Virus record (IMG/VR): IMGVR_UViG_3300042965_000182
Span: 1-64,000 of that record
DNA: 64,000 bases
Reading direction: 5' to 3' (one strand)
Source: a virus
Of the stretch, positions 1 through 64,000 are shown one piece after another. The notes under the pieces were generated by a model. The model made no database searches. It saw nothing but the letters and a program-made list of their open reading frames with translations, and was not told the origin of the DNA. Position numbers and translations under genes: made by a program. How positions within the stretch are numbered: the stretch's first letter is position 1; each line of letters opens with the position of its first letter.

Positions 1-1
1 T

Positions 2-127
2 GATAAGGGTTTTTATTTACAAAAAATAGTCATAGTTTCAGATACGAGATGGTTTGGGAGATATTATTATCTTATTTTTCAAAAGAAAAAAAGTGATTTT
101 TTAGAATGGAATTTAAGGAGTTTTTAA
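2..127 (+). CDS. C-terminal end of an upstream gene (partial), unknown
   Basis: An open frame enters from the left edge and stops with TAA one base before the next ATG. The 41 visible residues include IVIVSDTRWFGRYYYLIF and end in WNLRSF. This looks like a real protein tail because it fills the space exactly and shares the tight spacing of the other genes; the ribosome binding site of the methyltransferase gene lies inside its last codons. No family can be named from so short a piece. Confidence 0.55.
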   Translation, partial: DKGFYLQKIVIVSDTRWFGRYYYLIFQKKKSDFLEWNLRSF

Positions 128-128
128 G

Positions 129-1199
129 ATGTATAAAATAGAAAAAATAAAAAATAAAATAATTTGTGGAGATGCATTAGAAGAATTGAAAAGAATGCCT
201 TCTGATTTTGTAGATTGCATTATTACTTCGCCACCATACTGGTCAACAAGAAGTTACTTACCTGAAAATCATCCTGATAAACTCAAGGAAGTAGGTTTAG
301 AAGACCATCCACAACAATATATTGACAAAATTGTAGAAATCTCTCTTGAATGTGTTAGAGTTTTAAAGAAAACAGGTGTATTCTTTCTTAATCTTGGAGA
401 TGTTTTTTATACTCGCTCACAAAAAAATAGTTGGTTAGAAGATAAATTGAATAAAGGTTGGAAAAGTTCTGTAAAACATAGAATAAATGCAAGAGGTAAA
501 TACAAAGATACTTGGCTTAAACGAAAAGGTAGATTGTTATTACCAATGAGGATAGCAATAGAACTTCAAAATAAAGGAATAATTATCAGGGACGTGATAA
601 TTTGGGTTAAAAAATTAACAAAATATCCAGAAAAAACTTCTATTGGAACTACTATACCTTTTCCCGTTAAAGATAGATTGTTGCCAGCTTTTGAATACAT
701 TTTCCAAATTGTTAAATCTCAAAAATATTATTTTAATCTTGAACTAATAAAAAATGAATTAAAAATGAGTTCTATACAAAGACTCCAGTATCCGACAGTT
801 GAGACTTATCCTCAAGATAATCCTTACAAAAGAAGTATGGCAGGGATTGAAAAATTTAGAAGAGAACTTTTAATGACCAAAGAAGTAGTTAATTGGGATG
901 TTAAATTGAAAAAAGAATTAACAAAAGCGAATCCTACTAATGTTGTTATGTTTACTCAGGGTAATCAATTTACTGTCCCTCAAGGACATTATGCCAAATT
1001 TCCCGAAAGTTTAGTAGAGTTTTTTATTTTAGTTGGGTGTCCAGAAAATGGAATAGTTTTAGATCCGTTTATGGGAAGTGGAACTGTTGGTGTTGTTGCC
1101 AAAAGGCTCGGTAGGAATTTTATAGGTATTGAATTAAATCTTGAATATATAAAAATAGCAGAAGAAAGAATAAAAAATGTTCCCGAAAGTTTATTTTAA
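129..1199 (+). CDS. DNA methyltransferase, beta-class N4-cytosine/N6-adenine type
   Basis: This 356-residue enzyme should transfer a methyl group from S-adenosylmethionine to an exocyclic amino group of DNA. Catalytic motif IV, TSPPYW, is at residues 33-38, and the SAM-binding motif I, DPFMGSGTVG, is near residues 312-321 with IGIELN following. Motif IV before motif I is the beta-class order of the N6_N4_Mtase family. A serine before PPY is commoner in N4-cytosine enzymes, but N6-adenine activity cannot be excluded. No restriction endonuclease is adjacent, so it is probably an orphan enzyme protecting phage DNA from host restriction or marking it for another process. The start follows AAGGAG with normal spacing. 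Confidence 0.9.
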   Translation: MYKIEKIKNKIICGDALEELKRMPSDFVDCIITSPPYWSTRSYLPENHPDKLKEVGLEDHPQQYIDKIVEISLECVRVLKKTGVFFLNLGDVFYTRSQKNSWLEDKLNKGWKSSVKHRINARGKYKDTWLKRKGRLLLPMRIAIELQNKGIIIRDVIIWVKKLTKYPEKTSIGTTIPFPVKDRLLPAFEYIFQIVKSQKYYFNLELIKNELKMSSIQRLQYPTVETYPQDNPYKRSMAGIEKFRRELLMTKEVVNWDVKLKKELTKANPTNVVMFTQGNQFTVPQGHYAKFPESLVEFFILVGCPENGIVLDPFMGSGTVGVVAKRLGRNFIGIELNLEYIKIAEERIKNVPESLF

Positions 1200-1235
1200 G
1201 TTATGAAAATTATTGGAAATCAATTACAAATATGC

Positions 1236-1265
1236 TTGATTTTTTATATAGTGATACTTTATAAT
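1236..1265 (+). promoter_or_regulatory. sigma70-like promoter
   Basis: TTGATT and TATAAT are separated by 18 bases, in the gap between the methyltransferase gene and the next operon. The expected transcription start is about 1272, just upstream of the AAAGGAGGT site at about 1282-1290. It is the best consensus host-type promoter I found and probably drives the recombination/repair operon. Such motifs are easy to find by chance in AT-rich DNA, but the intergenic position supports it. Confidence 0.55.
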
Positions 1266-1294
1266 ATAGGTGCTTAAATAAAAAGGAGGTTGAA

Positions 1295-1594
1295 ATGAGG
1301 GCAAAAATAAAAGTAAGAAGCAACCCAAAGTGGGTAGGAAAGATAATAGAGACATTTTTAAGTCCAAGATTAGAAAGAGTTGAGAAAGAGGTATTCATAG
1401 GTCTCGCTGGTGAATTCACCTGGAAGGACAACTTACTTGTTCATCGCATCTACATTTCTGAAGACAAAGATAAAATTCTAAAAGAACTTTCTGGTTTTGG
1501 TGGATGTGATACTGTCCTTCTAAGGGCAAGGATAGTTAGAAACAAAAGAGGAAAAGTTTCTTTGGTTGCTAAGGAGGTGAATGATGAAGTTTAA
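1295..1594 (+). CDS. unknown 99-residue protein
   Basis: A small protein with alternating charged and hydrophobic residues, consistent with a mainly beta fold followed by a basic end (RARIVRNKRGKVSLVAKEV). It has an ideal AAAGGAGGT site and is the first gene after the promoter at 1236-1265. Its end overlaps the start of the next gene, so the two are probably translationally coupled. No recognisable family; its place ahead of the gp46-like and nuclease genes suggests an early DNA-metabolism role. Confidence 0.75.
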   Translation: MRAKIKVRSNPKWVGKIIETFLSPRLERVEKEVFIGLAGEFTWKDNLLVHRIYISEDKDKILKELSGFGGCDTVLLRARIVRNKRGKVSLVAKEVNDEV

Positions 1595-2612
1595 GAAGTA
1601 TAGTACTTTACTTCAGAAAGAGTTTAATTGTGAAATTGAATTTAAAGAGCTCGCACGCTGTAATGCCATCTCTATACATGCAAAGTTCATTTTGAAAATT
1701 GGTGATAGAGAGTTTCCTTTCTGCACACACGATTTAAGAAAGAATCCAATCGGCATTTGTTTTTACAGTCAGGATGCTTTAAATTTCTTCAAAGTTTCTA
1801 AAAAATATAGTTCTGTCACCTTTACAATTCCTGAAGAAGTTTATAACTGGATTTTGGAAGTAGAAAAAGAGAAGATTCAAGAGTTTGAAAATGAAGTTTT
1901 TTCGGATAAAGATATTGAACTTTGGTTTTATCAAAGAATAGATACTTATGATACTCCTCTACCTCTTGACGAATGGTATCTCAGTTTCGTAGATTTTATT
2001 TCTGAATTTGTTTACGATTATGTCAATAAAAAAGGTGTTAATAAGGTTTTATTTTCAAAGTTAAAGGAGAAAGAAGTTTTACAGCCTGTTGAGAGAAAGA
2101 GGCTTGGTTGTGAGGTTATTGATTATCTTTATAAAGGGACTGGAAAATTCTTAAAGGAAATTATTGATGAGATTGTAAATGAGATGGAAGAAGAAAAAAA
2201 GAAAAAGGAAGAAGAAAGAAAAAGGAAAAAGGAAGAAAGAAAAAAGGCAATTGAAGAAGAAGTTGAAATTTTTAGTGATGATGATGAAATTTATGCTTCT
2301 AAGGCTTTACTCGCCATTCACTCCATTCGTATTTTCTACTCGGTTAAGGAAAATTATATAAGAGTTTACGGAAAGACTTACGATGCAAAGGAAGAATTCA
2401 AGCAGAATAATTTCAGATGGAACTCTGACAGGAAGTGTTGGGAAACTCAATTTAGTAAAGAAAACATGGAAAAGGCTATCCAGATTGTGAAGAAGTATGA
2501 CAAAAAGATTGACCCAGTGGAAGCAGGTTATGTCCGATGCTGGGAGTGTGGGAGATGGTTCAAACCTAAAAAAGGAGACTGGGATGGGTTTGGTTGGTAT
2601 TGTGGTTGTTGA
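1584..2612 (+). CDS. unknown protein with coiled coil, DUF5710-like segment and zinc-ribbon end
   Basis: Two ATGs are in tandem; the second is better placed (6 bases) from AAGGAGG. The N-terminal 190 residues match nothing I know. A highly charged Lys/Glu helix follows (about residues 197-225). Then comes a segment with the pattern GKTYDAKEEFKQNNFRW and CWE, resembling the small DUF5710-type module attached to some plasmid and phage DNA-processing proteins. The end has CWECG and CGC, which could bind one zinc ion. I infer a nucleic-acid-associated role from modules and neighbours only. Confidence 0.75.
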   Translation: MKFKKYSTLLQKEFNCEIEFKELARCNAISIHAKFILKIGDREFPFCTHDLRKNPIGICFYSQDALNFFKVSKKYSSVTFTIPEEVYNWILEVEKEKIQEFENEVFSDKDIELWFYQRIDTYDTPLPLDEWYLSFVDFISEFVYDYVNKKGVNKVLFSKLKEKEVLQPVERKRLGCEVIDYLYKGTGKFLKEIIDEIVNEMEEEKKKKEEERKRKKEERKKAIEEEVEIFSDDDEIYASKALLAIHSIRIFYSVKENYIRVYGKTYDAKEEFKQNNFRWNSDRKCWETQFSKENMEKAIQIVKKYDKKIDPVEAGYVRCWECGRWFKPKKGDWDGFGWYCGC

Positions 2613-2632
2613 AAGTTGAAAGGAGGTGTAAA

Positions 2633-2956
2633 ATGGAAGAACTCAAAAGTAGTGTGTATTTTGTTGCTTTTTTAAATGCATTATTAAAAAAAGACAGAGA
2701 ACTCAAAGAACTCTTAAGGCAGTTATACCACAAAGCGTTTGAAGAATATAAAGATAGTGTGACGGAAGAAGAAATTGATAGAGCGTTTAAGGAATGGTTT
2801 GAAGGTATTGACAGGTATTATGATAATGTTTTAGAAACAGTTGAAGTATATGACAAAGTTGATGAATTCAAAGCCATACTTGATAAATATGTCCCGCAGG
2901 CAGAAAAAGTTATAAGGTTTATTAATAAATTGACAGGAGGTGTAGAAATGGAATGA
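2633..2956 (+). CDS. unknown helical 107-residue protein
   Basis: The frame is open further upstream, but the ATG used here follows AAAGGAGGTG at normal distance and begins MEELKSSVYFVAF, so it is the likely start. The protein is acidic and predicted all-helical, with no known motif. It sits between the zinc-ribbon protein and the gp46-like ATPase in the same operon. Confidence 0.7.
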   Translation: MEELKSSVYFVAFLNALLKKDRELKELLRQLYHKAFEEYKDSVTEEEIDRAFKEWFEGIDRYYDNVLETVEVYDKVDEFKAILDKYVPQAEKVIRFINKLTGGVEME

Positions 2957-2983
2957 AAATAGTTTATAATAATATAAGATGAG

Positions 2984-4615
2984 ATGAAACTGAAAAAATT
3001 GACAGCAAAAAATTTCCTTTCGTTTCAAGAATTCTCTCTTTCTTTTGACAATTCTTTTGTTATAGAAGGTATCAATATTGATGAAGGCGGCTCAAATGGT
3101 TCTGGTAAATCAGCAATAATAGAAGCGATTATTTGGGGTTTATATGGTGAAAATCTAAGAGGAGTAAATCAAGAACAACTTTTAAGATATGGTTCTAATT
3201 CTATGTCAGTTTCACTTCATTTTGATGATTTTACTTTAACAAGAACTTACAATAAAGAAGGTTCAAATGCTTATATTGTTTACAATTCAAAGAGGATAAC
3301 AGGTGTTAAAAATGTAAACAAGTTTATTGAAGAAAAATTCGGTAAATTTCAGGATTTTATGCTTTTTTCTTGTTTTACTGATAAATACAGGTTTTCAAAA
3401 TTAACAGAAACAGAAAGGAAGAAGTTAGTTGAGCGTTTTGTTGACTTAAAAAGGGTTGATGAACTTTTAGAAAAAGTAAAAGAAAAAGAAAACGAAATTA
3501 AAAGGGAACTTGACAATTTTTCAGTAAAGATTAAAATGATTGGTTCGTTTATAGAGCAACAGAAAAAAGAACTTTTAAATGTAAACGAAAAGTTAAAATT
3601 GATTGAAGAAGAAAAAATTGAAGAAATTGATTTAAATGAATATAACAAACTTCAAAGTTTAAAACAAGAAAAGAAGAATTTAGAGTTAGAGCTTTTAAAG
3701 TATAAAAAAGAATTAGAGAAAATAAAGCAGACAGAACAGGCATTAAAAAAGAAGGTTTGTCCTCTTTGTCAAAGACCTCTTGAAGAAGAAAAACTCAAAG
3801 AAATTGAACAGGAGCATTTAAAACTTGTAAACGAAATAACAAAGCAAAGTGAAAACATAAATAACAGCTTAGAGGTAATAAGTAAGGAAATAGAAAGGTT
3901 AAAACATTTAGATAAAATTGATATAAAGGAATATTTGAGGAAGTTGGAATTAAAGGGGCAAAAGAAACAATTAGTTGAATACAAAAAGGTTTTAGAGGAT
4001 ACCATTCAGAGAAAAACAGAAGAACTTAAAAACTATTTAAAAGAAGAGGAAAAATGGAAAAATCTTTATGAAGTAGCAGATTTTTGGAAAAAACAACTTG
4101 GTTATAAAGGTGTCAAAAACATACTTTTGAAATCATTTTTCAGTTCATTTGAAGAAGTGATAAACTACTATTTAGAGTTTTTTGGTTTTCCGTTTCAGGT
4201 TGAATTCCTTTATGATGAAGAAGAACGCTTTAAGGTTTATCTTGTAAACAGATTTGGCAGAAGGGAACTTGATACATTTTCACAAGGAGAAAAAAGGAAA
4301 TTTGACATTGCTGTAATTTTTGCTATTAGAGAACTTTTAAGAGGTAAACAAAATTCAATTGGTTGGCTCTTTTTTGATGAGGTTTTTGATGGGTTAGATA
4401 TTTCAAGTATTCAAAGGGTTTTAGAGGTGTTTGATACGCTTGAAGAAAACTTTGTTGTTGTCAGTCATATTTCGGTTCCATTTCCGTTTAAAAAAGTCAA
4501 AGTAGAAAAAGTAAATGGTATTTCAAAGGTTATAGTAGAGACTGCTTCTGATTTACAAATTGATACTAATTCCTTTATAATTAAAAACTTAAAACAAAAA
4601 GAGGAGGAATTATGA
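2984..4615 (+). CDS. gp46/SbcC/Rad50-like recombination ATPase
   Basis: An SMC-type ATPase of 543 residues, close in length to T4 gp46. Visible parts: Walker A GGSNGSGKS at 35-43, a long coiled coil split by a zinc hook CPLC at 259-262, the ABC signature FSQGEK from residue 432, Walker B ending in DE at 465-466, and the H-loop histidine in VVVSHIS. With an Mre11-like nuclease (gp47 type) such proteins resect DNA ends for recombination-dependent replication and repair. No Mre11 partner is in the window; it may lie upstream. The next gene starts within the stop codon (ATGA). Confidence 0.93.
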   Translation: MKLKKLTAKNFLSFQEFSLSFDNSFVIEGINIDEGGSNGSGKSAIIEAIIWGLYGENLRGVNQEQLLRYGSNSMSVSLHFDDFTLTRTYNKEGSNAYIVYNSKRITGVKNVNKFIEEKFGKFQDFMLFSCFTDKYRFSKLTETERKKLVERFVDLKRVDELLEKVKEKENEIKRELDNFSVKIKMIGSFIEQQKKELLNVNEKLKLIEEEKIEEIDLNEYNKLQSLKQEKKNLELELLKYKKELEKIKQTEQALKKKVCPLCQRPLEEEKLKEIEQEHLKLVNEITKQSENINNSLEVISKEIERLKHLDKIDIKEYLRKLELKGQKKQLVEYKKVLEDTIQRKTEELKNYLKEEEKWKNLYEVADFWKKQLGYKGVKNILLKSFFSSFEEVINYYLEFFGFPFQVEFLYDEEERFKVYLVNRFGRRELDTFSQGEKRKFDIAVIFAIRELLRGKQNSIGWLFFDEVFDGLDISSIQRVLEVFDTLEENFVVVSHISVPFPFKKVKVEKVNGISKVIVETASDLQIDTNSFIIKNLKQKEEEL

Positions 4616-5049
4616 AGTTAAAGTATATAGCAGTTATTAAGTTAGATGAGGATATTTTAAAAAGATTAAAGACTTTTTTCAAAAAGCAGAAATTAGCAGA
4701 GCACGAGCACACGGAAGATTATTTTTATGGTTATGTGAATAACAACAAAGTCATTATTAGGATTTCAAAGTATTTTAAAGATTTTCAAAAACCAATTGGA
4801 TATTTAATTGTAAGGAGAAAATATTCATTAACAAAGAAAATTTTAAGGGTTGATTATCTTTGGGGTGATTTTATAGCAAAAAAGGAGGTTTTTAACTTTT
4901 TTATAAAGGAGGTGAAAGATGAAAAAAAGGAGAACAAAGAGGGAAATGGAGGAAATGGAGGAAAAAGCGTTCAAATACCTTCAGTCATTACCGAAGGAGA
5001 TACAGGAGGGAATATGGATGATATTTTATGGGAACACGAAGTTGAATGA
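4612..5049 (+). CDS. unknown protein, long overlap with next gene
   Basis: It starts in the ATGA overlap with the gp46-like gene, after GAGGAGG. The first 100 residues (VIKLDEDILKRLKTFFKKQK, then a basic beta-rich part) look like a normal small domain. The last about 44 residues overlap the next gene by 131 bases and become Gly/Asn-rich (GNGGNGG), unlike the rest of this genome's proteins. That tail was probably gained by reading into the neighbour, or is an overprinted extension. No family recognised. Confidence 0.6.
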   Translation: MKLKYIAVIKLDEDILKRLKTFFKKQKLAEHEHTEDYFYGYVNNNKVIIRISKYFKDFQKPIGYLIVRRKYSLTKKILRVDYLWGDFIAKKEVFNFFIKEVKDEKKENKEGNGGNGGKSVQIPSVITEGDTGGNMDDILWEHEVE

Positions 5050-5473
5050 ATATATAAGAAATACTGTTTGGTGGTTGCTTTGGGCAAACAATCTTCTCTC
5101 TTATTTTGAGGAAGTTTACAATAAAGTTCTTTTTACTTGTTTTTGCCGTTATGTAAGATATGTTAAACAGTATAGTCCAGTTTTTTTGGAAAAAGTAGCA
5201 ATTTATAACGCAAGACATGAGACAATTTATGAGATAATAAAATTGAAAAAGATGTCAAGGTTAGAAAGTATTGAAGATTATGAAAATGCTTTTTCTTACA
5301 CTTATGGAAAACAATTTGACGAAATAAAAAGTAAACTTATTGGCAAAGTCTCAAAAAGGGTTTTAAAATTTGTAGAAGATTTGTATAATGTAAACGGAAG
5401 ATTGGAAAAGGTTAGAAATCAATATAAAGATTATAAAAAACTTATAAAGGAGGTGCAAGAAGCATTAGTATGA
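4919..5473 (+). CDS. unknown helical 184-residue protein
   Basis: The start follows AAAGGAGGTGAAAG and reads MKKRRTKREMEEMEEKAF, typical Lys/Glu-rich coding sequence, so I trust this frame in the overlap more than the end of the upstream gene. The protein is helical, contains a Trp-rich stretch (NTVWWLLWANNLLSYF) and ends in a charged helix. The following PLD-like nuclease gene starts in its stop codon, so the two are coupled and may act together. No known family. Confidence 0.75.
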   Translation: MKKRRTKREMEEMEEKAFKYLQSLPKEIQEGIWMIFYGNTKLNEYIRNTVWWLLWANNLLSYFEEVYNKVLFTCFCRYVRYVKQYSPVFLEKVAIYNARHETIYEIIKLKKMSRLESIEDYENAFSYTYGKQFDEIKSKLIGKVSKRVLKFVEDLYNVNGRLEKVRNQYKDYKKLIKEVQEALV

Positions 5474-5925
5474 CCTTATTTGTTAAAGGTGATAAATATC
5501 TTCCAGTTGTCTTATACCTTTTTGACAATGTTTCAATCAGGTTATGGATAACGGTTTACGAATTGACATACAAAAAGCAAAACTATGAGTTTTACGCTAA
5601 ACTTGCGAATACTTCAAAAAGAATAAAAGATTGTAAAATAGTTTTTAATTTTGAAAGTTTTAACAAAGTGAAAAAGAAAATAAAAGAGGCATTACCTTTT
5701 TTAAGAGAGTTTGGTGGTGAGGTATATCTTATGAAGACAGTGACACTTCACGCAAAAGTTATCATTGCTGATGGGGTTTTACTTGCTGGTTCAACGAATT
5801 GGTCTTTAAAATCACTACAAGAGAACCTTGAAGCAAATATACTTACAACTGATTTCAATGCTGTTTGGCAGGCAGTAAAATGGTTTAAGGAGGAGGTTTT
5901 CCCATTAGCGATAAGGTTAAAGTAA
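5470..5925 (+). CDS. PLD-like (single HKD motif) nuclease
   Basis: A 151-residue protein with one phospholipase-D-type catalytic motif: H94-x-K96-x4-D101 followed by GSTN at 107-110. The small one-motif members of this superfamily (Nuc, BfiI catalytic domain) dimerise to form one active site and cut DNA or RNA without metal. It is translationally coupled to the gene before it and overlaps the FEN-type nuclease gene after it. Likely role: degradation or processing of DNA during replication, repair or takeover of host DNA. The substrate is not evident. Confidence 0.8.
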   Translation: MTLFVKGDKYLPVVLYLFDNVSIRLWITVYELTYKKQNYEFYAKLANTSKRIKDCKIVFNFESFNKVKKKIKEALPFLREFGGEVYLMKTVTLHAKVIIADGVLLAGSTNWSLKSLQENLEANILTTDFNAVWQAVKWFKEEVFPLAIRLK

Positions 5926-6686
5926 AACATATAGTTGATGGAACTGTCCTTTGGTATAAAGGAGGAATTTTTGAGGTTTTCCGTTATATTTTTTCACTTT
6001 TAAAAAGGTCTTTTGATGTTGTAGTAGTTTTTGATGTTGGTAGTTCAAGAAAGAAAGGTGTTGTTTCTCAGTATAAGAAAAGAGAGTTAACAGAAAGACA
6101 AATTGAGGAAAGACAAATCCTTTTTAGGAATTATGACCTTGGAATTAAATTACTTGATTATATAGTTCCCTGTTTATACTATAAAGGATATGAGGGTGAT
6201 GAATTGATTTACAACTTGATTTTTGCTGAAAGATTTCATTTTAACAAGGACTATGAGTATATTATCCATACTGTTGATAGTGATTTGCTTCAACTTGTAA
6301 ACGATAAGATAAAAGTTTATTTGATAAATAAGGAAAAACTTGTAGATGAAAGGAATTTTAAAAAAGTTGTTGGATATGGAAAAGTGGATTTTATTCTATC
6401 AAAAGTTTTGTTAGGTGATAGTTCTGATAACATACAACCTGTTATAACAAAGAGGGAATGGATAGAATTTAGCAAAGATAAAGAAGAGTTATTTAATTTG
6501 TTGTTAAAGGAAAATAAGTTAGGGTGTTTTGTGAAGAATGTTTATTTGGTTTTCTTTTCAGTAGATGAAAGATTAATAGAGTATATTATAGCAAAATTAA
6601 AATCTTGGAGGAAAGATTACATTTCTTTTAGAAAGGAAATTGTAAAGAATAAGTTGGAAATGTTGTTGGATTTTTGCTTTATTTAG
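5904..6686 (+). CDS. FEN/RNase H-type 5' nuclease, probable AUU start
   Basis: Related to the 5'-nuclease family (T4 RNase H, FEN-1) that removes RNA primers and flaps. Acidic metal-binding residues are visible: VDGT near the N terminus, EGDE at 97-100, VDSD with D125 and D127, and GDSSDN at 172-176. An internal ATG at 6204 would cut off the N-terminal third, including VDGT and EGDE. The frame extends upstream to a TAA at 5886, and the only sensible start is ATT at 5904, 7 bases after AAGGAGGAGG. ATT is a rare start codon, best known from infC. Product 260 residues, overlapping the PLD-like gene by 22 bases. Confidence 0.85.
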   Translation: MSDKVKVKHIVDGTVLWYKGGIFEVFRYIFSLLKRSFDVVVVFDVGSSRKKGVVSQYKKRELTERQIEERQILFRNYDLGIKLLDYIVPCLYYKGYEGDELIYNLIFAERFHFNKDYEYIIHTVDSDLLQLVNDKIKVYLINKEKLVDERNFKKVVGYGKVDFILSKVLLGDSSDNIQPVITKREWIEFSKDKEELFNLLLKENKLGCFVKNVYLVFFSVDERLIEYIIAKLKSWRKDYISFRKEIVKNKLEMLLDFCFI

Positions 6687-6712
6687 TTTATAAAAAACAA
6701 AGGAGGTGAATT

Positions 6713-7222
6713 ATGAAGGAAAGTGAAAAAATAAGTGAAAAAAGGAAAGTAGTGGTGGCTTTCAGAATGTCTGAGGAAGAATATAAAAAGTTGATGAGGT
6801 TAAAGAAAAGTAAAGAAACAATTTCAGAATTGCTGAGGAGAATAATATTTGGTGAAAAAAATGAGGAAAAAGATAAAGAGATTGTTAAAGAAAAAGTTAT
6901 GGGAAAGACAGAAATGGAAAAAGTTGAAACAGGAATAAAAGAAATGGGTAAAGAAGTAAGGTTTGAAGAAAAACCACAGGTTGAAAATGTGGTGCAGAAA
7001 GAAAAAATTGAAGAGCAACCACAGGCTGTTGAAACAAAAGAACAAACTGAAACAGGTTCTTCTAATGAAGTAACTCTTACAATTGCTGATAATATAAAAG
7101 TGTCTTGTGCAAGTTGTAAACACATAAGGAATTTGTTTTCTTATTGGAAATGTGAAAAGTATGGTGTTACAATGAATATAGCAGTTGTTTATCGCTGTAA
7201 AGACTTTGAACCACGAGAATAA
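6713..7222 (+). CDS. ribbon-helix-helix protein with C-terminal zinc ribbon
   Basis: The N-terminal 45 residues (VVVAFRMSEEEYKKLMRL, then ISELLRRII) have the beta-strand plus two-helix pattern of ribbon-helix-helix DNA-binding proteins. A Glu/Lys/Gln-rich flexible linker of about 70 residues follows. The end has CASCKH, KCEKYG and YRCKDFEPR, four cysteines that could hold zinc. It has a perfect AAAGGAGGTG site. It is probably a phage transcription regulator, directly ahead of the NusG-like gene, so the two may form a regulatory pair. Confidence 0.8.
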   Translation: MKESEKISEKRKVVVAFRMSEEEYKKLMRLKKSKETISELLRRIIFGEKNEEKDKEIVKEKVMGKTEMEKVETGIKEMGKEVRFEEKPQVENVVQKEKIEEQPQAVETKEQTETGSSNEVTLTIADNIKVSCASCKHIRNLFSYWKCEKYGVTMNIAVVYRCKDFEPRE

Positions 7223-7730
7223 AAACAATTCTGAATTTTGGTCTGTTGCTGTTATAAAATCAAATAGTGCTTTTCTGATTAAATGGAATTACGAAAGATA
7301 TTTTAAAAAGATTTTAGATGGGCAGATAAAAGAATTTTACATTCCTTACATTGAATATGGTTCAAGAAAATGTTTAATTTTGCCGAATTATCTCTGTTTC
7401 AAACTTACTTTTGACTTTGATTTCAGAATGTGGCAGTTAAAAGAAAGTTTAATTTGTGGATATTTTTTTGAAGATGAAGAAGAAGGCAAATTAGTGAGAA
7501 TACCTGATGAAGAAATAGAACGCTTTAAAAGGAATATAGAGTTATACAAAATGAAAAAGGAAAGTTTGTTTTTGGAAGAAAACAATTTTGTCAGGATAAA
7601 AGAAGGTGTTTTTATGGGATATTTTGGAATTATTAAAAAAATAGACCTTGAAAGAAAAAGGGCATTAGTTCTTTTAGAAAAATTTAATGTTTCACTTTGG
7701 ATACCTATTCAGTATTTAGAGTTATTTTAA
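7185..7730 (+). CDS. NusG/RfaH-like transcription elongation factor
   Basis: The length (about 181 residues) matches bacterial NusG. The N-terminal part has the NGN pattern: FWSVAVIKSNSAFLIKWNYE, then FYIPYIEYG, a PNYLCFKL strand, a WQLKES helix and a VRIPDEEIERF segment. The last 47 residues form a KOW domain (VRIKEGVFMGYFGIIKK with the VLL strand). NusG binds RNA polymerase clamp helices and, through KOW, ribosomes, Rho or Nus factors. A phage copy may change pausing or termination on phage operons. Start is uncertain: TTG at 7185 or TTG at 7206; neither has a strong binding site and both overlap the previous gene. Confidence 0.8.
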   Translation: MFIAVKTLNHENKNNSEFWSVAVIKSNSAFLIKWNYERYFKKILDGQIKEFYIPYIEYGSRKCLILPNYLCFKLTFDFDFRMWQLKESLICGYFFEDEEEGKLVRIPDEEIERFKRNIELYKMKKESLFLEENNFVRIKEGVFMGYFGIIKKIDLERKRALVLLEKFNVSLWIPIQYLELF

Positions 7731-7731
7731 A

Positions 7732-8247
7732 TTGGAAGAAAGATTTATAAAAAATTGTTTGAAGTTAAAGGCATTAAACAACTATGAAAGGTTTGTTCTT
7801 CTTTGTATGATTGAGGGTATTTCAGCAAGGGCTGCCAGGAAGTATGTTGGTGGTTCTTATCTAAAGTTCTATAAAACAAGAGAACTTTTAAAAGATTTTA
7901 TTGAATACAGAGTAATTCTATTAAGAAATAGGAAGTTAATAGATGATTTTTTAAGGAATTGTTTAACCAAACATCAATACAGCGTTTTCAGAAAATTAAT
8001 GCTTTTTCCTATCAGGAGAACTAACTATTACGCTAAAATATTTGGTTATAAGGTGAACAATTTTGGTTCTTGCGATGCTTTAGCTCGGTTAATTGAAAGG
8101 TGTGTTAAAAGAATAGTAAAAAGTATCAATAAAAATATAACCGATAATCATTATATATACAGAAGGTTTTTAGAACTTTTTATAAAAATAGCCTTTGATG
8201 GTAGATTTAAAAATAAATGGAGGAAATACTTAAATGATAAATGGTGA
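7732..8247 (+). CDS. putative helix-turn-helix protein
   Basis: Begins at a TTG one base after the previous stop, MEERFIKNCLKLKALNNYER. A possible helix-turn-helix follows (YERFVLLCMIEGISARAAR, then YVGGSYLKFYKTRELL), reminiscent of sigma region 4 or of phage regulators. The rest is basic and helical with many Arg/Lys, suggesting nucleic-acid binding. It lies between the NusG-like gene and the terminase genes, so either a late-gene regulator or a packaging accessory protein would fit. The call is weak. Confidence 0.6.
   Translation: MEERFIKNCLKLKALNNYERFVLLCMIEGISARAARKYVGGSYLKFYKTRELLKDFIEYRVILLRNRKLIDDFLRNCLTKHQYSVFRKLMLFPIRRTNYYAKIFGYKVNNFGSCDALARLIERCVKRIVKSINKNITDNHYIYRRFLELFIKIAFDGRFKNKWRKYLNDKW
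8120..8142 (+). promoter_or_regulatory. degenerate copy of the phage promoter-like element
   Basis: The sequence AAAGTATCAATA followed by TATAACC matches the strong copy at 11321-11343 in 19 of 23 positions; only the middle T run is altered, and the spacing is the same. It lies inside the end of the previous gene, about 90 bases before the small terminase gene, where a late promoter would make sense. It could also be chance in AT-rich DNA. Confidence 0.3.
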
Positions 8248-8812
8248 AAAAATTATAAAGTTAGGGCTTGCACAGGAAGTTTTAGAGTTAAAACAAAGAG
8301 GTTGGTCTGCTTTAAAAATTTCTCAGTATTTAAAGCAAAAAGGATTTGATATTTCAGACCAAACAATTAGAAATTTTTTAAAATGGCGTAAACGAATGGA
8401 AAATGTTAATGAAATGAGTGGTGAAATTATAAGTGAAGTAGCAACTCGGGCAGTAGATGGACAACCTGTTCCCAGTTCATTTAAAGAATTGGTAAAAGCA
8501 TTAGAGCATACAAATATGTTAATAAATACTGTTGATGGAAGCAATGAGTTTACTCAAAAAGAAAAAGTTTTAATTTTAGATAGATTAACAAGGACAAAAA
8601 GTTATATTGCTGTTGCTTTACAAAGATATGTTGACCAATTGGATATTTCAGAGATACTTTATAAACTTTTTACTACTTTACTTGAAGATTTAAAGGTTTT
8701 CTTTGAGAAAAATGATATTTCAGAGGAAATAGCAAGAGGTATAATTGAAGTTATAAAAAATGTTTATAAAAATTTTGAAACAAAAATTTTGCCTTCTATT
8801 CAAAATCAATGA
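8234..8812 (+). CDS. putative terminase small subunit
   Basis: A 192-residue protein directly before the large terminase. The N terminus has a clear DNA-binding helix-turn-helix (VLELKQRGWSALKISQYL, then FDISDQTIRNFLKWR) as in many small terminases, which recognise phage DNA and load the motor. A helical oligomerisation part follows (residues 60-190). Assignment rests on the helix-turn-helix, length and position; sequence identity to a named small terminase is not visible. It overlaps the end of the previous gene. Confidence 0.65.
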   Translation: MINGEKIIKLGLAQEVLELKQRGWSALKISQYLKQKGFDISDQTIRNFLKWRKRMENVNEMSGEIISEVATRAVDGQPVPSSFKELVKALEHTNMLINTVDGSNEFTQKEKVLILDRLTRTKSYIAVALQRYVDQLDISEILYKLFTTLLEDLKVFFEKNDISEEIARGIIEVIKNVYKNFETKILPSIQNQ

Positions 8813-8848
8813 GTTTACAAAAATTCAAAATTTTGAGTAGGGTAAATT

Positions 8849-10645
8849 ATGTTTTTGAATAAGAAGGAAATTAAGTGGGAAGACTATCTTGTCAGTAAAC
8901 TTTTTACCTTTGAAGAGTTTTTAGAGAAAGTTCTTAATGAACAATTGGATTATCCTCAGTATTTAGAAGCAAAAAATGTTTTAGTTGACGGTAAAGATGT
9001 TTGGTCTTGGAAGAGAGACAAAAACCTTTTTGTTTGGCTTTGGGGTAAAAATTCAGGTAAAGGAACAGTTGCTGTTGTTTTAGAACTTTATGCTTTTTAT
9101 TCACTTATAAATATGTTTTCACCGCAAAAGTTTTTCGGTATTTTACCAAACGATGAACTTGCTTTTGTAAATGTTGCTTTATCAGGAGACCAATCAAGAG
9201 TAAACATTTTTGACAGGATAAAAAACAGGTTATTAAAGTCAGAGTATTTTAGACAGAATTATACAATTTTAGAAGCAGGTAAAAGGGTTTCAAATGGTTT
9301 AAAAGGAACAATAGAAATTTCACAAAAAACAATTACTTTTAAGGAGAAGAACATTAGGATATATTCAGAGCATTCAGAATACGAGCATTGGGAAGGCAAA
9401 AATGTAGTGTTTTTTGTATTAGATGAGTATTCAGGAGCAAAAAGTCAAGTTGAATTAGAATGGGCAAAAAATGTATTGAATTCGCTTGTTACATCAAACA
9501 GGGATTTGCCTTATATAGGGATAGTGATGTCATATATGAGATTAGACAAAGAGTTTGATGCTACTGCTCAGCTTGTTTCAAGGATAGAAAGGGGTGAAAT
9601 AGAAAAGGCGTATGCTTCAACGAGATTTACTTGGGAAATGAGACCGAGCAAGTATCAGGGGGAGTTTTTTATTTATACTGACAAAGAAAATGGTCAAAGT
9701 TATTTTGTTCCTGTTGTTTTAAGACAGCAATTTCAAATAGATGAAGATTCAGCAAGGAGGAAGTATCTTTGTATTAGTGGTAAAAAGGCAGAAATGGAAA
9801 TTTTCTTTAATTATCCTGAAAGGGTTTTAGATTGTATAGATGTAAACAGGAAAGGAGCAATTGACTATCAAGAGGAATTTATAAAAGTTCAAGATAGAAC
9901 TCTATTTAGGTTAAAAATTAATTCTGTTAAATTAATACCTGACAGGTTTTATGTTATAGCAATAGATAAAGGTGAAAAGAATTCAGATACAGCTCTTGCT
10001 ATTGGTTGTAAAGAAAGAGTTAATATTAATGGTAATTTTCTTGAGAAAGTAGTGATACTTGATACACTTGTTTGGAGACCCTTAAAGGAATTGAATGTAG
10101 TTGTTGACACTGATAATGTAAACGAGGTTCTTTTTGAGATTTTAAAACATTTGCCTAAAAGTCAGGTTCTTATAAGGATAGACCATTGGCAAAGTTCAGA
10201 TTTAGTTAATAGATGTTTGAAGCAAGGTTATAAGGCAGTTCAAAAGAATGCTTCAAGAGATGGTTATGAAACTTTAAGGGTTTTAGTTGAGAATATGCTA
10301 ATTTCATTTCCTGATACACAAATAACAAGGCAGGGTTATATTCAGATTAAGTATTTGAAAGAAAAAGCAAGTTCAAAGCCAAGAGTTTCGGTTGGTAAAC
10401 AGGATATAGTAGATGTTTGGGCAGAAGTTTGTGAAGAACTTGTTAATTTAAACACTATAAAGATGAGTTTAGGCAAGGTAATTCAAAGACCTTCCCCGTT
10501 TACAAATCCTATCAGTCAAAAGATGAGGTTAGAAGTAGAAAACTTTTTTATAAAACAATTTTCAAAAGTTAATCCTTTCCCTGTTGGAAGGATTATACCA
10601 GGTTCTTTATGGATTGAAAGAATTAAAAGGAGGGTAGGAGAATGA
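8849..10645 (+). CDS. terL: terminase large subunit
   Basis: The packaging motor ATPase and headful/cos nuclease, 598 residues. Walker A is the variant GKNSGKGT at 66-73. Walker B FFVLDE ends in D192-E193. The nuclease domain (RNase H fold) begins about residue 365 with acidic residues D373 in AIDKGEKNSD, D445 in IRIDHW, and D519/D522 in KQDIVDVW. The length and two-domain order agree with T4 gp17-type terminases. There is an in-frame coupling to the next gene (ATGA). It should act at the portal of the prohead. Confidence 0.93.
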   Translation: MFLNKKEIKWEDYLVSKLFTFEEFLEKVLNEQLDYPQYLEAKNVLVDGKDVWSWKRDKNLFVWLWGKNSGKGTVAVVLELYAFYSLINMFSPQKFFGILPNDELAFVNVALSGDQSRVNIFDRIKNRLLKSEYFRQNYTILEAGKRVSNGLKGTIEISQKTITFKEKNIRIYSEHSEYEHWEGKNVVFFVLDEYSGAKSQVELEWAKNVLNSLVTSNRDLPYIGIVMSYMRLDKEFDATAQLVSRIERGEIEKAYASTRFTWEMRPSKYQGEFFIYTDKENGQSYFVPVVLRQQFQIDEDSARRKYLCISGKKAEMEIFFNYPERVLDCIDVNRKGAIDYQEEFIKVQDRTLFRLKINSVKLIPDRFYVIAIDKGEKNSDTALAIGCKERVNINGNFLEKVVILDTLVWRPLKELNVVVDTDNVNEVLFEILKHLPKSQVLIRIDHWQSSDLVNRCLKQGYKAVQKNASRDGYETLRVLVENMLISFPDTQITRQGYIQIKYLKEKASSKPRVSVGKQDIVDVWAEVCEELVNLNTIKMSLGKVIQRPSPFTNPISQKMRLEVENFFIKQFSKVNPFPVGRIIPGSLWIERIKRRVGE

Positions 10646-10935
10646 ACGAAATTTATGGTTTTATAATAGATAACACTTTTTTTATTGGTGAGTTAAAAGA
10701 AAAACAAGAAGATGTATATGTTTTTACTGATGTTTTTCTTCTTGTTGTGGGTGTTTCACAAAGAGGTCTTGGTTTCAATTTTGTTCCTTTCGCTAAGACA
10801 ATGTGGGTTTTAAAAGGTGTTCCAATTTTCTTACCTGAACAGATTATAGTTGATGCTTACAGAAATTCAAGGGTTCAAAAAGCAGGTATTTATCTTGGAA
10901 CACCTTCTGATTTAGAAATCAAAAAGGACAACTGA
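10642..10935 (+). CDS. unknown 97-residue protein
   Basis: It starts in the stop of the terminase gene. The protein is mostly beta, with the pattern GFIIDNTFFIGELKEK and later VLKGVPIFLPEQIIVDAY. No family recognised. Because it is coupled to the terminase it may serve packaging or head completion, but no direct evidence supports that. Confidence 0.7.
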   Translation: MNEIYGFIIDNTFFIGELKEKQEDVYVFTDVFLLVVGVSQRGLGFNFVPFAKTMWVLKGVPIFLPEQIIVDAYRNSRVQKAGIYLGTPSDLEIKKDN

Positions 10936-10936
10936 A

Positions 10937-11320
10937 ATGCTAACGATTAAACAAGGTGATGATTTTATTTTACACTTGGAGTGTTATGATTATGAGACAA
11001 ACTTGCTTTTTGATTTTACACAAACGATTTACAAAGCAAAGTTTACAATTAGAAAATTACCTCATTTAGGTGGTGAATTAGTTTTAACAAGAACTACTGA
11101 TGACCCTGTTATTCCAAGACAACCTTACATAATGATTTTACAAGATACTTCAATAATAGAGGTTTTTATACCTGGTGAAATAACAAGAGAATGGATGGTC
11201 GGTGATAACTTATATTTTGATATTGTTCTTTATGAATACGACGCTCTTGGTAATCTTATTTGGCAAGGGCAGATTTATGTTTCAGATATACTTGTTGATA
11301 AAAGAGTTAGTGATGTATAA
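10937..11320 (+). CDS. tail-associated Ig-like protein (BppU-N-type pattern)
   Basis: The 127-residue sequence has the pattern common in small phage tail and baseplate proteins: an opening IKQGDDFILHL, a YKAKFTIRK strand, an LVLTR strand, then DTSIIEVFIPGEI and a YFDIVLYE strand. This resembles the N-terminal domain of baseplate upper proteins (DUF2479/BppU_N) and the product at 19340. I call it a probable beta-sandwich virion component. It is the last gene before a promoter-like element. Confidence 0.6.
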   Translation: MLTIKQGDDFILHLECYDYETNLLFDFTQTIYKAKFTIRKLPHLGGELVLTRTTDDPVIPRQPYIMILQDTSIIEVFIPGEITREWMVGDNLYFDIVLYEYDALGNLIWQGQIYVSDILVDKRVSDV

Positions 11321-11343
11321 AAAGTATCAATATTTTTATAACC
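11321..11343 (+). promoter_or_regulatory. phage-class promoter-like element, copy 1
   Basis: GTATCAATATTTTTATAA, starting two bases after a stop codon in a true intergenic gap and followed by the palindrome TTTAAATTTAAA and an AAGGAGG site. The same 18-base block, with one base different at most, occurs at 35287 and 38897, each time in the gap after a stop codon and before a virion gene. It has a TATAA box but no consensus -35 element, as expected for a phage late promoter or a phage-modified polymerase. Confidence 0.6.
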
Positions 11344-11375
11344 AGTTGTTTAAATTTAAATAAGGAGGTTGAAAA

Positions 11376-11741
11376 GTGGTTAGTGATTTAAAGTTAGTTC
11401 AAAGAACTTATTTTGATTTAAAAGTTGAAAATGGTAATTTAGTTCCTGTTTCAGGTTTAGAAATGAAAGAGCAATATGTTTTACTTTTAGTTTACTCCAC
11501 TTGGAAACCTCTTATAGGTTATGGTGTTGATATAAGGTCATTTAGAGGTAGCAGGTTAGATTTAGTAAAGCCTGTTATTTTAGACAGGGTAGCAAGGTCA
11601 GTAGCATTTATAAACACTTTTTATCCACTTGAAGCAAGGTTACCAGAGATAAAGAATGTAAAAGTTAATTTTTTGTCAGGTATTTTGAATATTTTGGTTG
11701 AGTTTATGGGTATGAAAGTAGAAATAACTTATGGAGGTTAA
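11376..11741 (+). CDS. putative gp25-like baseplate wedge protein
   Basis: A GTG start after AAGGAGG, 121 residues. The pattern YVLLLVYSTWKPLIGYGVDI, followed by a helix (LVKPVILDRVARSVAFI), PLEARLPEIKNVKVN and an ILNILVEF strand, matches the gp25/GpW-like baseplate wedge family, which sits between baseplate and sheath. The usual acidic residues of T4 gp25 are not obvious. It is far from the main tail cluster, but its own promoter-like element would allow late expression. Confidence 0.55.
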   Translation: MVSDLKLVQRTYFDLKVENGNLVPVSGLEMKEQYVLLLVYSTWKPLIGYGVDIRSFRGSRLDLVKPVILDRVARSVAFINTFYPLEARLPEIKNVKVNFLSGILNILVEFMGMKVEITYGG

Positions 11742-11743
11742 AA

Positions 11744-12370
11744 ATGAAAGCAGAGTATTATGATAAAAATCAATTATGGGTTGTAAAATTAAAGGACAAA
11801 GAAATCAAATTTCCAATTGAACTTGTGACGGTTGAATTAATTGAGTATTGGGCAAAGTTAAAGGACAAGATTGGTAAGGATATTGGTTGGGAATCACTTT
11901 CTCAGGAAGACAAAAAAGAACTTTTAGAATGGTTTGAAAAGGATGTTTTCCCGACAAAAGAATTTGGTGAATTTCTTATTGATGAGTTAACAGATGAAGC
12001 ACTTGAAGTTATCACTCAGCAAGAAGAAAAGGAGGAGGCTTATATACCTTCATTTTCAGATGTTATTAAGCAAGTAAGAAGTTCATATTTAGAAACACTT
12101 GGTGGTTGGTTTTCTCCTTTTTTGAAAAAAGAAGATATAAAACAAGTAGCAGTAGAAGAATATAATTTCAAAAAGACAGCAAGGGAAATAGCGAGTGAGA
12201 TTATCAGTGAATGGAGAAATAAAAATGAATTAAATTCAAGGTTAGAAGCGATAAAGGAAGGTGATGTTTACGCTATTGAAGATTTAAAACAAATCCTTTT
12301 TCAGAAAGCATCAATAAGGTATTTTAATGAAGTTTTAGATTATTTAAAAAATTATCCATTTGAAAAATGA
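11744..12370 (+). CDS. unknown 208-residue protein with FKKTA motif
   Basis: The N-terminal part reads like a phage tail or head accessory protein (YYDKNQLWVVKLKDKEIKF) and the rest is acidic and helical. The segment YNFKKTAREIASEII near residue 140 carries the [LF]-x-K-x-A pattern that recurs in many head-region products (see findings). No family recognised. Confidence 0.7.
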   Translation: MKAEYYDKNQLWVVKLKDKEIKFPIELVTVELIEYWAKLKDKIGKDIGWESLSQEDKKELLEWFEKDVFPTKEFGEFLIDELTDEALEVITQQEEKEEAYIPSFSDVIKQVRSSYLETLGGWFSPFLKKEDIKQVAVEEYNFKKTAREIASEIISEWRNKNELNSRLEAIKEGDVYAIEDLKQILFQKASIRYFNEVLDYLKNYPFEK

Positions 12371-12371
12371 A

Positions 12372-12659
12372 ATGGAAGAGTTAAAAAGTTTTTTACCACT
12401 TATGGAACAATATCTTTTTGAATTACAAAAACATAGAGACAAGATTGAAGAAGTAATTAACAAATATTTTGCTATTTTACCAAACGAACTTTTAGGTGGA
12501 AAATTTGTTGATTTATGTTTACAAGAGCCGTCTCAGTATTACGACATTCTTTTAAATGTTGTTAAACATAGAAAAGAGATAATAGAAAAGTTAAATGAGG
12601 AAAATAAGGAGAAGTTTTTAATAGAAAACGAGTTTTTAATTCCATTTATAATTTTATAA
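12372..12659 (+). CDS. unknown helical protein
   Basis: About 95 residues, beginning MEELKSFLPLMEQYLFEL. An in-frame TTG at 12360 is an alternative start overlapping the previous stop; neither start has a good binding site, so translation is probably by coupling. The protein is acidic and helical with no recognised motif. Most probably an accessory or assembly protein of this operon. Confidence 0.6.
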   Translation: MEELKSFLPLMEQYLFELQKHRDKIEEVINKYFAILPNELLGGKFVDLCLQEPSQYYDILLNVVKHRKEIIEKLNEENKEKFLIENEFLIPFIIL

Positions 12660-12671
12660 GGGAGGTGAATA

Positions 12672-13379
12672 ATGGGTGTAACATATAAAAAAACAAGGAC
12701 AGGTGTTTGTAAGATTTCAAATGGTTCTTGTTATGCTATAATAGGCACTTGCGAGCAAGCCCACACTTGGTATATATGGGATCCTTGTTCAGACCCTTAT
12801 GATTGGAAAGGTTTTGAAGAACTTACAGAAGAAGAAGTTCGTCAGATGAAGCAAGGAAGTATGAAACGAAAAGCAGTAAAGAAATCTCAAATAGGAGCGA
12901 AAGTGTCAATATGGAATGACGAAAAAAAAGAAGTGGAACATGATATTGAAATTGATGTGGATTTAGTGATATACTATGATTGGAAAGATAATATTTGGTT
13001 CTGGTTAGAGGGAAAGTGTCCTTGTTGTGGTGAAAAAGTTGGTTTTGATTTAATAGCAGAAGGAGATGTTTCTAAAAGTTTAGAAGAAGAAATTGAAGAA
13101 ATTGCTCAGGATGAAGAACATTATACTGAGGGTGAAATTGAGGATTTTTTAAAAAAAGTTGAGACAATAGTTAAGTATTATACTGATTATCCAAGTGAAA
13201 CTGAGCCAGCAGGAAAATGTATTCATTTTAATCCAAGCGAATATTACAGCGAAAAAGAATTTGAAGAAATGGGCGTTGATATGTCGGATGTATTAGTAGT
13301 TGAAAGTGGTGTAGCAACTGTTGATATAAACGATGTGATTCGGATACTTATAGATGAAATGAAGGGAGGTAGAAAATGA
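12672..13379 (+). CDS. unknown protein with CPCC zinc-knuckle
   Basis: A 235-residue protein with a GGGAGGTG binding site. The first 45 residues are rich in Cys and Trp (TGVCKISNGSCYAIIG, then HTWYIWDPCSDPYDW). A second cysteine pair, KCPCCGEKVGFD, is near residue 118. The C-terminal half is acidic. Four or more cysteines may bind metal, but the function is not evident. It overlaps the next short gene by 4 bases. Confidence 0.7.
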   Translation: MGVTYKKTRTGVCKISNGSCYAIIGTCEQAHTWYIWDPCSDPYDWKGFEELTEEEVRQMKQGSMKRKAVKKSQIGAKVSIWNDEKKEVEHDIEIDVDLVIYYDWKDNIWFWLEGKCPCCGEKVGFDLIAEGDVSKSLEEEIEEIAQDEEHYTEGEIEDFLKKVETIVKYYTDYPSETEPAGKCIHFNPSEYYSEKEFEEMGVDMSDVLVVESGVATVDINDVIRILIDEMKGGRK

Positions 13380-13567
13380 AAGTTATTACGATTAGAGAAA
13401 CTACGAATGAAATAGAAGGTTTAAAACTTGTAGATAAAGGTGATGGTTATATTTATTTAGAAGTTTACGAATTTAATCCACAAGGAAAAGAAATAGTAAT
13501 AGGTTATTTAAGAATTGCTTATGATGAAATAAATAAACTTATAGAGGGTTTTAAAAATATAAAGTGA
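13376..13567 (+). CDS. unknown 63-residue beta protein
   Basis: Starts in an ATGA overlap after GGGAGG. It is small, acidic and probably beta (GLKLVDKGDGYIYLEVYEF, then EIVIGYLRIAYDEI). No family recognised. Its codon use and spacing are like the surrounding genes. Confidence 0.65.
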   Translation: MKVITIRETTNEIEGLKLVDKGDGYIYLEVYEFNPQGKEIVIGYLRIAYDEINKLIEGFKNIK

Positions 13568-13577
13568 GGAGGTAAAT

Positions 13578-14972
13578 ATGGCAGATTTAAATGAATATAT
13601 AGGAGAAAGAGAGGAGTTAGAAAATTTAGAGGAATTAAACGAATTACTTACCAATTTAGAGAAGGAATTAAATTCAACTGACATTTCATTATTAAAACAA
13701 GCATCTTCTTATGGTATTTGGGAACAAACTCATCCTGCTTCCGAGTATGTTCAGTTTGAAGACGAAGAAGACAAAAAACAAATTATTATTGAAAAAATAA
13801 AAAGTTTAAGTGGTAAAAATGTTTACATTCCTCAGTTTAACGAATGGTTTAATATAGAGGTATCAGGAAACAATGTTGTAATGAAAAAAGGTTCAAATGT
13901 TATAGAGGTTATTCCTTTACAAAAGTTTGCTGAATATTTTAGTGATGTAGAAGAAATAAAAGTAAAGGAGGGAGGAATGTTAACAATAGGTGACAAAGTT
14001 GTTTCAAATGATGGTAAAAAGGGTGTTATAATAAAAGAGGTAGAAGGTGGCAAATATCTTGTTCAACTGGATAATCCTGTTAAAATAGGTGATACAGAGG
14101 TTTCATTTTTAGTTTTTGCTTCAAAAGAGTTAAAGAGGTTATCAACGAAGCCTGGTGATATTGTTAGGAGAAAAGGCGAACCTGCTACTGAATATACTGT
14201 TTTAGAAGTAGATACAGCAACTGGTAAAGCAAAAGTAAAATCAAAAACAACTGGTGAAGAAAGTGTAGTAGATATTGAACATATAGAGCCTGTTACTGCA
14301 AGCAGGTTAGTAAGAGGGCAGGAATTTCCTTACAGAAAACCTGAAATAGAGTTTAAAGAAGAACTGCCAGAAGAAGAGGAAGAAATTAAAGAAGAAGAAA
14401 AGCCAAAAGAAAGACCAAGGGAAGAAGTTGAAAAACCAGAAATTGAAGAAGAACCAACTGAGGTTCTTTTAACAGAAACAATAAAATCAATTTTCCTTGA
14501 CCCTGAAGTAGCTGTTCAAATTGTTGAAAAACTTATAGATATTATTACTATGAAAGGGTTAGAAAGAGAATTCATTCAGTCTCTTGGTTCAAAAGGATTA
14601 GAACTGGATGACCTTCTTTGTCCTTCCTGTTATGAAGAAAATGGTATAAAGATTTATGAAGCGTTTAATGAGGTTTTAGGTTCAAAAAGTATAAGAAGGA
14701 TTATTGGAACTATTGATACTTATGTTAGAAGTCTTATTAAAAGGTATAAAAATAAATCTGACCACTTTGCTATTTTAGGTAGTTTACCAAAGTGTAGTTT
14801 CTGTTATAAGGAAGCAAGGTTTGATGCAAGAACAGTATATGGTCCTTGGGCTTATATGTGTTCTGAACATTTCTTAACATATGGTATGGGTCATCTTGGA
14901 ACTGGTTTTGGACAAATTTTAGTTTTACCAGATGAAGTTAAGGAGTATGGGATTAAAAAGAAGGTGTGGTAA
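13578..14972 (+). CDS. virion-type protein with two SH3-like segments and C-terminal zinc domain
   Basis: This 464-residue protein has an acidic N terminus ending in ISLLKQASSYG (about residues 36-46, a possible processing site). Two SH3/Tudor-like beta segments follow: LTIGDKVVSNDGKKGVII and KPGDIVRRKGEPATEYTVLE. A Glu/Pro/Lys-rich linker follows, then a C-terminal domain with CPSCYE, CSFCYKEARFDARTVYG and MCSEHF, plus a Gly-rich GMGHLGTGFGQIL. The last part resembles a small zinc domain found in several phage structural proteins. Function unknown; likely virion-associated. Confidence 0.7.
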   Translation: MADLNEYIGEREELENLEELNELLTNLEKELNSTDISLLKQASSYGIWEQTHPASEYVQFEDEEDKKQIIIEKIKSLSGKNVYIPQFNEWFNIEVSGNNVVMKKGSNVIEVIPLQKFAEYFSDVEEIKVKEGGMLTIGDKVVSNDGKKGVIIKEVEGGKYLVQLDNPVKIGDTEVSFLVFASKELKRLSTKPGDIVRRKGEPATEYTVLEVDTATGKAKVKSKTTGEESVVDIEHIEPVTASRLVRGQEFPYRKPEIEFKEELPEEEEEIKEEEKPKERPREEVEKPEIEEEPTEVLLTETIKSIFLDPEVAVQIVEKLIDIITMKGLEREFIQSLGSKGLELDDLLCPSCYEENGIKIYEAFNEVLGSKSIRRIIGTIDTYVRSLIKRYKNKSDHFAILGSLPKCSFCYKEARFDARTVYGPWAYMCSEHFLTYGMGHLGTGFGQILVLPDEVKEYGIKKKVW

Positions 14973-15697
14973 TGGAAAGAAAGCAACTTTATTTCAAAGT
15001 AGGTGATAAGGTAATAAGTAGAAGAGATTATAAAACAGAAGGTGAGGTATTGGCTTATATTATTGATGGTAAACTTTCAAAAGATTTTATTTTGGTTAAA
15101 TGGGAAGATGGTATTGAAGAACTTGTTCCACCTGAATGGCTTATTAAACCTGATGAATTACAACAGCAACCGTTTACAAAGACTGCTTTAAAAAAGGAAA
15201 GTGATTATTATTTAGAGAAAGTAGATGAAGAAGATTACTGGATTGATGTAGCATTAAAACTTTTAAAGCAGGGTTTTGCTGAGGAAGAAGTTGAAAAATA
15301 TATTAAATTTGGAACACTTTATTTAGTAAAAGACAAATTTACAAATGAACCGCAAAATCTAATTTTAAAACTTTTTGATGGTAGGAAGATTGTTTTTGCT
15401 TTAAAACAACCTGTAAAAAAACATTTAGATATTGATGAAGTTGAAAAATATTTAAATAAAGATGATGAAGAAATAGACAAAAAAGCATTTTTATCAGAGG
15501 TTTTACCTGGTGAAATAAAAATAAAAGCAGTTTTTGATGCTTACGAAATAGATTTTGGTGATGGTAATCCACTTTTAATTGACAAGTATCAGTTTGATGA
15601 ATTTATAAACGAATACAATTTAGACAAAGAAAAAATCTTAAACGATATAGAAAAACAAGGTTTTTATAAAGGTAAATTTGATATTTTTAGCTTCTAA
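14972..15697 (+). CDS. SH3-like N terminus, unknown protein
   Basis: ATG in a TAATG overlap with the previous stop (a GTG two codons upstream is possible). The N-terminal 55 residues (FKVGDKVISRRDYKTEGEVL, then VKWEDGIEELVPPEWL) have the same SH3/KOW-like pattern as the middle of the protein before, so the pair may share a domain. Next comes PFTKTALKKESDYY, with an F-T-K-T-A site like those in other head-region products. The rest (acidic, alpha/beta) is unknown. Confidence 0.65.
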   Translation: MERKQLYFKVGDKVISRRDYKTEGEVLAYIIDGKLSKDFILVKWEDGIEELVPPEWLIKPDELQQQPFTKTALKKESDYYLEKVDEEDYWIDVALKLLKQGFAEEEVEKYIKFGTLYLVKDKFTNEPQNLILKLFDGRKIVFALKQPVKKHLDIDEVEKYLNKDDEEIDKKAFLSEVLPGEIKIKAVFDAYEIDFGDGNPLLIDKYQFDEFINEYNLDKEKILNDIEKQGFYKGKFDIFSF

Positions 15698-15699
15698 AA

Positions 15700-16347
15700 A
15701 TGAAGTTTCAATTAAAGCAAATAAAAGGTGATTTATTTTTAGTTCCAAAAGTTGTTGATATTGAAAGGTATCCATTTGCTTATAGGAGAGAGGTTCCAAA
15801 AGGTTTACCAGATGTTGAAGAAATTGTTTTTCCATTACCAACAAAGCCTCATAGAAGAACAAAAGAAGTTGAATGGAGAAAATTTTGGAAAACAAGGAGA
15901 AAACAATTAGGTGAAGAACCTGGTTGGTCTCCAAGAGAAGCATTACCCAGTATTGGTAAACCAAAATGGGAATGGGATTGGATGCCTGGTCAAAAAGGTT
16001 ACAGAACAGAAGTAGTAGCAGACATTTATGAAGGTAGAGGTGAAACTTGGTATTTAAGACCAACTACTATGGAAAGCCCTAAATTATTAACAAAGGAAGA
16101 ACTTGAAAAGATGGTTGATACTTCTGTTTTATATGAACTTATAGAAACAATAGAAAATGTTTGGCTTATAGGTAGAGTTCCTGATGGTATCAGGTATAAA
16201 ATGCCAAGAGGGTTCTACTATCCTGCTGGTGAAGATGAAGAATTCAAGTATTTCAAATCAGTTGATACTGGTGTTTTTGTTGCTGTTGAAAAAGACAGAG
16301 TTTTACCTTTAAGGGAAGTAAGGAAAAAGAAATTGTTCTTTATTTAG
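15700..16347 (+). CDS. unknown 215-residue protein
   Basis: Starts two bases after the previous stop. Rich in Trp, Arg and Pro in the middle (VEWRKFWKTRRKQLG, KPKWEWDWMPGQKGY), followed by a TWYLRP segment and a helical part. No known family. The end of this gene and the following ATAGGAGG site mark a boundary to the membrane-protein gene. Confidence 0.7.
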   Translation: MKFQLKQIKGDLFLVPKVVDIERYPFAYRREVPKGLPDVEEIVFPLPTKPHRRTKEVEWRKFWKTRRKQLGEEPGWSPREALPSIGKPKWEWDWMPGQKGYRTEVVADIYEGRGETWYLRPTTMESPKLLTKEELEKMVDTSVLYELIETIENVWLIGRVPDGIRYKMPRGFYYPAGEDEEFKYFKSVDTGVFVAVEKDRVLPLREVRKKKLFFI

Positions 16348-16373
16348 TTTATTATAACATAGGAGGAATAAAA

Positions 16374-16778
16374 GTGGTTAAAAGAATAGTTGATTACTTG
16401 GTAAGGCAAATACAGGAGTTAAACATAAAACTGCTTAAACATACTTTTTCTTATGCTTTTTTAACTATCCTTTTCTGGAAAATTTTTGAAAAGTTTATTT
16501 CTAAATGGGAACTAATTTCATTTTTATGTTTTATTCTTATTGTTTTGTTAAGTCTTTCAGTTGAAGTAATAGAATATGTGTATTTAGGGCAGAAAAATGA
16601 AAGAGAACTTACAATAGGTGTTGTTTATGCTTTTGTTGGTTTTTTCCTTGGTTCAATGGTTATGCTTCAACCTTTTGTAGCACTTTTACTTACAATTTTA
16701 ATGGTTTTACCGCAGATAGGTGCTATTATTGCAGCTGTTATTTTTTTTATTTTCCTGTTTAAGAGTTTGTTTAGATGA
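16374..16778 (+). CDS. small multi-span membrane protein, possible holin
   Basis: GTG start after AGGAGGA. The 134 residues include three to four hydrophobic spans (AFLTILFWKIFE, ISFLCFILIVLLSLSVEV, VVYAFVGFFLGSMVM, and LLLTILMVLPQIGAII with IFFIFLF), with short charged ends. Size and topology fit a holin or other inner-membrane protein, but no endolysin is next to it, so the role is uncertain. Confidence 0.65.
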   Translation: MVKRIVDYLVRQIQELNIKLLKHTFSYAFLTILFWKIFEKFISKWELISFLCFILIVLLSLSVEVIEYVYLGQKNERELTIGVVYAFVGFFLGSMVMLQPFVALLLTILMVLPQIGAIIAAVIFFIFLFKSLFR

Positions 16779-16826
16779 AAGAGGTTAAAATGTTTGATTA
16801 TTAAAATAAAGGGAAGGTAAGAAAAG

Positions 16827-17048
16827 ATGAAAACAATAGAAGTAGCAAAAACGATGGATGAAATAAAACAAATCATACAGCAGAACGGGAAAATAATAGA
16901 TGAGGACAAAATCAGGGATTGGAAGTGTTTTTGGACTGTTGAAAATGAAAAAGGTGTTGTAGAAATATACTATAGATGGTCTCCGTTAGCACAAAGAAAT
17001 GAAAAAAGCGAAAATAGAAATAACATCAAAGTCATATACAGTTCCTGA
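16827..17048 (+). CDS. unknown 73-residue protein
   Basis: Begins MKTIEVAKTMDEIKQIIQQ after GGGAAGG. It contains WKCFWTVENEKGVVEIYYRW, a possible beta hairpin rich in aromatics. The end overlaps a 34-residue reading frame by about 50 bases. No family recognised. Confidence 0.55.
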   Translation: MKTIEVAKTMDEIKQIIQQNGKIIDEDKIRDWKCFWTVENEKGVVEIYYRWSPLAQRNEKSENRNNIKVIYSS

Positions 17049-17103
17049 CAGTGGTAGTTTTTTTGAAGAATGGAAGAAATGGAAAAAGAAAAAAGAAAGT
17101 TAA
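16999..17103 (+). CDS. very small protein (34 residues), duplicated DNA segment inside
   Basis: Reads MKKAKIEITSKSYTVPDSGS, then FFEEWKKWKKKKES. The DNA coding for GSFFEEWK occurs again at about 18449-18473, but with one T fewer, so the two copies are in different frames. Its FFEEWKKW ending recalls the E-W pattern of the adjacent 13-residue repeats. The binding site is weak. It may be a real micro-protein or the remnant of a repeat gene. Confidence 0.4.
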   Translation: MKKAKIEITSKSYTVPDSGSFFEEWKKWKKKKES

Positions 17104-17146
17104 GGAATTTTTTAAAAAATAATAAAATCATTAAAAGGGGTGAATT

Positions 17147-18349
17147 ATGAAGAATAAGTTCATAAAAATAAGTGAAGAAATAATAAAAATAGCGGAGGAA
17201 TTGTTAAGGTTTACAAAAAAGGGAATAGCAGAAGAGGAACTCAAGGAATGGGAAAGGTATGGTTTTACTCCTGATGAAGCAAGGGAATGGAAAGATGCTG
17301 GTTTTACTCCTGAAGAAGCAGAAGAATGGATAAGGGGAACTGACCGTCCTGACATAGCAAAGTTATGGAGAGACTATGGTTTTACAGTTAGTGAAATGGT
17401 CACATGGTATAATGTATTTGGTTATCATCCTGAGAACATAAGAAAGTTTTTAGAGCAAGGTTATACTTATGAGGAGATAAAAAGATGGTCAATATATGGT
17501 TTCAAAGACCCAAAAGAAGTAGAAGAATGGATGAGTTATGGTTTTAGTTTAGAGGAAGCAGGAAAGTGGAAAAAACATAAATTTACTCCTGAAGAGGCAA
17601 AGAGATGGAAAGAATATGGTTATAACATAGACGAAGCAAAGTATTGGAAAAAATACGAGTTTACTCTTGAAGAAGCAGAAAGATGGAAGGGTGCAGGGTT
17701 TAAACCTTGGGATGCAAGAAAATGGATAGAACTTGGTTTTACTCTTGAAGAAGTAAAAAAATGGAAAGAATGGGGTTTTACTCCTGCGGGAGCAGTTAGT
17801 TGGACAGAGCATGGTTTTACTCCTGAAGAAGCATTTGAATGGAGTGCATATGGTATTGATTCACCATGGGAAGTAAAAAGATGGAAAACATTTGGTTTCA
17901 CTACTCCTGAGGAAGTAAAAAAATGGAGTAAATATGGATTTGGTCCATTTGATGCAAAAAAATGGAAAGACCGTGGATTTACTCCCAGTGAAGCATATAG
18001 AAGGGCAAAAATATTCCTCAGAAAAAGGGCTATTGATAGAGTAGAAGTAAAAGAAGGGTATGATTGGCATTGGGGGTTTGATGACCGAATTAATTATAAA
18101 TTTGAAATAGAGAGAATAGAAGGTGATTATACTGTGGAAAAAATAGATGAAAGATTTGCTCCAGGTGTAGGTTTTGAAGGTGTTGGAGGTAAGGATTATG
18201 CCATTTACGAAGTGAAAATATATAAGAACTTTATAGGCAGAATAATCCAATATTCAAAATTGAGAAGAAGTAAAACTTGGAAGGAAGAAATTCTTTTTGA
18301 TAACACATACATTGCAAAAGAATTAGAAAGAGAAGAGGAGGAGGAATGA
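17147..18349 (+). CDS. large 13-residue-repeat protein with N-terminal targeting-like helix
   Basis: A 400-residue protein in three parts. Residues 1-26 form an amphipathic helix (KISEEIIKIAEELLRFTKKG) shared with at least six other products. Residues 31-285 are about 19 tandem 13-residue units with consensus W-K-x-Y-G-F-T-P-E-E-A-K-K, each ending at the next Trp. The last unit ends in EAYRR like the two paralogues at 35350 and 35896. Residues 290-400 form a separate domain, probably beta (YDWHWGFDDRINYKFEIE). W-x3-GF-x-P-E-x-A repeats occur in other uncharacterised bacterial proteins, but I know no function. Probably a virion or internal head protein. Confidence 0.8.
   Translation: MKNKFIKISEEIIKIAEELLRFTKKGIAEEELKEWERYGFTPDEAREWKDAGFTPEEAEEWIRGTDRPDIAKLWRDYGFTVSEMVTWYNVFGYHPENIRKFLEQGYTYEEIKRWSIYGFKDPKEVEEWMSYGFSLEEAGKWKKHKFTPEEAKRWKEYGYNIDEAKYWKKYEFTLEEAERWKGAGFKPWDARKWIELGFTLEEVKKWKEWGFTPAGAVSWTEHGFTPEEAFEWSAYGIDSPWEVKRWKTFGFTTPEEVKKWSKYGFGPFDAKKWKDRGFTPSEAYRRAKIFLRKRAIDRVEVKEGYDWHWGFDDRINYKFEIERIEGDYTVEKIDERFAPGVGFEGVGGKDYAIYEVKIYKNFIGRIIQYSKLRRSKTWKEEILFDNTYIAKELEREEEEE
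17240..18005 (+). repeat. 39-bp coding repeats (about 19 units)
   Basis: A tandem coding repeat with a 39-base period, for example GGTTTTACTCCTGAAGAAGC recurring with variation. Units differ by many synonymous and non-synonymous changes, and two have 14 codons. This reflects repeat growth by duplication followed by divergence. It is not a CRISPR array, because the units are contiguous, degenerate and in frame. Confidence 0.85.
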
Positions 18350-18453
18350 AAAAAAATAATAAAATAGGTAAAAAACTTATAAAAATAGCAGAAGAATTAT
18401 ATGATGGAAGTTATGCTACCAAAATTAGAAAGAAAAATGAGAACTGTTGGTAG
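18346..18453 (+). CDS. 35-residue protein consisting mainly of the shared N-terminal helix
   Basis: The ATG overlaps the previous stop (ATGA) and follows GAGGAGGAGG, an excellent site. It reads MKKNNKIGKKLIKIAEELYD, then GSYATKIRKKNENCW. Half of it is the KIAEEL helix found at the start of larger proteins. It may be a free-standing helix peptide or the start of a gene that was broken: downstream DNA repeats the segment at 17050 with one T lost, and the other frame would continue with FFEEWK. Confidence 0.55.
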   Translation: MKKNNKIGKKLIKIAEELYDGSYATKIRKKNENCW

Positions 18454-18504
18454 TTTTTTGAAGAATGGAAGAGATTGGTAAATAATTGGAAAGGAGAGTG
18501 ATTT

Positions 18505-18744
18505 ATGTTGGATGAATTAGAAAGAATTTTTAAGAAAGCCTTTAGATGTCCTTCTATTGCTACTTGGTTAAGATTAAAAAAGGAACATTCACTTATAATT
18601 CCTTTGGTAGAATTTTTAGAAGAGGCGAAAGAAAATGGAGAAATAAGTGAAGATGAATACAAAAAATTATTAGAAGAAATGGAAAAAGAAGAAAAAGAAG
18701 TTGAGAAATTTTTTAAAAAAATGATAAAATCGTTGGAAGGATAG
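18505..18744 (+). CDS. small helical protein with HSLIIPL motif
   Basis: A 79-residue helical protein after GGAAAGGAG. It contains PSIATWLRLKKEHSLIIPL (residues 16-34), and the next protein has the similar SSIKEWLKRKGKHSLIIPL, so both share a short module of about 19 residues. The rest is a charged helical tail (KKLLEEMEKEEKEVEKFF). No known family. Confidence 0.7.
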   Translation: MLDELERIFKKAFRCPSIATWLRLKKEHSLIIPLVEFLEEAKENGEISEDEYKKLLEEMEKEEKEVEKFFKKMIKSLEG

Positions 18745-18748
18745 AATT

Positions 18749-19336
18749 ATGGATAAGGTAGTGAAAATAAGTGAGAAACTGCTAAAAATAGCGGAAGAGT
18801 TATTAGAAGATATTATATTTGAGGAATTGGAAAAGAAAGCAAAACCTGTTAGTTCAATCAAAGAGTGGTTAAAAAGAAAAGGTAAACATTCTTTAATCAT
18901 ACCCTTGGATATTTTAAAGGTTAGTGTTACTCCACCTGTTTTTGAATTGATGGTTGAAGAAGACCCTTTAAAAGAAGCCGTTGGTGTTGTTCCTGCCCGT
19001 TTAATAATACAAAAACTAAAAAATGAGAAAAAACCTGGGATTACTATAAAGTATGATGGAAGTTATTTTATAATTGAAGGTAATGAAATAACAGAGAATA
19101 AAGGTTTTCCAATACCACCACTTTTCTTTCTTGCTTGTGTTCCTTATAAAGAAGGTTCAGAAGGCGTCGGTGCTTATATAGAAGGAAACCAACTTATAGT
19201 AGATTATTTAGTTTTTCCATCTGATTTAGATAGTTGTAAACGAATTATAAGTGCTTATCCTGACATAAACAATATAGTTTTATTCATAAAGGATGGAATA
19301 CCAAAGTTTATATCAAGAGAAGAGTTTTTGAAGTAA
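18749..19336 (+). CDS. tagged protein with N-terminal KIAEELL helix and HSLIIPL module
   Basis: A 195-residue protein. It starts with the shared amphipathic helix (VVKISEKLLKIAEELLED), then LEKKAKP, a candidate processing site, then the module SSIKEWLKRKGKHSLIIPL shared with its upstream neighbour. The rest is alpha/beta and unknown. The arrangement helix, basic K-K-A site, then body is what a targeted and trimmed internal head protein would have. Confidence 0.7.
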   Translation: MDKVVKISEKLLKIAEELLEDIIFEELEKKAKPVSSIKEWLKRKGKHSLIIPLDILKVSVTPPVFELMVEEDPLKEAVGVVPARLIIQKLKNEKKPGITIKYDGSYFIIEGNEITENKGFPIPPLFFLACVPYKEGSEGVGAYIEGNQLIVDYLVFPSDLDSCKRIISAYPDINNIVLFIKDGIPKFISREEFLK

Positions 19337-19339
19337 GAA

Positions 19340-19681
19340 ATGCCAAGTGAATTTCCTGTTAGAAAAACAATTAATTTACCTTATGGAGACAAAAGAACTT
19401 TTAAGTTTCAATTAATGAAAAATGGAACACCTGTTAATCTTACTGGTGCTCAACTTATTTTTTATGTTAAGTCTGTTTCTGATTTTGATTGGCAACCAAA
19501 AAAGCTTAATGTTGTTTTGGATGACCCTCCAAGTGGTAAGTTTTCTATTACACTTTCAACGCAGGATTTAAAAATGAAAGCAGGCAGGTATATTGCTGAA
19601 ATAGAATGGGTAAACGAAAATTTTTCACTTATATATTTTGACATTACAATTTATGAAGATGTAATGCACGGGAAAGGTTAA
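19340..19681 (+). CDS. tail-associated Ig-like protein (BppU-N/DUF2479 pattern)
   Basis: 113 residues with the classic order: YGDKRTFKFQLMKNGTPVNL, then TGAQLIFYVKS, a PPSGKFSITLS strand and MKAGRYIAEIEWV. This pattern is shared by baseplate upper protein N-domains and small phage tail-fibre attachment proteins. It directly precedes the tailspike-like gene, so it probably helps attach or fold the receptor-binding protein. Confidence 0.7.
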   Translation: MPSEFPVRKTINLPYGDKRTFKFQLMKNGTPVNLTGAQLIFYVKSVSDFDWQPKKLNVVLDDPPSGKFSITLSTQDLKMKAGRYIAEIEWVNENFSLIYFDITIYEDVMHGKG

Positions 19682-19683
19682 GA

Positions 19684-21471
19684 ATGGCAACAATTACAGC
19701 AATAAGGTCAGGTAATTGGTCAGACCCAAACATTTGGGACTTAGAGAGAATACCACAAGATATGGATGATGTTGTAATTTCTAATGGTTGTATTGTTGTT
19801 TACGATTTTGACATGTCTGATGATAACCAGTTTCCCAATGGCGTGAACACCATATACCTGAATGGCTCTTCAGCTTTTACTAAACTTGTTGTTCATCGCA
19901 CTCGGAACACTTACTTAAAGTTTTATTCCTCCATTAGAGGTGGAAATGGGTTTTACAATTGGTTTGATTGGGGGAAAGTTGACGACCCTGTTTTAGCAGA
20001 CAAATGTGTTATAGAAAAAAGAGGCGCAAATGCTTATGTTGGCGGTAATTATGCTCATCCGACAATAACTTTTTATGGGAAAGACCCTGGTGTTGTTAAG
20101 TCTTCTTTGACTGCTGATGCTTCTGCTGGTAGCAATGTTATATATGTAGATGTTTCTTTTGGTTTTTCTTTAAATGTTGGTGATGAAATCTTTTTGGAAG
20201 GTATAACAAATGATAAAAGTCAGGTAGAGTTTCACACAGTTGCTTCGTTCAATCCCAGCACTGGTGAAGTTGTTTTGAGAAACAATCTTGCTTATAATAA
20301 ACAAAAAGGAGCAAGAGTTTGGAAGTTAACAAGGAATGTTTTGCTTCTGTCAAAACTTTCTTCTGGGTCAAGGTTTCTTTATACTATAGCTCCTTGGCAA
20401 GTTTCAAAGTGGGGTTGTTTTCAACTGAAAGATGAAAATTTTGTTATTTCAAACATAGTGGATAGTGTAAGTTTTTTCACTTTTGAGAAAGCGGTGTTTA
20501 TTACAAATCATATGTGGGCATTTAATTATAATGTTTTTGTAGACAGTTTTATTTACTGCAATGATTTTCAGTCAATTAACAATGTCCTGCAAACTTCCTG
20601 CCTTGTAGGACACGCAGGTTGGGGTGGTAATAGTTATGAAAGTGAGATAATAAATTGTTCTTCTACTGTTGTTTGGCAATGTGTTAACAGCAGAGTGAAA
20701 GCAACAGAAATAGATTTTAGGAATTGTTCTTATGTAAACACTCAAATTTCTACTGATTATGGCTGGAGTATTTACTTTTCAAATCAAAAAGGTTTTCTTA
20801 GGTCTGATATTGATTATTTTGATTTTTTAACAAGTAAAGTAATGTCTAGAGAAGCACAAGTAGAATATTCCCATATAGTTCAAATGGGAAAAAACATTTT
20901 CAATTTTGTTAATGTTGCTGGTTGGCAAAGGTGGTCAAATGGTATTTTAGAAATGAACTTTCCTTGGACAGGTGAGTGGGTTAACCAATGGTATTATTGG
21001 AATGATGAAGGTGGTCTTTGGTGGAATTGGTATATAAGGATTGATGTTGAAACAGAGCCCGTCCAGTATACGAGGAAGATAAAAGTAAAAAAGACGAGGT
21101 CATTAACTAATGAATACATTAGACCACAAATTCGTGTTTTTAAAGGTAAACTTGAAATTGGCGGTATTAAAACAAGAAGGTTATTACAAATGTCTGAACT
21201 TTCAAATCTTCTTATTCAGCATATAGTAATGCCTGATACAACGAATGAATGGGTAGAATTAACAGTAGATTTTACAGCAACAGAAACAAGTGAGTATACA
21301 ATTCAAATTTTTGCTGGTAAAACCTTTGAGGAGAACAATTATTCTGTTTATTGGGAAGTTAATCCTTTGGATGAGAATTTTTTTAGTATTTTAAAAGAGA
21401 AAGAGATTTATTTTGTTCAAAGTATGGATGTTTTAGATATAAGTGATGTTTATGAGATAATAGAAATTTAA
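19684..21471 (+). CDS. tailspike/fibre protein with G8-like N terminus and beta-helix
   Basis: A 595-residue protein. The opening ATITAIRSGNWSDPNIW, followed by VVISNGCIVVYD, follows the G8-domain pattern found in extracellular and tail proteins. The middle is rich in short strands with Asn, Gly, Ser and aromatic ladders, as in a parallel beta-helix. Residues about 440-530 look like a carbohydrate-binding beta-sandwich (EWVELTVDFTATETSEYTI). Likely receptor-binding or polysaccharide-degrading protein at the tail tip. No catalytic residues can be assigned. Confidence 0.7.
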   Translation: MATITAIRSGNWSDPNIWDLERIPQDMDDVVISNGCIVVYDFDMSDDNQFPNGVNTIYLNGSSAFTKLVVHRTRNTYLKFYSSIRGGNGFYNWFDWGKVDDPVLADKCVIEKRGANAYVGGNYAHPTITFYGKDPGVVKSSLTADASAGSNVIYVDVSFGFSLNVGDEIFLEGITNDKSQVEFHTVASFNPSTGEVVLRNNLAYNKQKGARVWKLTRNVLLLSKLSSGSRFLYTIAPWQVSKWGCFQLKDENFVISNIVDSVSFFTFEKAVFITNHMWAFNYNVFVDSFIYCNDFQSINNVLQTSCLVGHAGWGGNSYESEIINCSSTVVWQCVNSRVKATEIDFRNCSYVNTQISTDYGWSIYFSNQKGFLRSDIDYFDFLTSKVMSREAQVEYSHIVQMGKNIFNFVNVAGWQRWSNGILEMNFPWTGEWVNQWYYWNDEGGLWWNWYIRIDVETEPVQYTRKIKVKKTRSLTNEYIRPQIRVFKGKLEIGGIKTRRLLQMSELSNLLIQHIVMPDTTNEWVELTVDFTATETSEYTIQIFAGKTFEENNYSVYWEVNPLDENFFSILKEKEIYFVQSMDVLDISDVYEIIEI

Positions 21472-21489
21472 TAAATAGAAGGAGTAAAT

Positions 21490-22251
21490 ATGGCTTATGA
21501 TGAATTTGGTTGGATTATAAACACAGAAAGAGATACACAATTACCAAAAGATTATGGTGATAGTTGTTTCTTTATGGGTTTACAGACATTGAATTTTATT
21601 TTACAAAATCAAGTGAATAAGGCAAAGATACTTTATGAAAGGGTAAGAGAATGGAATTTTATCAGGCATCCTTCTGTAAAGTGTATTGGTAGCAGTTATT
21701 ATAACAATCAAACTTCTTACGATATGATGGTGATTTGGGATTACATAGCAAGCAGATATTCTGTTTTTGGTTTTGATTATCCACCTTTTCATTACAGAAA
21801 AAGTAAATTTTTAACAGGTAGATTTAGACATCCATTAATGTATATTTTGCCTATTGGTTTTCTCATTTTGTTTACACTTTTAGTTGTTTTAAAATTTAAG
21901 AAGTTAGCAGAGAAATGGTTTTTTGGTAAAAGATTTAACAAATTACATATTTTAATGGTTTATCTTGCTATTGTTTACGAAAGGACAAAAAATATTTGGT
22001 TTTTGAAACATTACAGAAAATTAGTTAAGGTGATAGAAGGTTATTTGAATTATGAACATTACTTTTTTAGGTATCTTGCTCATTTACCAGTTATGAAGAG
22101 TTGGAGACCGCGACATAACTGTTGGGAGTGGGTTTTTCAAAGAGATTTAAGGTTTGGTTGCCATCCAGAAAATCATTCAATACAATTTCATTATGAAGAA
22201 ATAAATGGTAAAAAATTAGATTTATCGGAGCAGTTCTATGAGTTTGTATAA
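21490..22251 (+). CDS. unknown protein with one membrane-like segment
   Basis: 253 residues. The first 90 residues start MAYDEFGWIINTERDTQLPK and contain a GDSCFF segment and many aromatics. A strong hydrophobic span follows (LMYILPIGFLILFTLLVVL). The rest is helical, with several His and Trp residues and an NCWEWVFQRDLRFGCH segment. The alternating helices could be an alpha/alpha toroid as in some glycosidases, but this is a guess. It lies after the tailspike gene and overlaps the decarboxylase gene by 14 bases. Confidence 0.65.
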   Translation: MAYDEFGWIINTERDTQLPKDYGDSCFFMGLQTLNFILQNQVNKAKILYERVREWNFIRHPSVKCIGSSYYNNQTSYDMMVIWDYIASRYSVFGFDYPPFHYRKSKFLTGRFRHPLMYILPIGFLILFTLLVVLKFKKLAEKWFFGKRFNKLHILMVYLAIVYERTKNIWFLKHYRKLVKVIEGYLNYEHYFFRYLAHLPVMKSWRPRHNCWEWVFQRDLRFGCHPENHSIQFHYEEINGKKLDLSEQFYEFV

Positions 22252-22762
22252 GGATTTAAAAGGTTATTGGACTTTTATTTATGGTAAAATAGAAGCAGAA
22301 TACGAACAGGTCGCTTTTGATTTAATTTTAAAAGATTTTGGCATTGAAAATTACAACATTGTTAAGATTTCCTCAATTTTACCAAAAGGATTTAAATATA
22401 CAAATACTATAAAAGGTTTACCAGAAGAAGGCGAAATTCTTTATATGGCTTATGTTTACAAGTTTTTTACAAAAGAGGAAGTCATAAAAAATTTTGACAA
22501 AAAGTTTTCAATAGGTGTTTTAGTTGTTGAACCAGAAAACAAAGAGCAAACTGGTTTAATTTTAGAACTCAGCGATTTTTGTGATAAACAGACACTTGAA
22601 GAAAAGTTGGAATTACAGGCAAGGTATCTTTCAGCAATAAGGAGAAAGATAGAAGTAAAAGAAGTAAGGAAAAAGATTATTGAAACGGATTTTTTGACAA
22701 AAATCCATAAGAAAATGTTTTTCAAGCCATTTGGTATGTTAGTTGGTGTTTTGCTTTGGTAA
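22238..22762 (+). CDS. pyruvoyl-dependent arginine decarboxylase-like protein
   Basis: This 174-residue protein follows the PvlArgDC family closely: YNIVKISSILPKG at about 39-51 contains the self-cleaving Ser-Ser pair (S45-S46) that makes the pyruvoyl group. GLILELSDF (E110) matches the catalytic glutamate region, and the end FGMLVGVLLW matches the family C terminus. In archaea and chlamydiae the enzyme turns arginine into agmatine, the first step to polyamines. A phage copy may supply polyamines for DNA compaction or modification, or use up host arginine. It is next to an ATP-grasp ligase gene. Confidence 0.8.
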   Translation: MSLYKDLKGYWTFIYGKIEAEYEQVAFDLILKDFGIENYNIVKISSILPKGFKYTNTIKGLPEEGEILYMAYVYKFFTKEEVIKNFDKKFSIGVLVVEPENKEQTGLILELSDFCDKQTLEEKLELQARYLSAIRRKIEVKEVRKKIIETDFLTKIHKKMFFKPFGMLVGVLLW

Positions 22763-22763
22763 A

Positions 22764-24089
22764 ATGGCAAGGTTTTTGATTGTTGACAACTCTTTGGCTT
22801 TTGAAGTAGCAAGAAGGTTAAAAGAAGAAGAACACAATGTCAAATATTTTTCTACTTGGAAAAGGGTAGCAATTTTAGAAGAAGATGTAAGGTATATGGA
22901 AGGATTTGATAAATATTTTGGTATAGAAAGAGTTTCTGATTATTTATCTCATACTGATTGGGCTGACGCTATTATTTTTACTGATGTAAATTTTGGTGAA
23001 GAAAAAGATTGGTTAAGGGAAAAAGGTTATCCTGTTTTTGGTGCTTCAAAAGTTGGTGAAGATTTAGAAATTGACAGAGAAAAAGGTAATGAAAGTTTTA
23101 AAAAGTTAGGTTTAAAACTTATACCTCAGAAAAAATACAGAAATCCACAAGAGGCATTAAAAGATGTAAAAGAAGGAAAAGGTTATGTTATAAGGTTAAC
23201 ATCAGGTTTGGAAGGTGAAATAGCAAGAACTTTTGTTGCTGAATATTCAGAAGTAGCAAAGTATTGGTTGGAAACCCTTACTGGTAAAGGTTATGATGAA
23301 GAAGTAATTTTACAGGAACTTATTGAAGGAATAGAGGTGTCGGTTGGTGGTTTTTTCAATGGTAAGGAATGGGCTACTTTACCTTGTATAGTTTTTGAAG
23401 AAAAGAAATCTTTGGCTTGGGGTATGGGTTTTCTTTGTGGTGAAACAGGTTCTACTTTATATTTTGGTGATGAAGGTATTTTTATTAACAAGGTTTACAA
23501 GAAAATGGAAGAATATTTAAGGGGTATAAATGCTGGTTGTGGAAATTATGACATTAATACGATAATAACTTTTGATGGTGAAATTTATCCACTTGAATGG
23601 ACTTGTAGGTTTGGTTTTCCAACCATTTACATTCAGCATCCACTTTTTGAAGATTTTGGCGAACTTCTTTTGTCTTGTGTAAAAGGTAAAAAATATAAGA
23701 AAGGGTTAAAGACTGACTGGGCAATTGGAGTTTGTTGGTGTGCTGGAACCCATCCTCATTCAAGTTTAAGTAAAGAGATTGATGGTGTTCCCATACTTGG
23801 TGTTTTAGATTGTATAAAAGATTACAAATTTTACAGAGATGATAAGTATCTTGCTATTGATAGTATTGGTTATGATGATGGTAAAACATATTTAACACCT
23901 TCACCTGGTAGAACTGTGACCTGTGTTGGTGTTGGTAAGACTTTAAAAGAGGCACAAGAAAATGCTTTGGAAGTAGCAAGGAGGGTATATATACCAGAAG
24001 GTTATTATAGAAAAGATATTGGTGATAGAGTTTTTTATCAGCAAGTAATTTTGAATGAATTAGGTTTTTTAAAAAAAGAAGTTTTATAA
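22764..24089 (+). CDS. ATP-grasp ligase, PurD/GARS-like
   Basis: 441 residues, started at the ATG directly after the previous stop. It has the PurD-like arrangement: an N-terminal Rossmann part (MARFLIVDNSLAFEVARRL), a PVFGASKVGEDLEIDREKG segment, then the ATP-grasp fold with VIRLTSGLEGE, VILQELIEGIEVSVGGFF and a metal-binding end (YDINTIITFDGEIYPLEW). Classic PurD joins glycine to phosphoribosylamine; several phages carry diverged homologues whose substrates are unknown. Its place next to a decarboxylase and in a virion gene block argues against simple purine synthesis. Confidence 0.8.
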   Translation: MARFLIVDNSLAFEVARRLKEEEHNVKYFSTWKRVAILEEDVRYMEGFDKYFGIERVSDYLSHTDWADAIIFTDVNFGEEKDWLREKGYPVFGASKVGEDLEIDREKGNESFKKLGLKLIPQKKYRNPQEALKDVKEGKGYVIRLTSGLEGEIARTFVAEYSEVAKYWLETLTGKGYDEEVILQELIEGIEVSVGGFFNGKEWATLPCIVFEEKKSLAWGMGFLCGETGSTLYFGDEGIFINKVYKKMEEYLRGINAGCGNYDINTIITFDGEIYPLEWTCRFGFPTIYIQHPLFEDFGELLLSCVKGKKYKKGLKTDWAIGVCWCAGTHPHSSLSKEIDGVPILGVLDCIKDYKFYRDDKYLAIDSIGYDDGKTYLTPSPGRTVTCVGVGKTLKEAQENALEVARRVYIPEGYYRKDIGDRVFYQQVILNELGFLKKEVL

Positions 24090-24099
24090 GGAGGTGATT

Positions 24100-24978
24100 A
24101 TGGATGGTAGAATAATAAAAATAAGTGAGGAGTTAATAAAAATAGCAGAGGAGTTAATGAAGTTAGCACCAAGGAGACCTGACAGGTATAGAGAATACGA
24201 AGAAGAATTAGAAAGAATAAAGAGAATTCCACCAGAAGAAGCAATGAGGAGAATGCATGTAAAAGACAAGGAACTTATAATTGTTCAGAGTGAGCTTGCA
24301 AAAGTATTAGAGAAAATACTTGCTGATGAAAAAGCAATAAGAGAAGAATTGAAGAGATTATCTACACAGGAAAAAGAACTTGGCGAACTTATTAAAAAAT
24401 GTATAGAGGAAAACTTACACATTAAGTTAAAAGAAGAAAAGACTTTTGATGAAGCAATAGAGTATCTTAACAGGGTAAAAACTGAAAGGGAAACAGCAGA
24501 AGGACTTATTATTCAAGCAGGTTCTATGGCCATGAGAATTTCTAAATCATATATGTTTACAATAGGTGGAAGGGAAAAAATACTTGGTTTAGCAGAAGAC
24601 ATAAAAGAGGAACTATTAAGAGTATTCTCTGACAATTTACCGATTATAGAAAGGATTATGGATGTTATTTTATCAAAGATAAAGGAAGCAACAAAAGTGA
24701 CGGAAACAATAAGAATTGAAATTAATACAGCAGATAAACTTGTAAAAGAAGTTGAAACTTCACCAGAAGAAGGCAGAACTGCTTCCTTGTCAAAAGATGC
24801 TGAGACAATTTTAAGCAGAGTTTGGAATTTCATTAAGGGTATTTTCAAAAGGATTGTTGATAGTCTTCGTTCGCTTTTTGGTATATATTCAGATGTTAAC
24901 GATGATTTAACAACTTTAAATGATAGTTTATTAAGAATAGAAGAAGTTGTGAGAAAAGCAGAAGAAGCAGTAGTGTAA
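24100..24978 (+). CDS. tagged coiled-coil protein, possible internal head protein
   Basis: 292 residues, ATG after AAGGAGGTGATT. It begins with the shared helix (IIKISEELIKIAEELMK), followed by a long coiled coil (residues 30-220) and an amphipathic helix VWNFIKGIFKRIVDSLRSLF near residue 250. It has LSKDAETIL near residue 235, another K-x-A pattern. The body is unlike the other tagged proteins, so the helix is a separable module. Function unknown. Confidence 0.7.
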   Translation: MDGRIIKISEELIKIAEELMKLAPRRPDRYREYEEELERIKRIPPEEAMRRMHVKDKELIIVQSELAKVLEKILADEKAIREELKRLSTQEKELGELIKKCIEENLHIKLKEEKTFDEAIEYLNRVKTERETAEGLIIQAGSMAMRISKSYMFTIGGREKILGLAEDIKEELLRVFSDNLPIIERIMDVILSKIKEATKVTETIRIEINTADKLVKEVETSPEEGRTASLSKDAETILSRVWNFIKGIFKRIVDSLRSLFGIYSDVNDDLTTLNDSLLRIEEVVRKAEEAVV

Positions 24979-24980
24979 AC

Positions 24981-25385
24981 ATGATAGAGGTATGGTATAA
25001 AAGTAATCTCATATTTACAATAGAAAGAGCAGACATTGAGTATTTCTTTTTAGTAAAAGATATTTTCAAAGGGAACATTACGCCTTTTAAACTTATGCCG
25101 ATTAGAGTTGAACCTCAACCAGAAGATTTTTATATTGCCTGGTATCCTTATGGTTTATGGATTTACAAAGATTTAGAAGTTTATCCTATTTCAACAGAGG
25201 AACTTAAATTGCTTTTAGAAAAAGACGAAAAACTTACTATTATTTGGGAAAAAGAAGAAAAAAGACAGGTATTTTGGATTACAGATTTTGCTCTCAGTCA
25301 ATATATGATTAATGAAAACATTGAATATAAGACACCAGAGGGAAAGTTTTTATTTGATTTAATAAAAAAGGTAAGGCAAAAATGA
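24981..25385 (+). CDS. unknown 134-residue protein
   Basis: Reads MIEVWYKSNLIFTIERADIE with many aromatic residues (FYIAWYPYGLWIYKDLEVYP). Likely a beta domain. The next gene starts inside its stop codon. No family recognised. Confidence 0.65.
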   Translation: MIEVWYKSNLIFTIERADIEYFFLVKDIFKGNITPFKLMPIRVEPQPEDFYIAWYPYGLWIYKDLEVYPISTEELKLLLEKDEKLTIIWEKEEKRQVFWITDFALSQYMINENIEYKTPEGKFLFDLIKKVRQK

Positions 25386-26293
25386 AAAGAAGTTCCATTT
25401 GGGATTATCCGAAGCCTGGTCTTGACCCTGATGTTTGGGACGAAGAAGGTAAACTTTATAATGGACATAAGAAGATGATTTTGTCGCATCTATATGGTGC
25501 TCTTATTGGTTTTGGTTTTAAAAACTTTGAAGAATGGATAAAAGACATTGTGATTATAGGTTCATTAACTTCTTATCAGTATAATAGATTTTCAGACCTT
25601 GATGTCCATATAATTATAGATGTTAACAAGTTTATGGAAGCAGAAAAACTTAACAAGGTTTCACCTGAAAGATTATTAGAATATTTAAACGAGGATTTAA
25701 GGAAGTTTTTGAATGTAAAAGCGCAAATAAAGTTAGACAAGACAGAGCATCCTGTTGAGTATTATTTTGAAAGTGAAGAGGTTATTCCAGCATCAAAAGA
25801 TGAAGGTGTTTACTCACTTTTTACTGACACTTGGATTAAACCACCACGCACTTTAGATTTAGATTTTAATCCTGATGTTTATTATGGTGAAAGAAGAAAG
25901 GTGATTGAAGAATTTGTTAGAGAGTTTGACATAAGGGTAATGGATATAAACAGGTTGGTAAAAGATGTAGATTTTTTACAAGAAACTTTGGAACAGATGC
26001 CAGAAGTAGCAAAAAGGAAGTGGAAAAAGTATTTAGATGAAAAGATAAAAGTAATAGAAGAGGAAATAAAGGATTTAATTCAAAAGACTGATGAAGTTAT
26101 AAAGGCAAGGAGAGAAGAGTATGAAAGAGAAAGTGATGCTAATTTACTTTTTAAGTTTTTACAAAGGTATCAATATATTTGGTTAGCAAAGCAATTAGAA
26201 AAAGCGTTAGAGTTAGAAAAAGAAGAAATGATTGAAAAAGTAAAAGACATTTTAGTAGAGTTTCCTTATAAAACGAGTAAAGGTGAAAGTTAG
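25382..26293 (+). CDS. nucleotidyltransferase (Pol-beta superfamily), phage type
   Basis: 303 residues. The nucleotidyltransferase signature GSLTSYQYNRFSDLDVHI is at residues 60-77, with the metal-binding pair D72 and D74. The opening DPDVWDEEGKLYNGHKKMI also fits phage proteins of this type. A third acidic residue may be supplied by KAQIKLDKTE. The C-terminal 120 residues are a long coiled coil. Enzymes of this superfamily add nucleotides to RNA, protein or small molecules; the substrate here is unknown. It belongs to the accessory block between tailspike and portal. Confidence 0.75.
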   Translation: MKRSSIWDYPKPGLDPDVWDEEGKLYNGHKKMILSHLYGALIGFGFKNFEEWIKDIVIIGSLTSYQYNRFSDLDVHIIIDVNKFMEAEKLNKVSPERLLEYLNEDLRKFLNVKAQIKLDKTEHPVEYYFESEEVIPASKDEGVYSLFTDTWIKPPRTLDLDFNPDVYYGERRKVIEEFVREFDIRVMDINRLVKDVDFLQETLEQMPEVAKRKWKKYLDEKIKVIEEEIKDLIQKTDEVIKARREEYERESDANLLFKFLQRYQYIWLAKQLEKALELEKEEMIEKVKDILVEFPYKTSKGES

Positions 26294-26301
26294 GAGGTAA
26301 A

Positions 26302-27453
26302 ATGAAAAAGGAAGCACAAGTTCCTGTTGGAAAGGTTGAAGAAGAAAAAAGGGCTATGCCACCTGGTTTACCAGCAGAACCAGTAAGAACAGAAAAACCA
26401 GTAGAAATGAAACCAAGAGAAGACGAAGAAATTGAAGAATTAAGGAAGATGTTAGAAGAACCTGAAAAAGAAAGGAGGATACCACCAGAGGAAAGGGTAT
26501 TTGAAAGAGAGCCTCTTGTTAAAACACCTGAAAAAGAGTTAGCAGAATTAGTAGAAGCACCAAAGGTTTTCAAAAGGTTAGGTCCTATTGATAGGCAAAT
26601 GTTTTACTTTTTAGAAAAACAAAGAAGAGATGCTATTTCAAGAGGTGATTTAGACACTTTAAAGAAAATTCACGAAGAAGAAGAAAGAATAATAGAAAAA
26701 TATACAAAAGAAGTAGTGAAAGATGAGTTATCAGGATTTACTTTTGCTTACAGACAAGCACAAGGACACTTTTTCAGTCAAAGAAAGTTAGGTGAATTTG
26801 TAAACAGGGCTTTTGATGCTATTGCTGACCAATTAACAAAAATGGGTATTACTATTTATTCTGCTTCTTTGCTTTCAAGTGAAAGTGATGAATGGGATGA
26901 AAATCCCAAAGAAGGTAAAACAGAATGGAATTTACTTATTGGAACAATTTTAGATGATTGGGCAAAAAGTAATATTGTAGTAATGGCAAATGTAGAAAAA
27001 GACAAAGTAAAGATTTATCCATACTTTTTTGATTATCTTGGCAGAAAATATTCTTTTGATGAAATAACGATAAGGAAATATTTACAGAGTTTAAGACCGA
27101 AACCTTCTTCTGATTGGGTAAAAGCACTTGGTTGGGAACAAGATAAGGATTTAATTGAAATAGACAACAAAGTTATTTGGGCATCAACTGAAATGAATGA
27201 AGTTCAAGATGCCTTTCAGACGCATTTAAAAGAAGTAGAAGTAGAAGATACTGGTAGTTATGCTATGCTTTCAGAAATAAAGTTTGATGAAAGAAATGGA
27301 AAAGTTAAAGTTGTTTACACTTTACCAAAAAATTTCAAAGGTATGTTAAAAATTCCTAAAAAGATTAAGTTTGCTTCTTATAGTTTAAAAAGGGATAAAA
27401 TTTTAGAGTTAGGTGATGGAAAAATAGAAATTGAATATATAAAGGAGGAGTGA
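26302..27453 (+). CDS. unknown protein with disordered N terminus
   Basis: 383 residues, starting MKKEAQVPVGKVEEEKRAMP, which puts a K-x-A-Q pattern at the very N terminus. The next 90 residues are Pro/Glu/Lys-rich and probably disordered. From about residue 95 there is a folded part (RRDAISRGDLDTLKKIHEEE, later EWNLLIGTILDDWAKSNIVV). No family recognised. The low-complexity front recalls scaffold or internal head proteins. Confidence 0.65.
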   Translation: MKKEAQVPVGKVEEEKRAMPPGLPAEPVRTEKPVEMKPREDEEIEELRKMLEEPEKERRIPPEERVFEREPLVKTPEKELAELVEAPKVFKRLGPIDRQMFYFLEKQRRDAISRGDLDTLKKIHEEEERIIEKYTKEVVKDELSGFTFAYRQAQGHFFSQRKLGEFVNRAFDAIADQLTKMGITIYSASLLSSESDEWDENPKEGKTEWNLLIGTILDDWAKSNIVVMANVEKDKVKIYPYFFDYLGRKYSFDEITIRKYLQSLRPKPSSDWVKALGWEQDKDLIEIDNKVIWASTEMNEVQDAFQTHLKEVEVEDTGSYAMLSEIKFDERNGKVKVVYTLPKNFKGMLKIPKKIKFASYSLKRDKILELGDGKIEIEYIKEE

Positions 27454-27454
27454 A

Positions 27455-28609
27455 ATGTGGCATTTACCTGAATGGAAGTATAGGAATGTTCAAGTTTTAA
27501 AACCTCATAAAAGAGCAGGAAAGAATTTTGTTTTTGATATTCAAATTCTTCGTTCAAGTGGTGATAATGACCCTTATAATGTATATGTTGATGATAAATG
27601 TAAACCAGATTTTTCAGATATAAGGTTTGTTGACAATCATAACAGGTTATTACCTTATGAAAGGATTGATTATATAGAAGGAGGATGGGCTGAATTTATT
27701 GTAAGGTTTTTAGGTGATTTATCAAAATTTCCTGGTATAATTTACCTTTATTATGGTAATCCTGACGCTGTTTACACTGGACAAACAGGTTTAATGTATG
27801 ATTATGATGTAACTTTTAATTCAAGTGTCAATCTTAACAAAGATTGGTTTATAATTAAATCAAGTGGTGCAAGTTATCAACTGCTTTCAGATAGATTAAG
27901 AATTAGTTTAAATTCTGATATGGATTATATCTGGTTTATTTCAAAAAAGAGTTATGGAGTTGGTATGTTAATAATAAGTTTTTCACCTTCAATTTTTCCT
28001 TTTATGTATGTTGGTTTAGTGGATAAAAGATGTAAACTTGTAAGAGATTATCAGGGAAGATTAGTTCCTTGTCCTGGTTATTTTGAACGAACTTATAAAA
28101 AACAAACAGTGAGAGATTATTTAAAATGTGTTTCATTAGAATATGTTTTACCTGACGGTTCTTGGAATGTGGAGTTTACTGGAACCAGCAGATATCCTGA
28201 AATAGAACTACCTCCTGTTCTTTATAGTTCAATTTTATGGCAAGATGATTACAAAATTTGTTCTGGTTTTTTTTCACAACACACTACACCTTTTAAAATC
28301 CCTGATAAATACAAATTAGTTTTTGGTGTTACCAATATGGCTGGCAATATAGATGTTTTTACTTGTCAATTCCAAAGACAACTTTATGACTATGAGAGTT
28401 TATTTGTTGAACCTTACTGGATATTTCAAGAAAGAAGTAATTTTTATGTTGAAAAGAAAGAGTTAATTGTAAAAGAGACTATTCCGCAAGTTTTAAATCA
28501 AGTTTCAATTAGTAATTTATTAAGTGTTGATGATTTATTAATAAGTAGAGTTTTACCTTCAGAAAAGTTTTGGTTAAATGTTAACAATATATATTTTAGA
28601 AGGAGGTGA
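27455..28609 (+). CDS. DUF2341-containing virion protein
   Basis: 384 residues. The first 110 residues match the DUF2341 pattern: WKYRNVQVLKPH, DFSDIRFVDNHNRLLPYE, WAEFIVRFLGDL and IIYLYYGNPDA. This beta-sandwich domain is found in surface and tail adhesion proteins. The rest is beta-rich and unknown (ASYQLLSDRLRISL, GSWNVEFTGTSRYPEI). A tail-fibre or decoration role is likely. It begins after AAAGGAGGAG. Confidence 0.7.
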   Translation: MWHLPEWKYRNVQVLKPHKRAGKNFVFDIQILRSSGDNDPYNVYVDDKCKPDFSDIRFVDNHNRLLPYERIDYIEGGWAEFIVRFLGDLSKFPGIIYLYYGNPDAVYTGQTGLMYDYDVTFNSSVNLNKDWFIIKSSGASYQLLSDRLRISLNSDMDYIWFISKKSYGVGMLIISFSPSIFPFMYVGLVDKRCKLVRDYQGRLVPCPGYFERTYKKQTVRDYLKCVSLEYVLPDGSWNVEFTGTSRYPEIELPPVLYSSILWQDDYKICSGFFSQHTTPFKIPDKYKLVFGVTNMAGNIDVFTCQFQRQLYDYESLFVEPYWIFQERSNFYVEKKELIVKETIPQVLNQVSISNLLSVDDLLISRVLPSEKFWLNVNNIYFRRR

Positions 28610-28612
28610 AGG

Positions 28613-29026
28613 ATGGAAAGAATAAATGAAAAGTTAGTGGAGGTTTTAAAACCTTTAAAGGAATATTTCAGAGGTATAAAGGTTGCTACGATTGGTCAAG
28701 TGGAAACTTTTGCTACAAGATACAATTTACATCCTCAATTGGTAACTTATCTTTTGCAAGTTGTTATGGGTAGAGATGTTTGTGAAAGAATACAAAGAAA
28801 GTATGGTTCTTGGGTTTCAAAAGAAAAATTTCTAAAAGAGGCATATGTTAAAGGTATGGAAGTAGAAATTTACGATGAATGTTCTGGTGTAAAATATGAA
28901 GGTATAATAGAAGATGTTTCTCCTGCCAGTATAAAACTTAAAACAAAAGAAGGTAAGGAAGTAGAAATTTCAAAAGGTTGTATACCTGAATGGGGTCTAA
29001 TATACATTATGGAGGAAGCAAAGTGA
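28613..29026 (+). CDS. unknown protein with helical front and SH3-like end
   Basis: 137 residues after GAAGGAGGTG. The N-terminal half is helical (residues 1-70) and the C-terminal half forms a small beta barrel (KGMEVEIYDECSGVKYEGII, SIKLKTKEGKEVEISKGCI), again an SH3/KOW-like pattern as seen in several products near 14 kb. No family recognised. Confidence 0.65.
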   Translation: MERINEKLVEVLKPLKEYFRGIKVATIGQVETFATRYNLHPQLVTYLLQVVMGRDVCERIQRKYGSWVSKEKFLKEAYVKGMEVEIYDECSGVKYEGIIEDVSPASIKLKTKEGKEVEISKGCIPEWGLIYIMEEAK

Positions 29027-29229
29027 TACAGAAGAAAAGGTTAACTGATAAACAATTTGAAATATTAAGGCAGGTTTTACAGGATTATCTTATAGCACAA
29101 AGAAGTTTAAAACTTGTTTTAGATTTACTTGAAATACCTGAAATAAGTTTTCCAACTTTACAACTCAATTTTGAAACAAAAGAGATAATTTATGATGATG
29201 GCAAAAGTGAAAGTTCCAGTCATAATTAA
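29023..29229 (+). CDS. unknown 68-residue protein
   Basis: A GTG start in a GTGA overlap after GGAGGAAGC is the best start; the frame is open further up but without a binding site. It reads MIQKKRLTDKQFEILRQVL, a helical protein with an acidic end (DDGKSESSSHN). No family recognised. Confidence 0.6.
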   Translation: MIQKKRLTDKQFEILRQVLQDYLIAQRSLKLVLDLLEIPEISFPTLQLNFETKEIIYDDGKSESSSHN

Positions 29230-29266
29230 AAAGGTTGTAAAAATAAAGGTTTACATAAAGAGGTAA
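29198..29266 (+). CDS. possible 22-residue basic peptide
   Basis: Reads MAKVKVPVIIKKVVKIKVYI, then KR. It overlaps the end of the previous gene and stops one base before the next ATG, exactly filling an otherwise empty gap. It is strongly basic and beta-like. No clear ribosome binding site, so it may be fortuitous. Confidence 0.3.
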   Translation: MAKVKVPVIIKKVVKIKVYIKR

Positions 29267-29267
29267 A

Positions 29268-29507
29268 ATGAAAAAGTTTTTAACTTTCCTTAATGAGCCT
29301 TCTGGTAAGGTTTCATTTATGAGGTTAACAGGTTTTCTTTTAGTTTTTGTTTACATTATAATGTTTATTTACATTGGGATAACAGACAAAAAGATTTCTG
29401 ATATACCAACTAACTTAATGGTATTGATTTTAACTTTGTATGGAATGAACAAAATTGAAAGGATTTTCAATGGAAGGAAAAATGAAAGTAGTTATAAAGC
29501 AGAATAA
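29268..29507 (+). CDS. holin-like membrane protein
   Basis: 79 residues with two hydrophobic spans (FLLVFVYIIMFIYIGI and NLMVLILTLYGMNKI) and charged ends. The opening FLNEPSGKVSFMRLTGFLL resembles a common phage membrane protein family with a GK-S-x-MR motif, often annotated as holin or amidase partner. With the three membrane/coiled-coil products at 30224, 30544 and 30834 it could be part of a lysis module, although no endolysin gene lies nearby. Confidence 0.6.
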   Translation: MKKFLTFLNEPSGKVSFMRLTGFLLVFVYIIMFIYIGITDKKISDIPTNLMVLILTLYGMNKIERIFNGRKNESSYKAE

Positions 29508-29667
29508 AAAGAGATTTTGTTTACTAAAAGAAGTTTATTTTTCTGATTGGCAGGTGTTTGAAGTTTGTGGAAATTGTGAGTTTTATCAAAGAGATGAGAT
29601 TTTTAATAATTTTAAATGCTTAAAACAAGGCAAAAAAGAGGTGAAAAATGAAAGAAAGACAAAATGA
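29482..29667 (+). CDS. unknown small cysteine-containing protein
   Basis: About 61 residues from the ATG after GGAAGG (upstream in-frame ATGs at 29455 and 29470 are alternatives). It contains CGNCEFYQRDEIFNNFKC, three cysteines like a partial zinc site, similar in style to the end of the protein at 6713. It overlaps the genes on both sides. Confidence 0.5.
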   Translation: MKVVIKQNKKRFCLLKEVYFSDWQVFEVCGNCEFYQRDEIFNNFKCLKQGKKEVKNERKTK

Positions 29668-30010
29668 ATTAATAAATATTGTAAACGAATTAATTGATAT
29701 AGCAAATGAGTTAATTTCTCTTGGTCAATTTGCCAAATTAAGAAGGATACCTAAGGATTTAAAAAGGTTAGAGGATGAAGAAGAAGTTTTCCTTTCAGAA
29801 GAAAAGGAGAAGGAATATTTACAAAAGGCAGTAGAATTACCTTTAACAAAGGAGGCAAGGATTGTTCAAAGACAGAGAGAAGGTAAGAAAGTTTGGTGTG
29901 TAGAAAGTGAAAAAACAGGTCGTTCCTTTGGTTGTTATCCAACAAGAAAACAAGCAGAAGAAAGGTTGAAACAAGTTGAAATGTTCAAACATATGAAGAA
30001 GAAAAAATAG
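29648..30010 (+). CDS. capsid-associated-type protein with weak N-terminal helix tag
   Basis: 120 residues. The start NELINIVNELIDIANELI is a divergent form of the shared helix. PLTKEARIVQRQ near residue 66 is a K-x-A site. The C-terminal 50 residues (KKVWCVESEKTGRSFGCYPT, then RKQAEERLKQVEMFKHM) match a short domain I associate with phage head-region proteins. I infer an internal or head-maturation protein. Overlaps the gene before by 20 bases. Confidence 0.6.
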   Translation: MKERQNELINIVNELIDIANELISLGQFAKLRRIPKDLKRLEDEEEVFLSEEKEKEYLQKAVELPLTKEARIVQRQREGKKVWCVESEKTGRSFGCYPTRKQAEERLKQVEMFKHMKKKK

Positions 30011-30011
30011 T

Positions 30012-30242
30012 ATGAAAAAGGTTTGGGTAAAATTTAAATGTAAAAAATGTGGTGAAATGTTTTGGGAAAGACTTGTGTATAAAGATAAACTTACGCTTGA
30101 TAGGTTTTGGCTTACCTGTCAATTCTGTAAACATTCAGGAACAGTTCACAATGAATTTTTTATAGTGAAAATAGAAGAAAGTTTAATTGAGAAAAAAGAA
30201 ACATTTTGGCAAAAAATAAAGAGATGGTTAGGAATTTGGTAA
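30012..30242 (+). CDS. zinc-ribbon small protein
   Basis: 76 residues starting MKKVWVKFKCKKCGEMFWER, with a second pair CQFCKH about 27 residues on. Two CxxC pairs at this spacing make a zinc ribbon, often binding nucleic acid or protein. It ends in the basic/aromatic FWQKIKRWLGIW, which could lie on a membrane. Overlaps the next gene. Confidence 0.65.
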   Translation: MKKVWVKFKCKKCGEMFWERLVYKDKLTLDRFWLTCQFCKHSGTVHNEFFIVKIEESLIEKKETFWQKIKRWLGIW

Positions 30243-30532
30243 AAAAGTATTGGAGTGGAATTCTTTTTGGTTTACTTTTTGTTATAATATTTATTTTTGC
30301 TATTCTTTTAGCAAATTATTACAATAAGTCTATTGATGAAAGTTTAAAGAAAATAGAAATGGAACAAAAAGAGTTAAAAAAGCAATTAGATTTAAAGGAA
30401 AAGGAAATCAATTATTACAAAGCAGTTTTAGATAGTTTAACAAAAGAAATAAAAGGTATGAAGTTTACAAAAAAGGTATATAAAGGGAATATAAGAATTT
30501 TAGCAGAAGAATTTAAAAAAAGAGGTTTTTAA
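30224..30532 (+). CDS. single-span membrane protein with coiled coil (spanin-like topology)
   Basis: Start taken at the ATG at 30224 (MVRNLVKKYWSGILFGLLFV). A TTG 18 bases upstream is possible. One N-terminal membrane helix (ILFGLLFVIIFIFAILLA) is followed by a coiled coil (KKIEMEQKELKKQLDLKE) and a basic end. This is the topology of an inner-membrane spanin, but also of other anchored coiled-coil proteins. Confidence 0.55.
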   Translation: MVRNLVKKYWSGILFGLLFVIIFIFAILLANYYNKSIDESLKKIEMEQKELKKQLDLKEKEINYYKAVLDSLTKEIKGMKFTKKVYKGNIRILAEEFKKRGF

Positions 30533-30543
30533 AGGAGGTAAAA

Positions 30544-30837
30544 ATGATAAAAAAGAACAGTAATGGTGAATTTGTTATAACAAAGGGTGCTCTTGCTATC
30601 ATAGGGACTACCCTTACGATTATTGCTCTTGCTTTTTCTTTTTTCACTTATACTATCGGTAGGGTGACTGAAAGCACTCGTCAATATACAAGGTTAGAAG
30701 AGGTTGTTAAAGTTTTACAGGAAAAGTCAGAAAAGACAGATAAGTTTTTAGAGAATATCAGTAAAGATTTACAGAATATAAGAGAAGATTTAGTTTTAAT
30801 AAAGGTAAAACTTGGCTTAATTGACAAAGGAAGATGA
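30544..30837 (+). CDS. single-span membrane protein with coiled coil
   Basis: 97 residues after AAAGGAGGT. A short polar N terminus, then GALAIIGTTLTIIALAFSFF as a membrane span, followed by a coiled coil (LEEVVKVLQEKSEKTDKFL) to the end. Similar to XhlA/holin-like accessory proteins. Overlaps the next gene by 4 bases, so it is coupled to it. Confidence 0.6.
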   Translation: MIKKNSNGEFVITKGALAIIGTTLTIIALAFSFFTYTIGRVTESTRQYTRLEEVVKVLQEKSEKTDKFLENISKDLQNIREDLVLIKVKLGLIDKGR

Positions 30838-31196
30838 AACTATTAATTTTTATTTTTATGCAAGCAGTTTATCCATTACAGCAAGGAGAACCTGCTCCTT
30901 GTCCTGTTGTTGCTTTTGATACACTTTCAGCAAAGAAATTACTTTATTATTTAGACAGTTTAGATTTTATTACGAAAAAATATTTACTTTTAGAACAAAG
31001 AAGTAATATTTGTGATACACTTATAAACAAGTTTCAGCAAAAAGAAGTTTTATACAAAGAGTTAATACAGAAAAAAGATGAAGAAATAAAACTATTAAAA
31101 GAAAAGATAAAGGTTAGTAATAAGAAAAAGTGGTTTGAAAGGTTAGGTTTTTTAGGTGTTTTAACTTTTATTCTCTTAGTGATAGGAGGTAAATGA
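30834..31196 (+). CDS. signal-anchored coiled-coil protein, lysis-type
   Basis: 120 residues: an N-terminal hydrophobic signal (LLIFIFMQAVYPLQ), then QGEPAPCPVVAFDTLSAKKL, a coiled coil, and a C-terminal membrane span (LGVLTFILLVIGG). The GEPAPC-type segment just after the signal is seen in several phage membrane proteins of lysis regions. Its cysteine might be a lipidation site only if processed, which is not evident. Last gene before the portal. Confidence 0.6.
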   Translation: MKLLIFIFMQAVYPLQQGEPAPCPVVAFDTLSAKKLLYYLDSLDFITKKYLLLEQRSNICDTLINKFQQKEVLYKELIQKKDEEIKLLKEKIKVSNKKKWFERLGFLGVLTFILLVIGGK

Positions 31197-31197
31197 A

Positions 31198-33009
31198 ATG
31201 AAAAAGTTAGGTGTTGGTAATGTTGTTCCAACTTGGTATGGTGGCTCAATAGCAAGAGCCTCTCTTGGTGTAAGAACAGCACAACTAACTTATTATCCAC
31301 CAAGATGGTTTTCTCCTTTACTTTCATTTGTTCATTTTTATGTTCCGTGGGACAGGGCTACTTTATATCAATGGATAAGGTATTTTGATACTTGGCACGC
31401 TGTTGTTGGTGCTTGTATAGACATACATACGATGATGCCTTTATCAAGGTTTTCTTTAAGAGGTGTTCACGACCCGACTATTTTAAGGGTTTACGAGGAA
31501 TGTTGCGAAGAATTAAAAGCATTTTTGCTTATGTATTCTCAACTATCAGAGTTTTGGACTATTGGTGAAGTTTTCACTTTACTTTACTGGGATGACAAAT
31601 TAGGTATTTTTACTGATGCTGAAATTCTTATGCCTGAATACATTGAAATTAAAAGTTTACCTTTTATGGGTTCTCTTGATATTGAGAAAAATATTTACGA
31701 ACTTGTTTTAGACCAGTTTACTTTGGAAATGTTAGAGACACCTGACCCTGATGTTCAAAAGATGTTGATGAAGTTAGACCCTGCTTTACTTGAAACAATC
31801 AAAAAGAAAGGAAGGTTAAGGTTAGATGGCAATTTGTTAATGGTAATGATTAAAAAAAGACATATGTATCAAGATAGGGCTCAACCTATTCTTTTAAGGG
31901 TAATGAGGGAACTTATTTATGAAAGCAAATTATTAGAAGCAATGTATACAATAGCAGACAGGCATGTTAATCCGAAAGAGATTTGGAAGATAGGTAATGA
32001 CAATTTCCCAGCTGACCAAGCACTTTTAGATGCTTATGAAGAACTTATAAGGAATGCTGAACAGCAACCACTTTTTACTTTGGTTGTTCCACATACAGTT
32101 TCACTTGATATAGTTGGCGCTACTGGTAAATTTCCAAAATTATCAGATGAATTAGATTGGGTTGAAAAAAGAATTTTAACTGCTTTACTTTTGAATAAGG
32201 CTGTGATACACGGAGAAGGACCAAATTTTGCTACTGCTTCTGTTGCTATGAGGGCGTTAATGCAAAGGTATATGGAAGTAAGGGCTATGTTAGAAGAGGA
32301 ATGGACAACGAAAGTGTTTTTACCTATTGCTTTAAAACACAATTTCTTTGAGGTTACGCAAGCAGAATTAGAACATGGTGTCAGAAGACCTTATAAAGAA
32401 AGGAAGCCAATTTTACCTTATTTTGATTGGCATTATAAAGCAAGGTTATTAGATGACAGTTCATTTAGAGATAGAATAATAGAACTTTACAAAGCAGGTA
32501 AGATACCTTTGAAGATATTGACTGATGTTCTCGGTTTAGATTACGAATATGTAAAGGTTTACAAAGAAAGGGAAGAAGGGACAATTGTTGACCCGTTCTA
32601 TGAAGAATGGAGAAAAGAAGTAATAAAGAAAGGTTTAGAAGGTATTGTTCCAGCACCAAAAGGTGTCAGGAGTTCAGTTGATGAAGTAGAAAAGAAAAAT
32701 TTAAAGGAAGCACTTGAAGAAGCAGACAGAAAATTTGAAATTTTCAAGAAGTGGTTAACAAAAACAAGTTTAAAGGAAAATGGCAGAAAGCCTGTTGGTG
32801 AAAAAGAAGAAAGTGATGATGATTATGAAAAGAAGGAGAAAAAAGTTAAAAAATTGTTAGAAGAAGCAGAAAACATAGAGTTTGATTGGACAACGAGAGG
32901 TGGTTTAATAAGGAAATTAAGGATAGCAGAAGAAATTTTTAAAAATGGAAATTTAGACCTTTTAGCAACAATTTTACCCAGAAAAGAAGAAGAAAACAAA
33001 GGAGGGTAA
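31198..33009 (+). CDS. portal protein
   Basis: 603 residues, size and style of the gp20-type portal that forms the dodecameric DNA channel at one head vertex and nucleates head assembly. Typical parts: YFDTWHAVVGACIDIHTMMP near residue 65, a wing with FTLLYWDDKLGIFTDAEIL, a long stem helix region (LEAMYTIADRHVNPKEIW) and a CRESC-type FATASVAMRALMQRYMEVRA segment. The last 120 residues are Lys/Glu-rich and carry WLTKTSLKENG, a T-K-T-S variant of the suspected processing site. Position, upstream of the protease-scaffold-capsid block, agrees. Confidence 0.88.
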   Translation: MKKLGVGNVVPTWYGGSIARASLGVRTAQLTYYPPRWFSPLLSFVHFYVPWDRATLYQWIRYFDTWHAVVGACIDIHTMMPLSRFSLRGVHDPTILRVYEECCEELKAFLLMYSQLSEFWTIGEVFTLLYWDDKLGIFTDAEILMPEYIEIKSLPFMGSLDIEKNIYELVLDQFTLEMLETPDPDVQKMLMKLDPALLETIKKKGRLRLDGNLLMVMIKKRHMYQDRAQPILLRVMRELIYESKLLEAMYTIADRHVNPKEIWKIGNDNFPADQALLDAYEELIRNAEQQPLFTLVVPHTVSLDIVGATGKFPKLSDELDWVEKRILTALLLNKAVIHGEGPNFATASVAMRALMQRYMEVRAMLEEEWTTKVFLPIALKHNFFEVTQAELEHGVRRPYKERKPILPYFDWHYKARLLDDSSFRDRIIELYKAGKIPLKILTDVLGLDYEYVKVYKEREEGTIVDPFYEEWRKEVIKKGLEGIVPAPKGVRSSVDEVEKKNLKEALEEADRKFEIFKKWLTKTSLKENGRKPVGEKEESDDDYEKKEKKVKKLLEEAENIEFDWTTRGGLIRKLRIAEEIFKNGNLDLLATILPRKEEENKGG

Positions 33010-33010
33010 A

Positions 33011-33391
33011 ATGTTATTTCAAGCATATACAAAAGATTTTCCTGATTTTGTAGTGGTGTTATTAGATTATTTAGAGGAACTTTATGCTGGAGATTGGTCT
33101 CGTATTGCTTTAAAGGTTATGCCTGGTATAAGTGAAAGGTTAAATGAACTATCTTCACTTGCCTGGTATTACAATACAACTGAGGAATATTTTGACATCG
33201 TTGAAAGCGACCTTGACAATTTAATTTATGAGTTTTTAGAAAGGTTAATGAGGGTAGAAGGAATAAAAGATTTTGGTAAACACTTTGAAAAAATTAAGGA
33301 ATTATTTGAAGAAGAAGCAGACCGTTATTATTCAGAAAGAAAATATTTTTGGAAAGAGTTAGATAAAGGTAAATTTATTTACAGGAGGTGA
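33011..33391 (+). CDS. unknown helical 126-residue protein
   Basis: After GGAGGGTAAA. An acidic, all-helical protein (VVLLDYLEELYAGDWSRIAL, NLIYEFLERLMRVEG). It lies directly behind the portal gene. Head assembly or portal accessory function is possible, but no family is recognised. Confidence 0.7.
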   Translation: MLFQAYTKDFPDFVVVLLDYLEELYAGDWSRIALKVMPGISERLNELSSLAWYYNTTEEYFDIVESDLDNLIYEFLERLMRVEGIKDFGKHFEKIKELFEEEADRYYSERKYFWKELDKGKFIYRR

Positions 33392-33395
33392 AAGT

Positions 33396-34601
33396 ATGAG
33401 TGATTTAATTTTTGAAAAGAAAATAGAGAAGTTGTATAAGGAATTAGGTGGAGAAAAGGAATACGAAAGGTTAAGGTTAACGGCAAGTAAGGGAAATTTA
33501 CAGAAACTTGCTACTACTCAGCTGGAAAAAACTTTAAGAAGTAAATATTCAATTAATCTTCCATTTGATTTGGAGTTAAAAGATTTTACAATAAAAAAAG
33601 ATAAAGTTTGTGCTACTTATGATTTATCCTTACCAGATAAACAACCAATTCAGGTTTTTGCTACCTTTCAAATTGAAGATGATGGCAAACTAACTCTTAT
33701 CCATTTAGATAATGAAAAAGAAATAGAAAAGATACTTGGCTATAAGTATTATGCTGTTAAAGTGCCTGGTTATGGTGTTTACAAGGTTTCAGCATTAACA
33801 GAGAAAGAAGCCGTAAACAAGGTTATAGATAAACTTTTTGAAGAAGTCAGTTCAGTAGAAGTGTTTAACAGAAGGTTTGTAAAAGGAAACAAATCTTTAC
33901 TCTGTGATTACATTTTAGATAACAACTATGTAATGGATTGGAGAAAGTATATTGATACAAAAGATATAGTTGATTTTAAACAAAAAGAAGTTTTACCAAA
34001 GCAGGTTATCAAATTAGAAAAGCAAGCAATGGTTTATCCTGAAAGTTTACTTTTACAGGAAGAAAGGTCTTTTATTGACAGGTTTTTTACTGAACAAGAC
34101 CAAAAAATTTATTCATTTATAAGGAAGAAGGAAACACTCAAAAAGACGATTGCTTCAATAATTGAAAACTATTTAAAGCAATTTGGAATAGATGCTGAAG
34201 TTGAAATTAACAAGATGGAAGGTGAAAAAGTAATAACAGGGACATTTGAACTGACTTCTTCTTATGTTTCAGGTGAATTTCCTTTTGTTGCTGATGTTGA
34301 AGGTGATGAAGTTAAACTTATTTCAATAAGGGATTATGAAATAAAGAAAGTGGCAGGTTTAAAAATTTACAAAGTTGGAACGCCAGAAGGCAAAGAGTTT
34401 ACAATTTTAGCAACTTCTTTACCTGTTGTTTTGGAAACTTTACAAACAATTTTAAACAGGAAAATAAGTTTTGATGAGTTTACACAAAAATTCACTTTTA
34501 CTGAACTTGGTGAGTTTGGTGTTGTAAATGATGCTAAGCAGGTTAACCCTTGGACAAAAATAAAAGTTGGTGAAGAAGAGTTTTTAGTAAGGTTAAAATA
34601 A
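33396..34601 (+). CDS. head-region protein with internal duplication
   Basis: 401 residues. The N terminus has TASKGNLQKLATTQLEKTL, where LQKLA also occurs in the major capsid protein. Two alpha/beta segments follow: residues about 44-165 and 254-390. They share the order of a beta pair with an intermediate 'GK-LTLIHLDNEKEIEKI' or 'GDEVKLISIRDYEIKKV', then YxYAVKVPGYGVYKVSALT or LKIYKVGTPEGKEFTILAT, then a helix. LEKQAMVYPES near residue 207 is another K-x-A site between them. Likely internal or maturation protein; function unknown. Confidence 0.7.
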   Translation: MSDLIFEKKIEKLYKELGGEKEYERLRLTASKGNLQKLATTQLEKTLRSKYSINLPFDLELKDFTIKKDKVCATYDLSLPDKQPIQVFATFQIEDDGKLTLIHLDNEKEIEKILGYKYYAVKVPGYGVYKVSALTEKEAVNKVIDKLFEEVSSVEVFNRRFVKGNKSLLCDYILDNNYVMDWRKYIDTKDIVDFKQKEVLPKQVIKLEKQAMVYPESLLLQEERSFIDRFFTEQDQKIYSFIRKKETLKKTIASIIENYLKQFGIDAEVEINKMEGEKVITGTFELTSSYVSGEFPFVADVEGDEVKLISIRDYEIKKVAGLKIYKVGTPEGKEFTILATSLPVVLETLQTILNRKISFDEFTQKFTFTELGEFGVVNDAKQVNPWTKIKVGEEEFLVRLK

Positions 34602-34613
34602 TGGAGGTTTAAA

Positions 34614-34799
34614 ATGGCATTTAAAAAGTTTGGTTTTGGTAAAATAATTGAGAAAACAAATGATTTAGTTGAACTTTTAAAAAAGAAAAAACAAGTTTTA
34701 AAGCAAGATGAAAAACAAGAAGAAGATATAAAACAGAAGAAGGTAGAAGAGGAATTAAAAGAGAAAATGGGAATTGAAGATGAAGATAATCAACAATAA
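34614..34799 (+). CDS. unknown 61-residue charged protein
   Basis: Starts MAFKKFGFGKIIEKTNDLVE after TGGAGG. Basic front, then a Lys/Glu/Gln-rich helix to the end (KKVEEELKEKMGIEDEDNQQ). Probably a coiled coil or disordered peptide, as in small internal head proteins. No family recognised. Confidence 0.6.
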   Translation: MAFKKFGFGKIIEKTNDLVELLKKKKQVLKQDEKQEEDIKQKKVEEELKEKMGIEDEDNQQ

Positions 34800-34822
34800 A
34801 GAGTAGTAAAAGGAAAAAGATT

Positions 34823-35281
34823 ATGAATAAAAAAACACAAGATTTACAAAAAAGGTTTGAAGAGGCAATAGACTTAGTGATAGAAGAGGCAAGGCAACAA
34901 GGTCTTTCTGTTTACCAATGGTTAGAAAAGCATTACAGAGAATGGAATGATGAAGTGATAATTGAAGGGTTATATGAAGACTTTTTAAATATGAAGGTAA
35001 ACAATGTTCCCTCGGAGATTTCAGGTAAAATTCCTCAAACTTTTGAAGAATATTTAAATGATAGTTTAAAGGCAATAGAATATAGATTAAGGGCATTAGA
35101 ATTTAATAAAAAATATAAAACATCAGGTTTTGAACCATTAAAAAAGATGGGTATTATTGAAGAAATAAAAGGTTTACCAAAAGGTTTTGGAGAGCCTTTG
35201 TCATCAGAAGACATTGAATTTTTTGAGATGATTTTAAAGAAAACAAAAGAGACGATTGAAAATTATTTAAAGAGTAAATGA
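34823..35281 (+). CDS. unknown helical 152-residue protein
   Basis: Reads MNKKTQDLQKRFEEAIDLVI, helical and charged throughout. It has a Trp pair (YQWLEKHYREWNDEV). It closes the operon before the second promoter-like element. No family recognised. Confidence 0.65.
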   Translation: MNKKTQDLQKRFEEAIDLVIEEARQQGLSVYQWLEKHYREWNDEVIIEGLYEDFLNMKVNNVPSEISGKIPQTFEEYLNDSLKAIEYRLRALEFNKKYKTSGFEPLKKMGIIEEIKGLPKGFGEPLSSEDIEFFEMILKKTKETIENYLKSK

Positions 35282-35286
35282 AGTTG

Positions 35287-35306
35287 AAGTATCAATATTT
35301 TTATAA
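35287..35306 (+). promoter_or_regulatory. phage-class promoter-like element, copy 2
   Basis: AAGTATCAATATTTTTATAA, identical over 20 bases to the copy at 11322. It sits just after a stop codon and 44 bases before the start of the repeat-protein pair. It is followed at once by an AT-rich inverted repeat. Only the TATAA part resembles a host promoter. Confidence 0.65.
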
Positions 35307-35309
35307 TTG

Positions 35310-35329
35310 CTTTTTTATAATTAAAAAAG
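35310..35329 (+). promoter_or_regulatory. 20-base AT palindrome
   Basis: CTTTTTTA, a TAAT centre and TAAAAAAG form a perfect inverted repeat with 8-base arms. It lies just downstream of the promoter-like element, near the expected transcription start, as an operator would. Alternatively it is a weak hairpin in the mRNA leader. No protein can be assigned to it. Confidence 0.35.
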
Positions 35330-35349
35330 TTGAATGAGGGAGGTAAACT

Positions 35350-35889
35350 ATGAGAAGTGAGATAATAAAAATAAGTGAAAAGCTGGTAAAAATAGCAGAA
35401 GAACTATTAAGGTTTACGAAAAGAGGAATGACAGAAGAGGGGTTTGAAGAGTGGGAAGAGTATGGTTTTACTCCTGAAGAGATAGAAGAATGGGAACATT
35501 ATGGATTTACACCTGAACAGGCACTTGAATGGGATGAACATGGTTTTAGCGCTTACAGAGCATTTCAATGGGATAAAATAGGTTTTACACCTGATGAAGC
35601 AAAAGAATGGAGTGATTACGATTTTGAACCTTTTCAGGCATACAAATGGAAAGAAAAAGGTTTTGAACCAAGAGAAGCAGATGAGTGGGCAAAATGTTTT
35701 TTCACAGCTGAAGAAGCAAAGAAGTGGAAAGAATATGGTTTTGATGACCCTCATGATGCTGAAAGTTGGCGTGATTATCATTTTACACCTGAAAAAGCAG
35801 AAGAATGGAAAGGCAAAGGCTATGAACCTGATGAGGCATACAGGATAAGAAAAGAAACAGAAGAAATTGAAGAGGAAGATTGGAGGTAG
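35350..35889 (+). CDS. 13-residue-repeat protein 2 with N-terminal targeting-like helix
   Basis: 179 residues: the shared helix (IIKISEKLVKIAEELLRFTK), then R-G, and about 10 repeats of the 13-residue unit (EEYGFTPEEIEEW, EHYGFTPEQALEW and so on), ending in EAYRIRKE and an acidic tail. The first 26 residues are nearly identical to those of the protein at 17147, 18 kb away. Only the number of repeats and the C-terminal domain differ. It is the first gene after a strong promoter-like element, just upstream of the protease and capsid genes, so high late expression is likely. Confidence 0.8.
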   Translation: MRSEIIKISEKLVKIAEELLRFTKRGMTEEGFEEWEEYGFTPEEIEEWEHYGFTPEQALEWDEHGFSAYRAFQWDKIGFTPDEAKEWSDYDFEPFQAYKWKEKGFEPREADEWAKCFFTAEEAKKWKEYGFDDPHDAESWRDYHFTPEKAEEWKGKGYEPDEAYRIRKETEEIEEEDWR

Positions 35890-35895
35890 TAAAAT

Positions 35896-36486
35896 ATGAA
35901 GGATAAAATAATAAAACTAAGTGAAGAGTTAATAAAGATAACAGAAGAGTTATTAAAGGTTATTGGACATAATGAATTAGAAGAATTTAACGAATGGAAA
36001 CTGCATGGTTTTACTATTGAGGAAGCAAAAAAATGGAAAAAATATGATTTTAGTCCTTGGAGAGCGAAGGAATGGAAGAGTTATGGATTTACACCTGAGG
36101 AAGCAAAAAAATGGAGTGATTATGGTTTTGAATTTTACAAGGCAAGTGAATGGAAGGAATTTGGTTTTTCTCCTGAAAGAGCGAAAGAGTGGAGAAACTA
36201 CCATTTCTTTAATCCTGAGGAGGCGTATGATTGGTGGAAACATGGTTTTACTCCTGACGAAGCAGAAAAATGGTATGATTGTATATTTTCTCCTGATGAA
36301 GCATTTAAGTGGATACAAACAGGATATTCTCTTGAAGATGCAATGGAATGGAGGAGATTTGGTTTTAGACCAGAGGAAGCGAAAAAATGGGATAGGTTTG
36401 GTTTTAAACCTAAAAGAGCAAGACAATGGATGGAAAAAGGATTTACACCAGAAGAAGCATATAGATTGAAAAAGAGAAGGAGATAA
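35896..36486 (+). CDS. 13-residue-repeat protein 3 with N-terminal targeting-like helix
   Basis: 196 residues. N-terminal helix IIKLSEELIKITEELLKV, a short linker (IGHNELEEF), then 12 repeats (KLHGFTIEEAKKW, KSYGFTPEEAKKW, KEFGFSPERAKEW and others, one with 14 residues), ending in EAYRLKKRRR. A tandem paralogue of the gene before, with a six-base gap. The alternation of Trp with a G-F turn suggests a compact helical solenoid. Next gene overlaps by one base. Confidence 0.8.
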   Translation: MKDKIIKLSEELIKITEELLKVIGHNELEEFNEWKLHGFTIEEAKKWKKYDFSPWRAKEWKSYGFTPEEAKKWSDYGFEFYKASEWKEFGFSPERAKEWRNYHFFNPEEAYDWWKHGFTPDEAEKWYDCIFSPDEAFKWIQTGYSLEDAMEWRRFGFRPEEAKKWDRFGFKPKRARQWMEKGFTPEEAYRLKKRRR

Positions 36487-36986
36487 TGGAAGAGTTAAAA
36501 CTTAAAGTAAAAGAAGTTTTAGACAGTTTTATAAAACTTTACAAGTTTCCAGCAGAAATTTTTCTTGACATTTTCAAAATAGAAGAGGAAAAAGACAAGT
36601 TAAAAGCATATGTAAAGGTTGACCCTCGTTTTAGGTTTGAGTATCCTGTTATAACTCCGTCAGAGTTTGTTATTCTTTTACAGAAGTTTGTTCCGCATCC
36701 ATATGGAGTTATTGACAACAAAGAACTTTATTTCTATTTTGTTTTAGGAGAGGTTGAAAAGAAAGCACAAACAGACCAACCACCTGTTGAGTTTCAAGCA
36801 ACTGTTTTAGATGAACTTTTAGATAGAGTAGCAAGACCCATTATAGAGACAGGTATACCAGATTTATTGATTGGTTGGTGGGCGGCTAAAAACATAGCAA
36901 AAAATATTTCAGAGATGTTTCAAACTTTAACTTTACCTGTTAATTCCACACCTGGTTATGTTGCTCCTGTTCCAAAAGAAATTTAA
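36486..36986 (+). CDS. unknown head-region protein
   Basis: 166 residues starting MEELKLKVKEVLDSFIKL. It contains GEVEKKAQTDQPPVEF near residue 97, with the K-K-A-Q pattern also found in the protease fusion next to it. The middle is beta-rich (FRFEYPVITPSEFVILLQ), the end helical. No family recognised; its place suggests a head morphogenesis role. Confidence 0.65.
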   Translation: MEELKLKVKEVLDSFIKLYKFPAEIFLDIFKIEEEKDKLKAYVKVDPRFRFEYPVITPSEFVILLQKFVPHPYGVIDNKELYFYFVLGEVEKKAQTDQPPVEFQATVLDELLDRVARPIIETGIPDLLIGWWAAKNIAKNISEMFQTLTLPVNSTPGYVAPVPKEI

Positions 36987-36997
36987 GGAGGTGATAA

Positions 36998-38605
36998 ATG
37001 GCATTTATTAAGTATGCAACAGCAAAAATAATAGCAAGTTATGAGAATGAAGTAGCACTTTTAGAAAGTAATCCTGAATTAGAAAAGGTTTTAAATACAT
37101 TTAAGGTGATAAAGTTAGACCCTTCAAGGTATATGTATTTAAGGAACAGGGCAATCAGTTCATTAGAGACTTGGGGTTGTAATAGGAATGCTGATGGATT
37201 TCCTCGTATTGAATTACAGGAAAATCATCACACTTTCATTAATTCAAGGGTTTCAGTTGACCATAAAGACAATATTATTGTTGGTGTTGTAGTTGACAGT
37301 TATTTTGTTCCACCAAAAGTAGAAATAAAAGACGATATGATTATAAGGTCTGGTGATTATGTTGAGAACATTTTAGCACTTGATAAAAAGGTATTAGAAA
37401 GTTATAAGCCTGATGGTAAAAATTCACTTTTAGATTTAATTGTAAACGGAATAGTAACAGATACAAGTATGGGTGCTATTGTTGGTTATTCCATTTGTTC
37501 AGTGCCTACTTGTATGAATGTTGCTCATACAGAAAGCGAATATTGTGAGCATATAAAGTCAAAGAAAGGTTCAGTTATAAAACTTGCTTCTGGTATTGAT
37601 GTGCAGATTTTTGAAATTTGCAGACAGGTTACATTTTTTGAAGACAGTATTATTGTTCCGCTTGCTTATGGTGGGCTTGCTGGTGGTGAAGGTGCCGACC
37701 CTAACGCCAAGTTTTTAGAAAAGATTGCTACGACACCTTTAAAAACTTACATTGTTTATAGGGACAGGTTTTATTCTGATTTTACTAAAAAAGCACAAAT
37801 AGAAGAAAGACCACAGGTTTTAATACCTGAGAAAAAGGTATTAAGGAAAGAGTTTAAGGACGAAGACATAGAGTATACAAAGCAACAATTAAAGAAAAAT
37901 TTAGAGGAAGAACTATCAAAAACGATAGTAGTTGAAAAAGAGGAAGTTTCAGATGTTGTAGATTATCTTATAGAACTTCTTAAAAAGGGAACAGAGTTTA
38001 ATGAAGCGTTAAAACTTGCTTGGGAACACTTTAAAGGTTTAAAAGAGAAAACAGCACAGGAAAAGAAAAAAGAGGTAATAGTCGTAGATATAGATGGAAC
38101 ACTTTTTGATGTTTCTCATAGGTTAAAATACATTGAAAGTCCTCAAAAAGATTGGAAAAGGTTTTTCAGCGAAGAAGAGGTTTCAAAGGACAAGCCTTAT
38201 CCATCAGTAGTTGAATTTGTAAACACTTTAAGAGAAGAAACAGGTTTACCAATGGTTGTTTTAACAGGTAGACCTGAAACTTTAAGGGAATTAACAGAGA
38301 AACAATTAGAAGAAGCAGGTGTTAACTATGATGAACTTATAATGAAGCCAAAAGAAAGAAGTTTTGAGAAGGCTGTTTCATTCAAAAAAGATGTTTTAAA
38401 GAACTATGTTCCTGTTTATTTTATAGATGACGATTACAATAATTTAGCAGTTGTAAAGAAAGAGTTTCCTGATGCTAAGGTGTATCACGCTGATGATGGT
38501 AGAATAAAAGAGTTTTTTATTGGTGAAGTACTTGAAGAAAAAGTCAGTTTTTGGAAAAGAATATCTTTCAAAAAGGAGGGTAAATGGACAAGAAAATCAC
38601 TATAA
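36998..38605 (+). CDS. S80-type prohead protease fused to a HAD phosphatase domain
   Basis: 535 residues in two domains. Residues 1-260 match the phage prohead protease (T4 gp21/S80) pattern: HHTFINSRVSVDHKDN with D88-H89, a VGVVVDSYF strand, TDTSMGAIVGYSICSVPTC with probable nucleophile S157, EYCEHI, and the closing FFEDSIIVPLAYGG, NAKFLEKIA. Such proteases trim scaffold and capsid proteins. Then FTKKAQ (262-267) and EKTAQ (350-354) flank a linker. From about residue 360 a HAD hydrolase begins: VVDIDGTLFD with D364 and D366, VVLTGRPETLREL, and FIDDDYNN, like the 3'-phosphatase half of T4 polynucleotide kinase. Confidence 0.85.
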   Translation: MAFIKYATAKIIASYENEVALLESNPELEKVLNTFKVIKLDPSRYMYLRNRAISSLETWGCNRNADGFPRIELQENHHTFINSRVSVDHKDNIIVGVVVDSYFVPPKVEIKDDMIIRSGDYVENILALDKKVLESYKPDGKNSLLDLIVNGIVTDTSMGAIVGYSICSVPTCMNVAHTESEYCEHIKSKKGSVIKLASGIDVQIFEICRQVTFFEDSIIVPLAYGGLAGGEGADPNAKFLEKIATTPLKTYIVYRDRFYSDFTKKAQIEERPQVLIPEKKVLRKEFKDEDIEYTKQQLKKNLEEELSKTIVVEKEEVSDVVDYLIELLKKGTEFNEALKLAWEHFKGLKEKTAQEKKKEVIVVDIDGTLFDVSHRLKYIESPQKDWKRFFSEEEVSKDKPYPSVVEFVNTLREETGLPMVVLTGRPETLRELTEKQLEEAGVNYDELIMKPKERSFEKAVSFKKDVLKNYVPVYFIDDDYNNLAVVKKEFPDAKVYHADDGRIKEFFIGEVLEEKVSFWKRISFKKEGKWTRKSL

Positions 38606-38898
38606 AGGAGTTGGAAGAATTTATAACTTATTTAGAAGAAGAAGGTCTTTTGAAATTTGAAGACAAAGTAGAGATTTTTGGTAAACACAATGTTGAAAGG
38701 TTGAGAACGCTTGCCTATTTAGCCAGTTTACATATAAAGAAGAAATTAGAAGAAGACGAGATAGGTAAATACAAAGAGGAGAAGTTAAAGAGGGTTTTAA
38801 GCAGTTTACAGAAGGTTGAAAAGTTTTTAGTTTTTAACTGCCCACGAGACGAGATTTCCCAAGAAAATCAATCATTAGAAAAGATTATAGGTGATTAA
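38584..38898 (+). CDS. small helical head-assembly protein
   Basis: 104 residues after GGAGGGTAA, overlapping the protease fusion by 22 bases. Helical and charged (IKELEEFITYLEEEGLLKF). Its last five residues, KIIGD, are nearly the same as the last five of the scaffold protein (KIVGD). Position between protease and scaffold suggests a core or scaffold accessory protein. Confidence 0.65.
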   Translation: MDKKITIKELEEFITYLEEEGLLKFEDKVEIFGKHNVERLRTLAYLASLHIKKKLEEDEIGKYKEEKLKRVLSSLQKVEKFLVFNCPRDEISQENQSLEKIIGD

Positions 38899-38920
38899 AG
38901 TATCAACATTTTTATAACCT
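38897..38920 (+). promoter_or_regulatory. phage-class promoter-like element, copy 3
   Basis: AAAGTATCAACATTTTTATA followed by ACCT. One base differs from copies 1 and 2 (C for T). It starts within the stop codon of the previous gene and would drive scaffold, decoration and capsid genes, which need the highest late expression. The spacing between TATCAA and TATAA is the same in all three. Confidence 0.65.
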
Positions 38921-39128
38921 CTTCCTTAAAAATAAAAAACAAAAAGTTATAAGAAAAACAAAAATAAAACAAAAAACCATAAAAACAAAAAACAAGTTAA
39001 AAGAAAAGAAGTATAAATATAAAAAGAAGAAGAATGAGTATAAATAACAAGAAGAAGAAAAAAGAAAAGAACAGGAGGGGGAAGTGGATTTTCCTTCTGT
39101 AAAAATAAAAAAAGAAATTTTTTACTAA
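38921..39128 (+). other. A-rich untranslated leader before the scaffold gene
   Basis: About 210 bases with extreme strand bias: mostly A, with G in clusters and long stretches without T (for example AAGAAGAAGAAAAAAGAAAA). No stable hairpin can form from such sequence. It has two TATAAATA boxes (39012 and 39038), like T4 late promoters, but these are expected in such DNA. A 22-codon frame at 39034-39102 (MSINNKKKKKEKNRRGK) is open with an unconvincing start. Best reading: a long unstructured 5' leader that keeps ribosome access open and may bind a protein. Confidence 0.5.
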
Positions 39129-39140
39129 GGAGGTGATAAA

Positions 39141-40847
39141 ATGACATATCAAGAATTAGTTAAAAAGTTAGGTATTGAATTTAAAGAAAGTCCAAGAAGG
39201 ATAAAGGTTCTATCATCACTTATTGAAAATGGTAAGTTAGAAGAAGCAAAGTCCTTAGCAAAATTTTACAAAAGAGTAGACGAAATAGGAAATAACGAGA
39301 GGTTAATTGAGTTATCAGCTCGTGATGCAAAGACTTTTTTTCAGTATAAAGACGAATCACTTTCAAAAGCAGAGGAATATTTAAAAGAAGTTTCTGCTTC
39401 TTATTTACCTTCTTCTGATTATGAGCTTAGTGCTTACGAAGTGAATGAAGATGAAGGAAAGGTCAGGTTAGTTTTTTCGCAAAAAGCAAAGGATAAAAGA
39501 CCTCCAAAAGATTGGTGGGAGAATTGTATAAAAAGGGCAAGGAAGTTTGCTGACGACCCTGAAAGTTTTTGTGGTGCTCTTTGGTATAGACCAGGTGATT
39601 TCCCCTATGGTGAAAAATTAAGGGAATCATTTGGTAAACCTTATAAAGGTTCAATAGAAGAAGAAAAATTTTTAAAGGAGGCTATTATGAAGTTTGAAGG
39701 TAAAAAGGAGCCATTTTGGAAGAGGTTAATGTTTTGGAAAAAAAGTGAAAAAGAAAAAATGGATTACAGGACAGTAGAAGAAAGAGGTCATCCCGATTAT
39801 TCAACAGAGGGTAAAGGTGAAGGCAAGTGGGAAGATTACAGGACTTCAAAGTATTCAGAAGCATCCAGAAGGTTATTACAGAAAATAGAGGCATTAAAGG
39901 AAAGGATAGCGAGGTTAAAGAAAAAGAAGGAAGAAGTGGAAGAAGAGGAAGAATTTGAAGAAGAGGAAGTTCCAGTAAGGAGACCTGTAAAAAAACCTAT
40001 TAGAGTAAAGGAAATTGAAGAAGAGGAAGAAGAAATTCCTGTAAGAAGACCAGTAAGAAGACCTGTAAGGAGACCTATTGAAGAAGAAATTGAAGAAGAG
40101 GAAGAAGAAAAACCAAGGAGAGTAAAAAGTCAAGTTGAAACTCCATCTAAAAAGGTAAGAGAAGTTCCTGTTGAATTTGAAGAAGAAGAGGAAGAGGAAA
40201 TTCCAGTTAGAAGGGAGGAAAAACCTGTTCCTACAAGAAGGTATACACCAAGGTTTGAAGAAAGACATCCTGAAATTGCTTTGAGAGAATCACTTAACAG
40301 GTTAAGAAGGAAAATAGCAGATTTAAAACAAAGGATTGCTTCTTTAAAAGAGGAAAGACCTGTTGAAAGTGAATTAAAAGACAAAATAGCAAGTTTAAAA
40401 GAAAGAATTAGTAGATTTAAGAAGAAGGCAGTGTTTGACCCGAGAATTTTAACAGACCTTGACCCAGAGAAAATATTTGGTCCTTTACCTGAATTTGCTC
40501 AGGAAAAAGCACCTGAAAGAAAGTATGAGGTTACGCTTGCTCACGAAAAAGACGAAGAGGTAAAAAAGCCAATCCCTGAAACACACAAAATGGTTACGGA
40601 AAAAGTTCCAGAAGTAGAAAAAGCATTTATTGAAAAGGCAACAAGAGCTTCAAAAATAGTTGACAAAATGATAGAAAAAGGTTTAATTACTGAAAATGAA
40701 AAGTATAGTAAGTTATCAGAACTTATGAAGTTTAATGATTTTGAATTAAACAGGATTGAGAATTTTGTAAACGAAGTAAAAAGTGAAAAAGGTGTTTTAG
40801 TTGTAGATGAAGGAATTATTGATTTTAATAAAATTGTTGGTGATTAA
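39141..40847 (+). CDS. scaffold / prohead core protein
   Basis: 568 residues, placed directly before the decoration and capsid genes. Residues 100-155 carry a PPKDWWENCIKRARKFADD, then SFCGALWYRPGDF module that I associate with phage head proteins. A long acidic/basic low-complexity part follows (EEEEEIPVRRPVRRPVRR units), then a coiled coil (LRRKIADLKQRIASLKEE) and SRFKKKAVFDPRIL, a likely processing site. The C terminus ends KIVGD. Size, low complexity and location fit a scaffold that is degraded by the protease. Confidence 0.75.
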   Translation: MTYQELVKKLGIEFKESPRRIKVLSSLIENGKLEEAKSLAKFYKRVDEIGNNERLIELSARDAKTFFQYKDESLSKAEEYLKEVSASYLPSSDYELSAYEVNEDEGKVRLVFSQKAKDKRPPKDWWENCIKRARKFADDPESFCGALWYRPGDFPYGEKLRESFGKPYKGSIEEEKFLKEAIMKFEGKKEPFWKRLMFWKKSEKEKMDYRTVEERGHPDYSTEGKGEGKWEDYRTSKYSEASRRLLQKIEALKERIARLKKKKEEVEEEEEFEEEEVPVRRPVKKPIRVKEIEEEEEEIPVRRPVRRPVRRPIEEEIEEEEEEKPRRVKSQVETPSKKVREVPVEFEEEEEEEIPVRREEKPVPTRRYTPRFEERHPEIALRESLNRLRRKIADLKQRIASLKEERPVESELKDKIASLKERISRFKKKAVFDPRILTDLDPEKIFGPLPEFAQEKAPERKYEVTLAHEKDEEVKKPIPETHKMVTEKVPEVEKAFIEKATRASKIVDKMIEKGLITENEKYSKLSELMKFNDFELNRIENFVNEVKSEKGVLVVDEGIIDFNKIVGD

Positions 40848-40869
40848 AAAAATTTTAAGGAGGTAGGAA

Positions 40870-41517
40870 ATGATAAGTAGACATATACAATATATATGGA
40901 AAGAAGGGATGTATGAATTATATATAAAGAAGGCTGATACTGATCCTGATGAAATAAACTATGTTGGAGGTTCACCTGTTATAATGGAAGGAACTATTTC
41001 TGGTTGGGGACAAACACAAGAAGGTCCGCCTTACGATTGGTCATTTGAGCCACTTATTCGTGTAAACGGAGCAAGTAAAGATACCGCTTCTGACAATTTA
41101 AAACTACTTCTTGGTGTTGCTTATCATTCAAGAAAAGTGGATACTTTTATAAAGAAGGTGACGGTTGTTAGGGCTCCTGCTGTTATTACAATTTTCAAAG
41201 GGATTGCCAAGATGAAGGAATTCCAGCAAGCAGAAGAATTTTTCCCATTTGGGTTTACAGAGGATGACCCATATCCACCTTTTGACCCTGAAAGAACTTA
41301 TTCTCAGGGTGATTTACTTATTCCTATCAAGAAAGAAGTTATTGGTGTTGGAACTTTTTCTGTTTGGACAAATGACCTTACTCTTTTACCTCAACCTGGT
41401 TCTGGACAAAAGTTAACTTATGTTTTACCTGCAAAAGTTTTATCTGTAACAGGAACAGGTGAAAGTGCAATTTTAACAATTGAATTAGGTGCATTTTATC
41501 ATATAATTTCAGCATAA
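40870..41517 (+). CDS. putative capsid decoration / head protein
   Basis: 215 residues after AAAATTTTAAGGAGG, the same leader as the capsid gene. It begins MISRHIQYIWKEGMYELYIK and has YIKKADTDPDEI at about residue 20, a possible cleavage site. The rest is beta-rich with Gly and Pro (PLIRVNGASKDTASDN, VGTFSVWTNDLTLLPQPGSG). Between scaffold and capsid genes a decoration or stabilising protein is common. No sequence family is recognised. Confidence 0.6.
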   Translation: MISRHIQYIWKEGMYELYIKKADTDPDEINYVGGSPVIMEGTISGWGQTQEGPPYDWSFEPLIRVNGASKDTASDNLKLLLGVAYHSRKVDTFIKKVTVVRAPAVITIFKGIAKMKEFQQAEEFFPFGFTEDDPYPPFDPERTYSQGDLLIPIKKEVIGVGTFSVWTNDLTLLPQPGSGQKLTYVLPAKVLSVTGTGESAILTIELGAFYHIISA

Positions 41518-41541
41518 AAAAAATTTTAAAGGAGGGTAATT

Positions 41542-42462
41542 ATGGAAGCAATGGCAACAATAAATAAGAAAGACCCACAGGTCTTACAAAGAGAACTGAT
41601 GAAGAAAGAAGCCGCTTTAGAGTTAGCGTTCAAGACACAAGTTGGTTTACAAAAGTTAGCACAGGCACTTGCTTCACCTGTCAGGAAGCATCTTGATTAT
41701 AGAGGGATAGGTAGAAGGTTATTTGTTACGGAGCCATATGTTGACCCAGGACCAATGTATTACGATGCCGATATAGCAGAGTTTGATGCGGTAATGATAG
41801 GAAGAGATGGAACAAGTAGAATGGTTGTGGTAAGAGCAACAAGAACAATATTACCAGAGTTTGAAGTAGCAGTAAGGGTAAAAATACCGTTTGCTGAGGT
41901 AAGAACGAGGAAGTATAAGGTTGTAGAAAGAGCGAAAGAAAGGTTAAAACAATCATTTGCTATTAGAGAAGATTTACTCATTTTCTCACTTGTCCATGAT
42001 GCTGTAATAGCAAGTAATCAACTAATAACGGCAACAGGAACTTTAATAAAAGAAGACCTTGCCGAAGCATTTTGGAGAGTAGAAAACAGAAGGTTAATAC
42101 CTCTTAATGTTCTCATTTCACCAGCAAGTGCTTATGCTATTAGGAATTGGGAAAGAGATCAGATTGAAGAAACAGCAAGGATAGAAATACGAAGAACTGG
42201 GTATCTTGGTGTTCTTTGGGGTGCTAACTTTTTAGTTTCTCAATTGATTAAGAAAGTGAACATTGGCGGAACAGATTACAATGTAGCATATGTTCTACCT
42301 GACCCTCAGTTTGTTGGTTGGTATCCTATTAGGGCAGATGTAGAAGTTATACCTGCTGATACACCTGATTTACTCTTACTTGGATTTGTTGGTTATCTCC
42401 AAGCAGGAATGATTTTACACAATATTTGGGCTGTTGCTGGTGTAGCGTTTACACAACCATAA
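41542..42462 (+). CDS. major capsid protein
   Basis: 306 residues. Residues 1-45 form a helical delta-like part with LMKKEAAL (19-26) and LQKLAQAL (36-43), the latter shared with the protein at 33396. The mature shell would start near SPVRKHLDYRGIGRRLF. The rest follows the HK97-type layout: an E-loop region (VVVRATRTILPEFEVAVR), a long spine helix (FAIREDLLIFSLVHDAVIAS), and a P-domain/A-domain with LNVLISPASAYAIRNW and TPDLLLLGFVGYLQAG. The unusually strong leader (AAATTTTAAAGGAGGG) and position after the scaffold support high expression. Confidence 0.85.
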   Translation: MEAMATINKKDPQVLQRELMKKEAALELAFKTQVGLQKLAQALASPVRKHLDYRGIGRRLFVTEPYVDPGPMYYDADIAEFDAVMIGRDGTSRMVVVRATRTILPEFEVAVRVKIPFAEVRTRKYKVVERAKERLKQSFAIREDLLIFSLVHDAVIASNQLITATGTLIKEDLAEAFWRVENRRLIPLNVLISPASAYAIRNWERDQIEETARIEIRRTGYLGVLWGANFLVSQLIKKVNIGGTDYNVAYVLPDPQFVGWYPIRADVEVIPADTPDLLLLGFVGYLQAGMILHNIWAVAGVAFTQP

Positions 42463-42504
42463 GTTAAAAAAATAATTTAAGAAAAAAATTAAAAGGAGGT
42501 GTTT

Positions 42505-43038
42505 ATGCCAGAAAAACCAATAGAAGAAATACAAGTAGCACTTACAAAGACAGGCAGAGTTCAGTTAGGAGCAAAAGAATTTCCAAGCTTAGAAAAGTTA
42601 GAGAAGAATATAAGGTATGTTTACAATCCAAATCCTTGGGTTGTCCGTATAACGGGACTTAATGTTAGGCTTGCTCCTGGTGAACTTGTAGATTTAGTTC
42701 AAGTAGTTGGTTCACCTGAAAAGGTTTTCAGTTGTGTAGAAGTTATAAAAGCAATAGAAGGTAATCTACTTATAGGTTTTTCTTCGTTTGAAGAATTACA
42801 AAAGGCTTATACTGGTTTGCCAAAACCAAAATCTTCACCTATTGAAGAGGCAAAGGCTACTGCTGTTGTCGTTGGTCCTGAAGGTAAAACAATGCATATA
42901 GAAGAAGTTGTAAAAGAAGGTGAAAATCCATACACAGAAGCACTTATTGAAGATTATAAAAGAGAAGAAGAGGAAATCAAAAGATTAGAAGAACAAACTG
43001 TCAAAAAGACTACCAGAAAAGGAAAAAGAACAGAATAG
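42505..43038 (+). CDS. virion-associated protein after the capsid gene
   Basis: ATG after AAAAGGAGGTGTTT. 177 residues. Residues 30-95 form a small beta domain (NPWVVRITGLNVRLAPGELV, then KVFSCVEVIKAIEGNLLIGF). The second half is acidic and basic low complexity ending KKTTRKGKRTE. Possibly a head stabilisation protein or a C-terminal peptide binding another head part. A GC-rich hairpin element ends the operon behind it. Confidence 0.65.
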   Translation: MPEKPIEEIQVALTKTGRVQLGAKEFPSLEKLEKNIRYVYNPNPWVVRITGLNVRLAPGELVDLVQVVGSPEKVFSCVEVIKAIEGNLLIGFSSFEELQKAYTGLPKPKSSPIEEAKATAVVVGPEGKTMHIEEVVKEGENPYTEALIEDYKREEEEIKRLEEQTVKKTTRKGKRTE

Positions 43039-43047
43039 AATACTATT

Positions 43048-43124
43048 CCCCATAGTTATGGGGCAGGGGTTAGTAAAGTGAGGGGATTGGTAAGTAAAGT
43101 TTAGTTCCCTGCCCCTCTTTTCTT
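43048..43124 (+). terminator. GC-rich terminator with a competing hairpin
   Basis: Two hairpins share the same GGGG. The first is CCCCAT-AGTT-ATGGGG (43048-43063). The second pairs GGGGCAGGG (43060-43068) with CCCTGCCCC (43107-43115), 9 perfect base pairs around a 38-base loop, and is followed by TCTTTTCTT (43116-43124). The second is a Rho-independent terminator; if the first forms, it blocks it. The element is much richer in GC than its surroundings and lies after the capsid operon and before the neck genes. Confidence 0.75.
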
Positions 43125-43134
43125 ATTCGGAGTT

Positions 43135-43962
43135 ATGGCTTATGTAATCCACGATGTCTCAGAAAGAGAATGGTGTCAATATTTCAAAGACCAGCATGTT
43201 GAAGTCATAGTTGAATTCAAGTATAATAATGTTCCTGTTGATGTAGACAATCCTTCTTTTGATATTTATAAAGACGGTCAACCTGTAAACTTTTACATTC
43301 TTAAACCTCTTACAAAGTCAGACCCACCTGTTATCGGTAAATATTGTGCTACTTTTATGACAACAGGTTTACAAGCAGGTGATTACACTTTTAAAGCAAA
43401 AGGTTATTATCAAGGCAATGAACTAATTGTAAGTGGTTCATTTAAGTTAGTTGAAGTTCCAAGGAGGCAATGGTATATTGATACATTAAGAGGCATTTTA
43501 GCAGACAAGTATCAAATAGAGGTTCCTTGGGAGTTTTGGACGCACGACCCAACCAAAAGAGAATGGAGGGATGGACAATTAAACGATTATTTAGAGCAAG
43601 CAGTAAGGTTTATAAACATTTTGCCACCTTCAACAGTTTCCTGGCAACTTGAAAACATACCTTGTTCTTCACTTGTTTTACTTGGTGCACAAATCTTTGC
43701 TTTACTTTCAAAAGACATAATGGAAGTCCACAATTATTTTGATTATTCAACACCTGTCAGGGTTTCTGTTTACAGAGGTAGAGAATACAGGTCAATTTAC
43801 CAGTGGATAGAAAGACAATTTACAGAGCCATCAAAGTTATTTAAAAAATCTTGGGTTTTAAACACTTTGAGACCAAGAGCGATAGTGTTTCCTCGTATAG
43901 CGTTCAGGATTTTAAGACCACTTTCAATGGTTTTACATTTTACTTCATATGGTATAGGATAA
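43135..43962 (+). CDS. neck/connector-region protein with Ig-like front
   Basis: 275 residues, preceded by CGGAG. The first 100 residues are beta-rich (VEVIVEFKYNNVPVDVDNPS, DYTFKAKGYYQGNELIVSGS) and look like an Ig-type domain. The second part, with VPWEFWTHDPTKREWRDGQL, NDYLEQAVRFINILPP and SSLVLLGAQIFALLSK, resembles conserved virion proteins found between capsid and tail sheath genes. A role in head-tail joining is likely from position. Confidence 0.65.
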   Translation: MAYVIHDVSEREWCQYFKDQHVEVIVEFKYNNVPVDVDNPSFDIYKDGQPVNFYILKPLTKSDPPVIGKYCATFMTTGLQAGDYTFKAKGYYQGNELIVSGSFKLVEVPRRQWYIDTLRGILADKYQIEVPWEFWTHDPTKREWRDGQLNDYLEQAVRFINILPPSTVSWQLENIPCSSLVLLGAQIFALLSKDIMEVHNYFDYSTPVRVSVYRGREYRSIYQWIERQFTEPSKLFKKSWVLNTLRPRAIVFPRIAFRILRPLSMVLHFTSYGIG

Positions 43963-44810
43963 TGAATGAAATTATAACTGAAAAATTTGGTTCTTACAGG
44001 TATTATGAAGAAACATTAAAAAGAGTAAAAAATGTTTCAGTTCAAAGAACTTTTGATGTAAACGGCAAGTATTCAATACAAATAGTTTGGGATACATTTA
44101 TACCTGGCGTTGAAGTTATTGATGGATTTAATGTTTACAGGTCAGTAGATTTGAAGGAATGGAAGAAGTTAAATTCTACACTTATAACAATTAACAATTT
44201 TTTAGATAGTGATGCTAAACTTTTTATTGGTCAAGATTATTATTACAAGGTTACTTTTATTTCAAATGGTATAGAAAGCAGTTTAGAAGAAGCAGAACCT
44301 GTAACTTTTCTTTCATCAAAAAATAAGGTTGATGGAATGAATTGGAGGTTGTACAATACTTCATTAGAGCATATGAGAAGGTTATCACTTGTTTTAAGAC
44401 ATACAGGTGAAGAGGTGATTTTTGGTATAAGACAGTTTGTTGGTCAAAAATGCAGAAGGTGTTATGATTTTGTAGCGAAAAAGGCTACTGACAGTTCTTG
44501 CCCTGTTTGTTTTGGAACAGGAATAGAGCAAGGTTATAAAGGTATAGAAGGAAGAGTTCATTTTGAGCCTGCTACTTTAACAATTTCAAGAGAACTTGAA
44601 GGCTTTATTCCTGCTTATGCTTTCAGGTGTTGGACTTTGTCATTCCCTTTACTTTCCTCGCAAGATTTCATTATTAGAAAAAGGACAGGTGAAAGGTATG
44701 TAATAAACGAATCTACACCTATTATAAATCAAGGTTTAATTCTTATGCAAACTTTAAGAGTTGATATAATGGTTAGAGAACATCCTTTATACAATATACC
44801 AGTAGTATGA
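43962..44810 (+). CDS. head-closure/neck protein with FN3-like domain and zinc ribbon
   Basis: 282 residues from an ATG in a TAATG overlap (the frame opens further up without a binding site). Residues 25-110 resemble a fibronectin type III module (IQIVWDTFIPGVEVIDGFNV, YYYKVTFISNGIESSLEE). A cysteine cluster follows, KCRRCYDFVAKKATDSSCPV, then CFGTGIEQGYKG, a zinc-ribbon pattern typical of phage head-closure or tail-joining proteins. Coupled to the next gene. Confidence 0.65.
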   Translation: MNEIITEKFGSYRYYEETLKRVKNVSVQRTFDVNGKYSIQIVWDTFIPGVEVIDGFNVYRSVDLKEWKKLNSTLITINNFLDSDAKLFIGQDYYYKVTFISNGIESSLEEAEPVTFLSSKNKVDGMNWRLYNTSLEHMRRLSLVLRHTGEEVIFGIRQFVGQKCRRCYDFVAKKATDSSCPVCFGTGIEQGYKGIEGRVHFEPATLTISRELEGFIPAYAFRCWTLSFPLLSSQDFIIRKRTGERYVINESTPIINQGLILMQTLRVDIMVREHPLYNIPVV

Positions 44811-45427
44811 GCTCGTTAACATCTTGGGATTTAAAACATACGGAGTTAGCGTTTAAGTCATCAGAATTTTTATTCAATTTATCAACACAAGTAAGAGATA
44901 TTCTAATTGATTATTTAAAGGTGCTTTTTAAGGAAACAGATTTAGGTAAAAGGTTTAATTATCAAGAAGATGAAAAATTAACAAAACTTTTTATTGGTTC
45001 AACTTTCCCTATGGAAGAAAGGTATTTTCCAAGGGTTTTAGTTGATGTAAATGTTTCAGATAGTGAAATCATTTCGTTTGGTGATGTTGGTTATGATGAC
45101 AAAAATAACATTGTATTAACAGGCAGGTTTAACTACAATGCCGTATTAACCATTTCAGCATTAGAATTAGAAGAAATAAAGAATTTAGCAGATGTTTGTT
45201 TACTTTTTATTGTAAACAGGTATTATAGAAGCCAACTTCAAAAATATGGTATTGGTGTAGTAGATGCAAGAGGTTTTAGGGTAAGTGCTATTAGAAGGGA
45301 AAGGTTAGTTCCCACTATTCCGTTTTGGTTGACAGAGGTATCTTTTGTAGTTTATTCAGAGTGGCAACAATTAATTGAAAAGAAAGGTGTTGTTATTAGT
45401 GGTGAAATTGTTGAAATAGAAATTTAA
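44807..45427 (+). CDS. tail terminator-like protein
   Basis: 206 residues, started in an ATGA overlap. The order ILIDYLKVLFKETDLGKRFN, FPRVLVDVNVSDSEI, then a beta strand plus RYYRSQLQKYGIGVVDARGF and a WLTEVSFVVYSEW segment is that of tail or sheath terminator proteins placed directly before the sheath gene. Family identity is inferred from position and fold pattern. Confidence 0.6.
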   Translation: MSSLTSWDLKHTELAFKSSEFLFNLSTQVRDILIDYLKVLFKETDLGKRFNYQEDEKLTKLFIGSTFPMEERYFPRVLVDVNVSDSEIISFGDVGYDDKNNIVLTGRFNYNAVLTISALELEEIKNLADVCLLFIVNRYYRSQLQKYGIGVVDARGFRVSAIRRERLVPTIPFWLTEVSFVVYSEWQQLIEKKGVVISGEIVEIEI

Positions 45428-45439
45428 GGAGGTTTAATT

Positions 45440-47311
45440 ATGGCACAAAGAGACATTATTGTTAGGAGGGTTGTTGGTGCAAGGGCTGTTCCAGCCCCTG
45501 TTGGAATACCCGTTATTATTCCTGCTGTTATTTGTAGAACACTTGGTAAAAAGACACAAGAAGTTGAAAGTATAACAAGGACACCACCTGGAACTGATTA
45601 TGTTTGGATTGACAGGTTAAAAGAAGATACAAAATTACCTTTAAATGAAATAAACGATATAGAGTATGTTTACACTTATACTGAGGGCGATAAAACTTAT
45701 AGTTTTAAATATGTTTTCAAAAGAGGAATACATTTCAGGTTTGTTAAGTTAAAAGACCAGGATACACCTGAAGTTGAAGAATATTTACCATTTGAAAATC
45801 TTCACATTACTGATTTAAAAGAAGGTGAAACACGAATTAGGTATGGTATTGATTGGTCGCAAGCACCACTTTTACCACCAGTTGAATTTGAAGCAGAACC
45901 AACTCAAAATGGAACTGGAACAAAGTTTTCTTCTGGTGATTATGAAATTAGGGTTTTTGCTGTAAGTTTACAAGCACCGACATCGGGTAGCGGGGGTCTA
46001 TATCTTGTTGGTCAATCTATTACTAAATTGCTAACATTATCAGAAGATGCTTATATTAGGGTGTCTTGGAAAAGAGTTGATTATGTTAAAGGTTATATTA
46101 TTGAAATAAAACGGGTTGGAGGTTCTACTTACAGGTTTTTTGTAAATCCGCATGTTACAGATAGGATTTTTATAGTAGAACTTACAGCGATAACATATAT
46201 TTCAGGTGGTAAACAAGTTCCTGAAAGCAACAAAGATTACACTTTGAATTACAAGTATTTAGTAAGGTTAGTTAATCAACCAGTTCTTTATTCAGCAATA
46301 GAACAAGTAAGGGAAGACCACGGATTAGGTTCAGAAGCATACAATATTGCAAGGTATTTTCTTTCAACTGAACTTGGTAATGCTCCATTTTTAGTGATAG
46401 TTGGAGTAGAAGAAGATAGTTTAGCAGGTTATTTGAATGCTTTAAAAACACTTGAAAGTGTTAATTGTCATTTAATCTTTGCTACTTATTATGGAACTGA
46501 TGTTTTAGATTTATGGGATGCTATGTATCAGCATTGTTTGGCACTTTCTGACCCTGTTACAGGTCAAAGAGAAAGGTATGCTGTTTTTGCTTTGAAAAAT
46601 GGTATTCAGTGGTATGACAATGAACTAAAAACTACTTTACAGCATTTTAGAGCAATGGAAGGTAAAGGTAAAAGGGCTTTCCTTGTTGTCTTTGATGGTG
46701 GAGAAATTACACTTAACACTTGGATAGAACAAGATGGTTCAATAACAAAAGACAAAAAAGTGTTAACGCAGAGTTTTGACGACATTACATCTCTATTTGG
46801 TGCTATGCTTGTTTTTGCAAGGTATTGTTCATTTAGAGACCCTGCTTCTTCATTAACAGAAAAATCTATACCTGGTTTAACATTTCAGAAGAATTCTTGG
46901 GGTGATGATGTTTACTTATATTTAAGGGATTTAGGTGCTTTTGTTGTAAGGAACGATTTAGGTTCAGCAGTTGTTGATTTAGATATAAATATGTCGTATG
47001 GTTTACTCGGTTTAAATGATTCACAACTACCTATCACAATGACAGAAGATTGGATGAAGCAAGATTTAAGAAGTAAGTTAAAAGTTTTCAGAGGTAAAAA
47101 GAATATAGAGTTAAGGTTAGCAAGTGTGATAAACTATATAAAACTAATTCTTGATTCGTATGTTTCTGCTGGTTTAATAACTTCATATGATGAAGGTTCA
47201 ATAAAAGTTGAAATACTTTCAACAGGACAACTAAAAGGTTATTTCAAATATACACCTGTTATAATTATCAATCAAATCTTGTTTGAATACGATTTTGAGT
47301 TTATTTTATAA
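45440..47311 (+). CDS. tail sheath protein
   Basis: 623 residues, after AAGGAGG. The contractile sheath subunit. The N terminus MAQRDIIVRRVVGARAVPAP belongs to the sheath arm region. Residues 150-250 contain an inserted beta-sandwich, FN3/Ig-like (FSSGDYEIRVFAVSLQAPTS). The C-terminal third shows the conserved sheath core: a QLPITMTEDWMKQDLRSKLK segment, a helix for spokes, and the closing strand VIIINQILFEYDFEFIL. The tube gene follows two genes on, the usual order in contractile-tailed phages. Confidence 0.85.
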   Translation: MAQRDIIVRRVVGARAVPAPVGIPVIIPAVICRTLGKKTQEVESITRTPPGTDYVWIDRLKEDTKLPLNEINDIEYVYTYTEGDKTYSFKYVFKRGIHFRFVKLKDQDTPEVEEYLPFENLHITDLKEGETRIRYGIDWSQAPLLPPVEFEAEPTQNGTGTKFSSGDYEIRVFAVSLQAPTSGSGGLYLVGQSITKLLTLSEDAYIRVSWKRVDYVKGYIIEIKRVGGSTYRFFVNPHVTDRIFIVELTAITYISGGKQVPESNKDYTLNYKYLVRLVNQPVLYSAIEQVREDHGLGSEAYNIARYFLSTELGNAPFLVIVGVEEDSLAGYLNALKTLESVNCHLIFATYYGTDVLDLWDAMYQHCLALSDPVTGQRERYAVFALKNGIQWYDNELKTTLQHFRAMEGKGKRAFLVVFDGGEITLNTWIEQDGSITKDKKVLTQSFDDITSLFGAMLVFARYCSFRDPASSLTEKSIPGLTFQKNSWGDDVYLYLRDLGAFVVRNDLGSAVVDLDINMSYGLLGLNDSQLPITMTEDWMKQDLRSKLKVFRGKKNIELRLASVINYIKLILDSYVSAGLITSYDEGSIKVEILSTGQLKGYFKYTPVIIINQILFEYDFEFIL

Positions 47312-47325
47312 AATAAGGAGATAAA

Positions 47326-47934
47326 ATGAAGAAGGTGATAACTACGACTTTTAGTGTTAGTATGTTGCCTGTTATTGGACAAGCAAATTTAAGAATAAGA
47401 GAGGTTAGCGAAGATACTTTCAATTCTGAACTTGGTGATGATTTTGAAAGTTATGTTGGACACGAAACTACTGCAAAGTTGTTAAGTGAAAAATTAGGTA
47501 AGGATATTAAGTTTAACAGAGCAAATTTAATGTTAGAACCTAATATGAGGTTATTTGTTGCTGTTCCTCAGTTCAGAGTAGAAGTAGCAAGAGAGTTTAC
47601 ACCAGAAGAAATAGAAAAAGCAAAATTCAGGTATTTTATTATTGAATTAATTCCTTCTGAAAAAGAGGTAAAAGGTGTAAGAGTAGAATTTAAGGTAAAA
47701 GATGGTGATTTGTATATTAACGATTACAAAGTTTTAAAGGCGTGGGAATCAATAGCAGGTTGGTATTGGTTTGGTGTTGAAGAAGTTGAACCTGGTCTTT
47801 GGTTTGGTCTTGTTCAAGGTTTTGAAGACGAATGGAGTTATTTTGATGAAAATGAATTAAAAGAGCTAATGAAAAGAGGTATAGTTTGGGAAATTAAAAA
47901 ACAAGATTTACCTTTTGCTGGAAGAAGAAGATAA
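47326..47934 (+). CDS. AcrIII-1-like (DUF1874) candidate viral ring nuclease with C-terminal extension
   Basis: 202 residues. The first 105 align along their length with DUF1874/AcrIII-1 (SIRV1 gp29 type): FSVSMLP, SYVGHETTAKLLSEKLG (H46 corresponds to catalytic H47), KFNRAN (R65, cf. R66), and LFVAVPQFRVEVAREFTPEE (R84, cf. R85). One position, E88 in gp29, appears to be V87 here. AcrIII-1 destroys the cyclic tetra-adenylate messenger of type III CRISPR and blocks that defence. Residues 110-202 (AGWYWFGVEEVEPGLWFGLV, DEWSYFDENEL) form a second domain, perhaps DUF2958-like. It sits between sheath and tube genes, an unexpected place. Confidence 0.75.
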   Translation: MKKVITTTFSVSMLPVIGQANLRIREVSEDTFNSELGDDFESYVGHETTAKLLSEKLGKDIKFNRANLMLEPNMRLFVAVPQFRVEVAREFTPEEIEKAKFRYFIIELIPSEKEVKGVRVEFKVKDGDLYINDYKVLKAWESIAGWYWFGVEEVEPGLWFGLVQGFEDEWSYFDENELKELMKRGIVWEIKKQDLPFAGRRR

Positions 47935-48005
47935 AAAAAGTCCTTTTTCGGAGTTTTTATAAACATTTAAATTTGTAAACAAAAAATTTTAAGGAGGTAA
48001 AAAGT

Positions 48006-48563
48006 ATGGCAGGTTTAGTTTCAACAAGAGGTTATGGTGTAGGTATACCACCAAGCAATAAGGTTGTCATTCCGTTTTCTTGCACAATTTACGATTTAGA
48101 AGGGAATGAAGTTGGTTATATGATTTCAATTACTTATGATACGACAAGGAGAGTTGAAAGGATTAGGCATTTAAATGCTTTTGATGCTGGTAGGATAATA
48201 GAGCAAGCCCCTGCCCCAGAAGATTATTCTGTTTCAGGTGAGGGTTTTACTTTATATACTGACGATTTAGCAAATCCTCAGAGTGTAATTGGAAGGTTAA
48301 CAAAAGAAACAGGTCTGGCAGTATTTGAATGCTTAAATCAGCAAAGGATACCTTTTAATATTGTAAAAGAAGTCGTTCATCCTGCTACTGGTATAGGTTA
48401 TCAAACGATTTTCTATGAATGTTGGTTAGCAAGGTATTCAGAGACTTTTGCTACAAGGAATGTTGTTGTTTCAGCAAATGTTTCAATACAGCCAACTTTT
48501 GTTGAAAGCAGGATTGTTCAAGTTTCTGGTGCTGGTGGTAAACAACCAATTCCGAGAAGTTAA
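48006..48563 (+). CDS. tail tube protein
   Basis: 185 residues, after an AAAAAATTTTAAGGAGGT leader like that of the capsid gene. Beta-rich (VVIPFSCTIYDLEGNEVGYM, VVSANVSIQPTFVESRIVQV). Position directly after the sheath region and before the tail chaperones, and size, identify the tube subunit that stacks inside the sheath. Fold similarity is inferred. Confidence 0.8.
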   Translation: MAGLVSTRGYGVGIPPSNKVVIPFSCTIYDLEGNEVGYMISITYDTTRRVERIRHLNAFDAGRIIEQAPAPEDYSVSGEGFTLYTDDLANPQSVIGRLTKETGLAVFECLNQQRIPFNIVKEVVHPATGIGYQTIFYECWLARYSETFATRNVVVSANVSIQPTFVESRIVQVSGAGGKQPIPRS

Positions 48564-48575
48564 AAGGAGTAAAGT

Positions 48576-49055
48576 ATGTCTCCAATTGACATAAGGTTAA
48601 CTGATTTTGAAGTGCCAAATTTAAACGATTTACCTTCTGATTATCAAGACCTTTTAGATTTGATTAATCTTGGTAAGTATGAATGGGTTGTTCAGTTATA
48701 CAATTATGAGTTTAAGATGGGTTCGCTTTGGGAATGGGAATGGCGTGAAATTTACAGAAAACTTTCAGGTTTAGATTTACTTGCAAAAGACAGATTAATA
48801 AAGGTAGAAGTTTTAACAAAAGCAATAATAGAGGTAAAATCATATTCAACGAATAAAACTTGGGAATTTAAGGAAGAAAGCCAAAAAGTTATTTTAAGAC
48901 ATTTATTACTTTCTATGGATAAAAAAGTGATAGATGATTTATATGAAGGATTTAATTATGGTGAAGAAATTGCTTTAAAAAAGTTTAAAGAAAAACTTGA
49001 AGATATAAAAAGGAGGGTAAAAAGCGATTTTTTCGTGGATTTTGGAAGTTATTAA
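48576..49055 (+). CDS. tail assembly chaperone, zero-frame product
   Basis: 159 residues, acidic and helical (DLPSDYQDLLDLINLGKYEW, VEVLTKAIIEVKSYSTNK). Its place between the tube gene and the tape measure gene is that of the tail assembly chaperone (G of lambda, gp-type E of P2). The zero-frame stop is TAA at 49053. Near the end a slippery sequence produces a longer fusion (next entry). The chaperone normally binds the tape measure before tube polymerisation. Confidence 0.8.
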   Translation: MSPIDIRLTDFEVPNLNDLPSDYQDLLDLINLGKYEWVVQLYNYEFKMGSLWEWEWREIYRKLSGLDLLAKDRLIKVEVLTKAIIEVKSYSTNKTWEFKEESQKVILRHLLLSMDKKVIDDLYEGFNYGEEIALKKFKEKLEDIKRRVKSDFFVDFGSY

Positions 49056-49327
49056 ATGCATTAGGTTATAAAATACCAACTTCGGAATTTTTTACAATTT
49101 TAAAAAATCCATTTTTATTAACATTTATAATTGAAAACATTAAATGTGATTACGAAGAAATGAGACAAAGATTAAAAGAGCAGAAACCAATTCGTTCAGT
49201 TGAAGAGATAAAAGATGAGGTTGTAAAAGAATTAGAAAGAAGACAAAAAACAGGTTTACTAAAATCATATAAACATTTAAGAGAAATAGAAAAAGTTTCA
49301 GAAGATTTAGATTATCCTGAAATATGA
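48576..49327 (+). CDS. tail assembly chaperone, -1 frameshift fusion product
   Basis: After the slip at TTTTTTC (49028-49034) translation continues in the -1 frame for 97 residues (RGFWKLLNALGYKIPTSEFF through KVSEDLDYPEI) to a TGA at 49325-49327. That stop overlaps the next ATG, as expected for a genuine gene end. The total is about 250 residues. No start codon with a binding site exists in the extension, so frameshifting is the only simple way to express it. The G/GT type fusion is conserved across long-tailed phages. Confidence 0.8.
49011..49034 (+). promoter_or_regulatory. -1 programmed frameshift signal with internal Shine-Dalgarno
   Basis: The zero-frame codons GAT-TTT-TTC provide the heptamer T-TTT-TTC, a canonical X-XXY-YYZ slippery site. 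AGGAGG lies at 49011-49016, 11 bases upstream of the heptamer. An upstream SD at about 10 bases is the known stimulator of -1 shifting in E. coli dnaX. No strong downstream hairpin is evident in this AT-rich sequence. Confidence 0.8.
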
Positions 49328-50049
49328 TGGATATTTTACAAGACCAATTTGTTAAAAGAACGCTTGTCCGTTTAGAAAAATGTTTTATAATAGATTTAGA
49401 TAGGTTTTCTTTGCAATATGATGACAAGGTTTTAGATAACATTAGAGCGTTTGCTATTACTCAACTTTCAAGAGTTGCTGGTTTAGTTTCTGGTGTTTCA
49501 CAATCAACAGAGTATTTAGTAGAAAGTTCTATTGCTTTAATGAGAAAATTTGGCTTACAGGGTGTTTACATTTTCAGGTTAAATCCAAGACAAATCTCTT
49601 ATGGTGATAGAAAATTAGTAAATGTTTACAGGTATGGTTTTGGTTCATTTGATGTTCAATATTTTGGTAATGATTTAATTTCAGCGACAATAGATGGAAG
49701 GACAGGTCTTTTAACACCTCATTATGAACTAATCAAAAAAGGTGTTACTGATATTAGGTTATCACTTGGTTATTTAAAACTTATAGAATTAGAAACATTT
49801 TTCAGGGATTCACCTCCAAAGTTGCTTTTTGGTTTCCTTGAAAGGTTTTATTATGGGTTTATGTTAGAATTTTCATATTCTATGTCAGCAGAAAATCCAT
49901 ACAACATTGATTACAAAATAGTTATGAATTTACATCCAAACAGGTATTGGTATGGTGATGTTTTAAGAGGATTTAACGATTTCAATACGGAGATTTTAGA
50001 TAAGGTTCAATTAATGTCAGAGCAACCTATTAATTTTTATATGCCTTAA
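49324..50049 (+). CDS. tail protein between chaperone and tape measure
   Basis: 241 residues, starting MMDILQDQFVKRTLVRLEKC in the frameshift product's stop codon. Mixed alpha/beta; a central FGLQGVYIFRLNPRQISYGD and later LKLIELETFFRDSPPKLLFG. No family recognised. Tape-measure-adjacent genes often encode tail-tip or initiator proteins. Confidence 0.65.
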   Translation: MMDILQDQFVKRTLVRLEKCFIIDLDRFSLQYDDKVLDNIRAFAITQLSRVAGLVSGVSQSTEYLVESSIALMRKFGLQGVYIFRLNPRQISYGDRKLVNVYRYGFGSFDVQYFGNDLISATIDGRTGLLTPHYELIKKGVTDIRLSLGYLKLIELETFFRDSPPKLLFGFLERFYYGFMLEFSYSMSAENPYNIDYKIVMNLHPNRYWYGDVLRGFNDFNTEILDKVQLMSEQPINFYMP

Positions 50050-50053
50050 TAAT

Positions 50054-51874
50054 ATGCCAACGAGAAGAAGAATAGAAGGGGAAGGTGAGACTTTGCGTTC
50101 AGAGATAGTTGAAGAATTACAGGAGCGTTTAAAGGATATAACTGCGTTTTTTGAAGAATTAGGTGGGAAAGTTGAAGAGCAATCTGATATTTATAGAGAA
50201 GCAGAAAGAGATATGAGAAGGTTTTATACAAGGTTAGGAGAAGTTCGTGAAGTTTTAGAAAAGAAAAAGGTAGCAGTAGAAGAACTAACTTTAAAATTAG
50301 AAAAAGCAAGAGCTATTTACGAGAGATTAGAAGATGTATTAGAAGAAAGATTTCCAAGGGAACTTGAAGAACTTCGTAAAAAATTACAGGAAATGTCAGA
50401 AATTATTGAAAGAAGTTCAAGAAGTTTTGGTAGAATGTTGGCAGAAGGTATACCACTTGAAGATTTAGGTAGGTTTGGTAGAACTATTAGTGTAGTAGGC
50501 AGTGCTTTAAGAAGGTGGTTTGGTATTACTATACCGACAACTGTTTCTGAAATGTTAAGGGATTTAGTAAGGGGAATAGAAGATTTCAATACAAGGTTAT
50601 TACGATTAAGGGAGACTATACCACTTGCTTTTATAGAGGCTGGTGAAATAACAAGGACAGGTATGTTTGCTATTCAGCAGGAAATAGAAGGGTTTGCAAG
50701 GGCTATGAGGATGGAAAGAAGAGAATTTTTAGAAGTTTTCAGGGAATTAAGGGCTACTGGTCTTTTATATGCTATGAATGAATATCAAAGGATAATGACT
50801 TTACAAGACCTTTATTCACAAGGTGAAATAAGTGCAAGACAATTTATTAGTGGTATTTCAGATGCAATAAGGGAATTAAGAGGGTTAGCAATTGCTCTTG
50901 GTATGACTGATAATCAAATTTTAAGGTTTACGGAGACTTGGTCAAGATTACTTATGACAAGAGATGTAGATGAAGTTCAATCCGCTTTGGTTGCTTTACA
51001 AAGAAGAGCAGTAGAGGGTGGTATAGGTATGGAACAACTTACAAGGTTTATGGAGCAACTTACTGATAGAACAAGATGGTATGGTATTAATCTATTTGAA
51101 CTTTTAGGTATAACAAGGGATTTAACAGAACTTATAAGGACAGGTGCTATTACTACACAAGATTTCATAAATGCTTTAATTAGTGCTCGTCAGCAACTTT
51201 CACCTGACAGAGCAGGAACAATCTTTTACTTTTTAGCGAATTTTTCTGATGACCCTGCTGTTAGAAGGATGTTAGAAGGTTTTGAAAGGTCAGGTTTACA
51301 ACCTGTTTTAGCAGTTATGTATTTAATGAGGGAGCCTTGGGAAAGGTTTAGAGAAACTTGGGATGTATTAACTAATGAAGAAAGAAGAAGGATAACTTCG
51401 CTTTTAGAAAGGTTAGGGTTTGTTGAAAATGGGATGATACAATGGAACAGGTTAATAGAGACAGCAAACAGGTTTCAGGCAGAGTTTGTTTCAGCAGTTC
51501 AAAGGTATACAAATTTAATACCTGACCCGAGCGTAAGATTTTATATGGAGCAAGAACTTTTAAGGCAAGTTGGTATAAATGTTGGTTCACTTCAAGAGTT
51601 AGCGGTTACAACTTCATTAGCAACAAGGATGCATCAAATGACAACAGAAGGTATAAAAGAAGAAATGAGAGCAAGGGTAGAAAGAGACGAGGTTCTCGGC
51701 AGAGGTTTAAGAGAACTTGAAAAATATACAACTTTACTAACAGATGCTTTTTCAGAATTAAGGAAGACAGTTGGTGATTTGGCTGATTTTATTAACAGGG
51801 AAATTTTAAGGGAACCACAAAGGGTTGTTCCTACTGTTCCATCACCTATTTTTGCCCCTGAATTACCGAAATGA
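50054..51874 (+). CDS. tape measure protein
   Basis: 606 residues, helical, with long coiled-coil parts (residues 15-125), hydrophobic middle helices (GLLYAMNEYQRIMTLQDLYS) and a Pro-rich end. It sets tail length; at about 0.15 nm per residue this would give a tail of about 90 nm, short for a myovirus. Its place directly after the chaperone frameshift is diagnostic. The next gene starts in its stop codon. Confidence 0.8.
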   Translation: MPTRRRIEGEGETLRSEIVEELQERLKDITAFFEELGGKVEEQSDIYREAERDMRRFYTRLGEVREVLEKKKVAVEELTLKLEKARAIYERLEDVLEERFPRELEELRKKLQEMSEIIERSSRSFGRMLAEGIPLEDLGRFGRTISVVGSALRRWFGITIPTTVSEMLRDLVRGIEDFNTRLLRLRETIPLAFIEAGEITRTGMFAIQQEIEGFARAMRMERREFLEVFRELRATGLLYAMNEYQRIMTLQDLYSQGEISARQFISGISDAIRELRGLAIALGMTDNQILRFTETWSRLLMTRDVDEVQSALVALQRRAVEGGIGMEQLTRFMEQLTDRTRWYGINLFELLGITRDLTELIRTGAITTQDFINALISARQQLSPDRAGTIFYFLANFSDDPAVRRMLEGFERSGLQPVLAVMYLMREPWERFRETWDVLTNEERRRITSLLERLGFVENGMIQWNRLIETANRFQAEFVSAVQRYTNLIPDPSVRFYMEQELLRQVGINVGSLQELAVTTSLATRMHQMTTEGIKEEMRARVERDEVLGRGLRELEKYTTLLTDAFSELRKTVGDLADFINREILREPQRVVPTVPSPIFAPELPK

Positions 51875-54800
51875 GATTATACACTGATGTAAACATTGAT
51901 GTTCGTTTAGTAATCTTTAATGGTGAAAAACTGATTTTTTGTTCAAGAGATGCAAAAAGTTTCAGGGATGAATGGAAAAATAAAGGTGTAAGGCAGGTTA
52001 TTTCAGTGATAACAGGTGAAGTTTGGGATTTAGATGACCCTCAAAAGGTGTTGCTTTTAAATTTACCGCCTGTTTCTGTAACAATTACACAAGGAATGAA
52101 TACTTTTTCAACTGCTTCTGTTACTTTTGCTAATATTGGTGGCAGATTTTGGAAAAGGAAAGTTGGTGAGAAAGTTGACTGGTCAACTTGGAAAAACAGG
52201 TCAATTTTTAGTGATTTTGAAGGTGATTATGAAGAAGCAAGAGAAATTTTATTAAAAGAATTAAGAAAATGTGAAGGAAGTGATTATTACAAAAATTTAT
52301 TACATTATTTCAAAAACCCTATCACAGAAACTATTGACAACTTTACAAGACCATTTTTAGTTGTTGATTTTGGCAATCTAATTTTCATAGATGCAAAAGA
52401 CAGAGATGGTAAATGGAGAGCACTTTTTACAGGTTATATTGAAACTGTTTCAGAAACTTATGAATCAGCAAAAGATAGAAGGTTAACTTTAAGTTGTAGT
52501 GGTTTAGCAAGGTATTTTGACAGGGTTCCTGCTTTCCCTGAACTTGGTTCAGGCTTATTTTTCAGTTTAATTTTACCTGACAACTTAACAGAAGAAGAAA
52601 AATCTTTTTATCAGGGCTATTTTGCTTCATATAGAGAGTATAGTGATGTTTTTAAAGATAAGTTTACGCAATATGAAAATTTAAAAGATTTAATGAAGTT
52701 TATCCTTGAAATTTTCAGGTTCAGGTTAGGTCAGTTAAAAGAAGATGAAGCAGAAGAAGTTATAAGCAAGTTAAAGGTTGCTGGTATGGTTTCGCTTTCA
52801 GAACCTCAAAAAAGAGAGTTAGAAGACAGGATACAAAAGATTTTAGAAGGATTTAAACAAGCTTGGAAAGATAAAGGTGTTCATAAATTTCCGTTTTACA
52901 ACGATGTTTTTATTTATACAGGTTTCAATAATTTAAGGAATAAGTTCTATTTACCATATGGTTTGAAAATTGGTGGTGAAATAAAACTTTTAAACAAGTT
53001 AGCAATTGCTGATGTTTACATACCAGCAGAGTTTGACTTATTTTTTGAAAAAGGTAGTGGTGAAGGTCTTGGTTATTATTCTACCATTTTTGGTGAAAAA
53101 CTTACAAATCAATTAAAAGACAAAGATGTAGCAGTTCTTAATTTTTTAAAGAAGTTAATAGGGCTTTCAATTTTACAATCACCTTTTCATCCAACAGAGA
53201 AAAAACTAATTGAAGTAATTAGGGCTTTTTTAAAAGCATTTAATTTGTTCTTCTTTGAAGATGGATTTGGCAACATTGTAATGGATTTTATAAGGTATAA
53301 TGAAATACCAACTTCACCTTACGCTTTTTATGAGGAGTTAAGGGAAAATGGCGATAAATATATTTTCAGGGAGGAAAAAGATATACTCAGTAGTTCGTTT
53401 ACAAAAGATGGTAGCAAATTAATGACTGCTTTTTATTTTCATTCAATGTTAAACATACCAGGTGTTCCTCAGCTTTCTCAATTTATAACTGAATTAATGA
53501 ATTCAGGACACGCTTTTGCTTCACCTGAATTTGTTTTAAGGTTTGGTTATAATGTAGAAACAATACAGGATGTTTTTCTTTCTTGGAAAATAAACCTTTT
53601 TCAGTATAAGGAATTAGTTAAAACTTTAAATGAATATGCTATGGCACTTTTAGAACAAAGGAATGCTTTAAGGTGTTTCAGAATGAGGATAACAACAAGA
53701 CATAGACCTGATTTACAGGTTGGAAGGGTTATCTATTTACCTTCGCAGGAAAAACTTTGGTTTATAGAAAAAGTTTCACATACAATCACTTTGGGTTCAG
53801 ATTTTACAACTACTTTGGAACTTTCTGCTGGACACGACATTAATTATAAGTTAAGAGAACCAAGAGTTGTTTTAATAAAAAAGTTGAGTGATTTTCACAA
53901 TGAACTTTATTATCCTGATGGACAAACAGAAACAAGTTTTTCACCTGAATGTGGACTTGTTTTAGTAAACGGAACAGATTTCCCTGCTGAAATAAAAGAA
54001 AGTGTTTTATACGCACCAGCAAAATTTGTTGAAGATAAAACTTTATATAAGGTTTCTACTCAGTTTAATCCATTTTTACACGATTTTTATAAGGAAAGGA
54101 GTTCGCAATGGATAGTAATAGATATAAGGCTTTTATATTTTTTGGATTGGTTTCATACAGCGTTTACAAACTTTTTCAACAAAGACCCTGTTTACGATTA
54201 TTACAACAGAGAAAAACTATTGAATGAACCTGACATTGTTGTTTTACCTTACATTTCGTCAATTTGGAGAAATCCTGTTTCTGGTAAAGAATCAAGACAT
54301 TATAAAGGTAGAGCAATTGATATAAGTGGTATTGTATTTGTTATTTTTAGTAAAGAAGGTTTTAAAAAGTTGTTTGAAGGTTTGAAAAATTTAGTAAAAC
54401 TTGGTTCTTTACCTTGTAAAAAGTATGAAGTTGTAAGAGAAGACAAAAATTTTGTTTATGCTTCTTCTGTTGAAAGCAATTTAGAGGAAGTATTAAAGTA
54501 TGTCAATGATTTCACTATGAATGACATTTATAATTTTATTAAGGCAAAAGAAGGGTATTTCCTTGTTGCTTCAAAAGAAGAAAAAGAAACTTTCAAAAAA
54601 CAGTTAAAACTTTTATCATTAAAGGATTTATTCCACAAGTATTTTGACAAGATGAATTTCAGGAAGGATGTCAGAATGGATGAGTTATGGATTATGTCAG
54701 AATGGGAAAGGAAGTTATACACTCCGCTTTTAGTTTCAACTATTCCAGATGTAAAAGAAATCATAAAACAAAATGAATATATAAAAGCAAAGGAAGGAAT

Positions 54801-55320
54801 ACCTAACAAGGATTTACCGAAGTATGTTAAGGCGTTTGATGAAGGTGTTTACATTTTAAAATTTTCATTTGATGCTTCTGAAGGAGTTTCTATTGAAAGA
54901 CTTGCTCTTGCTAATGCTTTTACTTCTATCTTTTTAGTTCCTGAGCTTATTTCACCCGAGTATAATATAAGCAGAAAAATTGGAAGGTTTGTGGATGCTT
55001 CTGGTGGTATTTTAGAGTTATTGGCAGAATGTGTTAGGAAAAAAGTAATAGGTGACGAATTTTATCAAATGTTTGAAAACTATTATAAAGCTGAAGTGAG
55101 GACAACGCAAATTGCTGGTAAAGAAGAAGATATTAAGAAAAACTATTTAATATGGATTGCTGGCAATGGTAAAAATTATGAACAAATTTTAGATGATTTT
55201 GATGACATTAAAGAAGAGATTTCAAATTCTGGTGATGTTTATCACTTATACCATGTCCATATTTCAGTTGGTAAACCTGATTGTAAAGAAATACAATTTA
55301 TTTTGAAAGGTTTAAAATGA
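51871..55320 (+). CDS. baseplate hub/tail-tip protein with M15-like peptidase domain
   Basis: 1149 residues, the largest protein here. N-terminal 180 residues include VSVTITQGMNTFSTASVTFA, typical of hub proteins; residues about 600-680 contain HRPDLQVGRVIYLPSQEKLW and a TTTLELSAGH segment of the LysM/gp27-like type. After residue 700 a new domain appears with SRHYKGRAIDI (H810 and D817) and a C-terminal YHVHISVG (H1128, H1130). This H-x6-D and H-x-H arrangement is the zinc site of M15 D-Ala-D-Ala peptidases. It probably opens the peptidoglycan during DNA entry. It may also be the only visible lysozyme-type activity in this window. Confidence 0.75.
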   Translation: MRLYTDVNIDVRLVIFNGEKLIFCSRDAKSFRDEWKNKGVRQVISVITGEVWDLDDPQKVLLLNLPPVSVTITQGMNTFSTASVTFANIGGRFWKRKVGEKVDWSTWKNRSIFSDFEGDYEEAREILLKELRKCEGSDYYKNLLHYFKNPITETIDNFTRPFLVVDFGNLIFIDAKDRDGKWRALFTGYIETVSETYESAKDRRLTLSCSGLARYFDRVPAFPELGSGLFFSLILPDNLTEEEKSFYQGYFASYREYSDVFKDKFTQYENLKDLMKFILEIFRFRLGQLKEDEAEEVISKLKVAGMVSLSEPQKRELEDRIQKILEGFKQAWKDKGVHKFPFYNDVFIYTGFNNLRNKFYLPYGLKIGGEIKLLNKLAIADVYIPAEFDLFFEKGSGEGLGYYSTIFGEKLTNQLKDKDVAVLNFLKKLIGLSILQSPFHPTEKKLIEVIRAFLKAFNLFFFEDGFGNIVMDFIRYNEIPTSPYAFYEELRENGDKYIFREEKDILSSSFTKDGSKLMTAFYFHSMLNIPGVPQLSQFITELMNSGHAFASPEFVLRFGYNVETIQDVFLSWKINLFQYKELVKTLNEYAMALLEQRNALRCFRMRITTRHRPDLQVGRVIYLPSQEKLWFIEKVSHTITLGSDFTTTLELSAGHDINYKLREPRVVLIKKLSDFHNELYYPDGQTETSFSPECGLVLVNGTDFPAEIKESVLYAPAKFVEDKTLYKVSTQFNPFLHDFYKERSSQWIVIDIRLLYFLDWFHTAFTNFFNKDPVYDYYNREKLLNEPDIVVLPYISSIWRNPVSGKESRHYKGRAIDISGIVFVIFSKEGFKKLFEGLKNLVKLGSLPCKKYEVVREDKNFVYASSVESNLEEVLKYVNDFTMNDIYNFIKAKEGYFLVASKEEKETFKKQLKLLSLKDLFHKYFDKMNFRKDVRMDELWIMSEWERKLYTPLLVSTIPDVKEIIKQNEYIKAKEGIPNKDLPKYVKAFDEGVYILKFSFDASEGVSIERLALANAFTSIFLVPELISPEYNISRKIGRFVDASGGILELLAECVRKKVIGDEFYQMFENYYKAEVRTTQIAGKEEDIKKNYLIWIAGNGKNYEQILDDFDDIKEEISNSGDVYHLYHVHISVGKPDCKEIQFILKGLK

Positions 55321-56384
55321 TTTTTGAAGATTATACTTATACAAGGCAACAACTTGATTTAGGTGTCATAATTACACAAGAAGAGATATCACTTTATCAA
55401 AGTAAAAATTTTGTTTTAAAGGAAACAGAAATGGGGCAACTACCAATTTTCAACCATTCACTTGATATTCCCCGTTATAATGTAAAAAGTTTATTTACAA
55501 ATACAATTTATAGGGATTGTATTGCTTGTTCAGATGTGGGTGTTTCTGGTTATAAGCCTGGCGATGTAGTTGTTATTTTATCAATAAGGGATATAATGTT
55601 TTTCATTTTAACAAAGGTTAACTGGTTAGCACAGAGAAAATTTGAACAAGGACAAATAGAGCCTTATTTACCAGGCAGAAAAGTGTTTACAAATGAGGTC
55701 AGTTCAATTTCTTTGGAACAAACAGGTGAAATAATATTCAGGTTTAATGTTGGATATTATGACAATTTTATTAAGTTTGGTAGTTATTCAATTGATAAAA
55801 TAGGCAGGTCTTTACTTATAATTGGTAATGATGCTTTTGGCGAACTATTACAAATGGGATTTGATGGTTCAGTTCATTTTAAAACTTTAAAGGATTTAGA
55901 AATCATTTCAAAAACTACTTATTTAGATACAGAAGATTTAACTGTAAGGGTAGTGTCAGAAGATAAAGGTATTCTTTACGATGTAAACAATTATGTAGTT
56001 TTCCGAGTAAAGGATGATAAAAGTTTAGAGGAAACTTTTTTTAGGTTAAATCCTTCTTTTGTTGAACTTTATCTTGGTAAGGAAAAACAATGTCGGTTAT
56101 ACTATGAAGCAAAAAATGGCAAGAATGGTTTAATTGAATTAAATTTTAATGATAAATTTTATGTGATAATAGATGGTGAGAGTGAATTAATGAAGGTTTA
56201 CAGTGATGAAAACAATTTAACACCTGCTGTAAGGTATAAAGAGTTAAAGCAAGAATTAGAGAGTTTAAGAAATTGGTTAATGACGCATACTCATACTGGT
56301 AATTTAGGTAGTCCGACTTCACCACCACAGCAGAATTTACCTGTTATGAAAGACTTTAAAGCACAAAAAGTTCAAATAGAATAA
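55317..56384 (+). CDS. baseplate central spike protein
   Basis: 355 residues, starting in the previous stop. An N-terminal OB-fold region (PGDVVVILSIRDIMFFIL), then repetitive beta strands (GFDGSVHFKTLKDLEIISKT) as in a triple-stranded beta-helix, and a C-terminal helix ending with THTHTGNLGSPTSPPQQNLP. Histidine and proline-rich motifs of this kind are characteristic of gpV/gp45-like membrane-piercing spikes. Position after the hub supports this. Confidence 0.75.
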   Translation: MIFEDYTYTRQQLDLGVIITQEEISLYQSKNFVLKETEMGQLPIFNHSLDIPRYNVKSLFTNTIYRDCIACSDVGVSGYKPGDVVVILSIRDIMFFILTKVNWLAQRKFEQGQIEPYLPGRKVFTNEVSSISLEQTGEIIFRFNVGYYDNFIKFGSYSIDKIGRSLLIIGNDAFGELLQMGFDGSVHFKTLKDLEIISKTTYLDTEDLTVRVVSEDKGILYDVNNYVVFRVKDDKSLEETFFRLNPSFVELYLGKEKQCRLYYEAKNGKNGLIELNFNDKFYVIIDGESELMKVYSDENNLTPAVRYKELKQELESLRNWLMTHTHTGNLGSPTSPPQQNLPVMKDFKAQKVQIE

Positions 56385-56396
56385 AAGGAGGCGAAT

Positions 56397-56813
56397 ATGA
56401 ATTGGGAAGAAGTTTTAAATATTTTAAGACAAAATCTTATTGAATGGTTAGTAAAAGTTAAAAAAGATGATTATAAGCCAGAGTTTGTTTTAGATAACAT
56501 AGGGGAAATTAGTAATTTAGGTGGTGTTGGTGCTTTTTGTTTAGCAATAATTGATACAATAAAGGAATTGGAAGATAATGAATTTTTTGGCGACAGAATA
56601 GAAACTTTTCTTGATTTAAGTGATACACCTAATAGTTATTTAAAACAAAAGGGAAAATATTTGAAGGTTAACCAAAAAGAAGATGGTTTAGAGTTTTCAG
56701 AAATAAAATGGGGTGAAATTAGTGGTAGTTTAAACAATCAAACTGATTTAAAGCAAAAATTAGATGAATTAGAAACAAAAGCGATAGTTTATTCAATTGT
56801 TTTTGGTGGATAA
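56397..56813 (+). CDS. tail fibre-domain protein
   Basis: 138 residues. The second half matches a common fibre sequence pattern: FLDLSDTPNSYLKQKGKYLK, GLEFSEIKWGEISGSLNNQT, DLKQKLDELETKA. This segment is usually near the end of long fibres or on small fibre-adapter proteins. The N-terminal half (LNILRQNLIEWLVKVKKDDY) may attach to the baseplate. A short fibre or adapter role is inferred. Confidence 0.7.
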   Translation: MNWEEVLNILRQNLIEWLVKVKKDDYKPEFVLDNIGEISNLGGVGAFCLAIIDTIKELEDNEFFGDRIETFLDLSDTPNSYLKQKGKYLKVNQKEDGLEFSEIKWGEISGSLNNQTDLKQKLDELETKAIVYSIVFGG

Positions 56814-56815
56814 AA

Positions 56816-57373
56816 ATGAAGAAATTAATAAAAAATTACACCTTTTTACCAAATGAAAGAAAAATTATTTTCAATGATTATACGAGCATAGATTTGGAGA
56901 GGGTTTTAGTAATTACAAATGTAACAAGGAATATAATTATTTACAATTTTGCTGACCCGACGAAAGGAGGAAATGTTTCTGGTAATACTTTGATTTTAAA
57001 TTATGATACAACTGGTATGGATGCTAATGATAAATTACAGATTTGGTATGAAGATATTGAATTACCCTCATTAGAGAAAACACAAAAAAGACAATTAGGT
57101 TTATCAGGAATAGGTGTTGATATGCAATTTACAATAGAACAGGCTAACACTGCTTATGCTATTCCACCTGAGCCACCTAATGATTATTATACACTTTTAG
57201 TATATAATTCTTCTGATGTTGATATTTTTATAAGGTTTACAGAAGGAACAACTAATGGAGTTGGATTAGCAGCAGGTTCAGTATTTACAATAGATTTAGG
57301 TCCAAATCAGCAAATATATATTTATTGTAGAGTAAGCGGAACAACAATTAATTTATCTTATAAAGTTATTTAA
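56816..57373 (+). CDS. tail fibre/adhesin-region protein
   Basis: 185 residues, starting MKKLIKNYTFLPNERKIIFN two bases after the previous stop. The sequence YTSIDLERVLVITNVTRNII, IYNFADPTKGG and TLILNYDTTGMDANDKLQIW is a pattern seen in phage tail fibre cassettes. The C-terminal part is a small beta-sandwich (YYTLLVYNSSDVDIFIRFTE). Function: probably virion surface. Confidence 0.7.
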   Translation: MKKLIKNYTFLPNERKIIFNDYTSIDLERVLVITNVTRNIIIYNFADPTKGGNVSGNTLILNYDTTGMDANDKLQIWYEDIELPSLEKTQKRQLGLSGIGVDMQFTIEQANTAYAIPPEPPNDYYTLLVYNSSDVDIFIRFTEGTTNGVGLAAGSVFTIDLGPNQQIYIYCRVSGTTINLSYKVI

Positions 57374-57396
57374 AAAAAATTTAAAGGAGGTGAATT

Positions 57397-57783
57397 ATGG
57401 CATCAATATCAGATTATTATGAGAATAAAATTATAGACCATATGTTAAGGGGTCAGTCGTTTACTCCTCCTTCTACGATTTATTTAGCACTTTATACTGA
57501 ACCTCCTTCTGATTCTGGTGGAGGAACAGAAGTATCAGGTGGCGGTTATCAAAGACAACCGATTAGTTTAGCGCCTGCTTCAAATGGTGCAACTTATAAT
57601 GTTGAGGATATTGTTTTTCCAACCGCAACATCAGATTGGGGAACAATAGTAGCAGTTGGAATATTTGATGCTCAAACTGGTGGCAATCTTTTGATGTGGG
57701 CTATGTTGACTACTCCAAAAACAGTTAATGCTGGTGATACATTTATAATAAAAGCAGGTGATTTAGATATAAGTTTTGATTAA
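57397..57783 (+). CDS. tail fibre protein of a common small family
   Basis: 128 residues after an AAATTTAAAGGAGGTG leader. STIYLALYTEPPSDSGGGTE, VSGGGYQRQPISL, DWGTIVAVGIFDAQTGG and NLLMWAMLTTPKTVNAGD follow a family widespread in tail fibre regions. It probably forms part of the receptor-binding assembly. Confidence 0.75.
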   Translation: MASISDYYENKIIDHMLRGQSFTPPSTIYLALYTEPPSDSGGGTEVSGGGYQRQPISLAPASNGATYNVEDIVFPTATSDWGTIVAVGIFDAQTGGNLLMWAMLTTPKTVNAGDTFIIKAGDLDISFD

Positions 57784-57794
57784 GGAGGTAAATT

Positions 57795-58388
57795 ATGCCA
57801 TCAGAAGATTATATACAGCTTCCAGCTGATTCAACAGGAAAGAAAGTAAGGGCGATTTATAATGATATAACACAAAGTTATGAAGAAGTTCAGTTATCAA
57901 AGGAAATTGAAACAGTAAATCCTGTTTATGCTGTTGCTGTTTCTGCAAGTGCTGTTGCCGCCAGCAAGCATCATTTGAGTATTTGGAATGGTTCAACTTC
58001 AAGTTATATTAGAATTTTGAAAGTTATAGTTTCAATGCATTCTACAGCTGCAGTTAGTGGTTATATCATGCAATATATTATGCAAAGGGCGAGTGCTGTT
58101 AGTGGTGGAACTGCTTTAACAATAGTGAAATTTGATAACAGAAACCCAGACTTGCCAAGTGGAATTTCAGCCTCAACTGGTGCAACAGTAACATTAAAAG
58201 AGGCTCCAATAGCCATCTTTGCCATAAATCCAGAAGAGACTGGTTCACAATGTTATGTTCAGTTTGACCCGCCTACAGCAATTGTTATAGCACCAAGTGA
58301 AGGCATAACTATTCAGCAATACGCTACTGCTGGTGTTGGTTTATTTAATGCAGTAATTTATTTTAGTGTAGAAACAATTAGACCTTAA
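57795..58388 (+). CDS. tail fibre-region protein
   Basis: 197 residues. It opens MPSEDYIQLPADSTGKKVRA, a usual start for fibre-cluster proteins in phages, then a beta-sandwich with Ala, Ser and Thr (VAVSASAVAASKHHLSIWNG). More Ala/Ser-rich than neighbours, as virion surface proteins often are. Probably a trimmed fibre or an adapter. Confidence 0.65.
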   Translation: MPSEDYIQLPADSTGKKVRAIYNDITQSYEEVQLSKEIETVNPVYAVAVSASAVAASKHHLSIWNGSTSSYIRILKVIVSMHSTAAVSGYIMQYIMQRASAVSGGTALTIVKFDNRNPDLPSGISASTGATVTLKEAPIAIFAINPEETGSQCYVQFDPPTAIVIAPSEGITIQQYATAGVGLFNAVIYFSVETIRP

Positions 58389-58390
58389 CA

Positions 58391-59074
58391 ATGAATGTAG
58401 CAAAGAAGCATTTCTGGTTAAGTGGTTGGGGTGTTGGTCAACCTGTGTATGGTTCAGCATCTTTTACTGGAATTGGAACTTTAACAGGAATTGGTGGATT
58501 ATTAATTTTTGGTTCTTCTTCTTTACTTGGAAGAGGGATATTAAGTAGTGTAGGTTCTCTGATTAGATATGGGTCAGCAGTTTTATCAGGAATTGGAAAT
58601 TTAGTTGGAGTTGGGAAATTAATATTAACAGGCAGTTCTGTTTTAAGTGGAATTGGTTCGTTAATTGCACGAGGCTCAAGGTTTCTTTTTGGTCGGGTAA
58701 CTTTATTTGGAGAAGGTATATTAACAACTATTGGTGGTTTAGTCAAAATTGGGCAAGCAGTTTTATCAGGTATAGGAGATTTAGTTGCACAAGGTTCAAA
58801 AATACTTTTTGGTCAAGCAATTTTATTTGGAGAAGGTATGCTATCGGTTGTTAGTAGACTAATCAGGACTGGTTCAGTGTTTTTATCAGGCGTAGGAAGT
58901 TTAACAGCAACAGGTGTAAAAATAGTGATAGGTCAAGTAGTTTTATTTGGAAAGGGAATATTAACAGCTATTGGAGCAGTAATTAAAAAAGTTATAGCAA
59001 AGTATATAAGGTTATCAAAGTATGTAAGGTTATCAAAGCATATAAGGTTATCAAAGTATATAAGAATTGATTGA
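58391..59074 (+). CDS. glycine-periodic repeat fibre protein
   Basis: 227 residues. A repeat of about 17 residues with consensus G-x-[AV]-x-L-S-G-I-G-x-L-x-x-x-G (for example FTGIGTLTGIGGLLIFG, LSGIGNLVGVGKLILTG, LSGIGSLIARGSRFLFG). The Gly every 6-8 residues and the branched aliphatics suggest a collagen-like polyglycine or thin beta-solenoid fibre. The end, IRLSKYVRLSKHIRLSKYIR, is a shorter 6-residue repeat, basic and different from the rest. Likely a thin fibre on the tail. Confidence 0.7.
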   Translation: MNVAKKHFWLSGWGVGQPVYGSASFTGIGTLTGIGGLLIFGSSSLLGRGILSSVGSLIRYGSAVLSGIGNLVGVGKLILTGSSVLSGIGSLIARGSRFLFGRVTLFGEGILTTIGGLVKIGQAVLSGIGDLVAQGSKILFGQAILFGEGMLSVVSRLIRTGSVFLSGVGSLTATGVKIVIGQVVLFGKGILTAIGAVIKKVIAKYIRLSKYVRLSKHIRLSKYIRID

Positions 59075-59099
59075 AATTTAATTTAAAAAGGAGGGAAAA

Positions 59100-59288
59100 A
59101 TGAAAGTAAAAGTAATAGAGTTGCCGAAAGAAAATTTAACAGCTCAATTTTTAGAGCAAGTAATAAATGAGTTTTTAGAAGTTGAAAAGCCAATAGATGT
59201 TAAGTTTGAGTTCAATTCTGAGTTCGGTCTTTTAATAATTATTTATCAAACGATAGAGGATAAGAATAAAATTTTAAGGAAGAAATAA
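59100..59288 (+). CDS. unknown 62-residue protein
   Basis: Starts MKVKVIELPKENLTAQFLEQ after AAAAGGAGGG. Small alpha/beta protein. In P2-like baseplate order a wedge protein precedes baseplate J, but this is too short for gp25. No family recognised. Confidence 0.6.
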   Translation: MKVKVIELPKENLTAQFLEQVINEFLEVEKPIDVKFEFNSEFGLLIIIYQTIEDKNKILRKK

Positions 59289-59289
59289 G

Positions 59290-60747
59290 ATGAAAGATGT
59301 AAACACAATTATTAAGGAATTAATTACAAGGGCAAAAGAACTTGCTCCAAATTTTAACTGGGAACCTCAGACAGTTGTTTCAAGGTTATTTCTTTCAGTT
59401 CCCGCTTTGGAGATGTCCAATTTATATTTAGTTGCCGAGTATTTACACAGATTAATGTCGTTTGATGGAATAAAATCACTTTTAACGGATGACAATTTTA
59501 AAACAAATTTAGCGAATGCTCTCAGTATAACGAAGCAAGAAGTTGAAAATCTTATTAATAGGGATTTAGAGTATTTTGGTGAAAGGTTTGGTATAAAAAG
59601 GAAATCAGCAACTTATTCAAGAGGTATGATTACTCTTTATTTTTCAACTTCTGACAGTGTTTCAATTCCTGCTAATACAACTTTTATAGCAAAAAATGGT
59701 GTAGAGTATATTAGTTTAGTTGATATTACAGGTAGTCCAAGGCAAGACTCTGAAACAGGTTTATTTAGGTTAGATTTTTTAATTCAATGTAAAGAAAAAG
59801 GTTCAATAGGGAATGTTCCTGCTGGTTTTATAACGAGGATTAACAGGGTTTTACCAAATTTTGTTTCACTTACGAATTTATATCCGTTTACAAATGGAAT
59901 GGATGAAGAAGATTGGTTAACATATTTAGACAGGGTAAAGTTTTTAAGATTTTCAAGCAGTTATGGTTCAAAGTCTTGGTTAGAAGCACTTTTAATGTCA
60001 AACATAAATGTTTTAGATGCGAAGGTTTATACAGCAAACGACAATGTATTTTTAAGAAGGTATGGTGCAGAAATTTGGGTTGTTGATTATGAGATAATAG
60101 AACAAGATAGTTTAAGTGGAACTGAAAATGAGAAATATGTTCTTTATCCGCCTGCTTTAAATATTTTAACAAATAATGCTAATATTATTAGAGGAACTGT
60201 TTACAATGATGTTTATTCTTTTTCAGTTTTTGCAAAAGAGAAAATTGTAAGGATTGCTCCTGGTGTAATAACTTTTACTTATGATAAAACAATTTATTAT
60301 TTACAAGAAGTTGTTTCTGACCCTGAGTTTTGGTTTTTAGGTGGTGAAAGGAATGTAGTTATAAGAAAGGCTTTACCTTGTAATGTTAAAGTTGAGGTAA
60401 AAGTTTACCCTACTCATACAGCCATAGACAAAGAGGTTTTAAAACAGAAGATTTTAGGTGATTTACAAGTATTTTTGAATGGTGGAACAACTTCTTATGG
60501 TGTTAAATACAACAGGGTAAAAATTGGCACTCAGTTTGACATTTCAGATATGTTAAATGTTATAATAGATAATCCAGAAGTGGACAGGGTTGATATAAGT
60601 TCATTCAAGGTATACTTAAAACATTATTACAGCAACGATTATAATATTGAACCTGAATATGTTCAGGCAAGGTTAGAGTTTTTTGAATATCCTGTTTTTG
60701 ATGCTACTAACTCAATCATAAAAATAGGAGAAGAACTACCAGCATAA
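59290..60747 (+). CDS. baseplate J-like protein
   Basis: 485 residues with the baseplate J/gp6 pattern: SRGMITLYFSTSDSVSIPAN, TTFIAKNGVEYISL, then KEKGSIGNVPAGFITRINRV and GMDEEDWLTYLDRVKFLRFS. These proteins form the wedge ring that opens on infection. The N-terminal helices (IIKELITRAKELAPNFNWEP) are normal. Spacing to neighbours is one base to a few. Confidence 0.85.
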   Translation: MKDVNTIIKELITRAKELAPNFNWEPQTVVSRLFLSVPALEMSNLYLVAEYLHRLMSFDGIKSLLTDDNFKTNLANALSITKQEVENLINRDLEYFGERFGIKRKSATYSRGMITLYFSTSDSVSIPANTTFIAKNGVEYISLVDITGSPRQDSETGLFRLDFLIQCKEKGSIGNVPAGFITRINRVLPNFVSLTNLYPFTNGMDEEDWLTYLDRVKFLRFSSSYGSKSWLEALLMSNINVLDAKVYTANDNVFLRRYGAEIWVVDYEIIEQDSLSGTENEKYVLYPPALNILTNNANIIRGTVYNDVYSFSVFAKEKIVRIAPGVITFTYDKTIYYLQEVVSDPEFWFLGGERNVVIRKALPCNVKVEVKVYPTHTAIDKEVLKQKILGDLQVFLNGGTTSYGVKYNRVKIGTQFDISDMLNVIIDNPEVDRVDISSFKVYLKHYYSNDYNIEPEYVQARLEFFEYPVFDATNSIIKIGEELPA

Positions 60748-60760
60748 AAAGGAGTAAAAA

Positions 60761-62269
60761 ATGGATGAACTAACAATAAAGGTTTTACCTGAGAAGCCTT
60801 TCCTTTTTGATACTTTGATTTCTTTTTTAGACAGGGGTGTTTTTAACACGCAAAAAGGTGTTTATCCAAATTTCCCCTTACAACTTAAAATAGAAGGTTG
60901 TGTTGTTGGAGAGGTTATTTCAGTATATTTTAATGACAAAAAAGTAGCAGAAATACAGGCATCAAGTGACACTTTGATTTGGGATTTTGAACCTGACTGG
61001 TCTCAGGAAACAAACAAGTTATATGTAATTGGAACACAACACGAGAAACCTTCAAATGTTGTTTACTTTTTCCCACAGAATTTTGCTGTTTTCCTTTGGC
61101 TTTTCAGTGAGCAATTTGTTTACATTATTCAGGAATTAGCACAGAGTAAACAAGATTTCTTTATACAAAATAATGTTATTGGTGATAGTATAAGACCAGA
61201 GTTTAAAACAGGTAAAGATTACTATGAATTGAGTAAATATGTTTTTGATGAGATAATCCCACCTTTAAGAGATTTCACTGATGGTTTACTTAAAAGAGCG
61301 TATTATTTACAGACTGCTTACAATTGGAAAACAACTTTTTTTATTAGTTTAATCCTTTTTTATGAGATTTTTTATCCATATTTAAAAGATAAAACAGGAG
61401 GTAAGTATTTTCCTTACTTTTTACCTTACGATGAAGTAGAAGTTTTTACTTTAAGACAATTAGTTGAGAGAATTCAAGGCAACACAATATATTTCAAACA
61501 AGATACTTTTTACAGGTTAGGGACGAATTATTTTATTGGAACTAATCCAGAAAGTTTTACAATTCTTAATCCTGGTGAAAGGGTTGTTTATATAGATTTT
61601 TATCAAAATTTAAGACATAAAGGAGCAAAAGCGTTTATAAACAGGAAAGAAATTAGTGATTTTTTAAGTTTAGTTGATTTAACTTATATTGGTTTAACGC
61701 AAGATGTTTATATTGATAGTGATGGCAGGTATACTGGCAGTAAAGGTTCATATTTTGTCATCTTAGACCCACCTTTGTTTTCTTATCAGTATCAATTTTC
61801 TTTACCTTATCTTCAAGATACAGGTTTAAGGATAATAGACAGGGTTATTGTAGAAGTTCCTTATGTTCCAAATGTTCCAATCGCCCTTGGTATAAATCGG
61901 CTTACTTATCAAAGGTTTATACCCGTTTATTACTTTTATTATGATGGTAGTAGAATTACTACACTTTGGGAACCGTCTTTTTTAACAACTGAATATTCAG
62001 ATTTAAGGTCATTTCCTAATAGTTATTATGCTGATGGCGAAGTATATGTTTCATTAAGAGATGATTTGTTTATACCAGAGGTAAAAAGTAGTTTGAATGA
62101 TTTTGGTAAACAAGTGGTAAAAGCAATGGGTTTTTATTGGGATTTATGTAAGTTATCAATAAACAAATTATATCTTTTAATTGGTATTTTTGAAGATAGA
62201 ATTTACAAACAAAGAGCGAAACCTGTTTTTTGGAAAAATTTTGATTATTGGTTAACAAGTTTAGAATAA
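60761..62269 (+). CDS. baseplate wedge protein following J
   Basis: 502 residues after AAAAGGAG. It lies where gpI or the T4 gp7/gp8-type proteins are found. Composition: beta-rich with many Tyr and Phe (IPVYYFYYDGSRITTLWEPS), an N-terminal sandwich (LQLKIEGCVVGEVISVYF). No family identity visible, so the call depends on order in the operon. Confidence 0.6.
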   Translation: MDELTIKVLPEKPFLFDTLISFLDRGVFNTQKGVYPNFPLQLKIEGCVVGEVISVYFNDKKVAEIQASSDTLIWDFEPDWSQETNKLYVIGTQHEKPSNVVYFFPQNFAVFLWLFSEQFVYIIQELAQSKQDFFIQNNVIGDSIRPEFKTGKDYYELSKYVFDEIIPPLRDFTDGLLKRAYYLQTAYNWKTTFFISLILFYEIFYPYLKDKTGGKYFPYFLPYDEVEVFTLRQLVERIQGNTIYFKQDTFYRLGTNYFIGTNPESFTILNPGERVVYIDFYQNLRHKGAKAFINRKEISDFLSLVDLTYIGLTQDVYIDSDGRYTGSKGSYFVILDPPLFSYQYQFSLPYLQDTGLRIIDRVIVEVPYVPNVPIALGINRLTYQRFIPVYYFYYDGSRITTLWEPSFLTTEYSDLRSFPNSYYADGEVYVSLRDDLFIPEVKSSLNDFGKQVVKAMGFYWDLCKLSINKLYLLIGIFEDRIYKQRAKPVFWKNFDYWLTSLE

Positions 62270-62279
62270 GGAGGTGGAT

Positions 62280-64000
62280 ATGGCACAAAGAGTAAAAATA
62301 GATTTTAAACCAGGTTTTAGGGTAACAGAAGAGGTAATGGATGCTCTTGGTATTTTGGCAAGGGATTTGATTTACCAAGTGATTTCTGCTTTAAGTTTAA
62401 GAGATGAAAACTATGGAGTTATTGTTAACGGCTTAGAAACAGATGATATTTTTAGTGAAAACAAGTTATTTCCTTCTGTAAGTGGTAATCAGGTTCAAGT
62501 TTCACCTGGTATTTGTATTACACATGACAAAAAGTTTGTTGTTATAACAGATACATTAATTGTTGATTTACCACCGAATGGAACTTGGAATTTATGGCTT
62601 TTAGTAGAAGAACAGCGGGATACTTCTATCGTTGTTCACGATATAGAAGGAAATATAGACTATCCTGTTTATATAAATAGTGGTTGGCTTCAATGGTATC
62701 CGCCTGATATGTCTCCTGTTTATGATGGAATAAAATTAGGTCAATTAACAAGGACTGGAACTCAACTTGGTTGGACTTTCAATAAATTTACAAGGGATAT
62801 TTTTGTTATAGTTGGTTCAAATTTATGGATAGGTGATAAAGATGACAATATTGTTAAGTTTGATAGTTTAATACAGCCTTCTGTTTCACCTGGTGTTTCA
62901 CTTCACAGGTTTTTAGCCTGTAAAGGTTCAGGTATAAGAACAATCAAAAATCCATTTGCGTTAACATTTGACGATATACAAGGTGAACCTTTTTTAATTC
63001 ACAACAGGTATGTTTTTAAAGCAGGTGTAGTTTTTGCTGAACACGGAATTATGTCAAACTTTCTTCCAGATTTTCAAGACAGGAGGTATGTTCCCTTGTA
63101 TCCAAAAGTTAAAGAGGCTGAAAACAAAATAATTTTCTGTGTTTCACAAGTGCAAGTAAATGATGACATAAGGTATGTTTGTGATGACATTTATGGTAGT
63201 GATAAAACAAATAGAGAAGGTTATGTTATCTCTGGTGGCTATATAAGAAGATACATAAAGAATTACTATGTTGATGACCAACCTGGTAAACAATTATTAG
63301 TTTATGTTGAATATAATTCAACTGATGATTTAATGGAAATAAAGGTTGCTGAATATTCAGAAGAATTTTTAAATCAGTTGCTTTATCAGAATAAACTTGT
63401 TATTGGTAAGGTTTATGATGGAATGATAGGTAGAGAAGTAGAGATATGGAATTATGCTTATGTTATTGATGCAAAAAATATAAGGTTATCAAAGAATTTT
63501 GGTAGGTTAGGTTCTGCTGGTTATTTAGATTTTATAGTTGATAGAAAAACACTTGAAAAATATATTTGTGCTGATTTAGAAACACTAATAGGTAATGAAC
63601 TTGTTAGAAGAAGAGGTGTTAGAAGTAAACTTGTTGATTATGATTATGAAACTTTAAAGGGTGAGTTTAGGATTTATGATAAAACAGCAACTTTAAATAC
63701 TTTGACTGGTCATTTTAATGCTACTGATAACTCCATACAGATTTGTGTTGATACTGCTGATAATACTCTTATAAAGGTTTTAGCACTGACAGATGGTAAA
63801 CCTGTTTGGAGTTTTATGAATCAGTGGGGATTTACAGCACAATTTGAGCAGAAGAAAGGTTCACTTACGAACGATAAGGTTCGTTTTGAAGATTTAGGTT
63901 GGAGTTTACAACCTGTTTCTTGGTTAAATGCTTGGGGATTGAATATTGAAACTACTCAAAATAAAGCGATTATTTTAGTGAACGAAATCAGGGTTTTAAC
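62280..64000 (+). CDS. large tail fibre/baseplate protein (runs off the window)
   Basis: ATG after AAGGAGGTGGAT; open for 573 codons to the window end with no stop. It starts MAQRVKIDFKPGFRVTEEVM, typical of fibre-base proteins that bind the baseplate. Later beta segments: IFSENKLFPSVSGNQVQVSP, GICITHDKKFVVI, WNLWLLVEEQRDTSIVVHDI. The protein is beta-rich and Asp/Asn-rich. It probably belongs to the long tail fibre or baseplate attachment proteins. Confidence 0.75.
   Translation, partial: MAQRVKIDFKPGFRVTEEVMDALGILARDLIYQVISALSLRDENYGVIVNGLETDDIFSENKLFPSVSGNQVQVSPGICITHDKKFVVITDTLIVDLPPNGTWNLWLLVEEQRDTSIVVHDIEGNIDYPVYINSGWLQWYPPDMSPVYDGIKLGQLTRTGTQLGWTFNKFTRDIFVIVGSNLWIGDKDDNIVKFDSLIQPSVSPGVSLHRFLACKGSGIRTIKNPFALTFDDIQGEPFLIHNRYVFKAGVVFAEHGIMSNFLPDFQDRRYVPLYPKVKEAENKIIFCVSQVQVNDDIRYVCDDIYGSDKTNREGYVISGGYIRRYIKNYYVDDQPGKQLLVYVEYNSTDDLMEIKVAEYSEEFLNQLLYQNKLVIGKVYDGMIGREVEIWNYAYVIDAKNIRLSKNFGRLGSAGYLDFIVDRKTLEKYICADLETLIGNELVRRRGVRSKLVDYDYETLKGEFRIYDKTATLNTLTGHFNATDNSIQICVDTADNTLIKVLALTDGKPVWSFMNQWGFTAQFEQKKGSLTNDKVRFEDLGWSLQPVSWLNAWGLNIETTQNKAIILVNEIRVL

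Follow-up and report, generated by a model that had tools for sequence, protein, structure and literature searches.

The locus studied here raises the question of how a phage selects proteins to travel inside its head, and does so in a specific form: why do several proteins encoded near the head genes begin with the same short helix? The stretch of DNA analyzed (the window) comprises 64 kb out of a 65.9-kb IMG/VR virus record, and 90 open reading frames (ORFs) were called in the window in this analysis. The features discussed below are collected in Table 1, and the proteins are named by their first coordinate.

Table 1. Head genes and tag carriers of the window
Feature	Coordinates	Strand	Basis
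Tagged protein 1, 400 aa	17147..18349	+	Tag at residues ~4-22, then 13-residue repeats and a C-terminal domain without assigned family
Tagged mini-protein, 35 codons, nearly the tag alone	18346..18453	+	Tag profile, E 2e-4; starts MKKNNKIGKKLIKIAEELYDG...
Tagged protein, 195 aa, body without recognized family	18749..19336	+	Tag profile
Tagged protein, 292 aa, coiled-coil-like body	24100..24978	+	Tag profile
Claimed seventh member (MKERQNELINIVNELIDIANELISLG)	29648..30010	+	Below significance
Portal protein	31198..33009	+	phrog_16240
Tagged protein, 179 aa, 13-residue repeats, paralogue of 17147 and 35896	35350..35889	+	Tag profile
Tagged protein, 196 aa, 13-residue repeats, one gene upstream of the protease	35896..36486	+	Tag profile
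Head maturation protease, T4 gp21-like	36998..38605	+	phrog_18299 and HAD matches; homologues with conserved H and SMG motifs
Charged, coiled-coil-rich protein	39141..40847	+	Sequence and position between the protease and capsid genes
Major capsid protein, phage-G-like	41542..42462	+	phrog_2522; 35% identity to Bacillus phage G gp27

Six proteins of the window share an N-terminal helix

The consensus K-[IL]-S-E-x-L-x-K-I-A-E-E-L starts six proteins: 17147, 18346, 18749, 24100, 35350 and 35896. A profile made from five of these tags matched 24100, 35350, 35896, 17147 and 18749 with E-values of 1e-11 to 1e-13 and the mini-protein with the value given in Table 1. This bears out the shared helix that an initial annotation of the locus had pointed to, as well as its remark that one product is little more than the helix itself. 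The small ORF encoding that product overlaps the stop codon of the preceding gene and has a ribosome-binding-like stretch, GAGGAGGAGG. The same annotation had proposed 29648 as a carrier of a weaker tag, and this did not hold up: the protein scored E 1.6 against the profile, and its pairwise similarity to 24100 was weak (E 6e-4 in the 90-ORF set).

The bodies behind the tag had been described as otherwise unrelated. Three distinct bodies are indeed present (a repeat solenoid, the body of 18749 and the coiled coil of 24100) in addition to the tag-alone product, but 17147, 35350 and 35896 have one body in common, built of a 13-residue GFTPEEAxxWxxY repeat with 41-44% identity over the repeats. 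In a single-sequence AlphaFold2 model of 17147, a helix at residues 3-25 is followed by about 20 short helices at moderate to high confidence, and the C-terminus has low confidence. A fold search with this model against the PDB found no counterpart, and the 17147 protein had no relative among named phages. A match of L001 to the C-terminal region of 17147 sits in a protein that, by its sequence, looks like a glycosyltransferase, and was set aside. Elsewhere in the window, ORF 22743-24089, amid virion genes, encodes a GARS-like (phosphoribosylamine-glycine ligase) ATP-grasp protein (GARS_C, 1e-8), and ORF 129-1199 encodes an N6/N4 DNA methylase (PF01555, 4e-46).

Similar tags occur on other viral contigs

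Loci around phage-G-like capsid genes, among the matches listed, were compared for N-termini that recur within one locus; the contigs are environmental and mostly incomplete. Among the loci listed, three tag types were found outside the window. Tag A, MDxKxVAxELLKxAKxL, is in the same register as the window tag and is carried by about nine proteins in G001 (and in G004, a near-copy of it), by about 8-10 in G005 and by about 12 in G006, with more carriers on other contigs. In a second group of loci, up to three proteins encoded upstream of the capsid gene start with tag B, SEVMxEFxKIAxE. LR745208 has 11 copies of tag C, LRSKLIRLAHENPxLRPxLLPLLK, and other large contigs have 24, 19 and 10. The initial annotation had suggested a search of related phage genomes; similar N-terminal tags exist on other viral contigs, and held-out profiles recover them reciprocally (see below). 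No description of these tags was found in the literature, in a search outside which most subscription papers lay.

The exact degenerate DNA pattern of the window tag matched no other viral contig, and the window's own spelling of the tag may be rare. When the short peptides were compared with named phages by tblastn, tag A had no match and tag C matched LR745208 only, and no tagged isolate with virion proteomics turned up. A scan of genome_contigs came back empty with a tag-A pattern that was too narrow (GTG valine was excluded), and is no evidence of absence in bacteria; an equally narrow tag-A pattern run on viral contigs missed the known G005 tag. No such tags were present in the 21 kb of G002, the nearest capsid relative of the window among the matches listed (43% identical), or in the first 50 kb of phage G.

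Some proteins (L170, L207, L165) have a tag-C-like peptide at the C-terminus, not the N-terminus. A single protein or reading frame holds two copies of the clade's tag both at G005 23043-23921 and in L174 from 2822 onward, possibly reflecting fused or overlapping tagged genes.

One tag on many bodies, and one body under two tags

Tagged proteins are mostly 35-300 aa long and have at most one recognized domain. The bodies that could be recognized include topoisomerase IB, a rubrerythrin/EncFtn-like protein, a CCA-adding/poly(A) polymerase with an HD domain, a zinc ribbon, and RelA/SpoT-like and ParB-like proteins, while those under tag B include endolysin-like domains; most tagged bodies matched no family of known function. 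Comparison after removal of the first 32 residues showed three body families that follow tag A in one phage and follow tag C in a different phage: a phrog_3308 body (G001, tag A, and LR745208, tag C; E 1e-10), a RelA/SpoT-like body (G006 and L174; 36% over 382 residues, E 4e-63) and a body without a family name (L081 and L199; E 8e-14). The phrog_3308 match in cyanophages spans the body part of the query only. An assignment by eye of G006 7833-8555 as an ADP-ribosyltransferase was rejected; no family supported it, and the single-sequence AlphaFold2 model had a pLDDT of 36.

Tag type follows the capsid lineage

Two DNA scans, one with tag A and one with tag C and neither using any other sequence, were run over 2.9 million viral contigs. 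The tag-A scan returned 14 contigs, 8 of them with a phage-G-like major capsid gene, and the tag-C scan returned 11, of which 8 (9 if one weak match is counted) have such a gene; near-duplicate contigs (G001/G004; G020/G021/G022; G028/G029/G030) reduce the independent counts to about 7 of 13 and 4 of 6, respectively. The base rate of the capsid gene is roughly known (at least 599 matching stretches in the 2.9 million contigs), and we estimate that the counts are far from chance even with a base rate of 1%. Several of the capsid-bearing contigs are merely 4.5-18 kb long. Moreover, the tagged genes are found close to the head genes: a tagged gene directly adjoins the protease gene in G005, and protease, tag and capsid genes lie inside 4-5 kb in G013 and G016.

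On the capsid-protein tree, nine tag-A loci (the window excluded) fall within one well-supported clade of 17 rows and eleven tag-B loci within another, with LR745208 (tag C) outside both. No locus among the rows of the tree has tags A and B together. Tag type goes with the capsid-protein clade. On this tree, the window and L009 stand apart as a lineage with a long branch; the tag of the window may therefore be old or a product of convergence.

These associations make it likely that the tag targets proteins to the prohead. An intracellular role is an unlikely alternative. A localization or assembly tag, such as a membrane-binding amphipathic helix or a signal that brings proteins to a host complex or replication compartment, would act on proteins that are never packaged; the tags are indeed amphipathic (mean maximum helical moment 0.47, versus 0.34 in other N-termini), and several of the bodies might function inside the cell at a late stage of infection. 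However, such a role leaves unexplained why the tags track the capsid clade, why searches with the tag alone recover the capsid lineage, and why tag, protease and capsid genes are neighbors. It is also quite unlikely that the tag docks proteins on some other part of the virion, namely the tail, baseplate, fibers or outer capsid surface. The tagged bodies are small and often resemble enzymes (topoisomerase, CCA enzyme, RelA/SpoT-like), not fibers, and the genes adjoin those for the protease and capsid, not the tail; that tag type tracks the capsid clade also argues against this reading, even though the window's tagged genes are located among virion genes and some jumbo-phage tail spikes provide a precedent in their common N-terminal base-plate-binding motif.

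The similarity of the tags is not due to chance or recent duplication

All 44 matches to the tag profile above 10 bits in seven contigs were N-terminal, whereas shuffling gave 0.05 matches per proteome and reversed sequences gave none; because part of the 44 are training sequences of the profile, a held-out test was added. With a profile built from non-window tags only, ranks 1-5 among the 90 ORFs of the window went to five of its six tags, and rank 7 went to the sixth. Conversely, the first eleven places returned by the window-tag profile on other contigs were true N-terminal tags. Individual E-values of these held-out matches are weak, as expected of a short motif.

At synonymous sites, codon agreement was 65% among the window tags, versus 51% expected from codon usage, and 0.44 versus 0.37 among those of G001. 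Agreement barely above the expectation from codon usage means that the tag peptide has been kept by selection and not by recent copying. The similarity of the tags is not chance, and the window tags are not fresh copies. A trivial similarity of short amphipathic helices spread by recent gene duplication, with no common function, would suit the three repeat paralogues among the six window proteins and a helix composition that is common in K/E-rich proteomes, but is disfavored to the point of being very improbable by the strictly N-terminal matches, the reciprocal held-out profiles, the near-randomized synonymous sites, and the presence of one tag on unrelated bodies and of one body under different tags. 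The tag is a terminal peptide that is modular, maintained by selection, specific to a clade and associated with a single head type.

A cleavage-like motif and a candidate protease

In the tags outside the window, Ala is found at P3 in 34 of 35 and Glu at P1 in 34 of 35, within a [VILM]-A-x-E core that has nine different residues at x. An amphipathic helix does not by itself require such freedom at x while the positions on either side stay fixed. The pattern [VIL][AS]xE is present in 40 of 41 tagged N-termini versus 56 of 702 others, a comparison that is partly circular since the profile was built from such tags. The window tags read S-E-E or S-E-K at a first site and A-E-E at a second; the first [AS]xE position has K in two tags and is absent in the mini-protein, and only the second site (IAEE) is near-constant. 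Tags B and C have A-x-E in part of their copies only.

In SPN3US, gp245 cleaves behind A-X-E and favors V at P4 (PMC10052503), and cleavage in phiKZ follows S/A-X-E (PMC9026906). The motif conserved outside the window fits this [SA]-x-E rule and not the T4-type [LI]-x-E, the window tags being less regular. Indeed, [LI]-x-E was not enriched in tagged N-termini (12 of 41, versus 178 of 702 other N-termini; p 0.58). A capsid-targeting tag, which the initial annotation drew by analogy with T4, has the best support among the readings considered, as a modular N-terminal element that recurs on many proteins and is linked to a capsid lineage.

The window protease is a candidate processor of the tags. 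Its gene encodes, fused at the C-terminus, a HAD/PNKP-like phosphatase domain (Pfam HAD_PNKP, 9e-10; phrog_415 polynucleotide kinase, 1e-25); the protease relatives in G002 and Tunturi_5 are shorter than this fusion. Judging from the motif and the neighboring genes, processing of the tag by the gp21-like protease is possible, and we put it forward tentatively.

A model for cargo delivery and its precedents

We favor the reading that the tag is probably a prohead-targeting label, similar to the T4 CTS, for cargo that is ejected, and that it is perhaps cut at [AS]xE by the gp21-like protease. During head assembly, the amphipathic helix would dock on an internal scaffold or core, or on the inner capsid surface, and the tagged proteins would thereby become trapped within the prohead. 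In the window, the 39141 product is a candidate for such a scaffold or core, by its sequence and position. Next, the protease might cleave at [AS]-x-E, either within the helix or behind it, and so free the mature cargo, which would be ejected with the DNA and act in the newly infected cell.

T4 internal proteins have a 10-residue N-terminal CTS, which alone is enough to package fused foreign proteins (PMC9026906). Like the CTS of IPI-III and Alt, the tag is a short N-terminal peptide common to proteins with unrelated mature parts, and a gp21-like prohead protease is encoded here as in T4 (in the window, G001, G002, G003, G005, LR745208 and others). Unlike the CTS, it has another sequence and length and up to 24 carriers per genome. 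The nearest published case in large phages appears to be that of SPN3US gp53 and gp54, which have identical first 15 residues and are cut at A-X-E by gp245 (PMC5694885, PMC10052503). As in the propeptides of phiKZ and SPN3US ejection proteins, which are on virion-internal proteins, a common N-terminus contains (V)-A-X-E. However, SPN3US has two paralogues, and propeptides of 111-254 residues in most substrates, whereas here a tag of 15-30 residues is found on many unrelated bodies; the capsid and phage lineage, with a phage-G-like capsid gene, is also different from that of phiKZ and SPN3US.

Two further systems invite comparison. Polyvalent proteins of phages and conjugative elements are enzymatic cargo that is presumed to enter the head and to be delivered together with the DNA (PMC5512222). 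The tagged proteins resemble them as enzymatic cargo and, presumably, in head packaging and delivery, but are mostly small, single-domain and united by a common tag, in contrast to large proteins of 2-15 domains. The encapsulation peptides of bacterial microcompartments are likewise short amphipathic helices on diverse enzymes, which they bring inside the shell; the shell is a different one, and the analogy is functional only.

More broadly, we lean, by a little, toward the view that an address-label system operates in huge phages whose capsids belong to the phage-G lineage. Every capsid clade would have its own short, sequence-specific tag on about 8-24 unrelated proteins per genome, cargo genes would swap between clades and gain the local tag, and the tag alone would predict the packaged and injected set. 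If this is true, a tag search would point out, for many uncultured giant phages, the proteins that are likely to be injected; most genes of these phages are without known function, and the contents of their heads would become a testable list. The tags would then also be ready-made peptides for loading phage heads with proteins, and the three families in which one body is found under different clade tags would amount to a natural experiment on the co-evolution of targeting and head assembly.

Additional observations on the head regions

Other N-termini recur near head genes. In LR745208 (L007), a second shared N-terminus, TASLDNIASLFQENHESLGISEKVAMDFAQRCDLLSDAL, is present on 13155-13790 and 15249-15914, which flank the capsid region; these are its only two copies in the whole genome. 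In the window head region, 34614-34799 and 36998 have a weak common N-terminus, MAFxKxxxxKIIxxxxxxxxLL (E 0.002). Finally, in the tag-A phage G011, the major capsid coding sequence is in three pieces (L160, L161, L162) spread over 3.5 kb (11671-15183), which suggests introns or inteins.

Follow-up and report, generated by a model that had tools for sequence, protein, structure and literature searches.

A two-domain DUF1874–GWYWF protein encoded in the tail operon of a virus

Introduction

Why should a virus keep a gene that resembles AcrIII-1 among its tail genes, and could the product still act on cyclic oligoadenylate? AcrIII-1 is a viral enzyme that degrades an immune signal of bacteria. 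The gene that raises the question lies in a stretch of viral DNA of 64,000 nucleotides (referred to as the window), and a preliminary description had listed it as a candidate AcrIII-1 viral ring nuclease with an added C-terminal domain, embedded between tail sheath and tail tube genes. Here we analyse the gene, both domains of its product and its genomic context.

Results

The gene and its place in the tail operon

The gene (47326-47934, plus strand) encodes a protein of 202 aa with two domains, DUF1874 (AcrIII-1 fold) and GWYWF (DUF2958-like). It starts 15 bp after the end of the sheath gene, and a Shine-Dalgarno-like AAGGAG with its spacer lies directly 5' of the start codon (47315-47325, plus strand). 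This ribosome site and the in-frame homologues found for both halves speak for a real gene. Its GC content, third-position GC content and codon usage are like those of the other genes of the window, which counts against an assembly chimera. It is the sole DUF1874 match in the 65.9-kb virus record. No close relatives of the whole protein were found in IMG/VR or GTDB genomes, and IMG/VR likewise gave none for the sheath or for the major head protein; searched by megablast, the final 24 kb of the window matched no phage.

The gene sits inside a structural block (31198-60747, plus strand) that encodes portal, major head protein, sheath, tube, tape measure, hub and baseplate J proteins. Its upstream neighbour (45440-47311, plus strand, 623 aa) is the tail sheath gene (phrog_279, E 2.5e-5; BLASTP 1e-5 to phage G gp178). 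The downstream neighbour (48006-48563, plus strand, 185 aa) is the probable tail tube gene, judged by its position and its similarity to phage G gp180 (BLASTP 1e-12) and gp179 (2e-9). The gene order given in the preliminary description was thus right, with the tube assigned by position and similarity. No terminator was found between the DUF1874 gene and the tube gene. In phage G the order is sheath gp178, then gp179 and gp180 (annotated virion structural proteins), then chaperones and the tape measure, and both gp179 and gp180 are related to the protein encoded at 48006-48563. Nothing between sheath and tube in phage G resembles the DUF1874 protein, so the window carries a DUF1874 gene at a site where phage G has none. 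We considered gp179 as a positional counterpart and rejected it, as it is a gp180-like virion protein with no similarity to the DUF1874 protein.

For comparison, we surveyed 131 genes beside 37 viral DUF1874 genes. Among the best 25 of 84 neighbour families, polymerases, RecT/Bet annealing proteins, integrases and ParB make up most of the best-annotated neighbours, and one is a major head protein. Since these best-annotated neighbours belong mostly to DNA metabolism, the tail-operon site looks unusual, in agreement with the earlier remark that the position is unexpected.

Several other genes of the window were observed. In the head-gene region, a gene at 36998-38605 encodes a protein of 535 aa. 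Its C-terminal domain is a PNKP-type HAD phosphatase (phrog_415, E 1e-25), and its N-terminal part weakly matches head maturation proteases; no kinase domain was recognised in the protein, which places a second nucleotide-processing domain within the structural block. The major head protein (41542-42462) is 35% identical to its counterpart in Bacillus phage G, a phage of 497 kb; the present record (65.9 kb) may be part of a larger genome or may come from a small relative. The start of the window encodes an N6/N4 DNA methylase (129-1199) and an SbcC/Rad50-like ATPase (2984-4615), and a protein of 448 aa (22743-24089) matches the C-domain of GARS (purine biosynthesis) with an E-value of 1e-8, just above the cut-off.

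The N-terminal half has the DUF1874 fold

Residues 1 to ~110 (47326-47655, plus strand) form the DUF1874 domain, as indicated by Pfam, PHROG, Foldseek and residue counts. The proposed homology was borne out by profile search: PF08960 (DUF1874) matches with an E-value of 1.1e-9 (38.8 bits; the cut-off is 26), and phrog_5063 matches residues 5-108 of the 202-aa protein (E 1.6e-13). Among proteins in the PDB, sequence matches were found to AFV3-109 (E 1.2e-4), SIRV1 gp29 (E 3.2e-4) and, more weakly, STIV B116. The closest characterised phage relative by BLAST is the THSA-485A AcrIII-1 (41% over 75 residues), and identities to AcrIII-1 proteins are mostly 20-36% in the alignments made.

The N-terminal half was modelled by AlphaFold2 as a single chain with 60 relatives as input, separately from the C-terminal half; a joint alignment put DUF2958 rows on the wrong half. 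Most of the N-terminal model is confident (pLDDT mostly >95 for residues 1-80). Its best Foldseek matches are 6scf, 2x4i, 2j6b and 2j85, and the top match, 6scf (E 3.9e-8, target-normalised TM 0.79-0.80), is an AcrIII-1 crystal structure, so the predicted fold resembles that of AcrIII-1. By sequence and predicted fold, the N-terminal half is a member of the DUF1874 superfamily.

Active-site residues are partly kept and partly lost

We gathered 116 distinct DUF1874 relatives from named viruses, plasmids, IMG/VR and GTDB genomes. In this collection (made by sequence patterns, so that its conservation figures are not those of a random sample), the catalytic histidine, H47 in SIRV1 gp29 and H46 here, is present in 116 of the 116 relatives, and the arginines R66 and R85, kept here as R65 and R84, are each present in 115. 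G45, T49 and N64 of the N-terminal domain are also kept. The nearly invariant N8, E88 and G89, by contrast with these, are T7, V87 and A88 in the window protein. Because the loci had been found by patterns, each position was checked in a set whose patterns omitted that position: N8 is present in 38 out of 39 genome relatives and E88 in 63 out of 64 viral relatives, two sets not selected on the respective motif. The window protein is the only one among the 117 sequences that lacks both N8 and E88. Between R84 and the EEI motif it aligns to SIRV1 gp29 without gaps, and the residue mapping made earlier (H46, R65 and R84 kept; V87 in place of E88) is correct; the losses of N8 and G89 are additional to it.

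In the DUF1874 tree, a rough one of 106 columns, the window protein has the longest branch (2.6 changes per site; the median is 0.28), and its position is unresolved among the bacterial-type sequences, apart from the SIRV/AFV group. Of the three other sequences that lack E88, two (vir080 and SRV ORF148) have the next-longest branches. The third (L107) has an ordinary branch (0.61), and the link between E88 loss and a long branch is therefore only suggestive. The long branch and the lost residues suggest a changed constraint, and the branch length fits either a loss or a change of function. The earlier AcrIII-1 reading thus stands as regards the predicted fold, the catalytic histidine and the two arginines, and is weakened by the loss of both N8 and E88 and by the longest branch. 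We file the protein as having the DUF1874 fold, by sequence and model, and not as an established AcrIII-1 enzyme, since residues that hardly vary in the family are missing and the activity is a prediction.

The C-terminal half is a GWYWF domain distantly related to DUF2958

The added C-terminal domain proposed earlier was recovered as a unit with independent homologues and a length of ~85-95 residues; profile comparison and the AlphaFold2 model place it at residues 118-202 (47677-47931, plus strand). Pfam, PHROG and NCBIfam scans of the C-terminal half gave nothing significant. Weak tblastn matches pointed to DUF2958 (PF11171), a family rarely mentioned in the literature searched and listed in one paper as of unknown function. 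As the Pfam model of DUF2958 gave no match above its cut-off in the window, the relationship was probed by hhalign with a profile built from 24 DUF2958 relatives, and 300 shuffles and 170 other segments of the window served as controls: the C-terminal domain scored 51.6 (probability 95.8%), whereas the maxima were 27.1 for the shuffles and 17.6 for the segments. Adding the stand-alone protein L165 (below) raised the probability to 97.4%. The K, W, E and D columns that are invariant in the joint DUF2958 alignment are kept in the domain, although the relationship is below Pfam detection and the N-terminal part could not be aligned by hhalign. We regard the GWYWF domain as a distant relative of DUF2958.

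A scan with the domain alone revealed a stand-alone phage protein of 83 aa (L165) that is 60% identical to the C-terminal half. The second scan found at least 21 GWYWF loci in IMG/VR (L164-L184), with ~16 distinct proteins among the matches listed, mostly of 83-98 aa. These proteins have the GWYWF core in common, and an AGRR or SGRR tail closes nearly every one of them; the core, an FG.VQG motif and an AGRR-type tail are all present in the C-terminal domain of the window protein. The stand-alone GWYWF protein that was scanned matched no Pfam or PHROG model. Within the flanks examined, no DUF1874 domain is fused to or near the stand-alone GWYWF genes, and no DUF2958 genes lie near the collected DUF1874 genes, so there is no neighbourhood link between DUF2958 and DUF1874. 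The AlphaFold2 model of the C-terminal half (mean pLDDT 82) gave weak SH3-like matches only against the PDB (E 0.35 or worse) and one strong match among viral predictions (A0A516LHZ0, 48% identical, E 1.9e-8). GWYWF is a separate and widespread phage domain, undescribed as far as the libraries searched show. Its fusion to DUF1874, unusually placed as it is, is the only one among the matches listed from the material searched, in collections sampled by patterns.

Genomic contexts of stand-alone GWYWF genes

In five loci (L166, L173, L177, L180 and L181) a ThiF-like gene is found directly after the GWYWF gene or one gene further; that of L180 matches Pfam ThiF with an E-value of 8e-17. Several of these loci also encode a protein with an HTHPF..S..D motif, which gave no match in Pfam and looks like a JAB/JAMM peptidase from its sequence. 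TFIIB-like zinc ribbons (a weak match) are encoded nearby, and so is Cpn60 in one locus. Such a cluster of GWYWF, ThiF-like and (in several loci) JAB-like genes resembles parts of ubiquitin-like conjugation systems. As the viruses with GWYWF and ThiF-like genes have several genes in common, they may be one lineage, probably of archaeal viruses. The remaining GWYWF loci have different neighbours. In the loci seen, GWYWF genes are among non-structural-looking genes, few of them identified.

Discussion

Relation to known systems

The window protein shares with AcrIII-1 (SIRV1 gp29 and that of the Thermoanaerobacterium phage THSA-485A) the predicted fold, the catalytic histidine, the equivalents of R66 and R85, and the GH..T and NR motifs, and differs from it at N8, L86, E88 and G89, in its C-terminal domain and in its tail-operon position. 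A DUF1874 domain is likewise fused to another domain in the Crn2 family, in Marinitoga Csx1-Crn2 (PDB 8y7f, 8y7g; PMC7293037). There, however, the DUF1874 domain is C-terminal, its partner is a cA4-activated ribonuclease and the gene belongs to a cellular CRISPR locus, whereas in the window protein the DUF1874 domain is N-terminal and its partner a small phage domain. The stand-alone GWYWF proteins, close to the C-terminal half in sequence, size and tail, differ in having no DUF1874 fusion. Two further DUF1874 loci were observed in our collection. In a delta-proteobacterial MAG (L158:3027-5306), a frame of 760 codons has DUF1874 at its end and a weak Csa3_N (CARF-like) match upstream, and may be another effector-Crn2 fusion. 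In a Thermoanaerobacterium plasmid (L045:2995-4506), the gene immediately after a DUF1874 gene is annotated as a polynucleotide adenylyltransferase region.

A possible late-acting protein

We tentatively favour, with somewhat less than even confidence, a protein made late whose role is to bind cyclic oligoadenylate and perhaps to cleave it slowly. What favours it is that the related THSA-485A AcrIII-1 abolishes cA4-dependent immunity in vivo (PMC7371418) and that the histidine of AcrIII-1, kept here, is the general acid (PMC12830947). The strongly diverged AcrIII-1-fold domain would dimerise and hold cA4 or a close relative by R65, R84 and H46, and the loss of E88-G89 and N8 suggests a slower turnover or an altered specificity compared with AcrIII-1. 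The GWYWF domain, presumably a mobile phage module, would probably target or tether the first domain; alternatively, it may provide a second host-takeover activity. As its gene belongs to the tail operon, synthesis of the protein would fall in the late phase, in which late-gene transcripts can trigger type III CRISPR signalling, and it would lower the cyclic oligoadenylate signal at that stage; a thermophilic setting with type III CRISPR is assumed for this virus.

Late timing is a problem for an anti-CRISPR reading. The SIRV2 AcrIII-1, which has middle-stage expression, showed no anti-CRISPR effect when expressed from its native promoter (PMC11065993), and a gene expressed late may therefore be ineffective too. 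On the other hand, late-transcribed viral targets are where nuclease effectors matter most (PMC7213978), and injected counter-defence proteins encoded by late genes are known (PMC5512222).

Alternative explanations

The site between sheath and tube, inside a structural block, would be explained if the AcrIII-1 fold had lost its cyclic-nucleotide role and had been taken over for tail assembly or some other function in the phage. Such an exaptation would agree with the longest branch of the tree, with the lack of E88 on the next two longest as well, and with the loss of N8, E88 and G89. But it gives no need to keep H46, G45, T49, N64, R65 and R84, phage G has nothing similar between sheath and tube, and the domain in the C-terminal half is a phage accessory module found, in the loci seen, among non-structural-looking genes (few of them identified). 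On balance we consider exaptation rather unlikely.

The kept arginines and the missing E88-G89, both nearly invariant, could also mean that the protein is a sponge, which binds cyclic oligoadenylate tightly and hardly cleaves it. The H47A variant of SIRV1 gp29 still binds cA4 tightly (~25 nM; PMC7213978), and sponge proteins are a known phage strategy (PMC11722364). However, a sponge would not call for the catalytic histidine H46, which is kept, and the loss of N8, nearly invariant too, could weaken binding; we think a pure sponge unlikely.

Distinctly improbable, in our judgement, is a normal, fast AcrIII-1 that is packed into the virion, injected and active at the start of infection. The late-operon position would suit such delivery, injected counter-defence proteins encoded by late genes are well described (PMC5512222), and AcrIII-1 seems to need early action (PMC11065993). 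But E88, G89 and N8 are absent, and the best 25 of 84 neighbour families showed none of the relatives in a tail operon and one beside a head gene.

Finally, it is very unlikely that the ORF arose by chance, was wrongly predicted or stems from a chimeric assembly: the protein comes from one metagenomic contig of a virus without a close relative in IMG/VR or GTDB genomes, but each half has independent in-frame homologues, and the gene has a ribosome site and native codon usage.

Implications

A broader idea, which we put forward as doubtful, is that the GWYWF/DUF2958-like domain is an unrecognised counter-defence module, of which this phage would carry a late, tail-linked version. If true, the fusion together with the context of ThiF-like (E1-type), JAB-like and chaperonin genes in a group of probably archaeal viruses would tie a common family of unknown function to the disruption of immunity based on nucleotide signals.

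Early expression is considered necessary for viral ring nucleases, and homologues without early control were called enigmatic in the SIRV2 study (PMC11065993). With a DUF1874 protein encoded in a tail operon, one can ask by experiment whether a ring-nuclease fold is able to work at a late stage or from the virion. Likewise, a protein that keeps the histidine and lacks the nearly invariant glutamate makes it testable whether E88 is needed. For the GWYWF and DUF2958 families, the fusion also offers a first hint at function.
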